From contig BDDD01000919.1 in assembly GCA_001972305.1 (NCBI GenBank), positions 430,768-494,767 of the forward strand: DNA of 64,000 nt, read 5' to 3'. Below are positions 1 through 64,000 of this stretch, piece after piece (positions within the stretch are counted from its first letter, which is position 1; each line of letters opens with the position of its first letter). The notes under the pieces were generated by a model. That model had not been told where the DNA came from, did no database searches, and saw nothing but the letters and a program-made list of their open reading frames with translations. The stretch is from Cephalotus follicularis (taxonomy: Eukaryota > Streptophyta > Magnoliopsida > Oxalidales > Cephalotaceae). The translations under genes were made by a program, and so were the position numbers.

Positions 1-4
1 AGGG

Positions 5-1817
5 TGTGACACCCTAGCAACAAACTCTATTGCGACAGAGAAATCCAGAGCAGAAATCTCAGACATCAGAACATTTGGGTCGAGCCCAAACGCAAACTCT
101 TCTACAAGATGATATCACTTGACCACAAGGCATGCTACCACACTTATACCAGAACTCAGAACTGAATGCCTACCAGAAATGCATGAGATGCAGATGAGTC
201 TAGAGAATCAGAAAACCAAAAGCTCTGATACCAAACGGTCACGCCTGGACCCAGCCCCGCTGGAATCCGTCGCGCCCACTACTAGGCCAAGTCTCCCATC
301 AGAGACTCACCTCGTAGGTTCAGCAGAACAGAGATTCAGAAAATACATTTATAACAGAAAATTTCTTCAAAACATAAAGAAAACAGAAAAGTTTCTTGAA
401 AAACTTGAAAAAAATTCTAACTCTTAAAATTTTACGAAAATCGGGCATGTAGTATTCGTTTATAGGACTATGCCCCCTGTAAAAAAAAACACAGTTTATA
501 AAAACACACTCTCGAAGGAGGAAAGAGTTTGTAATGGGCTCAGCCCTCAACAGACCACACTCCCGAAGGAGGAAACAGTTTATAAAATGGGCTCAGCCCT
601 CAGCAGATCACAATTTAAACAGAAAACAAGTAATGGGTTGTGCTCTGCCTCAACCATATTAACAAAACTTAAAACTTGAATAGGGTTCAACCCTTTTTAA
701 ATGAAAACAGAACAGTTATATAAACATATAAGTAATGCAGAATTTAAAACATTTATGCAATGATGGTATGCATATGTGACTCTGGTAGCATGCTCTTTTT
801 GTGGTCTCACCTCAGCAGACAGACAGACTCCAGCTGACAAAACGCAGCAGACTAACCTGTCAGAACTAAAAACAGAAAACAGAGGAGAGGGTTAGTCCAC
901 AGGACTAGTGAGATGGAACAAAAAGACTCCGTAGAGTTTTGCTCGCATATAAAATATCTTTGTAGAAAAGATATAACAAAATGTAAAACAGCAAAAACAG
1001 AATCAAAATACAGCATCTGATTTATAAAANNNNNNNNNNNGGAGCACGGATCTGGGGCGCGTTGGGTATGGCGCCGCCGCATTTGGCCGGAACGGCCGCG
1101 TTGACCGCGGCTGTCATTCGCCGGCGATCGACGTTCCCGACATCGTCACGGGTCGAGGCCGGCACCGTTCGAACGGTCGCAACGCCAGGAGTCCGAATCT
1201 GGGCTTGCCTTGCCGTGATGACCACCGGAGACGCTGGAACAAAGGAAAACGTGGCCGGGAGAGAGAAGCTCACCGGGCCCAAACGACGCGGTTGCCGGCG
1301 TAGGGGAGGGGCTCGGCGTGCTCGGGACGATGAGGCGGTCCCATTGGTACCCTCGCCGGCGTCAGATCGGCACTGACGCCGACGGCAGAAGGCTGCTAGC
1401 AGAGAGAGACGGGAGAGAGGAGAGAGAGAGAGGGAGAGATGTGAGAGAGAGCGGGAGAGATGCGAGAAATGGCAAAAAATGCTAAAAAAACTTGCATTTC
1501 TTATAAATATATATAATCTTCACCATAACAGAAAGAGTTTTGTCCAGAATTTAACCGTTACGGACAGAAATTGGATGTTTAGGACATACCACTTGGCCTA
1601 TTTTCCGAAATCAGCAGCAGTTTCAGAAAACATCATTTAATTTACAGAAAAGAAAAATCAATTTCTTATGCAGAAAACCATCAGAATAAAATCGTAAAAA
1701 TTTAAATAATGCCATGATGCACATCATGAATGTCAGAAAACAGATTAACAAACCGACAGAAAGACAGAAGCCACGTAGGCTCACAGACATAGACCGTACA
1801 AGGACACGGATGTCACA
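5..1817 (-). mobile_element. Long LTR (solo LTR or 5' LTR), minus orientation
   Basis: The left edge reads TGTGACACCC and the right edge GGATGTCACA, so on the minus strand the unit starts TGTGACATCC and ends GGGTGTCACA, the inverted-end pattern common in long plant gypsy LTRs. On the minus strand there is a TATA-rich segment near 1495-1515 followed by a CT-rich leader (1385-1470) and a GC-rich stretch (1041-1380), as expected for a promoter and the start of a transcript. The right edge falls exactly where copia coding sequence begins (1818), so it is an insertion into that element. Only four bases lie to the left, and they do not match the right flank (TATTG). It is therefore either the 5' LTR of an element extending out of the window or a solo LTR with a lost duplication. 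ORFs here are not credible genes. An 11-base N gap lies inside. Confidence 0.55.
1030..1040. other. Assembly gap (11 N)
   Basis: Eleven consecutive N interrupt the sequence at the junction between an A-rich stretch and a GC-rich stretch inside the first LTR. Real length unknown. Confidence 0.99.
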
Positions 1818-3687
1818 TATTGTGCCACGAAAACGAAAGGCAAATAAGTGTGGTGTACAAAACCCTGATATAGCATTAACAAAAGTAATGTGTTATTTCC
1901 AGAACCCACATTGACTTCGGAGAGAGTACAAAGCCCTGACGTGATTGTGGGATTTCAAAATCAAGAAGTCTCGATTAATTATGCACATAATGAACAAATA
2001 TGGAATCGAGATGAGATTATAGTTAATGACAAGTTTGCCTATGTCGTTGCATTGAATATTTCAAATCCTGTTATGGATCATGAACCACAAAGTGTTGAAC
2101 AATGTCAACAAAGAAATGATTGGCCAAAATGGAAAGATGCAATACAAGTAGAGTTGCAATCTTTGTCCAAACGAGAAGTATTTGGACCAATAATTCAAAT
2201 ACCAAATGGTGTAACCCTTGTTGGATTCAGATGGATATTTTTTCGAAAACGAAATGAGAAAAATGAAATTGTGAGATACAAAGCAAGGCTTGTAGCTCAA
2301 GAGTTCTCACAGAGACCATGTATTGATTACTAGGAAACATATTCTCCAGTTATTAATGGAATCACTTTTCGATTCCTAATTAGTATGGTTGCTTCGAAAG
2401 GACTTGAAACTCGGCTTATGGACGTAGTAACAACATACTTATATGGATAACTTGATAGTGACATATATATGAGAATTCCTGATGGATTTAAAGTTCTTGA
2501 ATCGAACAAATCTCGCCACATGTATTCAATTAAGCTACAACGTTCGTTGTATGGATTGAAACAATCTGGTCGAATGTAGTACAATCGACTAAGTGAATAT
2601 TTAATCAAAGAAGGGTATACAAATGATCAAATATGTCCATATATTTTTATCAAAAAATCTAACGATGGATTTGCTATTATTGCAGTATATGTGGATGACT
2701 TAAATCTTGTAGCTACTTCTGAAGAACTTACAAATATTACGACCTATTTAAATGATGATTTTGAAATGAAAGATCTTGGAAAAACAAAATTTTGTCTTGG
2801 TATACAGGTGGAGCACATATCATATGGGATATTCATCAATCAATCCACATACACTGAAAAGGTTCTTAGTCAATTCAACATGGACAAAGCTTACCCTCTA
2901 AGCACTCCAATGGTCGTCCGATCTCTTGCTGTTAAGAATGATCCATTTCGTCCTCAAGAAAAAGAGGAAGAAATTCTTGGACCTGAAGTCCATTATCTTA
3001 GCGCAATTGGAGCACTATTGTATCTTACAAATTGCACAAGACCTGATATTGCATTTTCCGTTAATTTACTAGCAAGATATAGCTCTACACTAATAAGAAT
3101 GCACTGGAATGAGATTAAACACATAATGCGCTATCTGCGTGGAAGCACTGATATGGGTATATTTTATCCAAGAGGAACAAAATCAACATTGATTGGATAT
3201 GCTGATGCAGGATACTTATCTGATCCACATAAAGCAAGATCACAAACCGGTTATGTCTTTACCTTTTGTGACACTGCTATATCATGACGATCAACAAAAC
3301 AGACAATGACAGCAACTTCTTCGAATCATTCAGAGATCCTTGCAATTCATGAAACAAGCCAAGAATGTATATGGTTGAGATCAATGATTCAACATATACA
3401 AGAATCGTGTGGACTATCTTCGATTAGAAATAATCCCACAGTATTATATGAAGATAATGCTGCTTGTATCACACAACTCAGAGGAGGATATCAAGGGTGA
3501 TCGAACGAAACATATTTCACCAAAATTCTTCTACACCCATGAGCTTCAGACAAATGGTGATATTGATGTACAGCAAATCCGATCAAGTGACAATTTAGCG
3601 GGTTTATTTACGAAGGCATTACCAGGTACTACATCTAAGAAGCTCGGGCATAATATTGGGATAAGTCAGATTAAAGATCTTCATTAA
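1818..3687 (+). pseudogene. Ty1/copia pol fragment: reverse transcriptase and RNase H, broken
   Basis: Translation across three frames reads as the C-terminal half of a copia polyprotein: the linker and start of reverse transcriptase (GFRWIFFRKRNEKNEIVRYK at about 2222-2281), the catalytic YVDDLNLV box near 2688-2711, the TRPDIAF block near 3039, and RNase H (GYADAGY, EILAIHE, LYEDNAACI) to 3687. Internal stops occur at 2331, 2449 and 2577 and near 3285, and there is a frame change near 3480, so no functional protein can be made. Gag, protease and integrase are missing, cut off at the LTR ending at 1817. It lies in the same orientation as eIF4G and about 0.9 kb upstream of its start codon. 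Confidence 0.88.
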
Positions 3688-3834
3688 TACGGTACAAGAA
3701 CTTATGAAATTTTGCTTCAAGGGGAGACTGTACTATTTTTCCTTTACAAATGTTTTTATCCCAATGAGTTTTTCCTAACAAAATTTTAACGAGACAGTCA
3801 TAGTAATGTAGAATATAAATTCAAGGGGGAGTAT

Positions 3835-4043
3835 TGTAAAATTAGGTAATATTAGTCAAAATTATGTATGAATTACTATTCCAACAACCATAATTAATAT
3901 TCTAACAATCCCATAAACTCTTATAAATAAGAATGTAATATTAAGAAAATTAAATAATTCATAATAAAAAATCTCTTATTCTCTCTCAATCTCTCCTTAT
4001 AGTATAATTTTTAATTATTAGTTAATACTACGCATTTATAACA
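3835..4043 (+). repeat. 3' LTR of the decayed copia element
   Basis: A purine-rich primer (TCAAGGGGGAGTAT, about 3821-3834) follows the pol remnant, and the LTR then starts TGTAAAATTAGG and ends near TTATAACA. A TATA-like CTTATAAATAAG lies near 3919, followed by CT-rich sequence. The 5' LTR partner is not in the window, so the ends are inferred from the TG/CA pattern and could be off by some bases. The LTR lies about 360 bp upstream of the first inferred eIF4G intron and could contribute promoter or poly(A) signals. Confidence 0.6.
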
Positions 4044-4594
4044 CTAATAACAATAGTTGATATATAAACTTGAATAACAAATACTAATTGACGTATAATA
4101 AAACAAATAGGGAGAGAGAGTCACAAACGCGCGACTCATTCGATTTCGATCTCCTAAAAAACCTACAACACCTTTTGACCACAACCTCGCCGGTCACTAT
4201 TATTATTATTATTTTATTTATTTTTTGGTTATAATTATCTAATCTCTCTAAATTTACTCTCCTACCAAAACTCACCTTTTTTTAAATTTTTATTTTTGTC
4301 TTCTCTCTAATTTATAATTTTTATTCTCTCTCTCTCCATTTCTATATTGTGATGACCGCCCAATAAAACCCTAATTTCTCTCTCTACACTCTTCACTTCA
4401 CAGGTAACCCTTGCTCTCCACCATCAAACCCTAAAAGTAATAATCATCCTCATTAAATAGATTAAATTGAATAGCATATTTGAATCAATGTTTTGTGTTT
4501 TTTTCTCTAATTGCATTTATATGCGTGATCTGTGTGTGGTTGCAGGATATTTGAACCAAAAAAGGGAAATTGGAGGATTTAAGGAAAGGGATAT
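4044..4594 (+). promoter_or_regulatory. eIF4G upstream region and 5' UTR with a leader intron (4404-4545)
   Basis: This AT-rich stretch becomes CT-rich from about 4320 (repeated TCTCTC), typical of plant 5' leaders. A consensus donor (CACAG|GTAACC at 4403/4404) and acceptor (TTGCAG|GATAT at 4545/4546) mark a 142-bp intron inside the 5' UTR; the start codon follows at 4595. Leader introns in plant housekeeping genes often raise expression. The transcription start is not visible with certainty. A TAT/ATT microsatellite lies at about 4199-4222. Confidence 0.6.
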
Positions 4595-7500
4595 ATGTCC
4601 TTCAATCAATCAAGGCCCGATAAAAGCGAGTCACAAAACCGAAAATCAGGGCGATCCGCGAGCTTTAATCAGCAGCGGACCTCCTCAGCAGCTTACGGTG
4701 GTAAGGGTGCTGGCGCCGGGCCCGCCCCTTCGCCGTCTCTTTCCTCTAATCGAAGGTATTTATGCTAAAGCATGTTTCTTTTTATGTGGATTCTAGAGTT
4801 AGGGTTTCTATATTTCTTGGTCGGGTTCATTAATGATTTTGGAATGTTAATATAGTTTTAATAAGAAGTCTAACAATGCACAAGGAGGACAATCTAGGGT
4901 AACCACACCCCCCGTGGCCAATCCTTTGGAGTCTGCCCCTCGTAATCTGCAGAATGGAGCCCATGCACAATCCCAATTACATGGTATGATCGCATTTGCT
5001 CATCTTGATTTCCTATCTAGATTTTAAAGGATTGATATAATTGAGGATGAACTTGATGAATTTTTGGTTTTGATGAAATAGGAGCATCTGATGCACCGTT
5101 TGTTAGCGCTGTTGCCAAGCCGAGTGAATCGACCGCCACTCAGAGAGGCACCCGTGCTGTTCCAAAGGCTCCAACTCCTCAATCTGCCGCCGTGAGTTCT
5201 GACAATACCGCCCCAACAACCCCAGTAAAGAGTATGGTTTCCTTCGACTTGATGTACATACATGGTTGTAATCTATATTGCTCATAAGAATGCTGCTTGT
5301 GGTTTGGATTTATGGACAGTTTCCTTTTTCTGGTTGTAGATTTGATGTGTTGTTTTTGCTGATATAATTTTTTCTGATGCCTCAGCCCCAGGTGATGTAT
5401 CTAAGGGGTTTGCTTTACAATTTGGATCCATAAGTTCAAGCCTCATGCAGGTACTGTTTTACTTGTTCATAAAGTTTTTTTTAGTGTTGCATGGTGCTCT
5501 ATTTCATATCTTTTTTTTTTTAAAGATTTCAATTATATAGCAAAAGGCTTATGCTTCTATTAATTTTGTAGATTCCAGCTCGCACTAGCTCAGCTCCTCC
5601 GAATTTGGACGAGCAGAAGCGTGATCAGGTTTGCTTGTTTTTTCTTTCCCACCTGGCTGGTATGATTGATAATTGACTGTCTAATGAGGTTTCTGCACAT
5701 CACCATAAACATTCACGAGTTAACTGGACACTTCAACTCTTTTTTTTCCAATCAGTATGAAATGTTGCATCACATGGAATTAAATTTGATATAAACATGA
5801 TGGACGCCTTTTTTACTGAGTACTTCCCATCACGCTCATTCATTTTACCCTTCATTTTGAAATTCCACTTGTTTTTCTGAATTACATATAATTGTTGACA
5901 TTTTATGGCTGGTTTTGTGAGTATAATTAATGGATATGTATCTCACATTGGTTTAATTTCTTATGTTGGCTTATGATTTGTGGATATTTATATTTTTTCT
6001 TACAAAGCTTCTATCCGACTTCTTCACTTACAGGCATGCCATGATTCTTTTAGGCCTGTGCCAAATTTGCCGACACCTTCTGCTTCTAAGCAGCAGTTGG
6101 CAAGGAAGGATGCTGGTACTGCAGACCAGTTTAATGCTGGGGAGGCTCATCCTTCTCTGAAAGCCAAAAAGGAGACTCAAGCCTTACTTGCACCGACTGT
6201 TAACCAAACACAGAAGCCTGTTCTTCCTATTCCTATAACTTCAATGCAAATGCAGTACCACCAGCCGCAGGTGCCGTTTGGTGGTCCCAACGCGCCTATT
6301 CAGACTCAAGGTGTGACAGCTACTTCACTTCAAATGCCGATGCAGATGCCACTAACAATTGGAAATGCTCCCCAAGTGCAGCAGCCAATGTTTGTTCATC
6401 CATTGCAGCCTCAGGGAATTATGCATCAAAGCCAGAGTTTGGGTTTCACAGCACAGATGGGCCCTCCCCAGTTAGTTGGCATGACTGCACAATATCCTCA
6501 ACAACAGGGAGGGAATTTTGGTGGTCCTCGTAAGAACACTATCAAGATTACTTATCCGGATACTCATGAAGAGCTGAGGCTGGATAAACGGACAGATGCT
6601 TATTCAGATGGTGGGTCAACGGTCCCGAGGTCTCATCCTAATATGCCTCAGTCTCAACAAATTCCGTCATTTGGTCCTCCTCATTCAATCAACTATTATC
6701 CCAATTCCTACAACCATGGTTCCGTATATTTTTCAGCTCCAAATTCTCTATCGTTACCCGGTGGCCAGGTAACACAAAATTCCCAAGCGCCGAGATTTAA
6801 CTATCCAGTTAGCCAAGGTCCTCAAAATGTGGCATTCATGAACTCATCAGCTGTTAATTCACTGCCTGTCAACAAGACCACAACTTCAAATGTTGAACAT
6901 GCACGTGATGCACATAATGTAATCTCCTCTGCTATGGTAGGACCAACACAGGTGACAGTTAAGCTAGCTGCTGGTTCTATTGGAGAAAAGGCTGTAGAAT
7001 CCTCTTTGTCAAATAGCTCAGCTGCTTTTGAAAAGGTTGGATCCTCTATAACTGTAAGGCCATATGGGGAATCTGGGGTATCTCATCTCCATAGAAATTC
7101 GGAGACTTCACCTCAAAGCTCTTCACAACTGCCAAAAACTGGCAGTGAAGCATTGGCCTCCAAGTCATTGCCACAATCTGCAGCAGTTTCTGCTGCCGTC
7201 TCTGTTGAGAGCCAGGCATCTAGTTACCTGCCCTCTGCTTCAGCAGCTTTGTCTGAGGAGTCTGTGCCAGTTGCAACCAATTCTGAGGGGAGAAGAAAGG
7301 AGACTTTGAGTAGGTCAAACTCTATTAAAGATCATCAGAAGAAGTCTGTCAAGAAAGGACATGTCCAGCCTCAAAATCAGGTACTCTATGTACTTTGGTT
7401 GATTACCTATCATTTTATGTTGTTCTTTTTCTGACATACATCATGTTATATTTCGTCGGCATCAATTCATATTTGTTCTGAACAGGTTGGTGGGCAATCT

Positions 7501-10500
7501 TCATCAACATCAATGTTGGCTTCACAGATTGCAGAACATGGCATATCAACCAACAGTGGAGTGTCTGAAGCTGTAGAAGCAAAAGCAAGTCTCCTTCCAT
7601 CAGTAATTCATGAGGTTTTGATGGAATCAACTAGAGGTTCACTGTCAAATGTTTGTGCTCCAACTCTCCATGCTTCCGAGGCAAACGTTGACAGTACTAG
7701 GGAAGGCTTTGCTTGTGGTTCATCTGAAATTTATAATGCTAACATCGGAGTTGATGCCTCAGACAGTGTTCGACTTGATAAGCTAGATGATCTTTCCTCA
7801 CCGAATGAACAAAAATCTGAAATTCTTGGAACAGAGGAGGGAGAAATTAAATCTCCTGAAAGGCTGAAACAACATGACAAGAGTTCTACAGAATCAGCTA
7901 CATCGAAACTTACAGTACTAGATAAGCAAACCGAACAACAGGAATCTGTTTCGAAGGAAATTATTATTGGCACTGAGGTTCCAACTTTAGAGTCTGCACT
8001 GGGCGTGATGGACGAACCTGTTAGTTGCTTCATAGCAGTTGACAAAATCTCTGCTAACATGGATGTCTCCACAACTATGGATTCTACAGATGCTGAAAGT
8101 TCTGGTGATAGGGCCTCACCTTTGGATTCCTCTTTGAGAAGAAGTGTTTCCATGGTTAGTAACAAAGTTTCAGTTACAAAATCTGGAATATCAGGTCAGA
8201 AGTCTGCTCATGTTCCAGCCTCCAATCTTTCTCAAGCAACTGTGGAACTTGACAGGGAACAGGACAGAGAAGGTGTGGATAGCACTGGTGGTCGTCTGTT
8301 TTCTGTTCCAGTTTCTGGTTCCAAGGATAAGCCTACTGTAGAAATGCATAGGACAAAGAGTACTACAAAAGGGAAGAGGAATTTAAAAGAAATTCTTCAG
8401 AAGAAAGATGCTGAAGGGACGACTTCTGATCTTTATAATGCATATAAACGTCCCGAGGAAAAGAAAGAAACTTTTGTGTCTTCAGAAATCACAGAAAGCA
8501 CTTCTACTGTAAATTCAAATCAGACAGCTGCTGAAGCCCTCCTGATAGATGACCTAGTAAGCGAATTTGGTGTGCAAAATAAGGCCGAGCTAGATGATTG
8601 GGAAGATGTCGCTGACATTTCGACATTGAAACTGGAAGCTTTAGAAAATGGGAAAAATGGAAATGAAAATATGGCCAAGAAGTATTCCAGAGATTTCCTC
8701 CTGAAATTTGCGGAGCAATGTACTGATCTTCCTGAAGGTTTTGAAATTAGCTCTGATATAGGGGACATATTGAGGAGTGCTAATGCCAATGTTTCTCATC
8801 TTGGTGATCGTGATTTACACTCTAGTCCAGGAAGAGCGGTCGATAGGACAGCAGTTGGATCTCGAATAGACCGTCGTGGGAGTGGTGTGCTTGATGATGA
8901 CCGTTGGAATAAAGTACCTGGTCCTTTTGGTCCAGTGAGGGAAATGCGCCTGGATAGTGGTTATGGAGTCAATGCGGGTTTTCGGCCTGGACAAGTAGGC
9001 AACTATGGTGTTCTGAGGAATCCTCGTGCACAGTCTCCTGTGCAGTATGTTGGAGGGATCCTGTCTGGGCCAATGCAATCCATTGGTTCTCAGGGAGGGT
9101 TGCAAAGAAACAACTCTGATGCTGACAGGTGGCAGCGTGCTTCTAATTTTCAGCTGAAGGGTTTGATTCCTTCTCCACAGACTCCATTACAGATGATGCA
9201 CAAAGCTGAGAAAAAGTACGAGGTGGGTAAAGTGACAGATGAGGAACAGGCCAAGCAAAGGCAGTTGAAAGCTATATTAAACAAGTTAACTCCGCAAAAC
9301 TTTGAAAAACTGTTTGAGCAAGTTAAAGCAGTGAATATTGACAATGCTGGCACTCTCACTGGTGTCATCTCACAGATTTTTGACAAAGCTTTGATGGAGC
9401 CTACGTTCTGTGAAATGTATGCCAATTTCTGCTATTATCTGGCTGGAGAGCTGCCTGATTTCAGTGAAGATAATGAAAAAATAACTTTCAAAAGGTTGCT
9501 TTTGAACAAATGCCAGGAGGAATTTGAGAGGGGTGAGAGAGAGCAAGAAGAAGCTAATAAAGCTGATGAAGAAGGTGAGATCAAACAGTCTGAAGAGGAA
9601 AGGGAAGAGAAGAGAGTTAAAGCGCGAAGAAGAATGTTGGGTAACATTAGACTAATTGGGGAGTTGTACAAGAAGAAAATGCTGACAGAGAGAATAATGC
9701 ATGAATGCATCAAGAAGTTGCTGGGTCAGTATCAGAATCCCGATGAAGAAGATGTTGAGTCTTTGTGCAAATTGATGAGCACTATTGGAGAGATGATTGA
9801 CCATCCCAAGGCCAAGGAGCATATGGATGCATATTTTGACATGATGGCAAACCTATCAAACAACATGAAACTATCCTCTAGGGTTAGGTTCATGCTGAAG
9901 GATTCAATTGATCTAAGAAAGAATAAGTGGCAGCAGAGGAGGAAAGTAGAAGGGCCAAAAAAGATTGAAGAAGTGCACAGAGATGCTGCTCAAGAACGAC
10001 AAGCACAAGTTGGTAGGCTTCCTCGCAATTCCAGCATGAATCCCTCACCAAGAAGAGCACCTATGGATTTCAATCAAAGAGGTTCTATGTTAACATCCCC
10101 AAATGCCCAGCTGGGCAATTTCCGAGGGCTCCCCCCTCAGCTTCGTGGGTTTGGCACACAGGATATACGGTTTGAGGAAAGACAATCTTATGAGGCCAGG
10201 ACCTTGTCAGTTCCCCTGCCACAAAGACCTGTTGGCGAGGATTCTATCACCTTAGGTCCTCAAGGAGGTCTTGCTAGAGGAATGTCCATTAGAGGCCCAC
10301 CGACAACGTCAAGCTCTGCATTAGCGGATATTCCTCCCAATCCTGGGGAGTCAAGGAGAATGGCAGCCGGTTTGAATGGTTTTGGTACCATTTCAGAGCG
10401 GAGCACTTACGGCCCCAGGGAAGATCCAATTCCGAGATATGTACCGGACAGATTTCCAGTTCCTGCTGCTTATGACCAATTGAGTGTGCAAGACCGTAGT

Positions 10501-12719
10501 ATTAATTATGTCAACAGAGACCCAAGGAATCCTGCAAGTAGCTTTGATCGACCACTTCCAACCTCACCTCCCACAAGATTGCAGGGACCACCAGCTTCTA
10601 CTCAAAATGTTCCTCCAGAAAAGGTGTGGCCAGAAGAACGCCTACGAGATATGTCAATGGCAGCAATAAAAGAATTTTACAGGTATCGTTTTTTTCATGC
10701 ATTGTATTCATGCTGTTATTTCTCTTTAATCTGTATGTTTATATTTGTCTTTATAAAATTGTGAATCCATTCCAGGTTATCAATTATTCTTGGGGCCATT
10801 TATGTTTTTGTACCATCTTTACACTTGTTATCTACTGTTAAACATATCATTTAAGTTTCTTCTTCTTATGATGAGTAGAGATATCAGAATGCCATGTCTT
10901 TGAATAATGGCTCCTCACAGATGTTTGGTGTATTTTCAGATATAGTTTGCGCAAAATGGAATTTGGACTTATATGTAATTATTATGCTTGTAGTACTTTT
11001 AGAGGCATGTATCGATTGATCTGGGAAAAACAATTAAGTAACCACTTGTCAACATTTGGGTTTGCAACAATTGATGAGATAATATTTGAAATATTATTAT
11101 TGAGATGGCATAGTGATGAAACAATAATAGAGATTGTTTCTTCTCTCTTTTATTGTAGGCCTATGTTGTGTGACTATGTATGATGGTTCTCTGTTTGCCT
11201 TATCTTGACCTTTGTATATTCCTTTGTCCCCTTAGTGAATCAAGTCGGTCACTTAAAATAGTATGCTTAATCTGTCAAGAATTGAATTGATGACCGCTGT
11301 CCTAAATAGCTATTGTCTCATACACTGTATCAGATCCTTGGTGAGGAAATAAGCATTAGGCGCGAAGAGTTTAATTTTTTCTTGTCAAACCTGTTGCTGT
11401 GGTCTGATTCTTTGAAAGGGTTTGTCATACCTTCTTAGGTCAATAAGTTTGGAAAGGAAGTTGAAATGGGCTACAAGGCACCATATGTGTACCCATAGCA
11501 GCTGAAATTGAAATGATTACCGATTCAGTTTGGTTGAGGACAAATAAGGAAGTTGGGTTTGGTTAACTTCTCATCCTGGAACTTTTTAGTTTGGTGGAAT
11601 TGGTTCTAAAGGAGTGAATTTGTCCAGATAGATTCCGTAACAACTCTTATAAATTTAGAAATTAAATGCTGTTTCTGTCTTCTTTATTTCGTTCTTTCAT
11701 GTGCTTTCTGGAACAACAGTTCTTATTCCATCGTTCATATTCAAGACCATCCAAGGTTTTCCATTAGCTGTTGAAAATACAGATTAAGCTTTTAGGTAAT
11801 GCGTAATCTCAGGGGCTCTTTATTATGCAGACAGCTGTGTGGTCCAAAAGGTTACAAATTCCGCACAAATGTGGTTTTGATCAATGTTGTATAATAGAGT
11901 TGTGATAAATGACTCCTACAAAACATTTTATGAGATGCGTTGTTCTTTACAAGTAGTCTTAATACCTTGTATATAAATTTCTTGGAGCAAAGATGCAAGT
12001 TTTGAATAAATTTATCTTTGTACTTGCTAGTGATTTTAATTAAGCCACCTTTCCACTCCCCTCTCCCTTTCTTTTCTCAGTGCCAGGGATGAGAAAGAAG
12101 TTGCCTTGTGCATCAAAGATTTGAATTCTCCAGGTTTCCATCCTTCGATGATCTCTCTGTGGGTCATAGACTCATTTGAGAGAAAGGACATGGAAAGGGA
12201 TCTCTTGGCTGCGCTACTTGTGAATCTTACAAGGTCACGGGATGGCGTATTGAGTCAGGGCCAGCTTATCAAAGGGTAGAAAACAGACATCACATTTTAA
12301 TGATTAAATAATTTTATACAGCTTTTTACAACTTTGATTTATTTGTTTTGTTCAATTTTTAATATATCAAAAAACTCCATTGACCCAGGTTTGAATCTGT
12401 TCTCACTACTTTGGAGGATGCAGTGAATGATGCTCCAAAAGCGGCAGAATTTCTTGGCCAAATCTTTGCCAAAGCTGTTTTGGATAATGTGATTCCCATG
12501 AGGGAGATTGGGCGGTTGGTGTATGAAGGCGGAGAGGAGCCGGGCCATCTTTTAGAAATTGGGCTTGCAGGTGATGTTCTTGGTAGCACCTTGGAGATGA
12601 TTAAATTAGAGAAGGGAGAAACTGTCTTGAATGAGATTCGTACGAGTTCCAACTTACGATTGGAGGATTTCCGGCCTCCAAATCCTAACAGATCAAGGAT
12701 ATTAGAAAATTTTATTTAG
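4595..12719 (+). CDS. EIF4G: Eukaryotic translation initiation factor 4G (eIF4G), plant type
   Basis: Scaffold of the cap-binding complex in the cytosol: it joins eIF4E, eIF4A and eIF3 to recruit the 40S ribosome. Coding exons are 4595-4755, 4856-4983, 5082-5231, 5386-5450, 5572-5628, 6034-7380, 7486-10682, 12081-12275 and 12389-12719. All have GT/AG borders and phases that join to one 5631-nt frame (1876 residues). The N-terminus MSFNQSRPDKSESQNR matches the family start. The first 1000 residues are low-complexity Q/S/P-rich. The eIF4E-binding motif YSRDFLL (YxxxxL plus hydrophobic) has its Tyr at residue 1036. MIF4G spans about 1227-1450 (QRQLKAILNKLTPQNFEKLF onward), with an acidic/basic insert. 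MA3 spans about 1692-1815 (MISLWVIDSFERKD), and the tail ends NRSRILENFI. The length is slightly above the Arabidopsis protein. No stop or frameshift was found, so it looks functional. Intron 7 is long (1398 bp). Confidence 0.96.
10683..12080 (+). other. Long intron 7 of eIF4G
   Basis: A 1398-bp intron separates the MIF4G-linker exon from the MA3 exons; its donor is CAG|GTATCG and its acceptor TTTTCTCAG|TGCC. The sequence is AT-rich with no coding potential. I see no LTR ends or clear terminal inverted repeats in it. ORFs inside are short and unsupported. Confidence 0.85.
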
Positions 12720-13609
12720 AGGATACTGATGCTCATTGTATCTTTTTAGAAGAAATTCATGCCCCTTGCTTAATAGGGTAATTTTATTAATTTGCAAGAT
12801 ATTTTGCCTTTTGGGGTGGGTTGGGATTTATATATGGGTTTCTTCTCGTTGTTTTAGTATTATATATTTCAAAATATTCACTGCAATGCAATTATGAAAG
12901 GTTCAAATTCAATTGAGCATAAAGTATTTTTCAGCCACCTCGTCTTACGAATCGACTTAGTAAGTGCCCCCATCAACTTATGAATTGCTTGCCTCTCGTG
13001 TCATCTCGTAATTAATTTTTGTTTCTTTATTGTTTAGTGTCAGTTTCTATCATATGCTGAAAATGATGTCAATTTCATCTCATAATATGATATTTACGAA
13101 TGGTATTTTTCAAGTTTAAATTTTGCTGCGCATTAAAAAATTCGATGCAGGAATGGAATGCACAACAAAACATCTTTGCATCTACGAATCTCAAAATCAG
13201 TACACCCTAAAATCCTGACATGTTAAGTTGTCAACATGTGCTTCTAAGCACATGCAAATAAGACATTAACCACTAATGCTCATGGGTTCTTAAGTATTAT
13301 GGGATAATTTTCACTGATACCATAAAAAATTACTACAGGGCCTGAAAAATCATCAGTCCCGGCACTTAAGAGAAATATCAGCGACTGACCCGTTCTCAAG
13401 AGTGGTAATTATGAACGAGGGTTAGTGCTTAGAGGGTGATCCCAAAATTTTTCATATATAATAGAATATTTATGCACTATCCTGGATGAATTATTGATTA
13501 TTTATCATAATAATATTCTTTTTATGAACGTGATAATTTATAAATAAATAAATAAACATATTTTTAAAATACATATATAACAAAGAAATAAATAATTCTT
13601 TTATCATTG
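12720..13609. other. eIF4G 3' UTR and intergenic DNA
   Basis: About 200 bp of T-rich sequence after the eIF4G stop is the likely 3' UTR; no canonical AATAAA is close to the stop. The remainder to 13609 is AT-rich with no gene, no RNA gene and no recognised repeat. Confidence 0.6.
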
Positions 13610-13783
13610 TGTTAACGTACAAAAACATATTATGGTAGATTAGTCTTTCTATCAATGGAATATGAATACATTTATGTAATTAAGGAATATGAATATGTTT
13701 AAGTATAGGATTTACAATTACCTTGTAATTCTACTAGTATAAATATACAAGGCCTCTTTTCAATCTTTGTTTTTCGGTTTTCA
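13610..13783 (+). repeat. 5' LTR of the old copia element
   Basis: 174 bp; a TATA-like AGTATAAATATAC lies near 13737, and the unit ends GGTTTTCA just before the primer-binding site. It matches 24999-25168 over most of its length with indels. Confidence 0.8.
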
Positions 13784-14340
13784 ATTTGGTATCAGAGCAC
13801 CGATCTCGTATTGGAAATTTTTTCGGTGATTAGTGCCGCTGCCTTTTTCCTTCGTGTTTCTTGGAGGTTACCGACGGATTACCGATGCCTAAACAACTTT
13901 TGCAACGACAAAACAAACCCAGACTTGCTCCATTTCGACCTTTTTCTCGTCAACTGCACCTGTCGCCGTCCACGATTTTTTTTGGCGAGATTTAGTCCAA
14001 ATGTGCCTGACAGTTGGACGTGTCAGCTATCGGTCATCCTTCGCCTGAAGTTTCACCGTCATAGGAGCTCCCACGCGCCGTCAACGTCAGGTTGCACTTC
14101 ATTTGTTTTTTTGTAGATCTATGCCGACTCCGGTGGAATCAGCCTACATGCGCACCACCTTTGGAATCGCCGGCCTCTGAACTACAAAACCAAGTTGCTT
14201 TCACCGCTGCACTCACCGTCGCAGCCTCCGATCTATATCTCTGTTCCAGCTCTTTTTAGCAAGCAACTTGATTGGTTTGCCTAGCCTTTTGGAACCTTTT
14301 AGATTGTTTTTTATGGTATTTTTTACCTGATTTGTCAATA

Positions 14341-14860
14341 TGTCTGACAATGCAAGCAACGGGACCACCGGGGCCACTACTAGAGTTGTGACTACTGGGG
14401 TTCTTAACTCAAATCTCCATATTAGCCCTTTCAAATTTGATGGGGCTAATTATTTAACATGGTCGAAAGCCTCTATGTTATCTATAAGGACCCATAAGCT
14501 TGCATGATACCTGACTGAGGCAACTATGCATCGTACTAATGGCGATAAAGATGTTGAAGAGAAATGGTCGTTTGAGGATTCTATGGTTATGTATTGGCTT
14601 GTTCAATCCATCGAATCATCACTTAGCAAACAATACACAGCCTTGAACACTGCTAAAGATGTCTGGGATACTATTGTTCAACAATACTCTAGAGAGAATA
14701 ATTATGTTTGAAGCTATGATATCCACAATGAGTGTTTCGGATTTAGTCAGGGGGGCCTATCTCTAGTTGAATATTACTCTAAATTAACTTATATATGACA
14801 ACAACTTGATTCTCATTGTAGCTTACAACTACAAATCCTACAGACGATGTGGCATTTCAG
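14341..14860 (+). pseudogene. Copia gag N-terminal part (old element)
   Basis: ATG at 14341 begins MSDNASNGTTGATTRVV and continues with the typical copia gag block (PFKFDGANYLTWSKA, WSFEDSMVMYWLVQSI, TAKDVWDTIVQQYS). In-frame stops occur at about 14506 and 14709, then the reading frame is cut by the nested insertion at 14860/14866. The continuation (RYMDKLRVWDFLAGLNPEYD) is found at 21123 onward. Confidence 0.8.
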
Positions 14861-14865
14861 AGGTA

Positions 14866-16029
14866 TATTGGCTTTTGCCACCCCTTTAAATGTGTCAAAT
14901 AGTGATATTTCGATGATTAACAAAATTGAAATACTTGTATGCATATTTTGATATCTTACAAAATCATCTACTCACTTGATTTTATGTCCAAAGTATTGCA
15001 AAGTTTAAAGTTGCAGATTCAGGCAAAAACAGTCGACTGCCCATGATGAACAGCCGACTGTTTAGGTTGAGTAGCCGACTGCCTGGGTTGAACAGCTGAC
15101 TGGAATTTCAAAGAATCCCATAATCTGGAATTGTACTCCATCTAGCCGACTGTATTAGGGGTCTAGCCGACTGGCAAGACAAAACAGCCGACTGCCAAGG
15201 ATCTCCAGCCGACTGTCAAGAAGTGCACATTTAGACCAGTAGCTTTTGAGAAATCCAATTTTCCAATAACAACCGACTAAAGCAGGGAAACAGCCGATTG
15301 TTTTGGCAAACAGTCGACTGTCAAGTTCATCCAGCCGACTGCCTTCACCAACGGCTATAATCATAAATGCACAACAACTTCTCCAGCCGACTGCCAAGAA
15401 AATCCAGCCGTCTGGATTTGGTCTGAAGTTTAAAAATAGATCCGTTGAAGCATCTCTATATAAGAAAAAGTGAGGTATCATTAAAAAAAAGAGATAACAA
15501 GACAATACACATTTCTTCCAAGCAACTCAAGAGCAATCCTACACCTTTCAAATCAATACCGAAGCTTTGTTCAAGTATTTTAAAGCCTATCTTAGATAGC
15601 TATTGTTTGTAAGCCTTACTTAGCAATATCTAGCCTTTGAGAGGTTATTGTAAACAACACAAAACATCTTTACAATCTTTTATTATATAAGGGGAGTGAA
15701 CCCTTAGAGAGATAATCAAGGGGAGTGAACCCTTAGTAGGATTATCATGGGAAGTGAACCCAAATTTTGTAAGGTGTTTTTCTTTGATTTTCACCCGCAA
15801 TCCAAAATCAAAGGGTGCTAGTGGATTCTAGTGAAAACTCAAGGAGCTACGTTGGGAAAGTGGACGTAGGCAAGAGATTGGCCGAACCACTATAAAATTG
15901 TGTTTGCACTCTCTCTAACTCTATATCTCTTTACGTATTTAATTGTTCTTATATTCTTGTATGCTTGTTTCCGTAAGTATATTTCCGCAAATTATATATC
16001 TTTAGAAGGTTGCCTTATAAGGTTTTTCA
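14866..16029 (+). repeat. 5' LTR of the pol-less element, with 14 phased palindromic motifs
   Basis: 1164 bp. Between 15030 and 15414 there are 14 copies of CAGYCGACTG or close variants, starting at 15030, 15051, 15072, 15093, 15143, 15163, 15185, 15206, 15270, 15291, 15311, 15332, 15384 and 15405; most intervals are 20-22 bp. A TATA box TATATAAG follows at 15457-15464, 43 bp after the last motif, so the array occupies the promoter-proximal U3. Short GGGGAGTGAACCC repeats follow at about 15691-15765 in the transcribed part. Confidence 0.88.
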
Positions 16030-16084
16030 GTTGGTATCAGAGAGGTTATTTCATAATTCTTAATTGTTAGAAATATAAAGATCC

Positions 16085-17759
16085 ATGACAACTTCTATGA
16101 ATCAAAATGTAGGAGTAGAATGTTCCTCCATCTCTAGACCCCCATTCTTTGATGGAAACAATTATAGTTTTTGAAAAACTAGAATGAGAATATTTTTACA
16201 ATCCTTAGACTATCAATTATGGCACATTATTATAAATGGTCTTAGGATGCCCACAAGAACGATAGAAGGAGTAGTCTCTCTAAAACCCGAAAATGAATTT
16301 AACGATAATGATTTTAGAATGCTTCAATTAAATTAAAAATCTAAACAAGTTTTGTTTTGTGCCGTGGGTCCAAATGAGTTTAATCGTATTTCTTCTTGCG
16401 ACACGACTAAAGAAATGTGGGACTTGTTAGAAGTTACGTATGAAGGTACTAACCAAGTAAAGGAATCGAAGTATGCTTGTACATGAATACGAATTATTTT
16501 TGATGCATGACAATGAAAGTATTAGTGATATGTTTACTCGTTTTACTATGATTATTAATTCTCTTAAAAATCTTGGAAAATCTTATTCTAACCAAGAACT
16601 TGTAAGGAAAATCTTAAGGTGCTTGCCAAAAAATTGGACTCCAAAGGTAACGGCAATTGAGGAAGCTAAGGATCTCTTAACTCTTCCACTTGAACAACTC
16701 CTAGGTTCCTTGATGACACATGAGACAACAATGAAGAATCATGAGCTTGTGGAAGTCAAAAAGAAGAAGACGATTGCCTTAAGAGCCTCGAGGGAAGAAA
16801 GTGAAAGTGATGAAGAAGGAGATATGACGCTTATAACTTCTCAATTCAAGAAGTTTCTAAAGAGTCAAAAAGGCAAAAAGGCCTTAAAAAAGAAATTCCC
16901 TCAAGAAGAAGAATCAAGAAAAAGGGAAGAGCCAACTTGTTATGAATGCAAAAAGTCGGGTCACTTCAAAAACGAATGTCCAAATCTTAAAAAGAAAGCG
17001 CAATTCAAGAAGAAGGATGAATACTCAAAAAGGAAGAAAGCAATGGTAGCCACATGGGATGATAGCGATCCCTCAAGCTCCGAAGAAGGAAGTGATGAAG
17101 AGGTTGCAAACATTGATTTCATGGAAATTGAGGATGAGGATGAAAATGAGGTAAATTTTACTTTTGATGAGTTGCAAAATGCATATGAGAACTTGTTTAA
17201 CGAATATGAAAATGTTTGCTTGAGAAACAAGTCTCTAAAGAAAAATGCTATTTCAATGTCTAAAGAAATTGAAAATCTAAAGAGTGAAATTAGCAAATAT
17301 ATAAGCGAAATTGAATCTATAAAAAATGAGAAGAGTTACTATATGAATGGGATTGACGTTTTAAATATTTCTTCAAAATTATCAATTGATTTTAAGGAAG
17401 AAAATGAGAAGCTAAAACTTGAAATTGATGCTTTGAAGAAAACTTTTACTAAGTTTTCTAATAGTAGTGACAAGTTAGATAATCTTCTAAGACTTCAAAG
17501 GTGTGTATTTGACAAAGTCGGTCTCGACTATGAAGAAATGAATAATGTCAAACACTTTAATAATTTCATTGTTAAGAAAGTAGAGCCCAAAATTTCTTGC
17601 AACTATTGTGGTAGACTAGGACATATTTTCACTTCATGCTTCCATAGAAAGAATATTGGTAAAACTAAGAAAGTTTGGGTTCCCAAAGGAACCATTTTGA
17701 CTAACCCTCAGACTCAAATTTATTTGGGTACCAAAAGTTTAAATTTCCTTACTTTGTAG
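16085..17759 (+). pseudogene. Gag of the pol-less SIRE-like element (5' part broken, rest open)
   Basis: Capsid-type gag. The likely start MTTSMNQNVGVECSS is at 16085, but stops near 16172 and 16336 and a frame change near 16473 break the first part. From 16473 an open frame of 428 residues carries the UBN2-like gag region (DMFTRFTMIINSLKNLGK; ILRCLPKNW), a basic KKK-rich segment, a CCHC knuckle CYECKKSGHFKNEC (about 16939-16980), an acidic serine-rich linker, a predicted coiled coil (about 17170-17480) and a second knuckle CNYCGRLGHIFTSC (about 17599-17640). It ends WVPKGTILTNPQ shortly before where pol should begin; instead the frame closes at 17759 and no protease follows. Whether the intact 3' part is translated is unknown. 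Confidence 0.82.
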
Positions 17760-18231
17760 GTGTGCTCGAAGGAAATGGTACTATGAAAACATCAAGCTAA
17801 ATATGATCACAGTGAGCACATGAGTAGTAAGTGTTTTGGTAGTAAATATCATGATATTTGTTTGATTATGTGTTTTTGAATGTAATTATGTGATTAGATG
17901 TATATAAAATGTTTTTTGAACTCATGTTTTGCATCCAACATTAAGTTTTAACTCAATCATCAAATATCTAAATCACTATTAGTTAATAATAGCTGATTAT
18001 GGATTTTCAGATCAAAGAGAAACTCAAAATTTGCCTATTTCGAGTTTTGCAGATTCCAGCCGACTGGTGTCCTGATCCAGTCGACTGTCACATATCCAGC
18101 CGACTGGCTCAAAACAACAGTCGACTGTTGACACACGAATCAGTTTTTTATAAATGCGATTTTCCCCCTCTCTCTAAAACTCTCTTCTCCAAACCTAAAC
18201 CTTCTCCGAAAATTCGCTCATACTAATTTTC
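17760..18231 (+). promoter_or_regulatory. Spacer replacing pol, with motif array and TATA: possible internal promoter
   Basis: Where pol should be, only about 470 bp remain. It contains four copies of the same decamer found in the LTR (18058 CAGCCGACTG, 18078 CAGTCGACTG, 18097 CAGCCGACTG, 18118 CAGTCGACTG; spacing 20, 19 and 21 bp). A TATA box TATAAAT follows at 18149-18155, then a CT-rich leader at 18163-18210 and the ATG of the extra ORF at 18232. The order motif array, TATA, leader, ORF copies the LTR promoter. Promoter activity is an inference. Confidence 0.6.
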
Positions 18232-19362
18232 ATGGCATCCAAGAAGAGGAAAAGCATGGGAACCAAGCAGAGAAGCTCAAATCCAGTAATCGATTTTGAT
18301 GACGACCTTTTTCTCTCCAAGGAAAATGAAGAGAGGTATAATTCCGTCCTTAATTCAGTAAAGCTCCATAACGAAAAATGGTTAGATAGAGAGATTTTGA
18401 TTAACAATATAGTTTCTATTAGGTCTTGGCTTGAACATTTGGGTTGGTTTGACTATTTGTGTTCATCTCACCTAATTTACCCTAGGTTAGTAAAACTTTT
18501 TTTTGTTAATCTTGAAAAAACCACTAGTTGTGTAGCAAAATCGTTTGTTCTTGGCAATGCTGTTGAAATTACCCTTGATTTTATTGCCGAAACTTTAGGT
18601 ATTCCATGCACCGGTATCACTCACTTTAATGATATTGAAAAATCCGATGCTTTGGAAATTTGCTTAGAACGGTCCGATTTCAATCCAATTATGACCGTTA
18701 CTAGCAGCCACTTGCCCATTGCTACTTGCATACTCTTATTACTTGTCACTAATACTTTGTTGCCTAGAGAGGGCTCGCATACACTACCATCTGAGCGAGA
18801 CCTAAAATTAGTGGCTTGTATAAAAAATGGAACTCTTGTTAACCTTTCGTATCTCATAGTTAACAAAAATTTATCTAGATTACATCACCTTCCCTATCTT
18901 ATGCTTATTAGTAGGGTTCTAGCTTCCCTAAACATTGGTATTGAGGATGAACACAATGTCAAACCCAAAACTAAGCAATTAATAAACAAAGCCGGGCTTA
19001 AGAGTTGCAATATCAAGTTTGAAGATGGTTTATGGGTGAAGCAACAAGCGGTAGGGAGAGCACCCATGAAGGAACCGGATGTTGGTGTTGGTAGAGATAA
19101 CGCGAAAGAAGAAGAAGAAGAAGATGATGGGGATCGATTTGAAATGAGGCCAAATGTTGAAGGAAGTAGTATTGGAGGTAGTAGACCTACCATGGAGTCA
19201 CTTCAAGCAAGGATGGATTTAGTCCAAGCCAACATTGAATACATTAGAGGAAGAGTGGATCAAATCTATGATCGCCTCGATTCGCAAGATGCACAAATGG
19301 CCCAAGCGATCCAAATGCTCCAAAATGCCTACCCTCAACACCCACCTCTCGGATCATCTTGA
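18232..19362 (+). CDS. Extra ORF of the SIRE-like element (plant transposon protein domain, envelope position)
   Basis: An uninterrupted 376-residue frame in an element whose gag is damaged. The start MASKKRKSMGTKQRSS is basic and looks like a nuclear localisation signal. Residues about 45-240 resemble the 'putative plant transposon protein' domain seen in extra ORFs of plant retroelements (NNIVSIRSWLEHLGWFDYL; IAETLGIPCTGITHFND; LARD-like leucine-rich stretch CILLLLVTNTLLP). Residues about 285-305 are an acidic EEEEEDDGD run, and 325-365 form a heptad-like coiled coil (MDLVQANIEYIRGRVDQIYD). I see no signal peptide; the one hydrophobic stretch (ATCILLLLVTNTLL) is short. The position corresponds to the env-like gene of SIRE elements, but the sequence gives no proof of an envelope function. 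The function is unknown; a role for a nucleic-acid-binding protein is equally possible. Confidence 0.75.
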   Translation: MASKKRKSMGTKQRSSNPVIDFDDDLFLSKENEERYNSVLNSVKLHNEKWLDREILINNIVSIRSWLEHLGWFDYLCSSHLIYPRLVKLFFVNLEKTTSCVAKSFVLGNAVEITLDFIAETLGIPCTGITHFNDIEKSDALEICLERSDFNPIMTVTSSHLPIATCILLLLVTNTLLPREGSHTLPSERDLKLVACIKNGTLVNLSYLIVNKNLSRLHHLPYLMLISRVLASLNIGIEDEHNVKPKTKQLINKAGLKSCNIKFEDGLWVKQQAVGRAPMKEPDVGVGRDNAKEEEEEDDGDRFEMRPNVEGSSIGGSRPTMESLQARMDLVQANIEYIRGRVDQIYDRLDSQDAQMAQAIQMLQNAYPQHPPLGSS

Positions 19363-19981
19363 GCGACATTTCATGCATATCATGTTTTTCTTGTAGTGTG
19401 TGATGAAAATGAACTTGTAGTGAACTTGTAGTTTTATTGTGAGATGATCTTGAAGTTGTGTAATGAATTTGCACTTTGATTATGTAATGAAATTTTTAGT
19501 GTGTTTACGAAATGGATGTGTTTTATAATGTGTTCTCCTAAATTTTCCATTCTACATTGTTGTCAATGATTAGTATTTCATCTCCCTAAATAATTAATCT
19601 CTTCATTGGAATTGAATTTGTGTACGCATTCGTTAAGGGGGAGCTTTGTTGCTCAAGCACTTTGTTAATGCTTAAACATATGCATTGATTAAGGGGGAGC
19701 TTCGTTAATTTTTTTTTGTTGTTTGACAAAAAGGGGGAGAGTTTATATAGTGTAGTCAAATATATGATGTTGTCTTTTATTTAATTTGACTATGCATACA
19801 AAAAGGGGTAGAATTGTTTAAGTATGCATTATCCTATATGAAATGTGTTGCTCAGTCACTTTGAGAAATATTCTAGACTTGACTTACTGGAGTTTGGTTA
19901 ATATTAGAGGACTTAAGTGATAAATTTGTCAAAATTATGCAAAATTAGTCTTGTTTTGTCAATCATCAAAAAGGGGGAGAT
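19363..19981 (+). repeat. 3' untranslated region with five polypurine-tract-like repeats
   Basis: Between the extra ORF and the 3' LTR, purine tracts of the form AAGGGGGAG recur at about 19635-19643, 19691-19699, 19729-19740, 19798-19811 (one base changed) and 19968-19980. The last is at the correct position to prime plus-strand DNA for the 3' LTR. Multiple tracts are known in SIRE-lineage elements. No ORF of note. Confidence 0.7.
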
Positions 19982-21119
19982 TGTTGGCTTTTGCCACCCC
20001 TTTAAATGTGTTAAAGAGTGATATTTCGATGATTAATAAAAATGAAATACTTGTATGCATATTTTGATATCTTACAAAATCATCTACTCACTTGATTTTA
20101 TGTCCAAAGTATTGCAAAGTTTAAAGTTACAGATTCAGGCAAAAACAACCGACTGCCCATGATGAACAACCGACTGTTTAGGTTGAGTCTCGCCTGGGTT
20201 GAAAAGCCGACTGGAATTTCAAAGAATCCCAGAATCTGGAATTGCACTCCATCCAACCGATTGTATCAGGGGTCCAGCCGACTGCCAAGACAAAACAGCC
20301 GACTGCCAAGGATCTCCAGCCGACTGTCAAGAAGTGCACATTTAGATCAGTAGCTTTTGGGAAATCCAATTTTCCCACAACAGCCGACTAAAGCAGGGAA
20401 ACAGCCGACTGCCAAGTTCATTGAGTCGACTGCCTTCACCAATGGCTATAATCATAAATGCACAACAACTTCTCCAGCCGACTGCTAAGAAAATCCAGCC
20501 AACTGGATTTGGTTTAAAAATAGATCCGTTGAAGCATCTCTATATAAGAAAAAGTGAGGTATCATTAAGAAAAAAAAAAGGGATAACAAGACAATACACA
20601 TTTCTTCCAAGCAACTCAAGAGCAATCCTACACCTTTCAAATCAATACCGAATCTTGGTTCAAGTATTTTAAAGCCTATCTTAGAGAGCTATTGTTTGTA
20701 AGCCTTACTTAGCAATATCCAACCTTTGAGAGGTTATTGTAAACAACACAAAACATCTTTACAATCTTTTATTGTATAAGGGGAGTGAACCCTTAGAGAG
20801 ATAATCAAGGGGAGTGAACCTTAGTAGGATTATCACGGGAAGTGAACCCAAATCTTGTAAGGTGTTTTTCTTTGATTTGCACCCGTAATCCAAAATCAAA
20901 GGGTGCTAGTGGATTCTAGTGGAAACTCAAGGAGCTACCTTAGGAAAGTGGGCGTAGGCAAGAGATTGGCCGAACCACTATAAAATTGTGTTTTCACTCT
21001 CTCTAACTCTATATCTCTTTACGTATTTAATTGTTATTAAATTATTGTATGCTTGTTTCCGTAAGTTTATTTTTCCGCAAATCATATATCTTTAGAATGT
21101 TGCCTTATAAGGTTTTTCA
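19982..21119 (+). repeat. 3' LTR of the pol-less element
   Basis: 1138 bp, close to the 5' LTR but with 12 instead of 14 decamer motifs (20146-20505), a 19-bp unit lost near 20402 and one motif lost near 20188. TATATAAG at 20541-20548. Ends GGTTTTTCA followed by the duplication AGGTA. Confidence 0.88.
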
Positions 21120-21124
21120 AGGTA

Positions 21125-24100
21125 CATGGATAAGCTTCGGGTATGGGACTTCCTTGCAGGACTCAATCCAGAATATGATCATGTTCGGGTTCTGGCTCTT
21201 TGTAAGGATCCATTTCCTACATTGCAACAGGCTTATAACCTTATCCATCATGAAGAGAGTCGCCGCTCTATTACGTTTCCTTTAGTTACTCTTGATCGAT
21301 ATGTTCTTGCTATTTCTCGGTCATCTGTTACTCCCAATGATCCTAAGAGTAACCTTACTAAAAAAGTTTGTGATTATGATAGGAAGTCGAGACATAGTAA
21401 GGAATTTTGTTGGAAGTTGTATGGGCGTCCTAAAGGACATGGAGGTAAATCGACTTCTGCTCGCTCACAGGTTCATATGTCTGAGGTATCAGATTGTTCT
21501 CCTATTTTTACTCTTGGCAATAGTGTAGCTTTCAATCCTAGTCAGATTCTAGCACTTCAGCGAATGTTCTCTCAGCAACAACTTGGCACTTCCTCGACTA
21601 GTTCCTCCCCTTTTGGTCCCTCTAATGGCTCCTCCAACTTTGCAAAGTCAGGTATAACTCCTAGTGCTTTTAGTGCTTCCCTGTCTTCTAGTCTTTCTTG
21701 GCTATTGGACTCTGGGGCAAACGAACACATGACTAGCTCGCCAAAGTTATTTAATTCCTATATCTTTTAATCTGGTAAGGATAAAATTAGAGTTGCCAAT
21801 GGTTCTTTATCATCCATTTCAGGAAAAGGGTCTGTCTCTTTTACGCCTACTATATCATTGAACTCTGTACTTCATGTTCCTAATATTTGTGCCAATCTTA
21901 TTTCAATCTTCCTTTTAACCTTGGAACTAAATTGTTGAATCATTTTTTTATCTTATCACCGTGTTTTTTAGGAGCTGGGAATGGGGAAATTGATTGGCTT
22001 TGGTAGATTACGTGATGAACTTTACTATCTAGATCCTCCTCTTGCTTTTGCTCATGTTACAAGGATGGATAATAGTCTCTTACACCAATGACACCAAAGA
22101 TTGGGTCATCTCTATTTTAGAGTTTTATCCATTTTATTTTCGTAACTAACAAAGGGTTGTAATGAGAAGTTCGTTTGTGATGTCTATGAACTTGCGAAAC
22201 ATACGTGCTCTCACTATCCTTCGAGTTAGTACTATTCCTTTTCAAGTTATACATTCTGACTTATGGGGTCCTTCTAGAACTGTATCTCGTGATGGATTTA
22301 AGTATTTTGTTTCTTTTATTGATAATTGCACTCGTCTTACTTGGGTCTACCTTCTCCATACTAAAAATAAGGCATTTGCTTGTTTCAAATCTTACCATGC
22401 TATGATCCATACTCAGTTTAATGCTAAAGTTCAAATCCTTCGTAGTGATAATGGTACTGAATACATAGATGGAAAATTTTGTACTTATCTAGATGAGAAT
22501 GGTATAATTCACCAAACCTCTTGTGTCCGTACCCCTGAACAAAATGGTATCCCATAAAGGAAAAATAGACACCTTTTAAAGGTCACTAGCTGAATTATAT
22601 TCTCTATGAGTGTTCCTAAATCTTATTCGGCAGATGCAGATGCAATGCAAACTGCTTCTTATTTGATTAATAGGATTCCATCTAGTGTACTTGATTTCAA
22701 AATACCTATATCACTTTTACCAGATGCTTCTCTTGTCTCATATCTCCTACCAAAGGTCTTTGGTTGTGTTTGTTTTATTCATAATTCTTCTCCTTCTTGT
22801 GACAAACTTAATCCTAGAGCTCTACGTTGTGTCTTCCTTGGCTATTTCGCATCCCAGAAGGGACACAAGTGTTACCATCCCTCTTCTCGCAAACTCTTTG
22901 TTACCATGGATGTCACCTTTTTGAAAAAGGGTAATTCTTTTAGTCATCTCTTCATGAGGAGAATCATATTGAGCATGCAGTTTTTTTCACCTATTACAAG
23001 CCATATTATTGAGGAAGAGATTCCCTCTAACTCATCTTTGATTAATGATACTACTTATGTTGAGGGGGGAATGAGAATTATAGCAAGGGGGAGAGTGAAA
23101 AAAGTGTTGCAGAAGAGGATGTAAGAGCAACCCAGACACAAGTAGGAAAGGACTTAATCACTTATTCCTGAAGAAAGGGAAAGAATCAGATAGAAAAGTG
23201 CATTCATGTGCACCCAGAGCAATTGACAACCTTGGACTAAGATCCATCTCCATCTCCATCTCCTTTGGTGTCAGGTAATGTTAATCCTTCTATGAATGAC
23301 TTAAATAAACTTATTGCTCGTAGGAAAGGAGTTAGAGCTTGTACTCAACATTCTATTTCTAACTTTGTGTCTTACAAAAGGTTGTATTCTACATATCGTG
23401 CTTTTCTTTCTTCCTGATCCTCTGTGTCTATTCCGCATGGTTGGAAAAAAACCATTACAGATCCAAAATTGAAGAATTTCAAGGTAGAGGAAATGTCAGC
23501 TTTGAAAAAGAATGATACAAGGGAGTTAGTTTCTTTACCAGCTGTAAAGAAGACAGTGGGATGCAAATGAGTATTTATTATAAAACAAAAAGCATATGGA
23601 ACTATGGAGAGATTCAAAGTTCGTTTGGTTGCAAAGGGTTTCACTCAAACATACGGAATTGATTACCAAGAAACATTTGCTCTTGTAGCAAAAAATGAAT
23701 TCTGTAATGATGCTTCTCTCTTGTGCTGTAAACCTTTGATGGAATCTACAACAGTTAGATGTAAAAAACTGCATTTCTTCATAGAGAGCTTGAGGAAGAG
23801 GCATATATGGATATTCCTCTTGGTTTTCCATCTCAGCTAACTGAAGGAAAGGTATGCAAACTGAAGAAAGCCCTGTATGGATTGAAGCAGATTCCAAGAG
23901 CCTGGTTTGGTAGATTTCGCAAGGCTATGCTAGAGTTCGGATATAAACAAAGTCAAGCCGATCACACTATGTTAAACGAGTCAGAGAAAGAATTACAATC
24001 CTTATTGTTAACGTTGATGACATAGTAGTGACAAGCAATGATGAGGCAGAAGTATCCAAGCTCAAATTTCACTTAGCCAAGGAATTTGAGATCAAAGACT

Positions 24101-24990
24101 TGGGTCCACTAAAATATTTTCTTGTGATTGAGGTGGCTAGATCAAATAATAACATTTTTTATCTCCCAAAGAAAGTATGTACTTGAACTTTGGATTGTAG
24201 ACCTGTAGATTCTTTTATTGAGGCAAACCATCACTTATGTAGTTGCAAACCTACAAATTCTTCTGATGAGGTTGATCATCGTCTTTGTGATGGAGGTGGT
24301 GATTCAGTTGATAAGGAGAGACATTAGAGACTGGTAGGAAGATTGATATATTTGTCTCATACTAGGCCTTATATTACTTATTCAGTAGGTATTGTTAATC
24401 AATTTATGCATGATCCACGAACACTTCACTTTGAAGCTTGTATTGACTTTTGAGATATTTGAAGTTTGCTCCAGGCAAAGGGATCTTGTTTTCTCGATAT
24501 GGTCATATGAAGTTAGAAGCCTATACTTATACAGATTAAGCAGGTTCTAAAGTAGATAGAAGATCCACTTCTGGATATTGTATTTTTATGGGTAGCAATC
24601 TAGTTATTTGGAGAAGCAAAAAGCAAACAGTAATATCAAGATCTAGTGCAAAAGCAGAATAAAGAGCAATGGTAAAGGGAGTTTGCGAATTGATATGGCT
24701 TAAAAGACTTTTGAATTATCTGAGAATAACGCATAAAAGCTCTATAAGACTTTTTTGTGATAATAAGAGGTGATCAACATTACACACAGTCCAATCCAAT
24801 ACAACAGAATGAAACACATTGAGATTGATAGATTTTTTATCAGAGAGAAGTTAGACCAGAATGTTATTTACACTCCCTTTGTGAAATCAAATGATCAGTA
24901 AACTGATGTATTAACGAGAGCATTGAGCTCTACAATTTTTCATCCTCTTGTTTACAAGTTAGGAATACAAGATATCTACGCATTAACTTG
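21125..24990 (+). pseudogene. Copia gag C-terminus and pol (old element), many stops and frameshifts
   Basis: Continuation of the older copia element. 21126-21770 is the gag C-terminal part, a degraded zinc knuckle region (CDYDRKSRHSKEFCWKLYGR) and the protease active site WLLDSGANEHMT. 22162-22557 is the integrase core (IHSDLWGP, FVSFIDNCTRLTWVY, LRSDNGTEY, TPEQNG) with the second D and E still visible. 22606-23120 is the integrase C-terminus. About 23420-24080 is reverse transcriptase ([30 protein letters not shown]) and 24300-24990 is RNase H, both with several stops. Not able to encode enzymes. Confidence 0.85.
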
Positions 24991-24998
24991 AGGAAGAG

Positions 24999-25168
24999 TG
25001 TTGTACATAAACATATTAGGATAGATTAATCTTTTTATCTATGAAATATGAATGCATTTAAGAATAATATTATGTAATTAAAGAATATGAATATTTTTAA
25101 GAATAGAATTCAAAATTACCTTGAAGATAAACCAAAAACACTTTTCAATCTTTATTTTTCAGTTTCCA
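24999..25168 (+). repeat. 3' LTR of the old copia element
   Basis: About 170 bp, pairs with 13610-13783; preceded by GAGGAAGAG. The end is placed at CAGTTTCCA and is approximate. No matching 5-bp duplication was found on its far side. Confidence 0.75.
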
Positions 25169-25637
25169 AGTCTTTACGAAACGCTTAGATAATCTGTTAT
25201 TGACAATGAAATGTTCATGACAAACAATCATCTATTCATTTGTTCCCATTAGATTTGTAATTTATTAACATTTAATAGATACAATATGAAAATTGATCAT
25301 TTCGTCCGGCCCTGGGTGCTGACCGTCATCAAAATGTCCAAAAATTTTAATAGAGAATTCAAAAATCTTATTTCTATATCAAAACTTTGATTAGTTTCTA
25401 CAATAAAAATAAATTTCTTTCATATAACAATTTAATACATGTAATAACAACCAAAATAATATTCATATTTTATGTATAATCTGGGGGTTGGGGTGGATTT
25501 TGGAGTCGAATCTAGTTCCACCAATACAATCAGACATGCCCAATATGTTCTAGATCAAGTCAAATAAGAAATAAAGAAACCCCTTTCCATCAATATAATC
25601 TATCAAGCAACAAATTCTGTAAACAAAATACAAAAAA
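25169..25637. other. Intergenic DNA / metacaspase 3' flank
   Basis: About 470 bp of AT-rich sequence between the copia 3' LTR and the metacaspase stop codon. It must hold the metacaspase 3' UTR (minus strand). No gene or repeat recognised. Confidence 0.6.
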
Positions 25638-28600
25638 TCATAGGTGGAAAGGTTTACTATACACATCAAATGGCTCGCAGGCAGTCAACTGTGGCTCCTG
25701 TCAAATAAAAAAAAAACAGAAAATTCAGGTACTAGTAATATGCATAAAAATAAAAACTTCGAAAACAACTAGACTTCTAACAATTAACTTGTTTCATAAA
25801 CTATGTGATGCATTCTCGTGTTTACATAGTGTGACTGGCAAGTTGCAAGCAATATTTGTTTCTAAATTTTCAGGTTAAATTCCCAAGCCAAGGAACTCCC
25901 CTAGATTCCTAAGTTGACCTTAACTCTGACACTTTCAATAACAGTGAGTTTATTTTTTTACTCCTTTTATCCGCCTCTGTGTAGTCACAAGAAAACTTAT
26001 ACATGGCAACATTACAAGTTTCAATCATGCAGAACCGTACACCACATGAAAGCATCGGTAGGAAATTTTCTTGTTTGAAGAGAGTATCATGGACCATACA
26101 TCCCCCTTGAAACAGAAGCAAACGGTGAGCGGGGGCTGCGGCAGAAACCTATGTTTGTCTACATCATTGATCAGTATCAGCACCCATGTAACAATACTAT
26201 ATATATAACCAGGCGAGCCTGTACCTGTCTGAGTCCACCACTAAGACTGCCTCCTGTCAAAAGCATCGTCAGGAGAGATGTCACAGCACCACCGCCAAGG
26301 TCATTACCCGTATTTCGGATGGTAGTACGCATTGAATTGAGCATGCTTCCATATGTAGTTGCATGTCCACGCTCAATAGCTTGGATGAAACAAAAAGTCA
26401 TGGCACCTGTAGACGTAATCTTTGAGAGAGCCTGCTCGCAAGACGCATTTAAAATTTTATTATAGTATTTTAGTAGTATGAAAAAGCCTGATGAGTATTG
26501 AAACTGACCAAAACGATGTAATGAGGTTTTGATAAACTTACAGAAGTATCAGCAGATGTCTGATCATCATCACAACCACTGAATGAAATGACTTCTCCGC
26601 CACTAGTTCCTTTCCATAAACCTGATCGTGGACGATGGTCCTCCCATACATATTGTCCACTCCTATTGCCAATAATGAGATACCCACAGTAAAAACTGAC
26701 TTTGAAAATTGTCTAACACAAGAAATAATTCAAAGAGGGAGAAACATATTGGGATCATCTTGTAAGAGCAACAAAAGGCAATTTGTTAAAATTACAAATC
26801 TGCCCGTTCCTAACTCAAGAATGTATCGGTATCAGGAGATTGTTCATGGAATCTTAATATATAGTCACATAAAAGTTCACATCGTGAAGAGCTGATGAAA
26901 GAATCACCTAATAACAACAGCCCACACACGCAACATCTTCCCCACACCCCCACCCATGGCAATAAAAAAAAAAGGTTCCGGATATCAGTTACGTTCATCA
27001 CAGGGACCCAAAATCACAATGGAAGTCTTGTATTTCCTAAGAATAAAAACCAAGAAATCTATTATGGCCTATGAACCTTTTTCTTTTCGAATTTTTCTCA
27101 ACGAGGACATAACCAATATTAACAACTAACCTGTTCATCCTACAAAGGAATGGTAAATCCAGTACAGTACCACTATGGCAAGCATCAATTATTGCATGAA
27201 GCTTAGCCCCGAGAGGAAGAGGCCTAACGATCGTTGCATTTATCTCATCATCAACAATCATACCCTGAGTTTCAAAGTCCAGGGGACAAAGAGTTTCATC
27301 GAATCCATCAACTTCGTCACCATTATAGTTTCTTTGCCGGGAACCATGCCCTGAATAGTGAAACAGCAGGGAATCTCCCGATTGAGATCCTTGTACAAGC
27401 CAATATAATGCCATCCTCATGTTCTGTTTAGTTGGAAGTCTGTAGGGATCAGTTTCTTCTTCTGCATTTCAAATAATTGTTAATAATTAAACCAAAAAAA
27501 TGTGATACACTTCAGCCTAATAGATCCAAAAAGTGAACCTATTTGTAAAACATTTAAAATTTCATTTGCAGTTAGGAGTCAGCAAGAAAGTGTAATCATG
27601 GACTTCTCTAGAAAACTCAATGAGAAAAAAAAAAAAAAAAAAAATTATAACCACATACACTCAAACGATAAAGCAACTTTATCTTTAACACACCAAGAAA
27701 AAGTTTGTTTCACGGACTTTAGGTTGCTAAGAAAGTGGCAATACTTTTTTGGTCTCCCGTTAAGTATTGTTCCAACTCCAAACAATCATAAAATTCCAAG
27801 CTCATTCATTCTTCCTAATTTTTCTCTGCCTTCTGGGTGTTCACTTTGACTTCACTGAATTTTTAACTCCAAGTTGGGGAACCAATGACGAAGGAAATCC
27901 AGCAATACAGGGGGAAACAGATGTAGGTAATAAACTTGCTAGATTATCCCAAATCAGCCATAACACTCTAGCTTTATTCTGCTGATTGACAAAGGTAAGC
28001 AAACATAAACTAATAAGAGATGTCCTTTATGCATGTCAGTGTACGCAACTTTTAATTATCATACCTATGATCAATATTCCATAAATTTAACAGTTAGATT
28101 TAATGTTCCATTTATATAGATCATGCATATAAATTTTCAGGTCAATGAAATATTTCTAACTAATTCATCTTCATGTATTTATTTAGTCCATTATATAATT
28201 TTGTCATATACCATCAAAGAGTAGCTTATTCAATATCTATAGATATCCAATTGATGTGAAAAGTTATATGCATGATTTACATAGATAGAAGATTCAAAAC
28301 AAATGTTGGATTTATATAGATAAACATTAAATGTAACTGTTGAATTTATAAAATATTAATCGTAGTATGCTAATTAAAAGAGTTAATGTATGGTATGTTT
28401 CAGTTTCTTTAACCCTTACATTATTAATTGTGAGCATCGCCATAAAGGGAATGCAGTTCCATTATTCGGGATTCTCAAGGAGTAGCTTTTAGAATTCCAT
28501 ATATTGAAGAACACCAAGACTTCTTGTGTTAAAGCTTGCTAGCACTATTGTGCATTCAACAAACTTGAATCACATTTCATGAAGCAAAATTGTGATGTAG

Positions 28601-29684
28601 TTGGGAGAAGCGATGGGCAGGTTTTACTTAGATTTGCTATGGAAGCCTAAGTTTCATAGAGGGAAACAGAGGGAAAAGAGCGAAGGTTGCTTAAACAATT
28701 AAAACCTTTATTTAGTTCAAGGAGAACTTGAAAAAGCCAAAGGCTAAATTCCATTAATCAAAATAAGAAGTCTGTAGTATAACTCCTGCATCATATTGGC
28801 AAATTTAAGTCTCTCAACAGTAGGCTATCGCAAAGATTGGCAGCCACATCTTAGCACCAAAATCCTAGTCACACCGAACTGCCACCTTGAGTTTGAGAGA
28901 GATGTTAACGCGATAAACATGTTGACTTGGATATGATCATGTGTATCAACTTCGTCCAGTTGTAGAATTATAGGTAGCAATTACCTGTATATTTGATTTT
29001 ATTACTTATCTTGCATAATGGCTGGTACCCCTCTCATGTATTGTAGTACAAGATTCTTCTTTTCTTCTTTTGTTCAATACACAACAACACCAATGGAAGA
29101 GATTGGTCCCCCAAATCACAAAGTTAACTAGATACCATATTTACGCATTCTACAACAAAGAACTTGTAAATTTCACAACTATGTTCAATATTTCTCTAAT
29201 TTTGAACTTACCATAACAAAACAAGCTCTATTTAATATAAACCACGAATGATCAAATCACTAAAAGAAAAAAGAAAAAAGAAAAAAACAGGGGGAGAGAA
29301 GTTACCAGTGAGCATGAGAATGGAAGCTTCCGGGAACTGAAATTTGTTGATGAGAAGATAACGCATGCACTTGGCGTCGTTGATGCAGCCCTTGAGCTCG
29401 TGCCTCGAGTACCTGTACGATATCCCGCAGATCACGGCCTTCTTCCTCCCGTGGGCGTTGGGCGGCGGTCCAGGCGGCGCGTGGTTGTAAGGCGAGGGAG
29501 ACGGAGGTGGGACGTTGGTCGAATGGGGGGCGCTGCGAGGGTCAGCGATGTGAGTGACGGCCTGGCAGATGGCGCAGCGGATTGATCGGGCACCCGGCGG
29601 CAGCTGCAAGGAAGTCCGGCAGGTGGAGCAGTTCACCAGCATCAATGACGCCGGATTGTGTCCGTACATGTTTGGCGGGTACAT
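25638..29684 (-). CDS. Type I metacaspase with LSD1-type zinc finger (metacaspase-1-like)
   Basis: Cysteine protease of the caspase fold that cleaves after Arg/Lys; plant type I members act in stress and hypersensitive cell death. Exons on the minus strand are 29684-29306, 27461-27131, 26662-26542, 26431-26225 and 25697-25638. All have GT/AG borders and phases that join to 365 residues, close to Arabidopsis MC1. Residues 17-45 form an LSD1-type zinc finger (C19xxC22, C37xxC40) and about 50-78 a proline-rich prodomain. The p20-like domain starts at RKKAVICGISY (80-90); the catalytic His165 lies in FHYSGHGSRQ and Cys221 in DACHSGT. The p10-like part follows (GCDDDQTSADTS, ITSTGAMTFCF, NSMRTTIRNTG) and the tail EPQLTACEPFDVYSKPFHL is the standard C-terminus. 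No defect seen. A minus-strand TATA-like TATATAA lies at 29811-29817, about 130 bp upstream of the ATG. Which MC1-3 paralogue it is cannot be decided here. Confidence 0.95.
27462..29305 (-). other. Long intron 1 of the metacaspase gene
   Basis: 1844-bp intron between the zinc-finger exon and the catalytic exon. It contains a poly(A) run on the plus strand (about 27628-27646) and a foldback MITE (28047-28384). No coding sequence is supported inside it. Confidence 0.85.
28047..28384. mobile_element. Foldback MITE in metacaspase intron 1
   Basis: The left arm beginning AACTTTTAATTATCATAC (about 28047) and the reverse complement of the right arm beginning AACTCTTTTAATTAGCATAC (ending about 28384) match over roughly 65 bp, including AACAGTTA followed by ATTTAATGTT after one mismatch. 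The size of about 340 bp and AT-richness fit a MITE. The interior shares TATATAGATCAT and TATTTCTAACTA-TTCAT with the element split at 30043/47014, so they are probably one family. Target duplication not resolved; superfamily unknown. Confidence 0.65.
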
Positions 29685-30042
29685 GGGGATTCAGGGGTAT
29701 AACTGGAACAAAATCAGATTTGCAGTTTTGATTGGAACCAAGAAGGGGACGAACAAAGAAAAAAAAAAAAGAAACAAGCCAATCATAGAAATTATTAGGA
29801 CTATTTTCTTTTATATAATATCTGTTTTTTTTATAAGATTAGTTCTTGGGTCCATCTCATTAAATGTTAATAGTTAGTTGAAGGAATGGGCTCAATCACT
29901 CGCGTGGAAGAAACCGAAAGAGGTAAATTTAAAGAGATGGGTGTGGGAAGTATTTAATTAAAGGTTGACCGAAAACATAAGGATGACAGGTGAAGTTCGG
30001 TGACAACTAAAAAGCCTTGTTTTTTACGATAGAAGTTCGTGG
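29685..30042. promoter_or_regulatory. Metacaspase promoter region
   Basis: About 360 bp between the metacaspase ATG and the MITE remnant. On the minus strand it includes a TATA-like site (29811-29817). The Tat retrotransposon starts at 30152, so less than 470 bp of the original upstream sequence remains next to the gene. No other elements recognised with confidence. Confidence 0.5.
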
Positions 30043-30151
30043 TAAAAAGATAATTTCATTCCTCCTTAAATTTAGATTTAAACAATTCGTTTTGCAAACA
30101 TATATGGTTATTATGTTAATTTATATATAGATCATATATATTAATTTTTTA

Positions 30152-30946
30152 TGTGAAAAAAATCTATCTATATACATAACGACACGTGTCCTACGCAGAC
30201 GTAGTCAAGTGTCTAGGAGCATTAAAACTTACATGTGTATGGGTCAGAGGAAACTTATTAACTAAAGCTAGAGAAGCAGGTGAAGACATTCTCTTCGGCC
30301 TCCTTGGTTGCATTACAGAGGACGTCCTCCTCGGTTCCAGTGTCGAGGACCTCCTCCTCGACTGCATCGCAGAAGACTTCTTCCTCGGTAGCATTGCAGA
30401 TGACCTAATGCTTCAAGCGCCAGCCCTTGAAGAAACTCTCGACGTTAAAGACCTTGAAGCGGATAAGATACCAGAGGACCTCTCTTTCCTCGTCCTCCCC
30501 AGGATGAGGCCATAAAATCAGCCTACATTCTAGGGATTCACCTCTTCAAACATGAAAAGATAAGATATGATAAACGTCTTATAGGGAATGTACCACCGAA
30601 TCCCGCGGAGATCAAGGAAAATGTCCGAGATCCTCAGCATTTCCTTAGGGGCACAACAACCACCTCTGATTTACACGCTCAGGCAGTTACAAACCAACAC
30701 TATAAATACCAGTTTCACAGTCAAAACAAAGGTCAGCCATTTTTACTCTCAAAAGAACCTTATTTTCTCTGTGCAGTGCCTAACTTGAGCGTCGGAGTGT
30801 CCTCAGGAGAACAACCTCCTGGACCTTCAACAAGTTTGCTTACCTTGTGCAGACCGTTCTTCTCAGGCATTTTTTTGAGCGTTTCCATTAACAAATCAAA
30901 ACCCTCCACGTAGAGTACTGTTGAAAGAAGGTTTTTTGCATTAATA
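30152..30946 (+). repeat. 5' LTR of the Tat element with a 27-bp minisatellite
   Basis: Contains a 27-bp tandem repeat from about 30284 to 30400 (three full units at 30320, 30347 and 30374, and one 36-bp fused unit that lost 18 bp). TATAAATA lies at 30701-30708. It ends TGCATTAATA, where the 3' LTR has TGCATCAACA. Confidence 0.85.
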
Positions 30947-30991
30947 GTTGGCGCCGTCTGTAGGAAGCGCAGCAAAAAGCCATCAAGAATC

Positions 30992-32535
30992 ATGCCTCCG
31001 AGAAAGAATATCAACAACCAGTCTGGAGCCACCAGCAACCGACAACAGGAGATCCCACCTCCTCCTCCTCCTAAAGCTGGTCAAATTGCGGCTCCGGAAT
31101 AAGCTCTCGTCAATCAGCTCCTCCAAGGAATGGAGCGCCTCACAAACTTATTGGCAACCAATCTAGCCAACCAGGGCCAGGCTGGACCTGCCCGAACAAA
31201 TGACCGAGGACAAAGCGGTCTTGACAGGCCAATGGTGGAGATTGGACACCCCAGAGGTGCCAGGTGAAACCCGCCGAGGGGAGAGAGACTCCCCCCGAGG
31301 AGGTCAGAGGACAATATTCCCCTAGGGAGGAGACCTAAGATCAATGTATCTCAGAGGGCAGAGTTCTCAACTACCCGAGATCAGCCCAACGATCCCAGAA
31401 GAGTGCATCCTGAGCACCATGCCATGGAGGTGGATCCCCAAGGGGAAGCCATGGGGGCAAAGGATGCACGAGCGCGATCCAATGCCCCACGCAGAGCAGG
31501 AACGGTCCAGGGGAGCAGGGTAGACCGTGCGGCCACACTGGCCGGGGAGTCACGAGTCTTTGGTAGGGCCAGGAACATGGAGGATGTGGAGCAAGCAATG
31601 AATAGAAGGCTTGCTACGCACCTACATCCAAACAATGTTGGTGCACCAAGCCTCGAATGCCACACCTTGTCGAGGATTCCCGGCAACATTAACTGGTGCA
31701 GCCCAGTCGTGGTATTTCACCCTGGCTAAGGGTTCGGTGGAGAATTTCGATCAGTTTATGGAATTGTTCGTAACCAAGTTCCTCAACAGTACTATGCAGA
31801 GGAGGAACTCTACCCATTTGATCAATGTGGTACAGGGAAGAGATGAGTCACTAAGAGATTACCTTACCAGATTCAACAGGGAGTCTCTCACAGTAAAAGA
31901 CCTGGAGCCATCATTCGTCATGGCAGTGGCTTGAGGAACAACTCGTCCTTTACTTTCTCTCTTTTGAAGAAACCCGCATTGGACATGGCAGGCCTGCTGA
32001 AGAGAGCAAAAAAATATGTCAATGCCGATGAAGATATGGCGGCTAGGAAACAAAAAACACCATGGTCGGGCCATCAGGAGGAGAAAGGGGAGCATTCACG
32101 AAATGCTCCCGGAAGAAAGAGAAGAGGAAGGAGAGGTCAGAACTGTCCAAGGAAGACCTCATGCACAAACTCTCCAGGAGAGAGGACTCACCCAGGGGAG
32201 GGGCACCTATCCCATTCTACAACAACTTCGCCCCCCTCCTGGACACACACAAAAGAATACTTGTTGTGGAGAAGGATAAGGTCCCCATCCAATGGCCTGA
32301 AAAGATGATGTCCCTAGTAGAGAAGAGGGAAGTGGAAAAATATTACCGGTACCATCGTGACCACGGCCACGATACCGAGGAGTGCAGGCAATTGAAGAAT
32401 CAGATTGAGGACCTGATTCAGAAGGGTCACCTGCGCAAGTATGTGGACAGAGATGCTCCCCAGGGAAGAAGGGAGCAAAGGAGAGAAGAGGCTCCTCGAC
32501 AACAACAGGAGTAGCAGCAACAGGAACCCAGGGGT
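30992..32535 (+). pseudogene. Tat element gag, broken
   Basis: Starts MPPRKNINNQSGATSNRQQE at 30992, soon hits a stop (near 31100), and runs through several frames. The retroelement gag block is recognisable at about 31640-31930 (GAAQSWYFTLAKGSVENFDQ; RDYLTRFNRESL) and the downstream block at 32326-32433 (KYYRYHRDHGHDTEECRQLK). The frame ends just as the 32540 solo LTR begins. Not functional. Confidence 0.82.
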
Positions 32536-32539
32536 GTTA

Positions 32540-35500
32540 TGTAACGCCCCAAACCCCAAGGGTCAACCCCCAAGGTTTGACGCGCTACTAACAGTATCAT
32601 TCATTTAATATTCAGCGGAAATTAAAACCTTTCAACAATATAATAATGCATGCGAATAAAACCAATTAAATATCATTTGCGTGGATAAACCCAGTGTTAT
32701 ACAATACTGTTCATAAAAGGCTCTGCCACATGTCTGCAGGTCAAGAAAAACAATATTCAAAATATAAATAAGTCGGTCGTCGATCTGCTGTGGAGGAGAC
32801 TCACCCGGGGCTTCAATCCTCGGCTAGCTGCGAAGCTCCACCTGTACCTGACCCATTACATTAAAATGCAATGGGTCAGCGACCACTGGTCGTGTAGGAA
32901 CTACAACCCACTCATGCATGGAGATGCAGATGTAGCAGGCAATATGCAATGCAAATGAGAGATGCAATATATATAACAGTATAATCCAATCAATGAACAG
33001 TCAAAGACAGTATCACACAAACATATACAAGCAGAGGAGAATAAATGTGCATGCCTGCATAATCCTTAGCATCATTATTATCCTTTATTCCCGGACTACT
33101 CTACTCGAATCATACATAAAATCATATCACAGAGGAGTCTAGTCCGGTCATCCTATGGTCGGGTCAGTATACATGGTTCACCTTTAGGATCACCAGCCCG
33201 TGGAATTCTCCTCCGGTTCACCTCCTGAGCGGTTCACCCTTTGCTCACCTGCTCGCGGTTCACCCCTTGGATCACCAGCCTTGGCGGAATTCACCCTTAG
33301 GTTCACCATTGGCGGTTCGCCCGAGGATCACCTGCCTCGCGGAGTTCACCCTGTAGGTTCACCTGCTTGGCGGAATTCTCCCCTGTTGGGCTCACCAGCT
33401 CGGACCATTTATCTAAATCTTTTCCTCACTTATTTCCCTTTCCTTTTTCTTTGGCTTCCTTACGCCATTCCTTAAGTCAGACCAGGGCTCACCATTGTGC
33501 AGGGCACTTCCCTTGCACAAGGTTCGCCTCAGCACGTGCATGACGCATGCAAGACCTCATTCACTTCTTAATTATTTGCACGAGTATTTTCATGTGTCAA
33601 TTCCCTTATCCTCAAGTATTAGTCAGGGCGCATGCATGCTTAATTTACCCTTAAATTCCTTTCCTCAATGGAAGCAGGTAAAGCCACTCTTCATCATATA
33701 TCATTCGCCAGGGGACACTTACACATACATGTCCCACTGTTCTTATCCTACTTCCCATTTAATTCCCTTTTCCCACAATTACAGCTCTCAGCCTTTTTGT
33801 CCACTGACTGACGCGTTAAACATCAGTTCAATCACTCGTGATATTGGCTTCTTAAAGACTCGTGGCTGAGCACAATTAAATATATATATATGTACCAAAA
33901 CGCATGGCTACAGTGCATAACAAGCAGGGCACGTACTGTAGCGCTCTGGCAGGACGTGTAGCGCCAGGACACGTGCGGGAAGGAGTATGGTGTGCACAGG
34001 CCATCTCGGACGCATATATATACACATATGTTTACATTTGAGCGTCTTCTCCTCTGGAACACAGACAGGGGCTGTGCTTGACGCATAACCAACACATGGT
34101 AGAGAAGAGCTTGCCTGCATGGCGAGGACGCAGGCATGGTTGGGCACCACCTCGGCATGCTCGGCGCATGCATGATTGGCTGCACCCATGCTCGGACGCA
34201 TGTAAGGCAGTGGAGGGCTCGGCAAATACGCATGGCAGAGGACGATGGTGTCCCCTGCACTTGGTCCCTGGCACCTAGACGCTCCCCAGGTGCATGCATG
34301 GCAGAGGAGAGCTTGCTGGCGCTTATGTTTCATATATAGGCATTGTCAAAGGAAGGCTCAGAGGTTGTGCTCAGCGCTCGGCGCCGCAACAGAGGAGGCC
34401 GTGCGCCTTGGCAGAGGAGCACCATGATGCATGTATGGCAGAGGACAGTGGTTGGGCGCCTACGTCGCACGCAGAGAACGCATGCACGGGACGCATGGAG
34501 GTATACAGTGAGGAGTCCACCGCCATTTCATGCACGGGAAGCATGCTAAATAGTGTTCATGGCACCTTGGACGCATGCTTGTTCGGTAAGACGCTTCCTC
34601 TGCACCTGAGCACGATGGGTATCTCGCTCATAGGTTCCTCTGATACATGCCCATCTCGGCGTCTGGTGGGGAATGACGTGCTCTGATACATAACAGAAGA
34701 TGATTTAGCATACACCACCATTGGACGAGTGGCAGAGAAGAGCCATACATGAGTGGAGAGCTCTAGCGGTCGACTTGCAATGCTGGGGACGCATGCAGTC
34801 AGTGAGGAGCTCGACATCTACGGCGTTAATGGCAGAGGAGGGCTCTTCACACAGGTGTGTCCTCGGCGTACAATTTGGGATGCATAGTACGGTGGCATCC
34901 TCGGCGCCATGACAGTGGAGAGCCATAGATGGCAATGGCACCTTGGACACCTGACAGTGATCGGTGGCGCCTTGGTATGTTTGGGTCCTCGGATATTGGC
35001 TCCTCGGACGCATGGCTATCTCGGCTCATGGGTGCATGCTTGAGATGCATGCTCACGTCATAGAGAGGATGCACTATTCGTGCAAAGGCCACCAGGTCGC
35101 ATGCTCGGGTTCGTTCCTCAGCCCGCTCATCATGTATGGCGCTATCAAGCATGCTTAGCGCATGGAATGTAAGGCCTCCCAAGATGCGTTTATACTCAAT
35201 TCCTAATGACAGCGCACTTAGTCGCATATATTCATTTCATCTAAACAGTGTATTCAATTCTAATATCCATCAATTATGGAGGGTCATTGAATCTATCTTA
35301 GTCCTCTACCTTTATACATTCATCTATCACTGACGAGCAATTACACTTAGCAACTATAGCTAATACACATAAAGTAAAGCACCGAGTAGGAGTAGATCCT
35401 ACCTGGATCAGACGAGATTGCAACGCTTCCTTTACTGGTTCCTCCTTTGCCATCATTGCTTCTTCTCTTTAGCTCCTTCACTTCACTGTGGCTTCTCTTT

Positions 35501-35871
35501 GTCTCTTTCATTCTCCAAAAGCTCAGCAGCCCTCTCCATTCTTTCACCTTCCTTTTATAGACACAGACGAATACTCTAGAATTCTCTCCATATTTCTACA
35601 ATTTCTTTTTCTGAATTGGGCTAGTGAACTTGCTGGTCGGCCCACTCTTCCTTCAATCCAATATGGCCCAAGTCTCATTTGCATCCTTCTATAATAACAT
35701 AGCCCACTAGTAACATGTTTTAGGCCCGAATTCCTCCATTATCCATTTATCAATCGGCCCAAGACCACGGAATATTTCAAGCCCAATTCTTTATTAATTC
35801 AATTTATACCCCAGTACATTTTGGGGCCCAATTTTCATCCTTTAATTATTTATAAAATTTCGGGTATTACA
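32540..35871 (-). mobile_element. Solo LTR (3.3 kb, Tekay/Del-like ends), perfect duplication TGTTA
   Basis: The unit starts TGTAACGCCCC and ends GGGTATTACA, flanked by TGTTA at 32535-32539 and 35872-35876, and interrupts the Tat gag/protease junction. No internal domain is present, so it is the product of recombination between two LTRs. On the minus strand a TATA box (TATAAAAGG, about 35556-35564) lies some 310 bp from the start, arguing for minus orientation. A minisatellite of GGTTCACC...GGAATTC units lies at 33176-33400, and repeated GGACGCATG words occur at about 34190-35020. Many overlapping ORFs in the GC-rich part are not genes. The family is shared with 47920-50358. Lineage is inferred from the ends and length only. 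Confidence 0.88.
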
Positions 35872-35876
35872 TGTTA

Positions 35877-38800
35877 TCCACACCATCTCTGGGGGGGGGG
35901 GTCGCGTCTGGTGGCGACCACAAGAATGCTAAAAAAGCCTATGGGAGGTAATTCCTTACTGTGCAACTGATTCATCATAGCAAAAGGCTGAGAACAGGTG
36001 GAGATGAGGAGGTGATATCCTTCTTGGAGGCGGACTATAAGGGATTACGTCTCCCTCATGATGATTCAGTGGTGGTAACTCTTCAAGTGGCACTTTTCAC
36101 TATGAAGAGGATTCTCATTGATAGCGGAAGCTCGACTGATATCCTGTATAAACACGTATTTGATCAGCTAAGGATACCAACCGACCAGCTAAAGCCCGTG
36201 AAGACCCCACTAGTTGGCTTTGTAGGGGAGATGGTCCATCCTCTGGACTCCATCGACCTGTCCATGGTTGCAGGCACGACCCCACGCCAGACCTAGGTGG
36301 AGATGACGTTCCTGATAGTGGACACACCAAGCCCTTACAATGCCATAATAGGGCGACCGTGTCTGAACTTAATGGAGGCGATAGTGTCCACAAGACACTT
36401 ATTGATGAAGTTCCCTACGAGGTTTGGAGTGGGGGAAGTCAGAGGAGATCAACAGGCGGTAAGATAGTGCTACAAGACTGCCATTATGGATAAAGGGAAG
36501 GACAAGGTACTTCCTATTGCAAATGTGGTGTGACGACCCGAATTCCCTCTTTGTACTATTCATGCATACATTGTACCGTATTGGATCATATCGAATTTTA
36601 TTGAATTGAGGTATTCCTATACCTATTGTTATTGTATTGATTATATGCATGTATAGTCGGGATTTTGAGCTGAGTTTCGGAGAGTTGGTCGACTTGACTA
36701 TATAAGTCAATTTCTCACTCTCATTATCCCATTCTTCTCCCTCTCTCTATCCTTCTCCCCCTCTCTCTCTTGCTGGCAGCCTCCCTCCATCTCCCTGGCA
36801 GCTGGATTTGCATCTCCGTCAATAAGGATATCTCTTGCAAGCTGTGGGTGCCGATTGAACAAGAAAGTAGCTGATTCTTAGGTGATTTCAGCCGATTGAC
36901 CGATCGTTAGCTCAACTTTTGAAGCTTCGTTAAAGGTAGGACTTCCCTACTTGATTCCCTATTGCTTAATTGCATAATTGATTGAATGATTGATTGAATT
37001 GAGTGATTGTATTGAATTAAAAAACTAGGGTTTTTATTGATTTCCCTGATCTAACTGATCTAGGAGGATTGAAATTGAATTCTGAAAGTTGTAAAAAGTT
37101 TTAGTAACCTCAAATGATTGATTTTAAACCTTGGTTTTCAAAGAATGGCTTTAAATTGTATTTTGGTATGAGATTGGCTGGTTTTCTGCATAAAAATGGA
37201 CCCTGCCCAGCAAAGACATCGATCCCTAGCCCATGGACATCGATGTCTTTTGCTTGAGATGTCGCATCTTTGGTTTCTGCAGCAAAGACATCGATGTCTT
37301 TCAAAGACATTGACGTCTTTGCCCAGGAGTTCTCTTCTTTGAGAAAGACATCGATGCCGAACATCGATGCGCATTTACAGGTTATTTTTAATGAAACGTG
37401 TTGACGCCTTTTCCCAAAGACATCGATGTCTTTAAGCCAGATCTCTATACAAATAGAGAAAGACATCAATGTCTTTCAAAGACATCGATGTCCTTCTACA
37501 GTTTTAAAGAAGTGCCCTGAAATGCATCGACGTCTTTTGCCAAAGACATCGACGCCTTCAGTGCAGAATGGGATTTTAACTATTTTAAAAGCTGATTTTC
37601 AACTCTTTTTCACATCTCCGCTTGACCAAAATCTCACTTGAGGTATTCAAGCGTTTGAAACACAATTTTCTACGGTTTTCAAAGATTGAATTGACAAATT
37701 GCTAGAGTGACGGATTGAGCCATAGGCGATGATCCAGTGATTTTTATCAACCGGATGGACATTTCTTCCCATCTTGTTGATTCGATTGTCACCGTCTATT
37801 GGCTACTGACCGATTGATTGATTGATTGAGCCATAAGTGTTGTGAGTCTAAGTTTGGAACGTTGGACGCACATTCTCATTTCTCCATTTGACATCACTAC
37901 TTATCGGCATTGTACTGACAGATTGATTGATTGTATTGTATGGATCCTATAGAGTGAACTTATGACCCGCATCGGCATGTTAGGTTATCGACTTTGTCCA
38001 CCTAGTCATTTATTGTATTGATCTGCTGACGAGCAATACTGTTATTGATTGATGATTGATGCTCCCGGAGGGTCGTAGCTCCCTAACGGTATAGTAGCTC
38101 CCCATGGTTGTAGCTCATCGATATTGTATTGACCCAGCCGTAGGCTGGAAGACCTATGAGTCCCAAACCTGATCAGTTTGAGACAAATGGGTAGATCTCC
38201 CACCCTTTTCGAATGACTACCTTCTATGGGATTGATCATTACTATTAATTGACATTGTACTGGCCCGAGGTCGCATGCTCTATAGGATATTGTTTGATTG
38301 ATTGAGTGTTTTTACACTACCATTGGGTGTCTGCTATTGATTGATTGTTATAGATCCTGTCCGTATGTTCTGTTATGGGCCAGGACATGTGGATAGTCAG
38401 ATCGCCAACTGTATTCATGCATTTGCCATATCATGCATTGATATTGTACACAGCACATAAATATTGCATAGATTGTCACCGATATTGCACATTGTACATG
38501 TATACATGCTGCATGAGGTTTCTGCTTAGCTAGTGTGGCTAACCCCATCCTTCGGGCTGGGGCTGTGTTGTACATTTTGTGTGCGGCATAGGTAGGGCAG
38601 CAGGTAGCAGCGGACAGAAGGATTAAAGACTCGATTTGATCGCACGACTGCTTGGGTATCGCAGAGCTGGTTGTGAGATATTGTAGTGAAATGATTGAAA
38701 TGTATTGTATTGTAAAAGATTGGTATTGTAAAGGATTTGTACTGTATGTATGGTTTATTGTATTGTATCTTCCACACAATGATATGTATTGCAAAGTTTT

Positions 38801-41800
38801 AAGTTTTTTCGCATTTTTATATTGCTAGTCCCGACCACTGTATTGTGTATTGGATTGAGAGTAATGCCACGTGTTCGTTCTACGGGAGCGGGGTGTTACA
38901 TGTGGAGCTCAGAGGAGACGTGGAACCTGAGTGCCCACAGCCTGTTGAGGACGTGATCCAAGTGCCCATGGAAGAGGGCAACACTGAAAGAGTGTTCCAA
39001 GTTGGCTCACAACTTGGAGAGGTGGAGAATGGGGAATTAATAACATTCCTCCAAAACAACAAAGATGTTTTTGCCTGGTCGGCAGAGGAGGTCCCGGGGA
39101 TCAGCCCAAATGTAATGGTTCACAAGCTAAGTGTGGATCCAATGAGACCTCTGACCAGGTAAAAGAAGAGGAACTTTACTCTTGAGAGGCAGTAGGTAAT
39201 AGCCGAGGAGGTGAGCAAGCTATTGCAGGCAGGGTTCATAAGGGAAGTGCATTACTCAGACTGGTTGGCGAACCCAGTACTGGTCAAAAAGAAAATGGCA
39301 AGTAGAGGATGTGCATTGATTTCATAGACCTCAACAAAGCTTGTCCCAAGGATCACTTCCCTCTTCCAAAGATAGATCAGTTGGTGGATGCGACCTCGGG
39401 CTACAGAATGTTAAGCTTCTTGGATGCCTACTCGGGATACAATCAAATCCCTATGTACGGGCCCGACGAGAACAAAACAACTTTCATCACGGACCAGGGG
39501 ATGTATTGTTACAAAGTCATGCCCTTTGGACTGAAGAATGCAGGGGCCACCTACCAACAACTAGTCAACAAAATCTTTGAGCCTCAGATTGGGTGAAACA
39601 TGGAGGTCTACATCGACGATATGCTCGTCAAGACCCCAGCCAGGAGCCCCCACATCAAAGATTTGGAGGAAACATTTGAGGTACTGAGAAGATACAAAAT
39701 GAAACTCAATCCATCCAAGTGCATTTTGGGGTCACCTATGGTAAGTTTCTCGGGTTCATGGTCTCAAGCAGAGGAATAGAGGCCAACCCAGAGAAGATCT
39801 CAGCAGTTCAGAGTATGAGGCCTCCCTAGACCATCAGGGATGTTCAAAAGCTAAATGGAAAGATTGCAGCCCTGAGCAGGTTTGTGTCAAAATCAGCAGA
39901 GAAGTGACTCCCACTCTTTAAGGTGCTCAGGGATCCTAGGGGATTTTCCTGGTCAGACGAATGCCAAGCAGCCTTCGACAAGTTGAAGGAATACATGGTT
40001 TCCCCTCATTTGATCTCAAAACCTAAGGACGGGGAAGACTTGTATTTGTACCTTGCGGCCTCCTCTGGCGCAGTGAGTGCAGTGCTAGTCAGGGAGGAGG
40101 AGAAAGTTCAGAGGCTGGTGTATTATATGAGCAAGGCTTTGAATGATGCTGAGAGGAGGTACCCAGAGGTAGAGAAGTTTGCCTATGCTCTGATCATAGT
40201 GGCCAGAAAATTGAGGCCATATTTTCAAGCCCATACAATCAAGGTTCTGACTGACAAACTGCTCAAACAAGTTCTTGCAAAACCTGACACCTCAGGAAGA
40301 TTAATCAAGTGGTCAGTCGAACTAGGCGAGTATGATGTGAAGTTTGAAGCCAGACCAGCAATCAAATCACAGGTCTTGGCCAACTTTGTTGGAGAAAATA
40401 CACCTACGAAGTGTATGGAGGAGAACCCCTTTGAGAATGAGAAGGGGATGTGGAAGTTGTCCGTGGATGGCTCATCCCGCGTCACTGGCAGTGGAGTAGG
40501 GCTGGTATTAACAAGCCCAGATGGTTAGACGTTGGAGTATGCTCTGAGGTTTGGGTTTAAATCTATGAACAACGAAGCTGAGTGGGAAGCTCTGATAGCT
40601 GGGCTGACAATTGCAAAGCACTTGGAGGTGCAAAAGATAGAAGCCTCCAGTGATTCTCAGCTAGTAGTTGGTCTGGCAAGTGGAGAGTATGAAGCCCGAG
40701 AAGACTCAATGTCCAAGTACTTATTGCATTTTCAGAGTTTGAAGTCAACCTTCGAAGTTCTAAGAGTTTTGAAAGTACCCAGAGCAGAAAACGCCCGAGC
40801 AGACCAGTTATCAAAACTAGCCACGACGGAGGAGCTGGAGAAGAACAAAACCGTGTTAGTAGACTACCTGGACAGACCCACCATCTCTGCAGTAGACGTG
40901 ATGGACATAGACTTACCGCATGAGCCAAACTGGATGACCCCATTCATCAATTGGCTGAGGAATGAGATTTTACCTGAGGACCCCACAGAGGCAAGAAAAC
41001 GGGTATACAGATCAAACAGATTTCAGCTCCGAGACGGGATCCTCTACAAAAGGTCTTTCTCTTTTCCTTGGCTGAGATGTTTGACCCCCTTAGAGGCTGA
41101 TTATGCTCTAAGGGAAGTCCATGAAGGAGTTTGTGACAACCACACGGGGGGCAGGACATTGTCCCACAAGCTATTAAGGCAGGGCTACTACTGGCCGACC
41201 TTGCATCAAGATGCTATAGACTTGGTAAGAAAATGTGACAAGTGCTAGAGGAACACAAACATAAGCAGAAGACCTTCTCAACCTCTGACGTCTATCACGA
41301 CCCCTTCGCCCTTTGCACAATGGGGGATGGATTTCGTCAGACCACTACCCGTGGAGACAGGCCAGAGGAAGTTTCTCATTGTAGCAGTGGATTATTTTAC
41401 CAAGTGGGTAGAAGCAGAACCCCTGGCCACAATCACAGAAGCAAACACGGAAAGTTTTGTATGGAAATCCATTATCTGTAGATTCAGAGTCCCAAGGACA
41501 ATAGTCACAGACAACGGAAAACAGTTTGATTGCCAGACGTTCTGTGACTTTTGCAAAGAGTGGAGAATAGGGCATAGGCTTGCCTCCGTAGCCTACCCCC
41601 AGAGCAACGGTCAAGCCGAGGTGATCAACAGAGAAATCATCTCGGGCTTGAAGAAGCGCCTAGAAGACAACAAAGGAAGATGGACATAGGAGCTACCAAG
41701 TATACTGTGGGCATATAGAACCACTCCTCAGACCACAACTGGTGAGTCCCCATACAGCCTTTGTTTTGGAGCTGAATCTATGATACCGGTGAAGATTGGT

Positions 41801-42166
41801 GTACAATCTCTAAGAGTTGTGCACTTCACTGAAGAGAACAATAAAGGAGGACTTAGATGTCTCCTTGATTTAGTAGAAGAACTCAGAGATAAGGCCGCCA
41901 TCAGAGTTGCAGCCTACTAACAGAGGGTGAGTCGTTACTATAACAAAAGGGTAAGCCCCAGACCACTAAGGCAAGGAGATCTAGTTCTACGCAACTCAGT
42001 TATTGCGAATCCAACTGGTACCAGAGGAAAACTAGCTCCCACCTGGGAAGGACCATACAAGATCAAGAGAGTGCTCCGTCTAGGAACATTCAAACTTGAA
42101 ACTCTGGGGGGAAGGGAGATTGTCAGAGTTTGGAATGCCGAACATCTGAGGAAATACTATCAATAA
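35877..42166 (+). pseudogene. Tat element pol: protease, RT, dual RNase H, integrase (with stops)
   Basis: Interrupted by the 36529-38900 solo LTR. The protease is at about 35960-36520 (LIDSGSSTDILY near 36115; IIGRPCLN). Pol continues at 38906: VFAWSAEEVPGI (39068), RT (MCIDFIDLNKACPKDHFPLP at 39309; MPFGLKNAGATYQ; YIDDMLVKT at about 39610), first RNase H (39923-40430), and second RNase H starting WKLSVDGSSRVTGSGVG (40450) with NNEAEWEALIAGL and SDSQLVVG. A zinc-binding H/C block follows at about 41140-41247, then the integrase core (MDFVRPLP, TDNGKQFD, SNGQAEVINRE) at 41327-41690 and the C-terminus to 42166. Stops at about 36294, 39160, 39594, 40526, 41246, 41687 and 41919 and frameshifts near 39300 and 39735 show decay. 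Confidence 0.88.
36529..38900 (+). mobile_element. Solo LTR (2.4 kb) with perfect duplication TGTGG and ATCGAT palindrome array
   Basis: Starts TGTGACGACCCG and ends GGGGTGTTACA, flanked by TGTGG at 36524-36528 and 38901-38905. TATATAAG at 36699-36706, followed by a CT-rich leader (36716-36785), supports plus orientation. A GTCGAC lies at 36688, just upstream of the TATA box. About 13 copies of a palindromic word centred on ATCGAT (best form AAAGACATCGATGTCTTT) lie at about 37213-37557. No coding domain; a solo LTR of a gypsy element. Confidence 0.9.
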
Positions 42167-43182
42167 ATTTTGTAAGTTGTACAAATTCAAGGCATCAATA
42201 AAATAGAATTTTTTTCAAAAAATACTTGTTCAAGATCATAGTTCCAAGTTTGCAAGGGACCGAAGGTCCAATGTTCATGTCCTCAAACCTCTGAACAACC
42301 ACCGATGAACTCCCTCAATCATGAAACTCTACTTTAAAGCATGTCAGACCAAGCTCCTAAGGGGGCATTCAGGTCACATCTTGGTACAGGTCCAAAGCTT
42401 TCTAAAGCTTTCAGAAAGATGAGCTCCTAAGGGAGAACAAACACCAGCTGAGGTCTCAAACAAACCAAGATCCGACAAGACTCTTTCCGAGGAGAAACTC
42501 CTCTCTAGGAGAGACTCCTTCTGAGGAGCAAAGAAGACTCCTTCCGAGGAGCAAAGAAGACTCATTACAAGGAGAGACACCTCCCGAGGAGCATCTAAAA
42601 CCATACATGCAAAAGACTTCCAAGGAAGCAATAAGACTCCCTAGGGAGCGAACACTGGTTGGCAACACCATGGGAACTTGACCGACCAGACCTAAAATCA
42701 TGTCTTGAAAGGCGAATCCATGGGAACTCGCAACGATCAAGTTCGTTTTACTGAGCACTTTGAAACAAGTGTCCCTACGAGGACTGCAAGCTCAGACGAC
42801 CTGGTCCATAACATGATGGACCAGACGATATCCTGCTCGACAAACCCATAGGAACTTGTCCGATTAGACCAAAAACGTAGTCTACGAACACAACAGAACT
42901 CGTAAAGACTAAGTCTTGTTACCTAAGCACTTTGGAAGCAAAGTGTCTTACGTAGATTATAAAGCTTAGGTGATCACACATATAAGAAGTCTATAAGTTA
43001 GACTGAGATAAAATTCCTAAGGGAATTGTGAACATATATATATGCAAAGCTCAAGCACACGATGCGAAGAAATAAAAACAAGATCCGAGAATACTAAAAG
43101 GTTCCTTTTTCATTCATGCTTAAAGATTACAAGTTCATGAAAGCCAAAAAACTATTACAACTTAAAAGCAAAATAAGAAAAG
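42167..43182 (+). other. Tat element 3' region, non-coding part
   Basis: About 1 kb between integrase and the antisense ORF. It contains a short degenerate tandem pattern of CTCCTTCCGAGGAGCAAAGA-like units (about 42476-42600). No ORF recognised. Confidence 0.6.
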
Positions 43183-45413
43183 CTAAAGCTGGGGAAGATC
43201 TTCATCGTCGGGCAGAGGAGTGTTAAAGGGATCAATGACAGGAAGTGGAGGAACCACAAGCTCTGAAGCGGGATCCATGAGACCCGAAGAGGTTGGGATG
43301 ATGGAGGAGTCCAGGGTAGGATCCGAGGGCAGGATTACCAAGTCTGGCGACCCGATCCTTGTTAACTCTTCTCCCATAGCAGACGAAACCCTCTCTTCTA
43401 AAGCAGGCCTAAATTTTTCTTTATCCTCATCGACCCCCTCAGGGTAGAAATCGAAGGCGTTGGTCGCCAAACTGTATACCACACCACCTACAGGAACGTC
43501 TGGATGAAGGGAAGAAACCCAGTTTCTGCAAGCATAGAAACCCCGACGGAAGTACTCGGCCACGTCCTCAAACACAGCATCCTCGAAGTCTTTCAAAGCT
43601 TTGAACTCCTCCACGGAGGACTTCATCAGCTCTTGGAATTCGTCCGAGGACTTGAACTCCACCACGGCCTTCTTCCGTTCCTCCTCAGCTATTCCTCATC
43701 TTTTCTCTGCTGGCGCTCAATTTTTGCTTCCAGGTCATGGCACCTCTCCTTGACGAGGCCGAGCTCCCCCTCCAATTCCATCTTATCGGCCCTCTCCTCC
43801 TCCAAGTCCTCAACAACTTGCTTCTTCTTCTCTACCAAAGCGTCCTGAACCTTAAAGAATTCATTCAACTAGGCTTGGGCAGAGCGAGCAGTCTCTTCCA
43901 GCGCTGCCATGTCAGCCCTCAGCTTCCTATCCCTTGCAACGATGGCAGAGAAGTTCTCCACTAGAAGTTGAGTATTGTTCAGAGCCTGTTAGAGAAGCAA
44001 ACCTGTCATAGCACAAAAAAGGAGGGATATAACAGAGGAAGAGATCTCTTACCCACAAGTTGCTCCGAAGACACTGAGTCACCAACTCCTCGTTGGACCA
44101 GTTAGCCCTCGCCGTCATCTCTGGAGGGAAGAAGACCAATTGACTGACCGCTTGAGGGACCTCAAGAGCATTCAAATGTATTTTGGAACTGTCCAAGGCC
44201 TCCAGGTCATTGAGCATATCCTCAACTAGGTCCTTTTGCTTGCCTCACCCCTCTTCTCAGTGGCAGCTGCAACCTTTACAGGTGGAGGAGCCTTGGCTTT
44301 TGGCCTTAACCCCCCTGTCTTGGGAGCCTTCCCTTTCTGCTTTGATCCTCCCACGGCAGACGATTTCTTTTTGTCGGTGGCCTTCAAAATAGCAGAGAAG
44401 TCACTCCGAGAAGCCATTGCTGAAGGAAGACACAAAAATCAAAGTCAGTGATTCAAAATATAAAAGGGTGAAAACAATTCTAAAGTTAGCAGTGGAGGAG
44501 ACAAATGCTTTATACAGCTTTCCCCGACACTGGGGGCATGGAACTATCTTCAGCTCCCTCCCTCTGAGATGTCCTTCTCCGCTCCATCCCAGTGCGATTC
44601 TTGGCCAGGGACCACGCTCAGCTCGACCTGGAATAGACGATTCTCATGCACAGTGGAATTCACCTCCTCAAGCTCCAGAGCCAGGAGTTTGTTGAGGTCC
44701 ACTTTCTCTGCCTATGTCAAGCGGGACCTCTTGTTCAGAGGTGGTGTGTCCATAGAATCACACCAGGGGGAGGGAGTGAACCCTTCGAAGTTCTTTATCA
44801 GGAAATACCCCCTCATCCAATTCTTAATAGATTTGGTAGGGTTGAATAGAAGCTTTTTTACACCAGAACGAGACTTGAAAAAATGCTCGCGCTTTCCTGG
44901 CGAGGCCGAGAGGAGATAGAACTCTTTAAAAAGACCCACTGTCGCGTTCACCTCTGACTCGATACATTTGACAAGGAAGCCTATTATGAAGCTCCAAGAC
45001 TGAGGTTGGAAAAGTGAAGGATGGAGACAAAAATTCTCCAGGACCGAGATGGCAAAGGAGGGTACTAGAACCCTCAAGCCATGAAAGAGCGCGTCTTCGA
45101 AGACCACGAAGAGACCAGCTCTGCTCATTGTGACTATCCGAGGGTCCGAGGGAACATTGTACGTTATCCCACTAGGAAAGTTGTACTTCTTGGAGAGTTC
45201 CATCACATCTCCACGAGAGAGGGTGCTAACCTTGAAGTAACTTTCAGAAGCTTAGGGGTTAGCTTCGGTGGTGGGGGCAACAGGGTCACCCAGCACAGCC
45301 CCCATGCTGTCTTCAGAGTTGAGGGGTTTTTCGGCGGTGGAAACCACCATGGCCAAGGGTTCGACCTCTAAGGGAGAAGAAGAAGATCCACTAGTTTGTT
45401 CGTTCCTGGCCAT
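43183..45413 (-). pseudogene. Antisense spliced ORF of the Tat element ('putative gypsy type transposon' protein), decayed
   Basis: Lies 3' of pol on the opposite strand, as known for some Tat-group elements (for example the antisense gene of Grande). The start MARNEQTSGSSSSPLEVEPL is at 45413. The first part (45413 to about 44640) holds the conserved block GLFVVFEDALFHGLRVLVPS and NFEGFTPSPWCDSMD, typical of the Pfam 'putative gypsy type transposon' domain, with a stop at 45252-45254. A likely second exon begins near 44417 (MASRSDFSAILKATDKKKSS), has a one-base frameshift near 44225, and continues LNDLEALDSSKIHLNALEVP to a donor (TTGTGG|GTAAGA, about 44053). A third part, from an acceptor near 43986, is a coiled coil (EKKKQVVEDLEEERADKMEL) and ends at 43183. 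Stops show it is dead here. Function unknown; the gene keeps separate splice signals. Confidence 0.7.
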
Positions 45414-45957
45414 TTATCTTAGATAGAGAGAAAGAAGAGGCTAAAGAAACCCTGGACTAACTTAGAACAGCTAGAAAACGACGAGTACTTACCAAGAATC
45501 TTGACGAAAGAATGGCGAGACAAGGAAGATTTGAAAGCACTGGAAATCTGGGTAGATCTCAGCAAGAAGATGAAGTTTAGAAATTGAAAAAGCGAAGAGT
45601 TTTTCCTTAAGAGAAAGATATCTTTTAAAGACCAAGAGCTCGGATCCTAGCCCTCCAAACTACGCAAATTTAATAGCTAAGGAACGAACAGTCAAATCAG
45701 ATACAGAATACGAAGAGACAGAGGCTGGAAATGCGCAGAACACGAAAGGAGTAAATTGTGTCCTATACGCCTCTTAATAGGTTGGGATTCGGGTCCAATA
45801 AACAAGCCCAGCAACCAAAGAAGGTCTGAGGAAGCCCAATTGTGATAGTAGATTGAGACTGAAGGTTATGCAATGGAGGCCTGCTCGAGTGATAACTCCC
45901 AACTCTGCTCCTCCTCTTCTGCCATGGCGAGAGAAGAAGGACCAGGGGGGCATATGA

Positions 45958-46788
45958 TGTGAGAAAAAATCTATCTATACACAGAACAACATGTGTTCTA
46001 CGCAGACGTAGCCAAGTGTCTAGGGGCATTAAAGCTTACATGTATATGGGCCAGATGAAGCTTATTAACTCCAGCTAGAGAAGCAGGTGAGGACATCCTC
46101 CTCGGCATTAGTGCCGAGGAACTCCTCCTTGGTTGTATTGCAGAGGACGTCCTCCTCGGCTCCAGTGCCGAGGACGTCATCCTTGACTGCATCGCAGAAG
46201 ACCTCTTCCTTAGCAGCATTGCAGAGGACCTAATGCTTCAGGCGCCAGCCCTTGAAGAAGCTCTCGACGTTGAAGACCTTGAAGTGGATAAGAGATCAGA
46301 GGACCTCCCTTTCCTCGTCCTCCCCAGGATGAGGCCATAAAATCAGCCTACATTCCAGGGATTCACCTCTTCAAACATGGAAAGATAAGATATGATAAAC
46401 GTCTTATAGGTAATGTACCACCAAATCCGGCGGAGATCAAGGGAAATGTCAGATATCCTCGGCATTTTCTTAGGGGCACAACAACCACCTCAGATTTACA
46501 CGCTCAGGCAATTACAAACCAATACTATAAATACCAGTTTCACAGTCAAAACAAAGGTCAGTCAGCCATTTTTACTCTCAAAAGAACCTTATTTTCTCTG
46601 TGCAGTGCCTAACTTGAGCGTCGGAGTGTCCCCGGGAGAACAACCTCCTGGACCTTCAACGAGTTTGCTTACCTTGTGCAGGGAATATAAACCCACCGTT
46701 CTTCTCAGGCATTTTTCCGAGCGTTTCCATTAACAAATCAAAGCCCTCCACGTAGGGTACTGTTGAAGGAAGGTTTTCTGCATCAACA
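45958..46788 (+). repeat. 3' LTR of the Tat element
   Basis: 831 bp with five full 27-bp minisatellite units (46091-46225), against a shorter array in the 5' LTR. TATAAATA lies at about 46526-46533. Ends TGCATCAACA. Confidence 0.87.
46091..46225. repeat. 27-bp minisatellite in the Tat LTR
   Basis: Five units of exactly 27 bp start at 46091, 46118, 46145, 46172 and 46199. Each begins GGACNTCCTCCT-like and ends GCCGA or GCAGA. Because 27 is divisible by three, the 5' LTR array reads as a 9-residue repeat inside a spurious ORF. Confidence 0.9.
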
Positions 46789-47014
46789 ATTTTTAAGTGA
46801 ATTGAATATTTCTAACTATTTCATTTTTTCATATTATTATTATAATTGACTTAACAGTTAAAATTATCATTAAAAAATGAAATAGGTAGAGATATCTAAT
46901 TCACTTAAAAATGGACTTAGATAATCTACGTGTATAAATCATCATATCTAATGATTGGATTTGTAAAATGAGTTGTTTAAACTCGAATTTAAGAGAAAAT
47001 AAAATTATTTTTTT

Positions 47015-47441
47015 CTTTTAAAAAAATGACAGAAACCACTCGAAGTATAGAAAGTTTTGGAGATCAAACTTGTGATCATTAAACACTAAAATTCAATTGC
47101 TGGCTAACATGATCCAACAAATAATGGTTAAACTGTATGAAAGAGGACAGTCGCATACAAGTGGCCGAAGAGTCAAGAAGTCAAGTCAAGAAGGTTATTG
47201 ACCAGGTTTCCAAAAATCAGCGTGGACCTAAGAGGAAGTCGCACCCAAGGGCCAGGATCCCATTACAAATTAACCCTTGAAGATTGGCTAGGTTACACCC
47301 AACCAGCCTGGCAACTGTGCAAACCCTGCTCAAGGTAATGACTAGAACCAAAATGACCATTACATCATTCATGAGTGTTATGGACCGAGCCTCAGGAGAA
47401 CCGACCGCCCAATATAACAGGATCCATATCCCAACTAGATA
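47015..47441. other. Intergenic DNA between the MITE and the next solo LTR
   Basis: About 430 bp with no gene, RNA or repeat recognised. Ends with the duplication AGATA at 47437-47441. Confidence 0.5.
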
Positions 47442-47919
47442 TGTCACACCCCGTCTTTATAATTAACACATGGTTAATACAATTAATCCAGTATTTTCAA
47501 ATTAATTAAATTTCTTAACTTTTGCGGAAGCATTAATGAAACTGGATTGTCTAAATAGTATACACATGCAGCCCATACTACATGCTTAAACTTATAAAAC
47601 TCAAAGTTATATATTACATATTGATAATGTAAATATAACAAATGTATGACTTATTACAATTACAACCTTAAAGAAAATTCCTCTTGCAATGCAAGGCTTC
47701 AGCAGCACGTCTCCAAATCCTTTGTCAATATGAAATTGTAGGTATTAGCCTTTTGTCTACTCAGCTAAGTAGAAAATATGCATGAAGATGAATATATAAA
47801 TGTAATCATGCATGACAGTTTATATTTCCAAAATAAGGTATATATATAAATCAATATATATAAGAAACCATGCCAATTGGTTACAATCAACCGGATATCA
47901 GGAATACCATCAAGGGTAC

Positions 47920-50358
47920 TGTCATGCCCCGAACCGTGGGTTGGGCCCCACAATTCGACACGTGGCATTCCGTACAAACATCATAAAATTATCCATAAAA
48001 ATTTAAAACTTAATTAATAACAAACATAAATCATTTGTTTAACGTGTGGATATATATAAACACAGTTCAATACAATTAAATACATTGCTGCACCCAGCAG
48101 GTGAAACAAATAATTACATAATTATTTCCTGCAATCTCGTCCATAAAAGCGTACTGTCGAGGAGGAACTTACACAATCCTTTATCCTTAGTGTTGTTGCG
48201 ATGTGCCTCCACTACCTTTTCCTATACCTGGCCCATTCAAAGGAATGGGTCAGCAACCCTGGGGGTTGTGTAGGTTACCAAATATACGGGCACATACCAG
48301 AGGAACATCCAATAAAAGCAGAGGAGAATAATAATATAATAAATGCATATCATGAAGGCAGAACACAATTCATATCATAATCATAATCATCCTTTGTCCT
48401 CGGACTACTCTACTCAAATCACACATATCATTCACATAACAGAGGAGTCTAGCCCGGTCATCCTATGGTTTGGTCAGTGTGTAAGGTTCACCTTTAGGCT
48501 CACCTGCCTGCGAAATTCTCCTCCAGGTTCACCTGCCGAGCGGAATTCGCCCTTTGCTCACCTGCTCTGGCGGTTCACCCTTTGGATCACCAGCTTTGGC
48601 AGAATTCACCTTTAGTTTCACCATTAGGCGGATTCGCCCGCGATCACCTGCCTCGCGGAGTTCACCCCTTGGGTTCACCTGCACGGCGGAATTCTCCCCT
48701 GTTGGGCTCACCTGCCTGGAACCTTCCTTAAACATCCTTTCCTTTTACATTCCATTTTCTAATTCCATTTCCTTCCTTTTATTATTTCCTTTTTGTCTCT
48801 TTGTCCATTAAGCGCCTCCCGGGTACAAAAGGAGCATGGCACCTTCTCATGCTCACTTAACAAATGCATGCAGGGAGTATGACAGGGACGCATGCATACA
48901 CATATACTATTTCCTTCTTCAATAGCGCATGCAATGAGTGCGTACTAGGGCACAACGCATGCCCAGCCTGCACGTTCGCTCGGGGCAGGGGAGAGCTCGT
49001 CACCGTCACCTATTCGGGCGAAGGCAGAGGAGAGCTTGGCACCGTGTGGGGCATGCTTGGGAAGCATGGATTATGGGCGCAAAGGCACCCCAGGTGAGAA
49101 ACTTCCTGGCATTCATCATGGCACCTCAGCCCGGCTTTTCTTTCCTCTGGCGTCGTCACCTTGCATACATGGCACCCCTGGCACTAATGCAGCTCGGCAT
49201 GGGAGCTCGGCATGCACTGGAGGGGAGCTCGGGCCTTGCATGGAGCTCGGGCATGGTGGGAGCTCGGGCATTGGCCTCGGCAGCTCGGGCATTCACCTTG
49301 GCAGCTCGGGCATTCACCTCGAGCATCTTCTCCTCAGGCGCATGTCACCCCGGGAATCTTGCATTTCATGCCTTGGACGCATGATCCATACTTGCCAGCG
49401 ATGAAGGGAGCTCGACGCCTGCCAGGGAAGGCGCGGCGAGTAGCCATGCCTGGACGCATGGCCAGGGGAGCTCAACTCCACCATGGCGCCTTTACCTTGA
49501 CATCTATGTGCATTTTGCACTGTTAATGCGTACCAAAACGAAGCGCTAGGGATGAAATGCTCAAAGCTTACGCGTGCAGGTTAGCATTATATCGAGTCCC
49601 GTGTTCAACAATAGCATAACTTACATAATTACCAATAACAAATCATAATACAAAAGCAACCAAGTAATGAGCACACACAAAAAGCAAACATCAACAATCA
49701 CACACACAAACATGCTGGTAGGCACTCGGATATGGAGTAACCTACCTGGAAAACGGTTGGAAACGGAGATTGTCTTCTTCCTTCTTGAATTCTGGACTCT
49801 CTTCTGCCCAAGGGCTGCTACACACTTTAGGTTGCCAATATTCTCCTTCTTTATACCCTTTTCCTTGCTTCCAGGAGACGGGTATTTATACACGGGGCAG
49901 GAACTCTCCCGAGTAAGTCCCCAACTTGTCCTCTTCTTCCTTTCTCCAGCATCTGGCCCCATCTCCCATTACTCTCATTTTTCTCTTGATTCCTCTAGAC
50001 ACAAGAGTGTGTATAATGGCAACAGTGTGTCCCTCGGCATTTCTTCCTTTTAAATACATAAGCTGAAGGTTCCAGAATTCTCTAGGCAATTTCCAACAAA
50101 TGCAGGCCATTTCTTCTCCTTTGGGTCGACCTCCTCCCTTGGGCCTACTTCCTTTCTTTCCTTCATTAAAGGCCTAATTGCAACATACCATACTAAATTC
50201 ATCCCAAGAAGAGAAATAGTTTCCTTAAGCCCAAGGTCACAATTTATATTCCGTTAAGGCCTAAATAAATACATCATAAAATTCAGACCCAACCCAAAAG
50301 GCAGGAAAATAATTACAAAGCCCCCTATTAATTCTTTATAATATTGAGGGCTATTACA
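47920..50358 (-). mobile_element. Solo LTR nested in a solo LTR; duplication GGTAC
   Basis: Starts TGTCATGCCCCG and ends GGGCTATTACA, flanked by GGTAC at 47915-47919 and 50359-50363. It shares the GGTTCACC...GGAATTC minisatellite (48483-48720) and the GGACGCATG words with the 32540-35871 solo LTR, so the two belong to one family, but it is about 0.9 kb shorter. On the minus strand, TATA-like GTATAAATACCC (about 49885-49898) fits minus orientation. Overlapping ORFs in the GC-rich part are not genes. Confidence 0.88.
48483..48720. repeat. Minisatellite of GTTCACC/GGAATTC units in the solo LTR
   Basis: About ten degenerate units of 21-30 bp alternate TTCACC-type and GGCGGAATTC-type words. The same array is at 33176-33400 in the related solo LTR. 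Unit order differs between the two copies. Confidence 0.7.
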
Positions 50359-52464
50359 GGTACAATCAATCAGTACAGTTGTCCGAAGACCACTGGGTGT
50401 CAAACGTCGCCACCTCCTAGCCCCAACGATGCACCACCTAATTATCACCATACACTCCGATGATGACAGAAAAGGTAAACAGTATTGCCGGTATTTAGTG
50501 GGCAATTAACAGTCAAGATCTGCAGTGCAGATAAGTTTGGTGTATAAGCTCTACCCAACTCCTGGCACCTAGGCCCACATTCGTAGTCAGTGATACACTC
50601 CGATCACTAGACTAACAAACTATCAATCACAATCAATATCAATTCAGTTATTACATATATAATGTAATATAAACAGTAGTTCTCATTTAGTAGAGAAAAC
50701 AGTAAAACAGTAACAGTAGGTTTTCCTTAGAGAAAACAGTAGTTAAAACATTTAGTTGTGCATATAGCATTCAGTTCTTGAAATCCTTGAAACAGTAGTA
50801 ATTATAGAAATTACTTTGGTAGATATAAAATCTCTATAACAATTATCACTTTCAAGCAATATGTAGTTTGCTAACAACAGTACAATCATAATCGATTTCA
50901 AGAATCAAACAATAATGATGCATAAACAGTTCAATTCATATAATCCAACTACCCATAGTAAGGATTGATTATTAGAATCATTCATAAATAGGAGAAATTA
51001 TCTACTGTTCCAGTAAGGCGTCAACGTGTATCTTAGGCGTCAACATTTATTTCTCTTTGGCGCTAATACTCTTTAAAGCAGACACTTAAGCGTCAACATT
51101 TTCCTCGTTGGCGTCGACATTAATCTTTATCATCGACGCGTAAGGTAGGAACCTTACCCGTCAACGTTTCACTTGGCGCAGATGCCTCTTAAGACAGACC
51201 CTTTTAGCGTCAACGTTGTTTTTTGGCATCGACGCGTTAAGGTAGGAACCTTAAGCGTCAACGTCTCTCTTTGGCGTAGATGCCTTTTAGGACAGAGACT
51301 TAAGCGTCAACGTGTTTTTCGTTGGCATCAACGTTTATCTTGAGTTTGTGTGTTCTTTTCAACAAAACAGATTATTCAACCATATCCATTCCAACACAGT
51401 ATGAATTTAACAGTTCAATTCAGTCTAACATCAACATGCAAACATATATACACCATCCTAACACAATATACATGTCATAAACCCTACCTCAGTTGCTATC
51501 CCAGAATCAATTTGGGTTGATTCTTCTCTTTACACTCCAATACTCCTCCAATTCAATCTTCAACCATTCCACAGAAACAATCCATTTGCATGTTAACGTT
51601 ATGTACAAAAATCAGTATATATATATATATATATATAAAACTGATTAACTATAACACAATCATTGAATTCAACCAGATGCTTACCAATTCCTGTTTAAGC
51701 CTCAAGTTCCACTATGAACTCCATTTTAGCATGAACTCAGTATAGTAGATGGACTTCTCTCTTTCCAAAAGATTTATAATCCGCAATTCGACTTACAATA
51801 GTAGCTGATATAGAGGAGTTATTTCAGTGATTCGTCTAAACTGCTAACTCAAGTTCTTACCATTTTCTCTTCTCCCTCTCTACTCCACTAATTCACTGTT
51901 TTGTTTTCTCTTCTCAGTTTGCAGGTTACAGGAGCTCAGGACACTGAGCTCTTCAGTAAATAGTAGTTAGCGCATCATGTTGCTTAATTCACCATAGTTT
52001 GCCACGTTCCTTTTCCATTTAACATCATCAAAACACCTCCAAGTGAAAGCCACACATATCATCTGTTTTCTTTCCATTGACAAGCATCATAACACTTATC
52101 TGGGTTCAACGCGTCAACGTCTTACTTTGGCGTCGACGTTTACGCGCCAAATTTAATTCCTTTTATTCTCGTTCAATTGACACGTATCAGCACACTTGTC
52201 TAGATCAAGGCGTTGACGTCTATCTTTGGCGTCGTCGTTTATGCGTCAGACTTTAGCTTTCCCAAGTTTCTTTCAATAACTCCCAATTTAATTCAAGTGA
52301 GTCCTTCATTCATCTCAATTCCATTCAATTAAGCCCTCAACTTAACCCAATAACAATTATTAGCTTAAATCAATAAACAATTAAGCATAAACTTCAATTC
52401 AATGTATAATTTATTCATCGTTATACAATATACATTAAATTAAAATTGCGGTTATTAGAAGATA

Positions 52465-53614
52465 GATCCTACCCATGAATTTTCAAGAGGATATACAATC
52501 CTTGAGTTCACTTTGTTCTCATGAGCATACTATAGCTACAACAACTTTTATCAATAATGCTATTAACAGTATATGAGTGACATATCAAATATATAGTATA
52601 TGATATGTCATCTAACTAGAGGAATAAAGTAGAAAAAAAACTGATACAATTATTTAGAAATGGGCACTAGGTGGGCTAGGCTAGTCTTGGGATTGAATCG
52701 CTCCACCCACCACCAAAAGCGCATCTCCAAATTAACAAACTTGTAATGTTATAACAATTAACATCACAAGTTTGTGCACTTAATTTATAGTGAAGATGTA
52801 ATTTCCACTTGCAACTTTAAATTACAAAACTTGTAATGTTGTAGCAATTAACATCCCAAGTGTATGGGACGAACATATAAATATAATGCTATTTACTCCA
52901 ACTTGATTCCCCGATTATACTAATTTTATATATAAAGGTTAAGTGAAGGACCAAACTTATAATGTTATATAACAACCTCATTTAAATAAAAAATTAGGGA
53001 TAATTAATCAGATCTCTTCAAAGTGTTGTTTGTCCATAATGAAGACCTTGCATTTTCACAATTACAAATAGTTTCTTAAACTAAACTTTTCTTAACAAAA
53101 TTAATAAAATAACTAAAATACCCTCATATAAATAATACTTACATAAGACAATTAACAATTCCTCTCATTTTCTCTATCTCTCTCTAATACAAACATGCAG
53201 CAAGCCACGAATCAACATCTCTAAGCAACAAATTATTAAAAAAAACCCACAATTAACCAAAACATCCCAACAACATCTCCACAACATTTCCAAGTCAAGC
53301 CCCCACAACAAATACAAAACATCCATCAAACCTCCAGGGACCAAAACACCAAACTGCACCTAACCTCCCAAACACCAAAGTCGCGCCAAAACCGCCAACA
53401 AACACCAAACCACCCTACCTCATGCAACTATCACCTTCAAAACAACAACCCCCTCCACTGGAAAATCCCACACATAGTCACACCACAAACCATCACTACT
53501 AAACCTCCAAATCATTCCAAAACCAAAAACACAAAAAAAGAAAAATGAGAGAAGAAATCGCTTTCAATAATCTTTTCGATCGCAACAACATAGGTGTCCT
53601 CATCCAAAACTTTG
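52465..53614. other. AT-rich intergenic DNA with two hairpin sequences
   Basis: No gene supported. It contains a perfect 10-bp-stem hairpin TGACATATCA...TGATATGTCA (52578-52610). A stronger hairpin lies at 52735-52775, with a degenerate second copy at about 52827-52862. A C/A-rich stretch at 53200-53530 has no coding potential. Confidence 0.5.
52735..52775. repeat. Hairpin (10+6 bp stem), duplicated 93 bp downstream
   Basis: ACAAACTTGT A ATGTTA, a 7-base loop, then TAACAT C ACAAGTTTGT: all stem bases pair except one A/C position. A weaker copy follows at 52827-52862. Perhaps the end of a MITE or a repeated cis element; unknown. Confidence 0.6.
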
Positions 53615-53622
53615 TTTGTTCT

Positions 53623-54576
53623 CAGTGGCAAAGCCAGACTTTAGAGATTAGGGGCAATTGACTGATAAGTTTTGGACAAAGTGTTATATATTAATAATAA
53701 TAATAATAATAATATTATATTATTATATATATATATTATATATAGTAATATAGTATATATATATATATATATATATTTAATATATAGCTATATAATATAT
53801 TTTTTAAGATTGTCTACGTTAAAAGAAACTCAATATCAAGTGGAGATAAAAGAAGCCAAATATATATATACTCATAAACTATAAAAGCAAAAACAGCAAA
53901 ACAAAATAATAACCCTTAAAAACAATGTGATAAGTTTCTCTACTTTTTGTTGTTACTGGCTTTAGACATAGATAGGTGAATTAAAAACTCATTCATGGGA
54001 TAATATCTGTAGAAGATAAGGTAAAGTAGAAAAGGAAGATAAGGTAAGTAATTTTTTTTCTATTTAATTTTCACAATAAAAACAAATACATGATGCTATT
54101 GTGAATCCCTAAAAAAAAAACTGTAATTTTTTTTTATTTACTTAGATTTTTCTGGGTTTGAACTCTACAGAGTTATTAGATTTTGTTTATATTTTATAAA
54201 TGCTCAAAAGTTCTATTGTGTAGTGTACTTTTTTTTTTAAATGTGGGCATTTACTTTGACTGTTTGATAAATGATAACATTACGAATGAGGTGATCATGC
54301 ACCGGTTTCAAAACACGAAAACCCATCGTGATCAATTATAAATTTGTTAAAGCATTTAGGATTATAATGTTTTTTTTTGATGTTTTTGTGAAGTTTTGGG
54401 GATAATACAACGTATTTCATATGAATTCTATTTTAATAAAGTATTACTATGAAAGAGATCTTCTTTTGATATATATTAAAAAATAAAATAATATTTTTAT
54501 CGCTACTAATTTGACTAAAAGTTATCTGAAACTTAGTTTTTGCTCCCGTTAGAAATTTTTTTTGGCTTTGCCCCTA
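53623..54576. mobile_element. Non-autonomous hAT-type element with 8-bp duplication
   Basis: Starts CAGTGGCAAAGCCAGACTTT and ends with the complement of TAGGGGCAAAGCCAAAAAAA, giving a terminal inverted repeat of about 13 bp. It is flanked by a perfect 8-bp duplication TTTGTTCT at 53615-53622 and 54577-54584. The 954-bp interior is AT-rich with a TAA/TA microsatellite (about 53691-53776) and no transposase. The 8-bp duplication and CAGTGGC-type ends assign it to hAT. Confidence 0.85.
53691..53776. repeat. TAA/TA microsatellite
   Basis: A run of TAA units followed by long TA/TATATA tracts inside the hAT-type element. Confidence 0.9.
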
Positions 54577-54584
54577 TTTGTTCT

Positions 54585-54859
54585 TATTATGGTTTTGTAT
54601 AGGTTTTAATGTATTTGAATATTTAGGGTTTTGGGTGAAATTTTCTTGATATGGTGATGGTGACGGTGTACAGAGATCTCGTTCTGAGTGGCTAAAGAAA
54701 TTGGCTAGTGCGAGGGGGAGTGTACCGGTAAGGAGGTTTTGAGCTACATCAAGGTGTTGGAGATTTTGACATGTGGATATGTTGTTGGGTATTTAATATG
54801 CCTAAACTGTATGTTCTAATATAAGACTATTTAGATAATGGATTGATGTAATATGCCTA
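54585..54859. other. Intergenic DNA
   Basis: Short AT-rich spacer between the hAT-type element and the Cassandra-like LTR. Nothing recognised. Confidence 0.5.
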
Positions 54860-55122
54860 TGTAATGACCCAATCCTTAACCACATGAGAAATTGTCCGCT
54901 TCTGTCCCACGCAGAATATACAGCGCCCATACATCTGTGTTTCCACGTGGGCCATACGATTTTGTCCTAATTGATGGATTGGTCAGACTTCCCAGGAGGT
55001 CACCCATCTTGGTTTTGCCCTGAGCGTAGCACGCTTAACCTTCGAGTTTTCACTAACTCCTAAACCAATCTATCAAAAGGTGCCTCATGTAATTAGGTTC
55101 AAGGATCATTTCTTATATAGCA
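54860..55122 (-). mobile_element. Cassandra-like TRIM LTR carrying a 5S rRNA-derived segment
   Basis: On the minus strand, 55048-54987 reads as the second half of plant 5S rRNA, including GTTAAGCGTGCT (box A region) and GATGGGTGACCTCCTGGGAA (box C region). It is embedded in a sequence that ends GGGTCATTACA at 54860. A 5S segment inside a 240-350 bp LTR is the hallmark of Cassandra elements. The left half of 5S is diverged. The right edge is at, or cut by, the copia element starting at 55124, so the second LTR is not visible here. Confidence 0.75.
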
Positions 55123-55123
55123 C

Positions 55124-57363
55124 TGATGGAATCGGATTAACCAATTCCTATGCCATAAATGGACTAAGGTGCAAATGGTGAAGAACAAAACTTTTAGAGC
55201 ATAAATGGTAGCGAAAGAACACCCAACAAAGGCAAAAACAGTCCATTATGGCTTGACCATAGGCCATATGGATCACCACATCAATACTTAATTGAAAAGA
55301 TGTCACCATTGGAATCAATGGTGACATACAAGCAAAGCAAAAACAAGGGAGGCAAAAGGATATACCAATAGGTGAAGGCTCCTTCGTCTTTGCCGCTTCA
55401 AGCTTGCAAAGACTCCTCCTTCGTTGCACTCCAAGTCGTTATGCTGCTGCTCCAAGCAAGAACAGCTACTGTCCAGCAATGATGGAAACAAACACATAAT
55501 TTCTATTCACTCTTTCTCTCTCACAATGCCTATGAAGGATGCATTGATGTTGACAAGGTTTGTCAATGTCAATCCACCCTAGATAAGCTACAAAGCTTGG
55601 TGTATAATCACAGAAGGAATGCCAAGAGAACCAGAGAACCCCCTTTCTATTTTTCCTAGCAGAAGCCCCAGTAAAAATGCTCTCTCCTGGAATGCCTTAT
55701 ACCAGCCCCATTTCTCTCCCACTCTAAAGCTCAACCTCACCTCCACTTCTTGATCATGTTCCTATCTTTGAGGAATCATGGAACCATGATCTAATCATGT
55801 CCCCCATCATGCAGAGAAAGGAGTAAACCATCGGTAATGGGAGTTAGTGGGAGAGAGAAAACGTGTGCATGATTTTGTCCACTCGGGGAACCCACGTCGC
55901 GCACTAAGTGTCGACGCCTTCCAATAAGCGTCGACGCTTATATGTAATAACACTATACGTTTCAAGTGTTAAGCGTCGACGTTTTCCTAGAATGCGTCGA
56001 CGCTTTGTCTAATGTTACACGTCGACGCTTTCCTAGAAGGTGTCGACGCTTAGACAGGCTGGTTAGGAAAATAGAGTCTAACTCTTAAATGAGTCTAACT
56101 CATTTTATCCCTTCTAATATTGATTAAGTAAGATCAAGTAAATGTGTTCTCACAAAATGCAAGATCCACCTAACCGATATTTGATTTTATAAATTTTCAC
56201 CAAGGCTTAATATGTCCAACATATTTATGTACTAATCATTATCAGGCAGGGACCCTATAAAATCTTGGTTAAAATCGAAGGTGTTCATAAATGATCAAAA
56301 TACCCCTAGGGTTTGGTTTAGCCATTCTAAATGATCCTAGATCAATTTAAATGCTCTCAAAATAATATCTAATATTATTCAGATGGAAAAATTAATCTAA
56401 TTAATTTTCCCATAATCTATCACACACCTCATTAACCCTAGATTTTCTAAGTCGTCGGTTCACGTGTACTATAATCCCTTGTCATGCTTGGCCCCGATTG
56501 AGGTCTAGGGTAAGGATATGTGTCAATCCTAGATAATACCTCAATGGCTAAAATATCTGATCATTACTAGAACCTTTGGTAAACTCTTCAGAAATCTAAT
56601 TTCCAGTCTACCTCAACCTTGGCCAAGGATTTCATAAGTCCAAAGTATAATCAGATCATAATAGAGCCGATCACCTTCGCTCAGGTGTGACAATCCCATA
56701 TTGCGCACTCACTTATATTCGTATAGATTCGATCATACCCAAAGACCACCCGATTGCCAGCCCTGCGCAAAGACCGGGTAAGGTGGAGATCAAAGCATAA
56801 CCGTCTCCATACAATATAGAGCAGTCGCTCAGGTCTAAGGATCAGACGAGTTTGAGAACTCGCTAAGTGATCATCACTTATACACAACCGCAACAAGTAG
56901 GAGCCACTACTGACACGAGAATAGCGACTATCCAAACAGTGTCTCCTACGCGGGTCCTGTTCAGTGTACACGCTCCCAGCGCGTACTCCGTATTTACCCT
57001 AGTATCCAACACAGATGGTAGTGAGAGAATCCATCCTCCAATTCCATGAGCAAGCAACATACGCGCAAGTCTATCCAGTTCATTAATGCCCACAAAGTGA
57101 ACCTATGACTTGGAACCAATTCGACATAAGGAATAAGTTAACCAATCTCACAGCCTCCATGCTGGGCATCTAACCTTATGTCAGGGCATCACAAGTGTAA
57201 GCAGGTATATAATAAACTACTTCAATTAAATGATAAAACACAAGTGATATAGCCATAACGAAATTAGCACACATCATCTATACAAGGAATAAGATTGTTT
57301 CATACAATATAAGATATAATATGACAACCCATCTAATGGTTTGTCGGGTCACTATATCTAACA
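55124..57363 (-). repeat. 3' LTR of the minus-strand copia element, with GTCGAC motif array
   Basis: Six GTCGAC-centred words (best form AAGCGTCGACGCTT) start at 55910, 55930, 55975, 55996, 56021 and 56042. In LTR orientation they lie about 200 bp upstream of a TATA-like GGTATAAGG (complement, 55696-55703). Confidence 0.85.
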
Positions 57364-60300
57364 ATCTCCCACTTGACCCTCAAGCCATGAACTCCTATAG
57401 CCTAGACCCATCATCCCACGATGATGCTCCAGAGCCTTGGTGCCCATTGCCTTGGTCAGTGGATCTGCTGTGTTCTCCTCTGAGGAGACCCTCTCTAGCT
57501 GTATATCTCCCCTACCAATAATCTCACGGATCAAATGATAGCGTCGCTCGATGTGTTTGGATCGCTGATGAGACCTCAGTTCCTTGGCTTGTGCTACAGC
57601 CTCATTATTATCACAGTATATTACAACTGGATTAATAATGCAAGGAACAACTCCTAGTTTAGTAATGAACTTGCGCATCCATACACCCTCCTTGGCGGCA
57701 TCTGAGGCTGCTATGTACTCGGCTTCTGTGGTAGAATCTGCAATAGTCCCTTGCTTTGAACTACGCCAGCTCACAGCTCCACCATTAAGTACAAAAACGT
57801 ACCCAGAGATAGATTTATGATCATCCGGATAACTATCAAAACTGGAGTCTGTAAAGCCCTCCAATTTCAGCTCACTATCTTTTCCATAGATCAAGAATAT
57901 ATCTTGAGTCCTCCTAACATACTTCAGGATTCCCTTGACCACTTCCCAGTGCTTCTCACCAGGATCAAACTGAAAACGACTTGCCATACCCAGGGCAAGT
58001 GCGACATCAGGCCTAGTACATAACATGGCATACATGATCGACCCTACTGCCGAAGCATAAGGTATCCGACTCATGCGTGCTCTCTCTTCAGATGTCTGAG
58101 GAGACATGTTTCAAGAAAGATGAATTCTTTCGCCTATTGGAAATATGCCTCTCTTGGAATTCTCCATGTTAAACCTCTTCAACACCTTGCTGATGTACTG
58201 GCTTTGGGAAAGCCCAAGCAACCTATTTGATCTATCCCTAAAGATCCTAATAGCTAGTATATAGGTGGCTTCTCCCAAATCTTTCATGCAAAAATTCTTA
58301 GTCAGCCATATCTTTGCAGACTGTAACATCCTTACATTATTCCCAATGAGTAGGATGTCATCTACATATAGCACTAAGAAAGTGATACTAGGTCCCTCTT
58401 GCTTTCGATAAACACATGGCTCATCTACATTTTTGATGAAGTCAAAAGCTTTGACTACTTCATCAAAACGTAGATTCCAGCTACGAGATGCTTTAGTCCA
58501 TAAATGGACCGTTCGAGCTTGCACACCATGTGCGGGTGCTCGGAAGATGTAAACCCCTCAGGTTGGGACATATAAATATCCTCTTCAAGATGTCCATTTA
58601 AGAATGTCGTCTTGACATCCATTTGCCATATCTCATAATCATAATGAGCAGAAATAGCAAGCAAGATCCTAATGGATTTAAGCATGGCGACATGTGAGAA
58701 AGTTTCAGTATAGTCGACTCCAAGTCGTTGCCTATACGCTTTCGCCACTAATCGAGTTTTATAAGTCTCGGTTTTTCCATATGCATTCATCTTCTTCTTG
58801 AAGATCCATTTGCAGCCAATAGGCACTATGCCTTCGGGTGCTTCAACCAAATTCCAAACTTGGTTGGAGTATATGGAATCCATTTCGGATTTCATGGCTC
58901 CTAGCCACGCTTCAGATTCAGTGCCTTGCACTGTCTTTAGATAGCTGGCAGGCTCGTCATCTTCAGTGACGTTTATCTCATCAGTACCATCAATGAGGAA
59001 ACCACACCTCTCATGTGCTAATGAGATTCTGCCTGATCTCCTCAAAGGAGGTTTGCCTAACTGAGAACCGTTCTCAGCCTGAGATCCAATCTCAGCTGTG
59101 TCTATTGAAGGTCTAACCTCCAACTCCTCCATCTCCTGCGTGGTTTCTACCTGTGACAACTCCTTGAGTTCCACCTTACTCCCACTGTTTCCTTCAAGAA
59201 GATATTCCTTCTCTAGGAACACAGCATTTCGCGAAACAAATATCTTTTGTTCGCTAGGGTGGTAGAAATAGTATCCTTTAGTTTCTTTAGGATACCCCAC
59301 AAACCTGCAACGGTCTGACCGCGCTTCCAGCTTATCTGAGTCAAGCCTCTTGACATAAGCCGCACAGCCCCAAACCTTCAAATGGCTTAGGCTGGGTTTC
59401 CTTCCTGACCATACCTGGTATGGAGTTGAAGGCACAGATTTTGAAGGAATCTGATTCATGATACAAGCAGCTGTATCTAGGGCATAACCCTAGAGATAGG
59501 TAGGAAGGTCAGTAAATGACATCATCGATCGAACCATGTCTAACAAAGTCCGATTCCTCCTTTCGGATACACCATTATGCTATGGTGTTCCAGGAGGAGT
59601 CCACTGAGATAGAATTCCGTTATCTCTAAGATAACCTAGGAATTCAGCTGACAAGTATTCATCAGATACACATAACCATACCTAGATAAATCGTCAGTAA
59701 AGGTTATGAAGTAGATATAACCACCTCACGCACTGACTGACATAGGACCACATACGTCAGTATGGACTAAACCCAGTAAGTCCATAACCCTTTCTCCTTG
59801 ACCAGAGAAGGGTGATTTGGTCATCTTTCCCAATAAACAGGATTCACAAGTTGGATAGGACTCTAAGTCCTGGATATCAAGGAGATCATCCTTAACCAAC
59901 TGTGATAACCTAGCATTACTAAGATGACCAAGTCTACAATGTCAAGTATAGGTTTTATTTAGCTCAGTTTCTCTTTGTCTTTTCTTATTATTACTTTGCT
60001 CAATGGACAAGATATTTGATTGTGAAGTATTTAAGACATATAATCCACTGTTGATAACACCATTACCAACACAAACATTGTTTGAATATATATAACATCC
60101 AATGACTTAGAATTTAAGCTCTAAGCCCATACTACATAAGTGAGAAACACTTATAATATTCCGTACAATATTCATCAAAAAATAACAAGGATCCAATGTC
60201 AATACATAACCATTACATAAATTCACATCACAAATTCCAACAGCTTGAGCAATGATCCTAGATCCATCACCAAGCCTCAAGTCCAGGTCTCCAGCTCCAA

Positions 60301-60478
60301 GCTTTCTAACTTTTCTTAGTCCCTGCAATGAATTGCAAAGGTTAGTTCCATATCTAGTATCTAATACCCATGAAGAACTACAATTCAAAGCTAGATTAAG
60401 TTCAATCATGAACATACTTGATGTACTCGCACCATGCGGGTTATCAGCAAAGACAGCAGCAACACGACAATCCTTTTT
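57364..60478 (-). pseudogene. Copia pol of the minus-strand element: PR, INT (deleted), RT, RNase H
   Basis: Reading leftward: protease-like block WVLDTRYGTNLCN (about 60365-60330), where the usual DTG reads DTR. The integrase zinc region and core follow (59950-59460), with a deletion at about 59660 that joins the VYLM block directly to EYLSAEFLGYL and removes the conserved LRSDRGG segment with the second catalytic Asp. The integrase C-terminus and RT N-terminus are open from 59459 to 58455 (KWIFKKKMNAYGKTETYKTR; QMDVKTTFLNG). RT continues in another frame (YVDDILLIG, about 58370) to 58111, and RNase H runs 58107-57358 (GFTDSSFDSYPDD; CDNNEAVAQAKEL). Stops and frame changes make it inactive. 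Confidence 0.85.
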
Positions 60479-61210
60479 CTAGTGCCCGGTCTTACCGCAC
60501 TGGAAACAAGTACCTTCAACAGCTAACTTCTTCATTCGATCTTTGGCAACATTCCCACTAACTCCAAGCTTTCCCTTCTTCTTGTTTTGCTTTTTCTTAC
60601 CCTTGCCTTTTGTGTTGATAGGCATGAGCACGCCCTTCCCTTTACAGGAAAACGAGGCACTGCCTTTTCCTTGAGCAGATCTAGAAGAAGGAAGAAGTAG
60701 GGAGTGGGTCTTTGACTTCCCAGAGTCAAAATCGGCCTCAGCCGTCCTCAACATAGCAATCAGCTCAGATAGAGTTACCTATATCTTGTTCATGTGAAAG
60801 TTCACCAAAAACCGTGAGAACGACTTAGGAAGGGACGTCAGAATAGGATCTACATATAGATCATGGTCCATGACAAACCCTAATTGAGCCAGCTGCTCAA
60901 TCATGTCTATCATCTTCAATCCATGCTCATGGACTGAATCTCCCTCTTGCATCTGAGCCTTAAAGAGGTTGCATGATAGATTGAACCTTTGAGTCCTAGA
61001 CTCAGCTCCATACATCTCCTGGAGGTGGAGTAGTATAGCAGATAAGGTCTCAATCTTTTCATTCTGACGCTGAAGCTCAGGTGTCATCCCGAGAAGGGCA
61101 AGACATCTAGCCTGCTCATCATCCTCTAGCCACTTGGCTAGTCGCTCACTCTCTTAGGGCGTCGGATCTTCACCCAGTGAAGGAGGCCCCCCAGTCATCA
61201 CATAGGCCAT
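60479..61210 (-). pseudogene. Copia gag of the minus-strand element, two stops
   Basis: The ATG at 61210 begins MAYVMTGGPPSLGEDPTP and hits a stop near 61154. The frame continues with RLAKWLEDDEQARCLALLGM and the UBN2 block (FKAQMQEGDSVHEHGLKMID; LTSLPKSFSRFLVNFHM), a second stop near 60779, a basic Lys-rich stretch (60620-60540) and the zinc knuckle CFQCGKTGH at about 60507-60481, where the next codon is a stop. Confidence 0.82.
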
Positions 61211-61486
61211 TTTATTGGCCGTAAGGACGATCTTGAGGTTATAGAAAACCATAAACTAGGTCAAAGTCCTTTTTCGGGCCATCCATTGTGCATAAGACTT
61301 ATATTATATCCAATATAATAAAACCACAAAAAATAACACATGCCATAAATAATAACTAATTATAAAATTTAATTTAAGGATTGTCTATGTTGGTTAAACT
61401 CCCACTAAATCAAGCAATGATTTTGATTTTCTAAGTGTCACAATGTATAAAATCCAATTTTATTAAAAACATATTTTTTTAATGCT

Positions 61487-61637
61487 AAAGCATCGACGCT
61501 TCCCAGAAGGCTTCGACGCTTACCTCTAAGGCGCGACAAATCAAAAAAATGAACAAGTGTCGACGCTAAGACAAGGCGTCGATGCATATAGTGAAAATAG
61601 TTGAACAAGCGTCGACGCTTAAACGGGAGCGTCGACG
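61487..61637. repeat. Second GTCGAC motif array in the 5' leader of the minus-strand copia element
   Basis: Between the primer site (61949) and the gag ATG (61210), words of the form GCGTCGACGCTT or close variants start at about 61492, 61512, 61532, 61559, 61578, 61611 and 61631. They are the same motif as in this element's LTRs but not part of a duplicated LTR segment. Confidence 0.75.
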
Positions 61638-61961
61638 CTATAACCCCCTGGGCAGTTTCTGCAATTCGAAAAATTGCAAAAACTTGGTTTTGAACATTAG
61701 GCAAATTCAATTCCAGTCATTTCCAGACAAAATACAGTCATATACTACACCATGTAGGTTTCCAAAGCATGTTCAAAACTCAATTTAACATAATCTCTAA
61801 GATTAATTATCAATGAAATCCAATTTCATAAACAAGTTCATTAAGGCACTTTGAATATCAAGTTTAACCCAAACAACACATCCTTTAAATTAAACCTTCA
61901 ATCAGTACATCATTCATAGCACAAATTCAACTAAGGACGATGTGGGACGCTCTGATACCAC

Positions 61962-64000
61962 TGATGGAATCGGATTAACCAATTCCTATGCCATAAATGG
62001 ACTAATGTGCAAAGGGTGTAGAACAAGACTTTTAGAGCATAAATGGCAGCGGAAGAACACCTAACAAAGGCAAAAACAGTCCATTATGGCTTGACCATAG
62101 GCCACATGGATCACCACATCAATACTTAATTGAAAAAGATGTCACCATTGCAATCAATGTTGACATACAAGCAAAGCAAAAACAAAGGAGACTTAGAGAT
62201 ATACCAATGGGTGAAGGCTCCTTCGTCTTTTCCGCTTCAAGCTTGAGAAGACTCCTCCTCAGTTGTACTCCAAGTCGTTATGCTACTGCTCCAAGCAAGA
62301 ACAGCTACTGTCCAGCAATGATGGAAACAAACACACAGTTTCTTTTCACTCTTTCTCTCTCACAATGCCTATGAAGGATGCATTGATGTTGACAAGGTTT
62401 GTCAATGTCAATCCACCCTAGATAAGCTACAAAGCTTGGTGTATAATCACAGAAGGAATGCCAAGAGAACCAGAGAACCCCCTTTCTATTTTTCCCAGCA
62501 GAAGCCCCAGTAAAAATGCTCTCTCCTGGAATGCCTTATACCAACCCCATTTCCCTCTCACTCTAAAGCTCAACCTACCTCCACTTCTTGATCATGTTCC
62601 TATCTTTTAGGAATCATGGAACCATGATCTAATCATGTCCCCCATCATGCAGAGAAGGGAGTAAACCATCAGTAGTGGGAGGTTGTGGAAGAGAGAAAAC
62701 GTGTGCATGATTTTGTCCACCCAGGGAACCCACTTCGCGCACTAAGCGTCGACGCCTTCCAATAAGCGTCGACGTTTATATGTAATAACACTATACGTTT
62801 CAAGTGTTAAGCGTCGACGTTTTCCTAGAAGGCGTCGACGCTTTGTCTAATGTTACGCGTCGACGCTTTCCTAGAAGGCGTTGGTGCTTAGACAGGCTGG
62901 TTAGGCAAATAGAGTCTAACTCTTAAATGAGTCTAACTCATTTTATCCCTTCTAATATTGATTAAGTAAGATCAAGTAAATGTGTTTCCACAAAATGTAA
63001 GATCTACCTAACCGATATTTGATTTTATAAATTTTCACCAAGACTTAATATGTCCAACATATTTATGTACTAATCATTATCGGGCAGGGACCCTATAAAA
63101 TCTTGGTTAAAATCGGAGGTGTTCATAAATGACCGAAATACCCCTAGGGTTCGGTTTAGCCATTCTAAATGATCTTAGATCAATTTAAATGCTTTCGAAA
63201 TAATATCTAATATTATTCAGATGGAAAAATTAATCTAATTAATTTTTCCATAATCTATCACACACCTCATTAACCTTAGATTTTCTAAGTCGCCGGTTCA
63301 CGTGTACTATAATCTCTTGCCATGCTCTGCCCCGATTGAGGTCTAGGGTAAGGATATGTGTCAATCCTAGATAATACCTCAATGGATAAAATATCTGATC
63401 ATTACTAGAACTTTTGGTAAACTCTCCAGAAATCTAATTTCCAGTCTACCTCAACCTTGACCAAGGATTTCATAAGTTTAAAGTATAATCAGATCATAAT
63501 AGAGCCGATCACCTTCGCTCAGGTGTGACAATCCCATATTGTGCACTCACTTATATTCATATAGATTCGATCATACCCAAAGACCACCCGATTCCCAGCC
63601 CTGCGCAAGGACTGGGTAAGGTGGAGATTAAAGCATAACTGTCTCCATACAATATAGAGCAGTCACTCAGGTCTAAGGATCAGATGAGTTTGAGAATTCG
63701 CTAAGTGATCATCACTTATACACAACCGCAACAAGTAGGAGCCACTATTGACACGAGAATAGCGACTATCCAAACAGTGTCTCCTACGCGGGTCCTGTTA
63801 AGTGTACACGCTCCCAGCGCGCACTCCGTATTTGCCCTAGTGTCCAACACAGATGGTAGTGAGAGAATCCATCCTCCAATTCCATGAGCAGGCAACATAC
63901 GCGCAAGTCTATCCGGTTCACTAATGCCCACAAAGTGAACCTATGACTTGGAACCAATTCGACATAAGGAATAAGGTAACCAATCTCACAGCCTCCATGT
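61962..64000 (-). repeat. 5' LTR of the minus-strand copia element (cut by the window end)
   Basis: Matches 55124-57363 along its whole visible length with scattered substitutions and a few short indels. It carries the same GTCGAC array (first word at 62748). About 200 bp are missing beyond the window. Confidence 0.87.

Follow-up and report, generated by a model that had tools for sequence, protein, structure and literature searches.

The cis-regulatory regions of transposable elements are often arrays of repeats, which are sometimes palindromic (PMC10760457). The closest described case is that of the RM boxes of Sireviruses: each element carries 8-32 palindromic words of 10-20 bp, chiefly placed in the LTR's upper half, ahead of the TATA box, with a further cluster ahead of the ENV gene (Bousios et al. 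2010, PMC2829016). Some of these words are centred on TCGA, such as CGGTCGACCG in Vitis and ACAATCGATTGT in Tnd-1, and Tnd-1, Sorghum, and ToRTL1 are named as elements without CpG islands (PMC2829016). In the parts of that paper drawn on here, RM boxes are reported as Sirevirus-specific and not found in classic copia elements, and an internal promoter is proposed without conclusive identification (PMC2829016). The maize Sirevirus palindrome is also reported from maize Helitrons, outside a single superfamily (PMC10760457). Arrays of a short word are known as protein targets as well: VANDAL21 carries YAGTATTAY arrays in a single orientation, to which VANC21 binds (Hosaka et al. 2017, PMC5735166).

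We analysed a window of 64,000 bp of the Cephalotus follicularis genome, searching for near-palindromic 10-mers with at least 4/10 G/C and at least four copies with one mismatch or less within 450 bp on either side. The search returned 41 centres, whereas 20 block-wise dinucleotide shuffles together gave one: the arrays are genuine and greatly exceed chance. TCGA is the core of eight of the 11 groups found, which come from only four elements because LTR copies and internal clusters were counted separately; of the remaining three, two have GGTTCACC-type words (33355, 48484) and one, at 34292, has a GCATGC-type word. The clustered units are 10-18 bp long and mostly TCGA-centred. TCGA itself is depleted window-wide (155 observed vs 231 expected from base composition), and 15 of the window's 18 perfect TCGA-core palindromes of at least 10 bp fall inside the arrays.

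The arrays lie in a Sirevirus copia element (E1), a solo LTR flanked by a target site duplication (TSD) (E2), a repeat without defined limits (E3), and a copia element of non-Sirevirus type (E4), all listed in Table 1. A first-pass annotation of this DNA had placed TCGA-palindrome arrays at four sites; sequence reading and the 10-mer search recovered all of them, plus the E1 internal, E3b, and E4 leader clusters, which it had not listed. Its term "palindromes" suits the dyad-like words, but many units are imperfect, with 2/14 perfect in the E1 5' LTR, 4/11 in E2, 0/13 in E3a, and 2/6 in both the E4 3' LTR and the E4 leader. Its attribution to four unrelated LTR families agrees with E1 and E4, copia elements with LTR pairs, and with the solo LTR E2; for E3, a solo LTR is at most tentative, as the LTR-end and TSD search around it found no convincing LTR-end pair or TSD. 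The sample consists of a single LTR pair each for E1 and E4 and one copy each of E2 and E3.

Table 1. Coordinates of the elements and TCGA-centred arrays in the window
Feature	Position	Strand	Description
E1 5' LTR	14866..16029	+	Self-BLAST pair, 92%; ends and TSD by eye
E1 5' LTR array	15030..15414	+	14 CAGYCGACTG-type units; 10/13 intervals 20-21 bp
E1 internal array	18057..18127	+	4 units; intervals 21, 19, 21
E1 third ORF, ENV position	18232..19362	+	PF20167, 376 aa
E1 PPT AGGGGGAG + AT, abutting 3' LTR (TGTTGGC)	19972..19981	+	Sequence reading/search
E1 3' LTR	19982..21119	+	Self-BLAST pair; array 20146-20505, 12 units
E2 solo LTR	36529..38900	+	TG...CA ends, TSD TGTGG on both sides; no internal domain
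E2 array	37213..37557	+	11 units around ACATCGATGT, downstream of TATA box
E3a array	51018..51334		13 GCGTCAACGT- or GCRTCGACGC-type units; ≤2 mismatches in 12
E3b second cluster	52111..52238		5 units (≤2 mismatches in 4), including two doublets of 19 bp
E4 3' LTR, copia	55124..57363	-	Self-BLAST pair; PPT AAGTGGGAG-AT adjoining
E4 3' LTR array	55908..56049	-	6 GCGTCGACGC-type units, forming three doublets
E4 leader array	61490..61638	-	Three doublets (6 units), lying between gag and PBS (61949-61960)
E4 5' LTR array	62746..62866	-	5 units with ≤2 mismatches

Judged by its sequence organization, E1 is an instance of the published Sirevirus RM boxes, so the earlier statement that such arrays had no prior description fails for this element (Bousios et al. 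2010, PMC2829016). As in Sireviruses, its PPT AGGGGGAG ends 2 bp (AT) before a 3' LTR starting with TG and is present in multiple copies (four between 19636 and 19979, the others at 19636, 19692, and 19732); the RM clusters occupy the upper half of the LTRs upstream of the TATA-like box, and further copies precede the ORF in the ENV position. The E1 arrays begin 164 bp into each LTR, compared with 200-400 bp in the published elements (PMC2829016). The CGG-CCG core signature of RM boxes is missing from the E1 word; this core is not obligatory, because the Tnd-1 RM, as given in the parts of the paper drawn on here, lacks it too (PMC2829016). Unlike most published clusters, the E1 array forms no CpG island (CpG observed/expected 0.62, vs 0.51 for the remaining LTR sequence). 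The flank AGGTA at 14861-14865 matches 21120-21124 and was read by eye as the TSD, although the automatic search returned a different pair, and the 5' LTR starts with TA where the 3' LTR starts with TG. The gag carries PF14223, and no pol was found among the ORFs of at least 150 aa between the LTRs. The third ORF begins with MASKKRKS, an NLS-like sequence.

The E1 arrays stop shortly before TATA-like boxes: 42 bp before TATATAA at 15457 in the 5' LTR, 19 bp before TATAAAT at 18147 (read by eye) in the internal region, and 35 bp before TATATAA at 20541 in the 3' LTR, in a window that is AT-rich and where such matches are frequent. Behind the cluster that precedes the ENV-position ORF come a TATA-like box and an ATG, an arrangement resembling an internal promoter.

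With E2 and E4, the pattern reaches elements of unassigned lineage or without the Sirevirus PPT. E2, labelled gypsy in the first-pass annotation, has no coding part by which to assign it, and its LTR ends presumably resemble those of chromoviruses; in its inferred orientation, TATATAA at 36699 precedes the array by about 510 bp. E4 is copia by PF07727/PF14223 and is not filed as a Sirevirus because it fails on the PPT: this is AAGTGGGAG-AT rather than AGGGGGAG, and GGGGGAG is absent between its LTR and RT. In the E4 5' LTR, some 205 bp separate the array from TATAAGG at 62540-62534 (read by eye), which lies downstream. Since the E2 array is downstream of TATA and the second E4 array is in the leader, "upstream enhancer" does not fit all the arrays.

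Neighbouring units are separated by 21, 21, 21, 50, 21, 21, 21, 64, 21, 20, 21, 52, and 21 bp in the E1 5' LTR, by 21, 51, 19, 41, 13, 59, 43, 19, 42, and 22 bp in E2, by 19, 53, 21, 19, 28, 18, 31, 19, 29, 19, 30, and 21 bp in E3a, and by 20, 45, 21, 25, and 21 bp in the E4 3' LTR. Over all arrays pooled, 32 of the 52 intervals are of 18-22 bp; for the remaining 20, no significant phase emerges at any of five periods between 10.0 and 11.0 bp (best z 1.44). The spacing figures of the first-pass annotation were correct to within one or two units (ten regular intervals in E1, where it counted nine), but the array-wide helical phasing that it had drawn from them is not supported, as the regularity sits in pairs and the intervals outside 18-22 bp have no significant 10.5-bp phase. 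"Irregularly placed doublets about two turns apart" is a better description than "helically phased arrays". Outside E1, 19/36 intervals are of 18-22 bp vs 5.6 expected (0/20,000 random-placement simulations), and 18 vs 5.0 expected when only units with two mismatches or less are used, under a null that takes no account of duplication and with a 19-22 bp window taken from an earlier look at the same data. In the solo LTRs E5 and E6, the GGTTCACC arrays have no comparable doublets with the 10-bp word (0/13 intervals of 18-22 bp); with the word relaxed to 8 bp, they stay scarce (4/27).

Regular spacing is also produced by tandem duplication. Indeed, the E1 spacers are more similar to each other than shuffled ones (0.32 vs 0.25; 0/2,000 shuffles), and therefore its 21-bp spacing may be inherited through this process. 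The doublet spacers are 9-12 bp long and differ in sequence.

Within each array the words are much more alike than their flanks (identity 0.87 vs about 0.31 in the E1 5' LTR, 0.83 vs 0.42 in E2, 0.72 vs 0.39 in E3a, 0.88 vs 0.45 in the E4 3' LTR, and 0.87 vs 0.32 in the E4 leader, flank values being approximate; chance 0.26), the word values being inflated because the words were defined from these same arrays and the units chosen by likeness to them. Between LTR copies the words diverge faster: the values for words, array spacers, and other LTR columns are 0.136, 0.051, and 0.036 in E1 and 0.117, 0.012, and 0.046 in E4. This is expected because the words are rich in CG/CHG context (66% of word columns in E1 and 62% in E4 vs 5% and 10% elsewhere) and per-context rates are similar. 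For E1 and E4 together, these rates are of the same order in words and elsewhere (CG 0.127 vs 0.149; CHG 0.175 vs 0.132), with inequalities for E1 CHG changes (10/57 vs 2/25) and for CHH changes in both elements (5/15 vs 85/955). Word columns mutate faster, and therefore word likeness is not due to low mutability. Differences between LTR copies are mostly at C/G bases and mostly transitions, which makes clustered CG methylation of the arrays plausible. Two E4 arrays reach CpG observed/expected ratios of 2.06 and 1.86; the ratio is 1.56 in E3a, 2.04 in E3b, and 1.03 in E2, vs 0.57 in the window.

The arrays are probably clusters of cis-regulatory binding sites in LTR retrotransposons, of the RM-box kind, bound by a putative dimeric nuclear protein. 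We favour this model because word identity greatly exceeds flank identity, the doublets of about 20 bp have differing spacers, and the E1 clusters lie just before TATA-like boxes. Cooperative dimer binding, already suggested in the first-pass annotation, is the best fit to these observations once phasing along the whole array is dropped. Each word would be a roughly dyad-symmetric site for the dimer, and a pair of sites set about 20 bp apart, facing almost the same side of the helix, could form a doublet held jointly by two dimers. In E1, the same word precedes the TATA-like boxes of two putative promoters, that of the LTR and an internal one for the third gene. New units would arise by short tandem duplication, of which the E1 spacers keep a trace; in active copies selection would retain the words while the spacers drift, and after insertion the words decay like other CG/CHG sites, presumably through methylation.

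Other explanations can be weighed on the same evidence. Hairpins formed by pairing of neighbouring words in the transcript, feeding small-RNA silencing (proposed in the case of maize Sireviruses) or RNA functions, are unlikely as a general account: they could explain E2 and E4, where folding is strong (z -10.7 in E2, -8.9 in the E4 3' LTR array, and -4.6 in E3a; 100-200 dinucleotide shuffles), and maize Sirevirus palindromes are small-RNA hotspots (PMC10760457, PMC5311732), but they do not explain E1. The folding of its 5' LTR array, the largest array, does not exceed that of shuffles (z -1.06; 15/100 as good), its doublet spacers have no dyad symmetry, and its commonest word, CAGCCGACTG, mispairs with itself and occurs in a single orientation (12 exact copies vs 0 of the complementary CAGTCGGCTG). 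That single orientation and the residual spacer similarity are also what neutral minisatellite turnover would leave, with slippage multiplying short units of which the motif is merely the part recognized by the search. The 109-column direct repeat in E3a (83% identity, self-BLAST), the repeated E4 spacers, and the choice of units by likeness to the word point the same way. We consider it unlikely, since it predicts even divergence, yet the spacers are far less alike than the words despite the more mutable word bases, and chance matches would be fewer than one per array, judging from word length.

The third protein of E1 might instead bind the arrays and strip their methylation, as VANC21 does on VANDAL21. 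The analogy lies in one-orientation arrays of a short word in non-coding DNA and upstream of the element's own gene (PMC5735166); in addition, 10 of the 27 alignment rows of the PF20167 family start, by reading, with MAS and an NLS-like basic run, most others beginning further in, and low-confidence modelling gives the E1 protein a C-terminal helix (321-366). It is very unlikely: VANC proteins have DUF1985 and DUF287 (PMC5735166), while PF20167 is matched by 27/27 members of the E1 third-ORF family and either DUF by 0/27 (Pfam, E ≤ 10, with filters that discard most very weak matches), the structure model of the E1 protein is poor (mean pLDDT 41), and neither E2 nor E3 yielded a partner ORF. 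Finally, the dense symmetric CG/CHG sites could serve to nucleate or sense host methylation. The CG/CHG share of the words and the raised CpG ratios outside E1 are in keeping with this, but it leaves the doublets and the low E1 CpG excess unexplained and would harm the element unless the sites are read as an activator; we hold it to be highly improbable.

Within the dimer-binding model, it is possible, though doubtful, that one host dimeric protein or family reads TCGA doublets of about 20 bp, on which unrelated copia and other LTR families of Cephalotus converged, and that in ENV-bearing Sireviruses these doublets drive a separate promoter for a nuclear third protein. If so, the doublet would be an "access code" common to LTR superfamilies rather than a Sirevirus trait. 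If array kind, core, and doublet geometry are shared by a non-Sirevirus copia element and a solo LTR of another family, different lineages may depend on a common recognition geometry. The internal ENV promoter proposed in 2010 has a concrete candidate in the TATA-like box right behind the pre-ENV cluster of E1. The 20-bp doublet geometry present here is not mentioned in the examined parts of Bousios et al. (2010, PMC2829016); the pairing and the wider spread of the arrays, beyond the published Sirevirus kind, may be new.

Among other known systems, the LTR palindromes of maize Sireviruses (Bousios et al. 2016, via PMC10760457, PMC5311732) are similarly fast-evolving clusters in LTR cis-regions, but in these sources they are treated as RNA structure and small-RNA targets, whereas E1 has no folding excess. 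The VANC21 targets are like those of E1 in being dense, tandem-derived arrays of a short word in one orientation in non-coding regions; VANDAL21 differs in being a DNA transposon with a non-palindromic 9-mer and a DUF1985/DUF287 protein rather than PF20167 (PMC5735166). Grande (Gomez-Orte 2013, via PMC7264820) is another plant LTR retrotransposon with an extra gene that encodes a nuclear protein and has its own promoter, although it is a gypsy element and its accessory gene is antisense (PMC7264820). The heat-responsive LTR of ONSEN is similar as a copia LTR with host-factor sites that drive stress transcription (PMC3907296).

The window is plant DNA with nested LTR retrotransposons. Over the 301 residues compared, its eIF4G gene matches a protein of Cephalotus follicularis with 100% identity. 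Clustered near-palindromic 10-mers gave 41 centres in the window against one in total over 20 shuffles, and eight of their 11 groups have a TCGA core. A looser scan (up to two mismatches, at least six copies) yielded 42 centres, falling into 11 groups, where 20 shuffles together had two; five of these groups are TCGA-centred, one is the E3a array caught off-register, and five consist of other words. All four arrays described in the first-pass annotation were recovered where it had placed them, and three clusters add to its list: one inside the Sirevirus copia element E1, one in the undelimited repeat E3 (E3b), and one in the leader of E4, a non-Sirevirus copia element on the minus strand. Within arrays, words are 72-88% alike, a figure raised by choosing units for their likeness, and flanks 30-46%, with 26% expected by chance.

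The spacing of the words is dominated by doublets, pairs of units about 20 bp apart. Taking one LTR copy per element, 32 of the 52 intervals between neighbours measured 18-22 bp; without E1 the count was 19 of 36, where random placement predicts 5.6 (0/20000 simulations). Keeping only units with no more than two mismatches, we obtained 31/50 overall and, without E1, 18 against 5.0 expected. The array-wide helical phasing proposed in the first-pass annotation was not borne out: the 20 intervals outside 18-22 bp have no significant phase at 10.5 bp (mean cosine 0.23, z 1.44). The doublet layout is clearest in E4, where both the LTR array (intervals of 20, 45, 21, 25 and 21 bp) and the leader array (20, 47, 19, 33 and 20 bp) are made of three doublets. 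This shared layout suggests that one was derived from the other by copying. Doublet spacers are 9-12 bp long. Their dyad symmetry clearly exceeds that of shuffles in the solo LTR E2, where 18-bp palindromes abut, and slightly in E3a (P 0.02), with no excess in E1 and E4 (P 0.11 to 0.96).

Repeat features and arrays of the window. P values are for 19-22 bp spacing under random placement, which ignores tandem duplication; the two LTRs of one element are not independent.
Feature	Position	Target site duplication	Spacing P
E1, whole element	14866-21119		
E1 5' LTR and its array	14866-16029 (LTR)		0/20000
E1 internal array	18057-18127		0.023
E1 3' LTR and its array	19982-21119 (LTR)		0/20000
E5 solo LTR	32540-35871	TGTTA	
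E2 solo LTR and its array		TGTGG	0.013
E6 solo LTR	47920-50358	GGTAC	
E3a array			0.0025
E3b array	52111-52238		0.057
E4 3' LTR array	55908-56049		0.014
E4 leader array	61490-61638		0.013
E4 5' LTR array			0.071

Two further solo LTRs, E5 and E6, share a stretch of 334 columns, 86% identical, that holds arrays of the GGTTCACC type, and here doublets are few: none of 13 intervals measured 18-22 bp with the 10-bp word, and 4 of 27 with a looser 8-bp word (two measuring 18 bp and two 19 bp). E5 is also rich in GCATGC words, which we take to be B3/RY-like.

The arrays occupy different settings. E2 is 2372 bp long and, given the inferred orientation of the element, a TATATAA at 36699 precedes its array by about 510 bp. 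To its right (38900-41690) are pieces of gypsy reverse transcriptase, RNase H and integrase, and to its left two ORFs that have no Pfam match; the gypsy element may have been split by the insertion of E2. In E3, which has two clusters, recognisable LTR ends were not found. E4 has a 3' LTR of 2240 bp, a 5' LTR cut off by the window end and adjoined by the primer binding site, a polypurine tract reading AAGTGGGAG, and arrays in both LTR and leader. E2 (36933), E5 (35398), E6 (49741) and the E3 region (about 52466) have in common, close to the arrays, a GGTAGG stretch similar to a 5' splice site, and these arrays might lie within a leader intron.

A function as RNA hairpins common to all arrays was rejected: among the four arrays folded, z-scores were -10.7 in E2, -4.6 in E3a and -8.9 in the E4 3' LTR, and the E1 5' LTR array had no folding excess (-1.06). 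RNA structure looks like a by-product of words that are perfect palindromes. Rfam gave no match within the window at gathering scores.

Low mutability as an explanation for the conserved words was likewise rejected, since word columns differ most between the two LTRs of an element (13.6% in E1, against 5.1% in array spacers and 3.6% in the rest; 11.7% in E4, against 1.2% and 4.6%) and CG and CHG sites make up 62-66% of their bases, against 5-10% elsewhere. Over E1 and E4 together, difference rates inside and outside words were 0.127 and 0.149 at CG and 0.175 and 0.132 at CHG, with 5/15 against 85/955 at CHH and 1/50 against 8/1776 at A/T; in E1 alone, CHG sites gave 10/57 against 2/25. Being CG/CHG-rich and fastest to change between LTRs, the words are lost fastest from dead copies, as methylated sites would be, and they seem to be kept by something in active copies. 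This pattern argues against neutral repeats. Candidate host factors would be DREB/CBF, from the GCCGAC within the E1 word, and WRKY or TGA-type bZIP proteins, from TTGAC/TGACG in E2 and E3 variants. In viral contigs, three word-pair patterns found 0, 8 and 0 stretches, the eight having just two exact words each and being taken as chance, and two protein scans gave 2 and 12 matches to their patterns, of which none could be confirmed as a relative.

E1 is flanked by AGGTA at the outer sides of both LTRs, as read by eye (an automatic search gave a different pair). Between them lie a copia gag (PF14223), an ORF with PF20167 in the envelope position (the third ORF) and, among ORFs of at least 150 aa, no pol, so that E1 seems non-autonomous. 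There are four AGGGGGAG tracts, the last one 2 bp ahead of the 3' LTR. All three E1 arrays end shortly before a TATA-like box, at 42 bp (15457), 35 bp (20541) and 19 bp (18147), the last of which (TATAAAT) was found by eye and falls outside the TATA pattern used in the search. Downstream of it come a stretch rich in pyrimidines and, at 18232, the start codon (ATG) of the third ORF; the region 18127-18260, directly 3' of the internal cluster, is a candidate for an internal promoter driving the third gene. The idea that the internal cluster is a copy of the LTR region was not borne out: after the motifs had been masked by differing letters, the best match between the two was a 24-bp stretch out of line with the array. 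This match scored 23 (300 shuffles reached at most 24, P 0.007), and the two may therefore be distantly related.

The third ORF encodes 376 aa and has 294 relatives at E<=0.001; the 120 listed are all from Cephalotus follicularis by name, and PF20167 occurs in 27/27 members examined. In 10 of the 27 family rows the N-terminus is MAS and then a run of basic residues, NLS-like in our reading; most other rows start further in. Hydropathy over 19 residues peaks at 1.81 in the copy of the window and at 1.22-1.78 in 26 relatives, so that any membrane segment is putative. The AlphaFold model was too poor in quality for structure search. A PDB profile search (E<=10) gave five matches; the two strongest, to PilJ (E 3e-4 and 4e-4), fall on the helical C-terminal part and were taken as coiled-coil likeness. 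Our guess is that the protein has a nuclear rather than an envelope role.

Part of this picture is known. Palindromic repeated motifs (RM boxes) were described in 13 Sireviruses by Bousios et al. 2010 (PMC2829016), who place them ahead of the TATA box in the LTR and also in front of ENV, regard them as Sirevirus-specific, and propose an internal promoter for ENV that they could not conclusively identify; E1 fits this description, though it lacks the CGG-CCG core and has no CpG island. In Grande, an accessory gene is reported to have its own promoter (cited in PMC7264820). According to PMC10760457, transposable elements often have cis-regions built as arrays of repeats, which are sometimes palindromic, and the maize Sirevirus palindrome is present in Helitrons too. 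The first-pass annotation knew of no description of such arrays as a cross-family feature; the E1 arrays match the published RM boxes. Among papers judged mostly by title and abstract we found no palindrome arrays common to several LTR families, nor any in passages of PMC12844716, PMC6911290, PMC11963269, PMC3414828 and PMC7264820. What may be new is that the arrays extend to E2 and E4, together with the common TCGA core and the doublet geometry. The palindrome arrays are a real feature, partly known from these systems, with a modest new twist.
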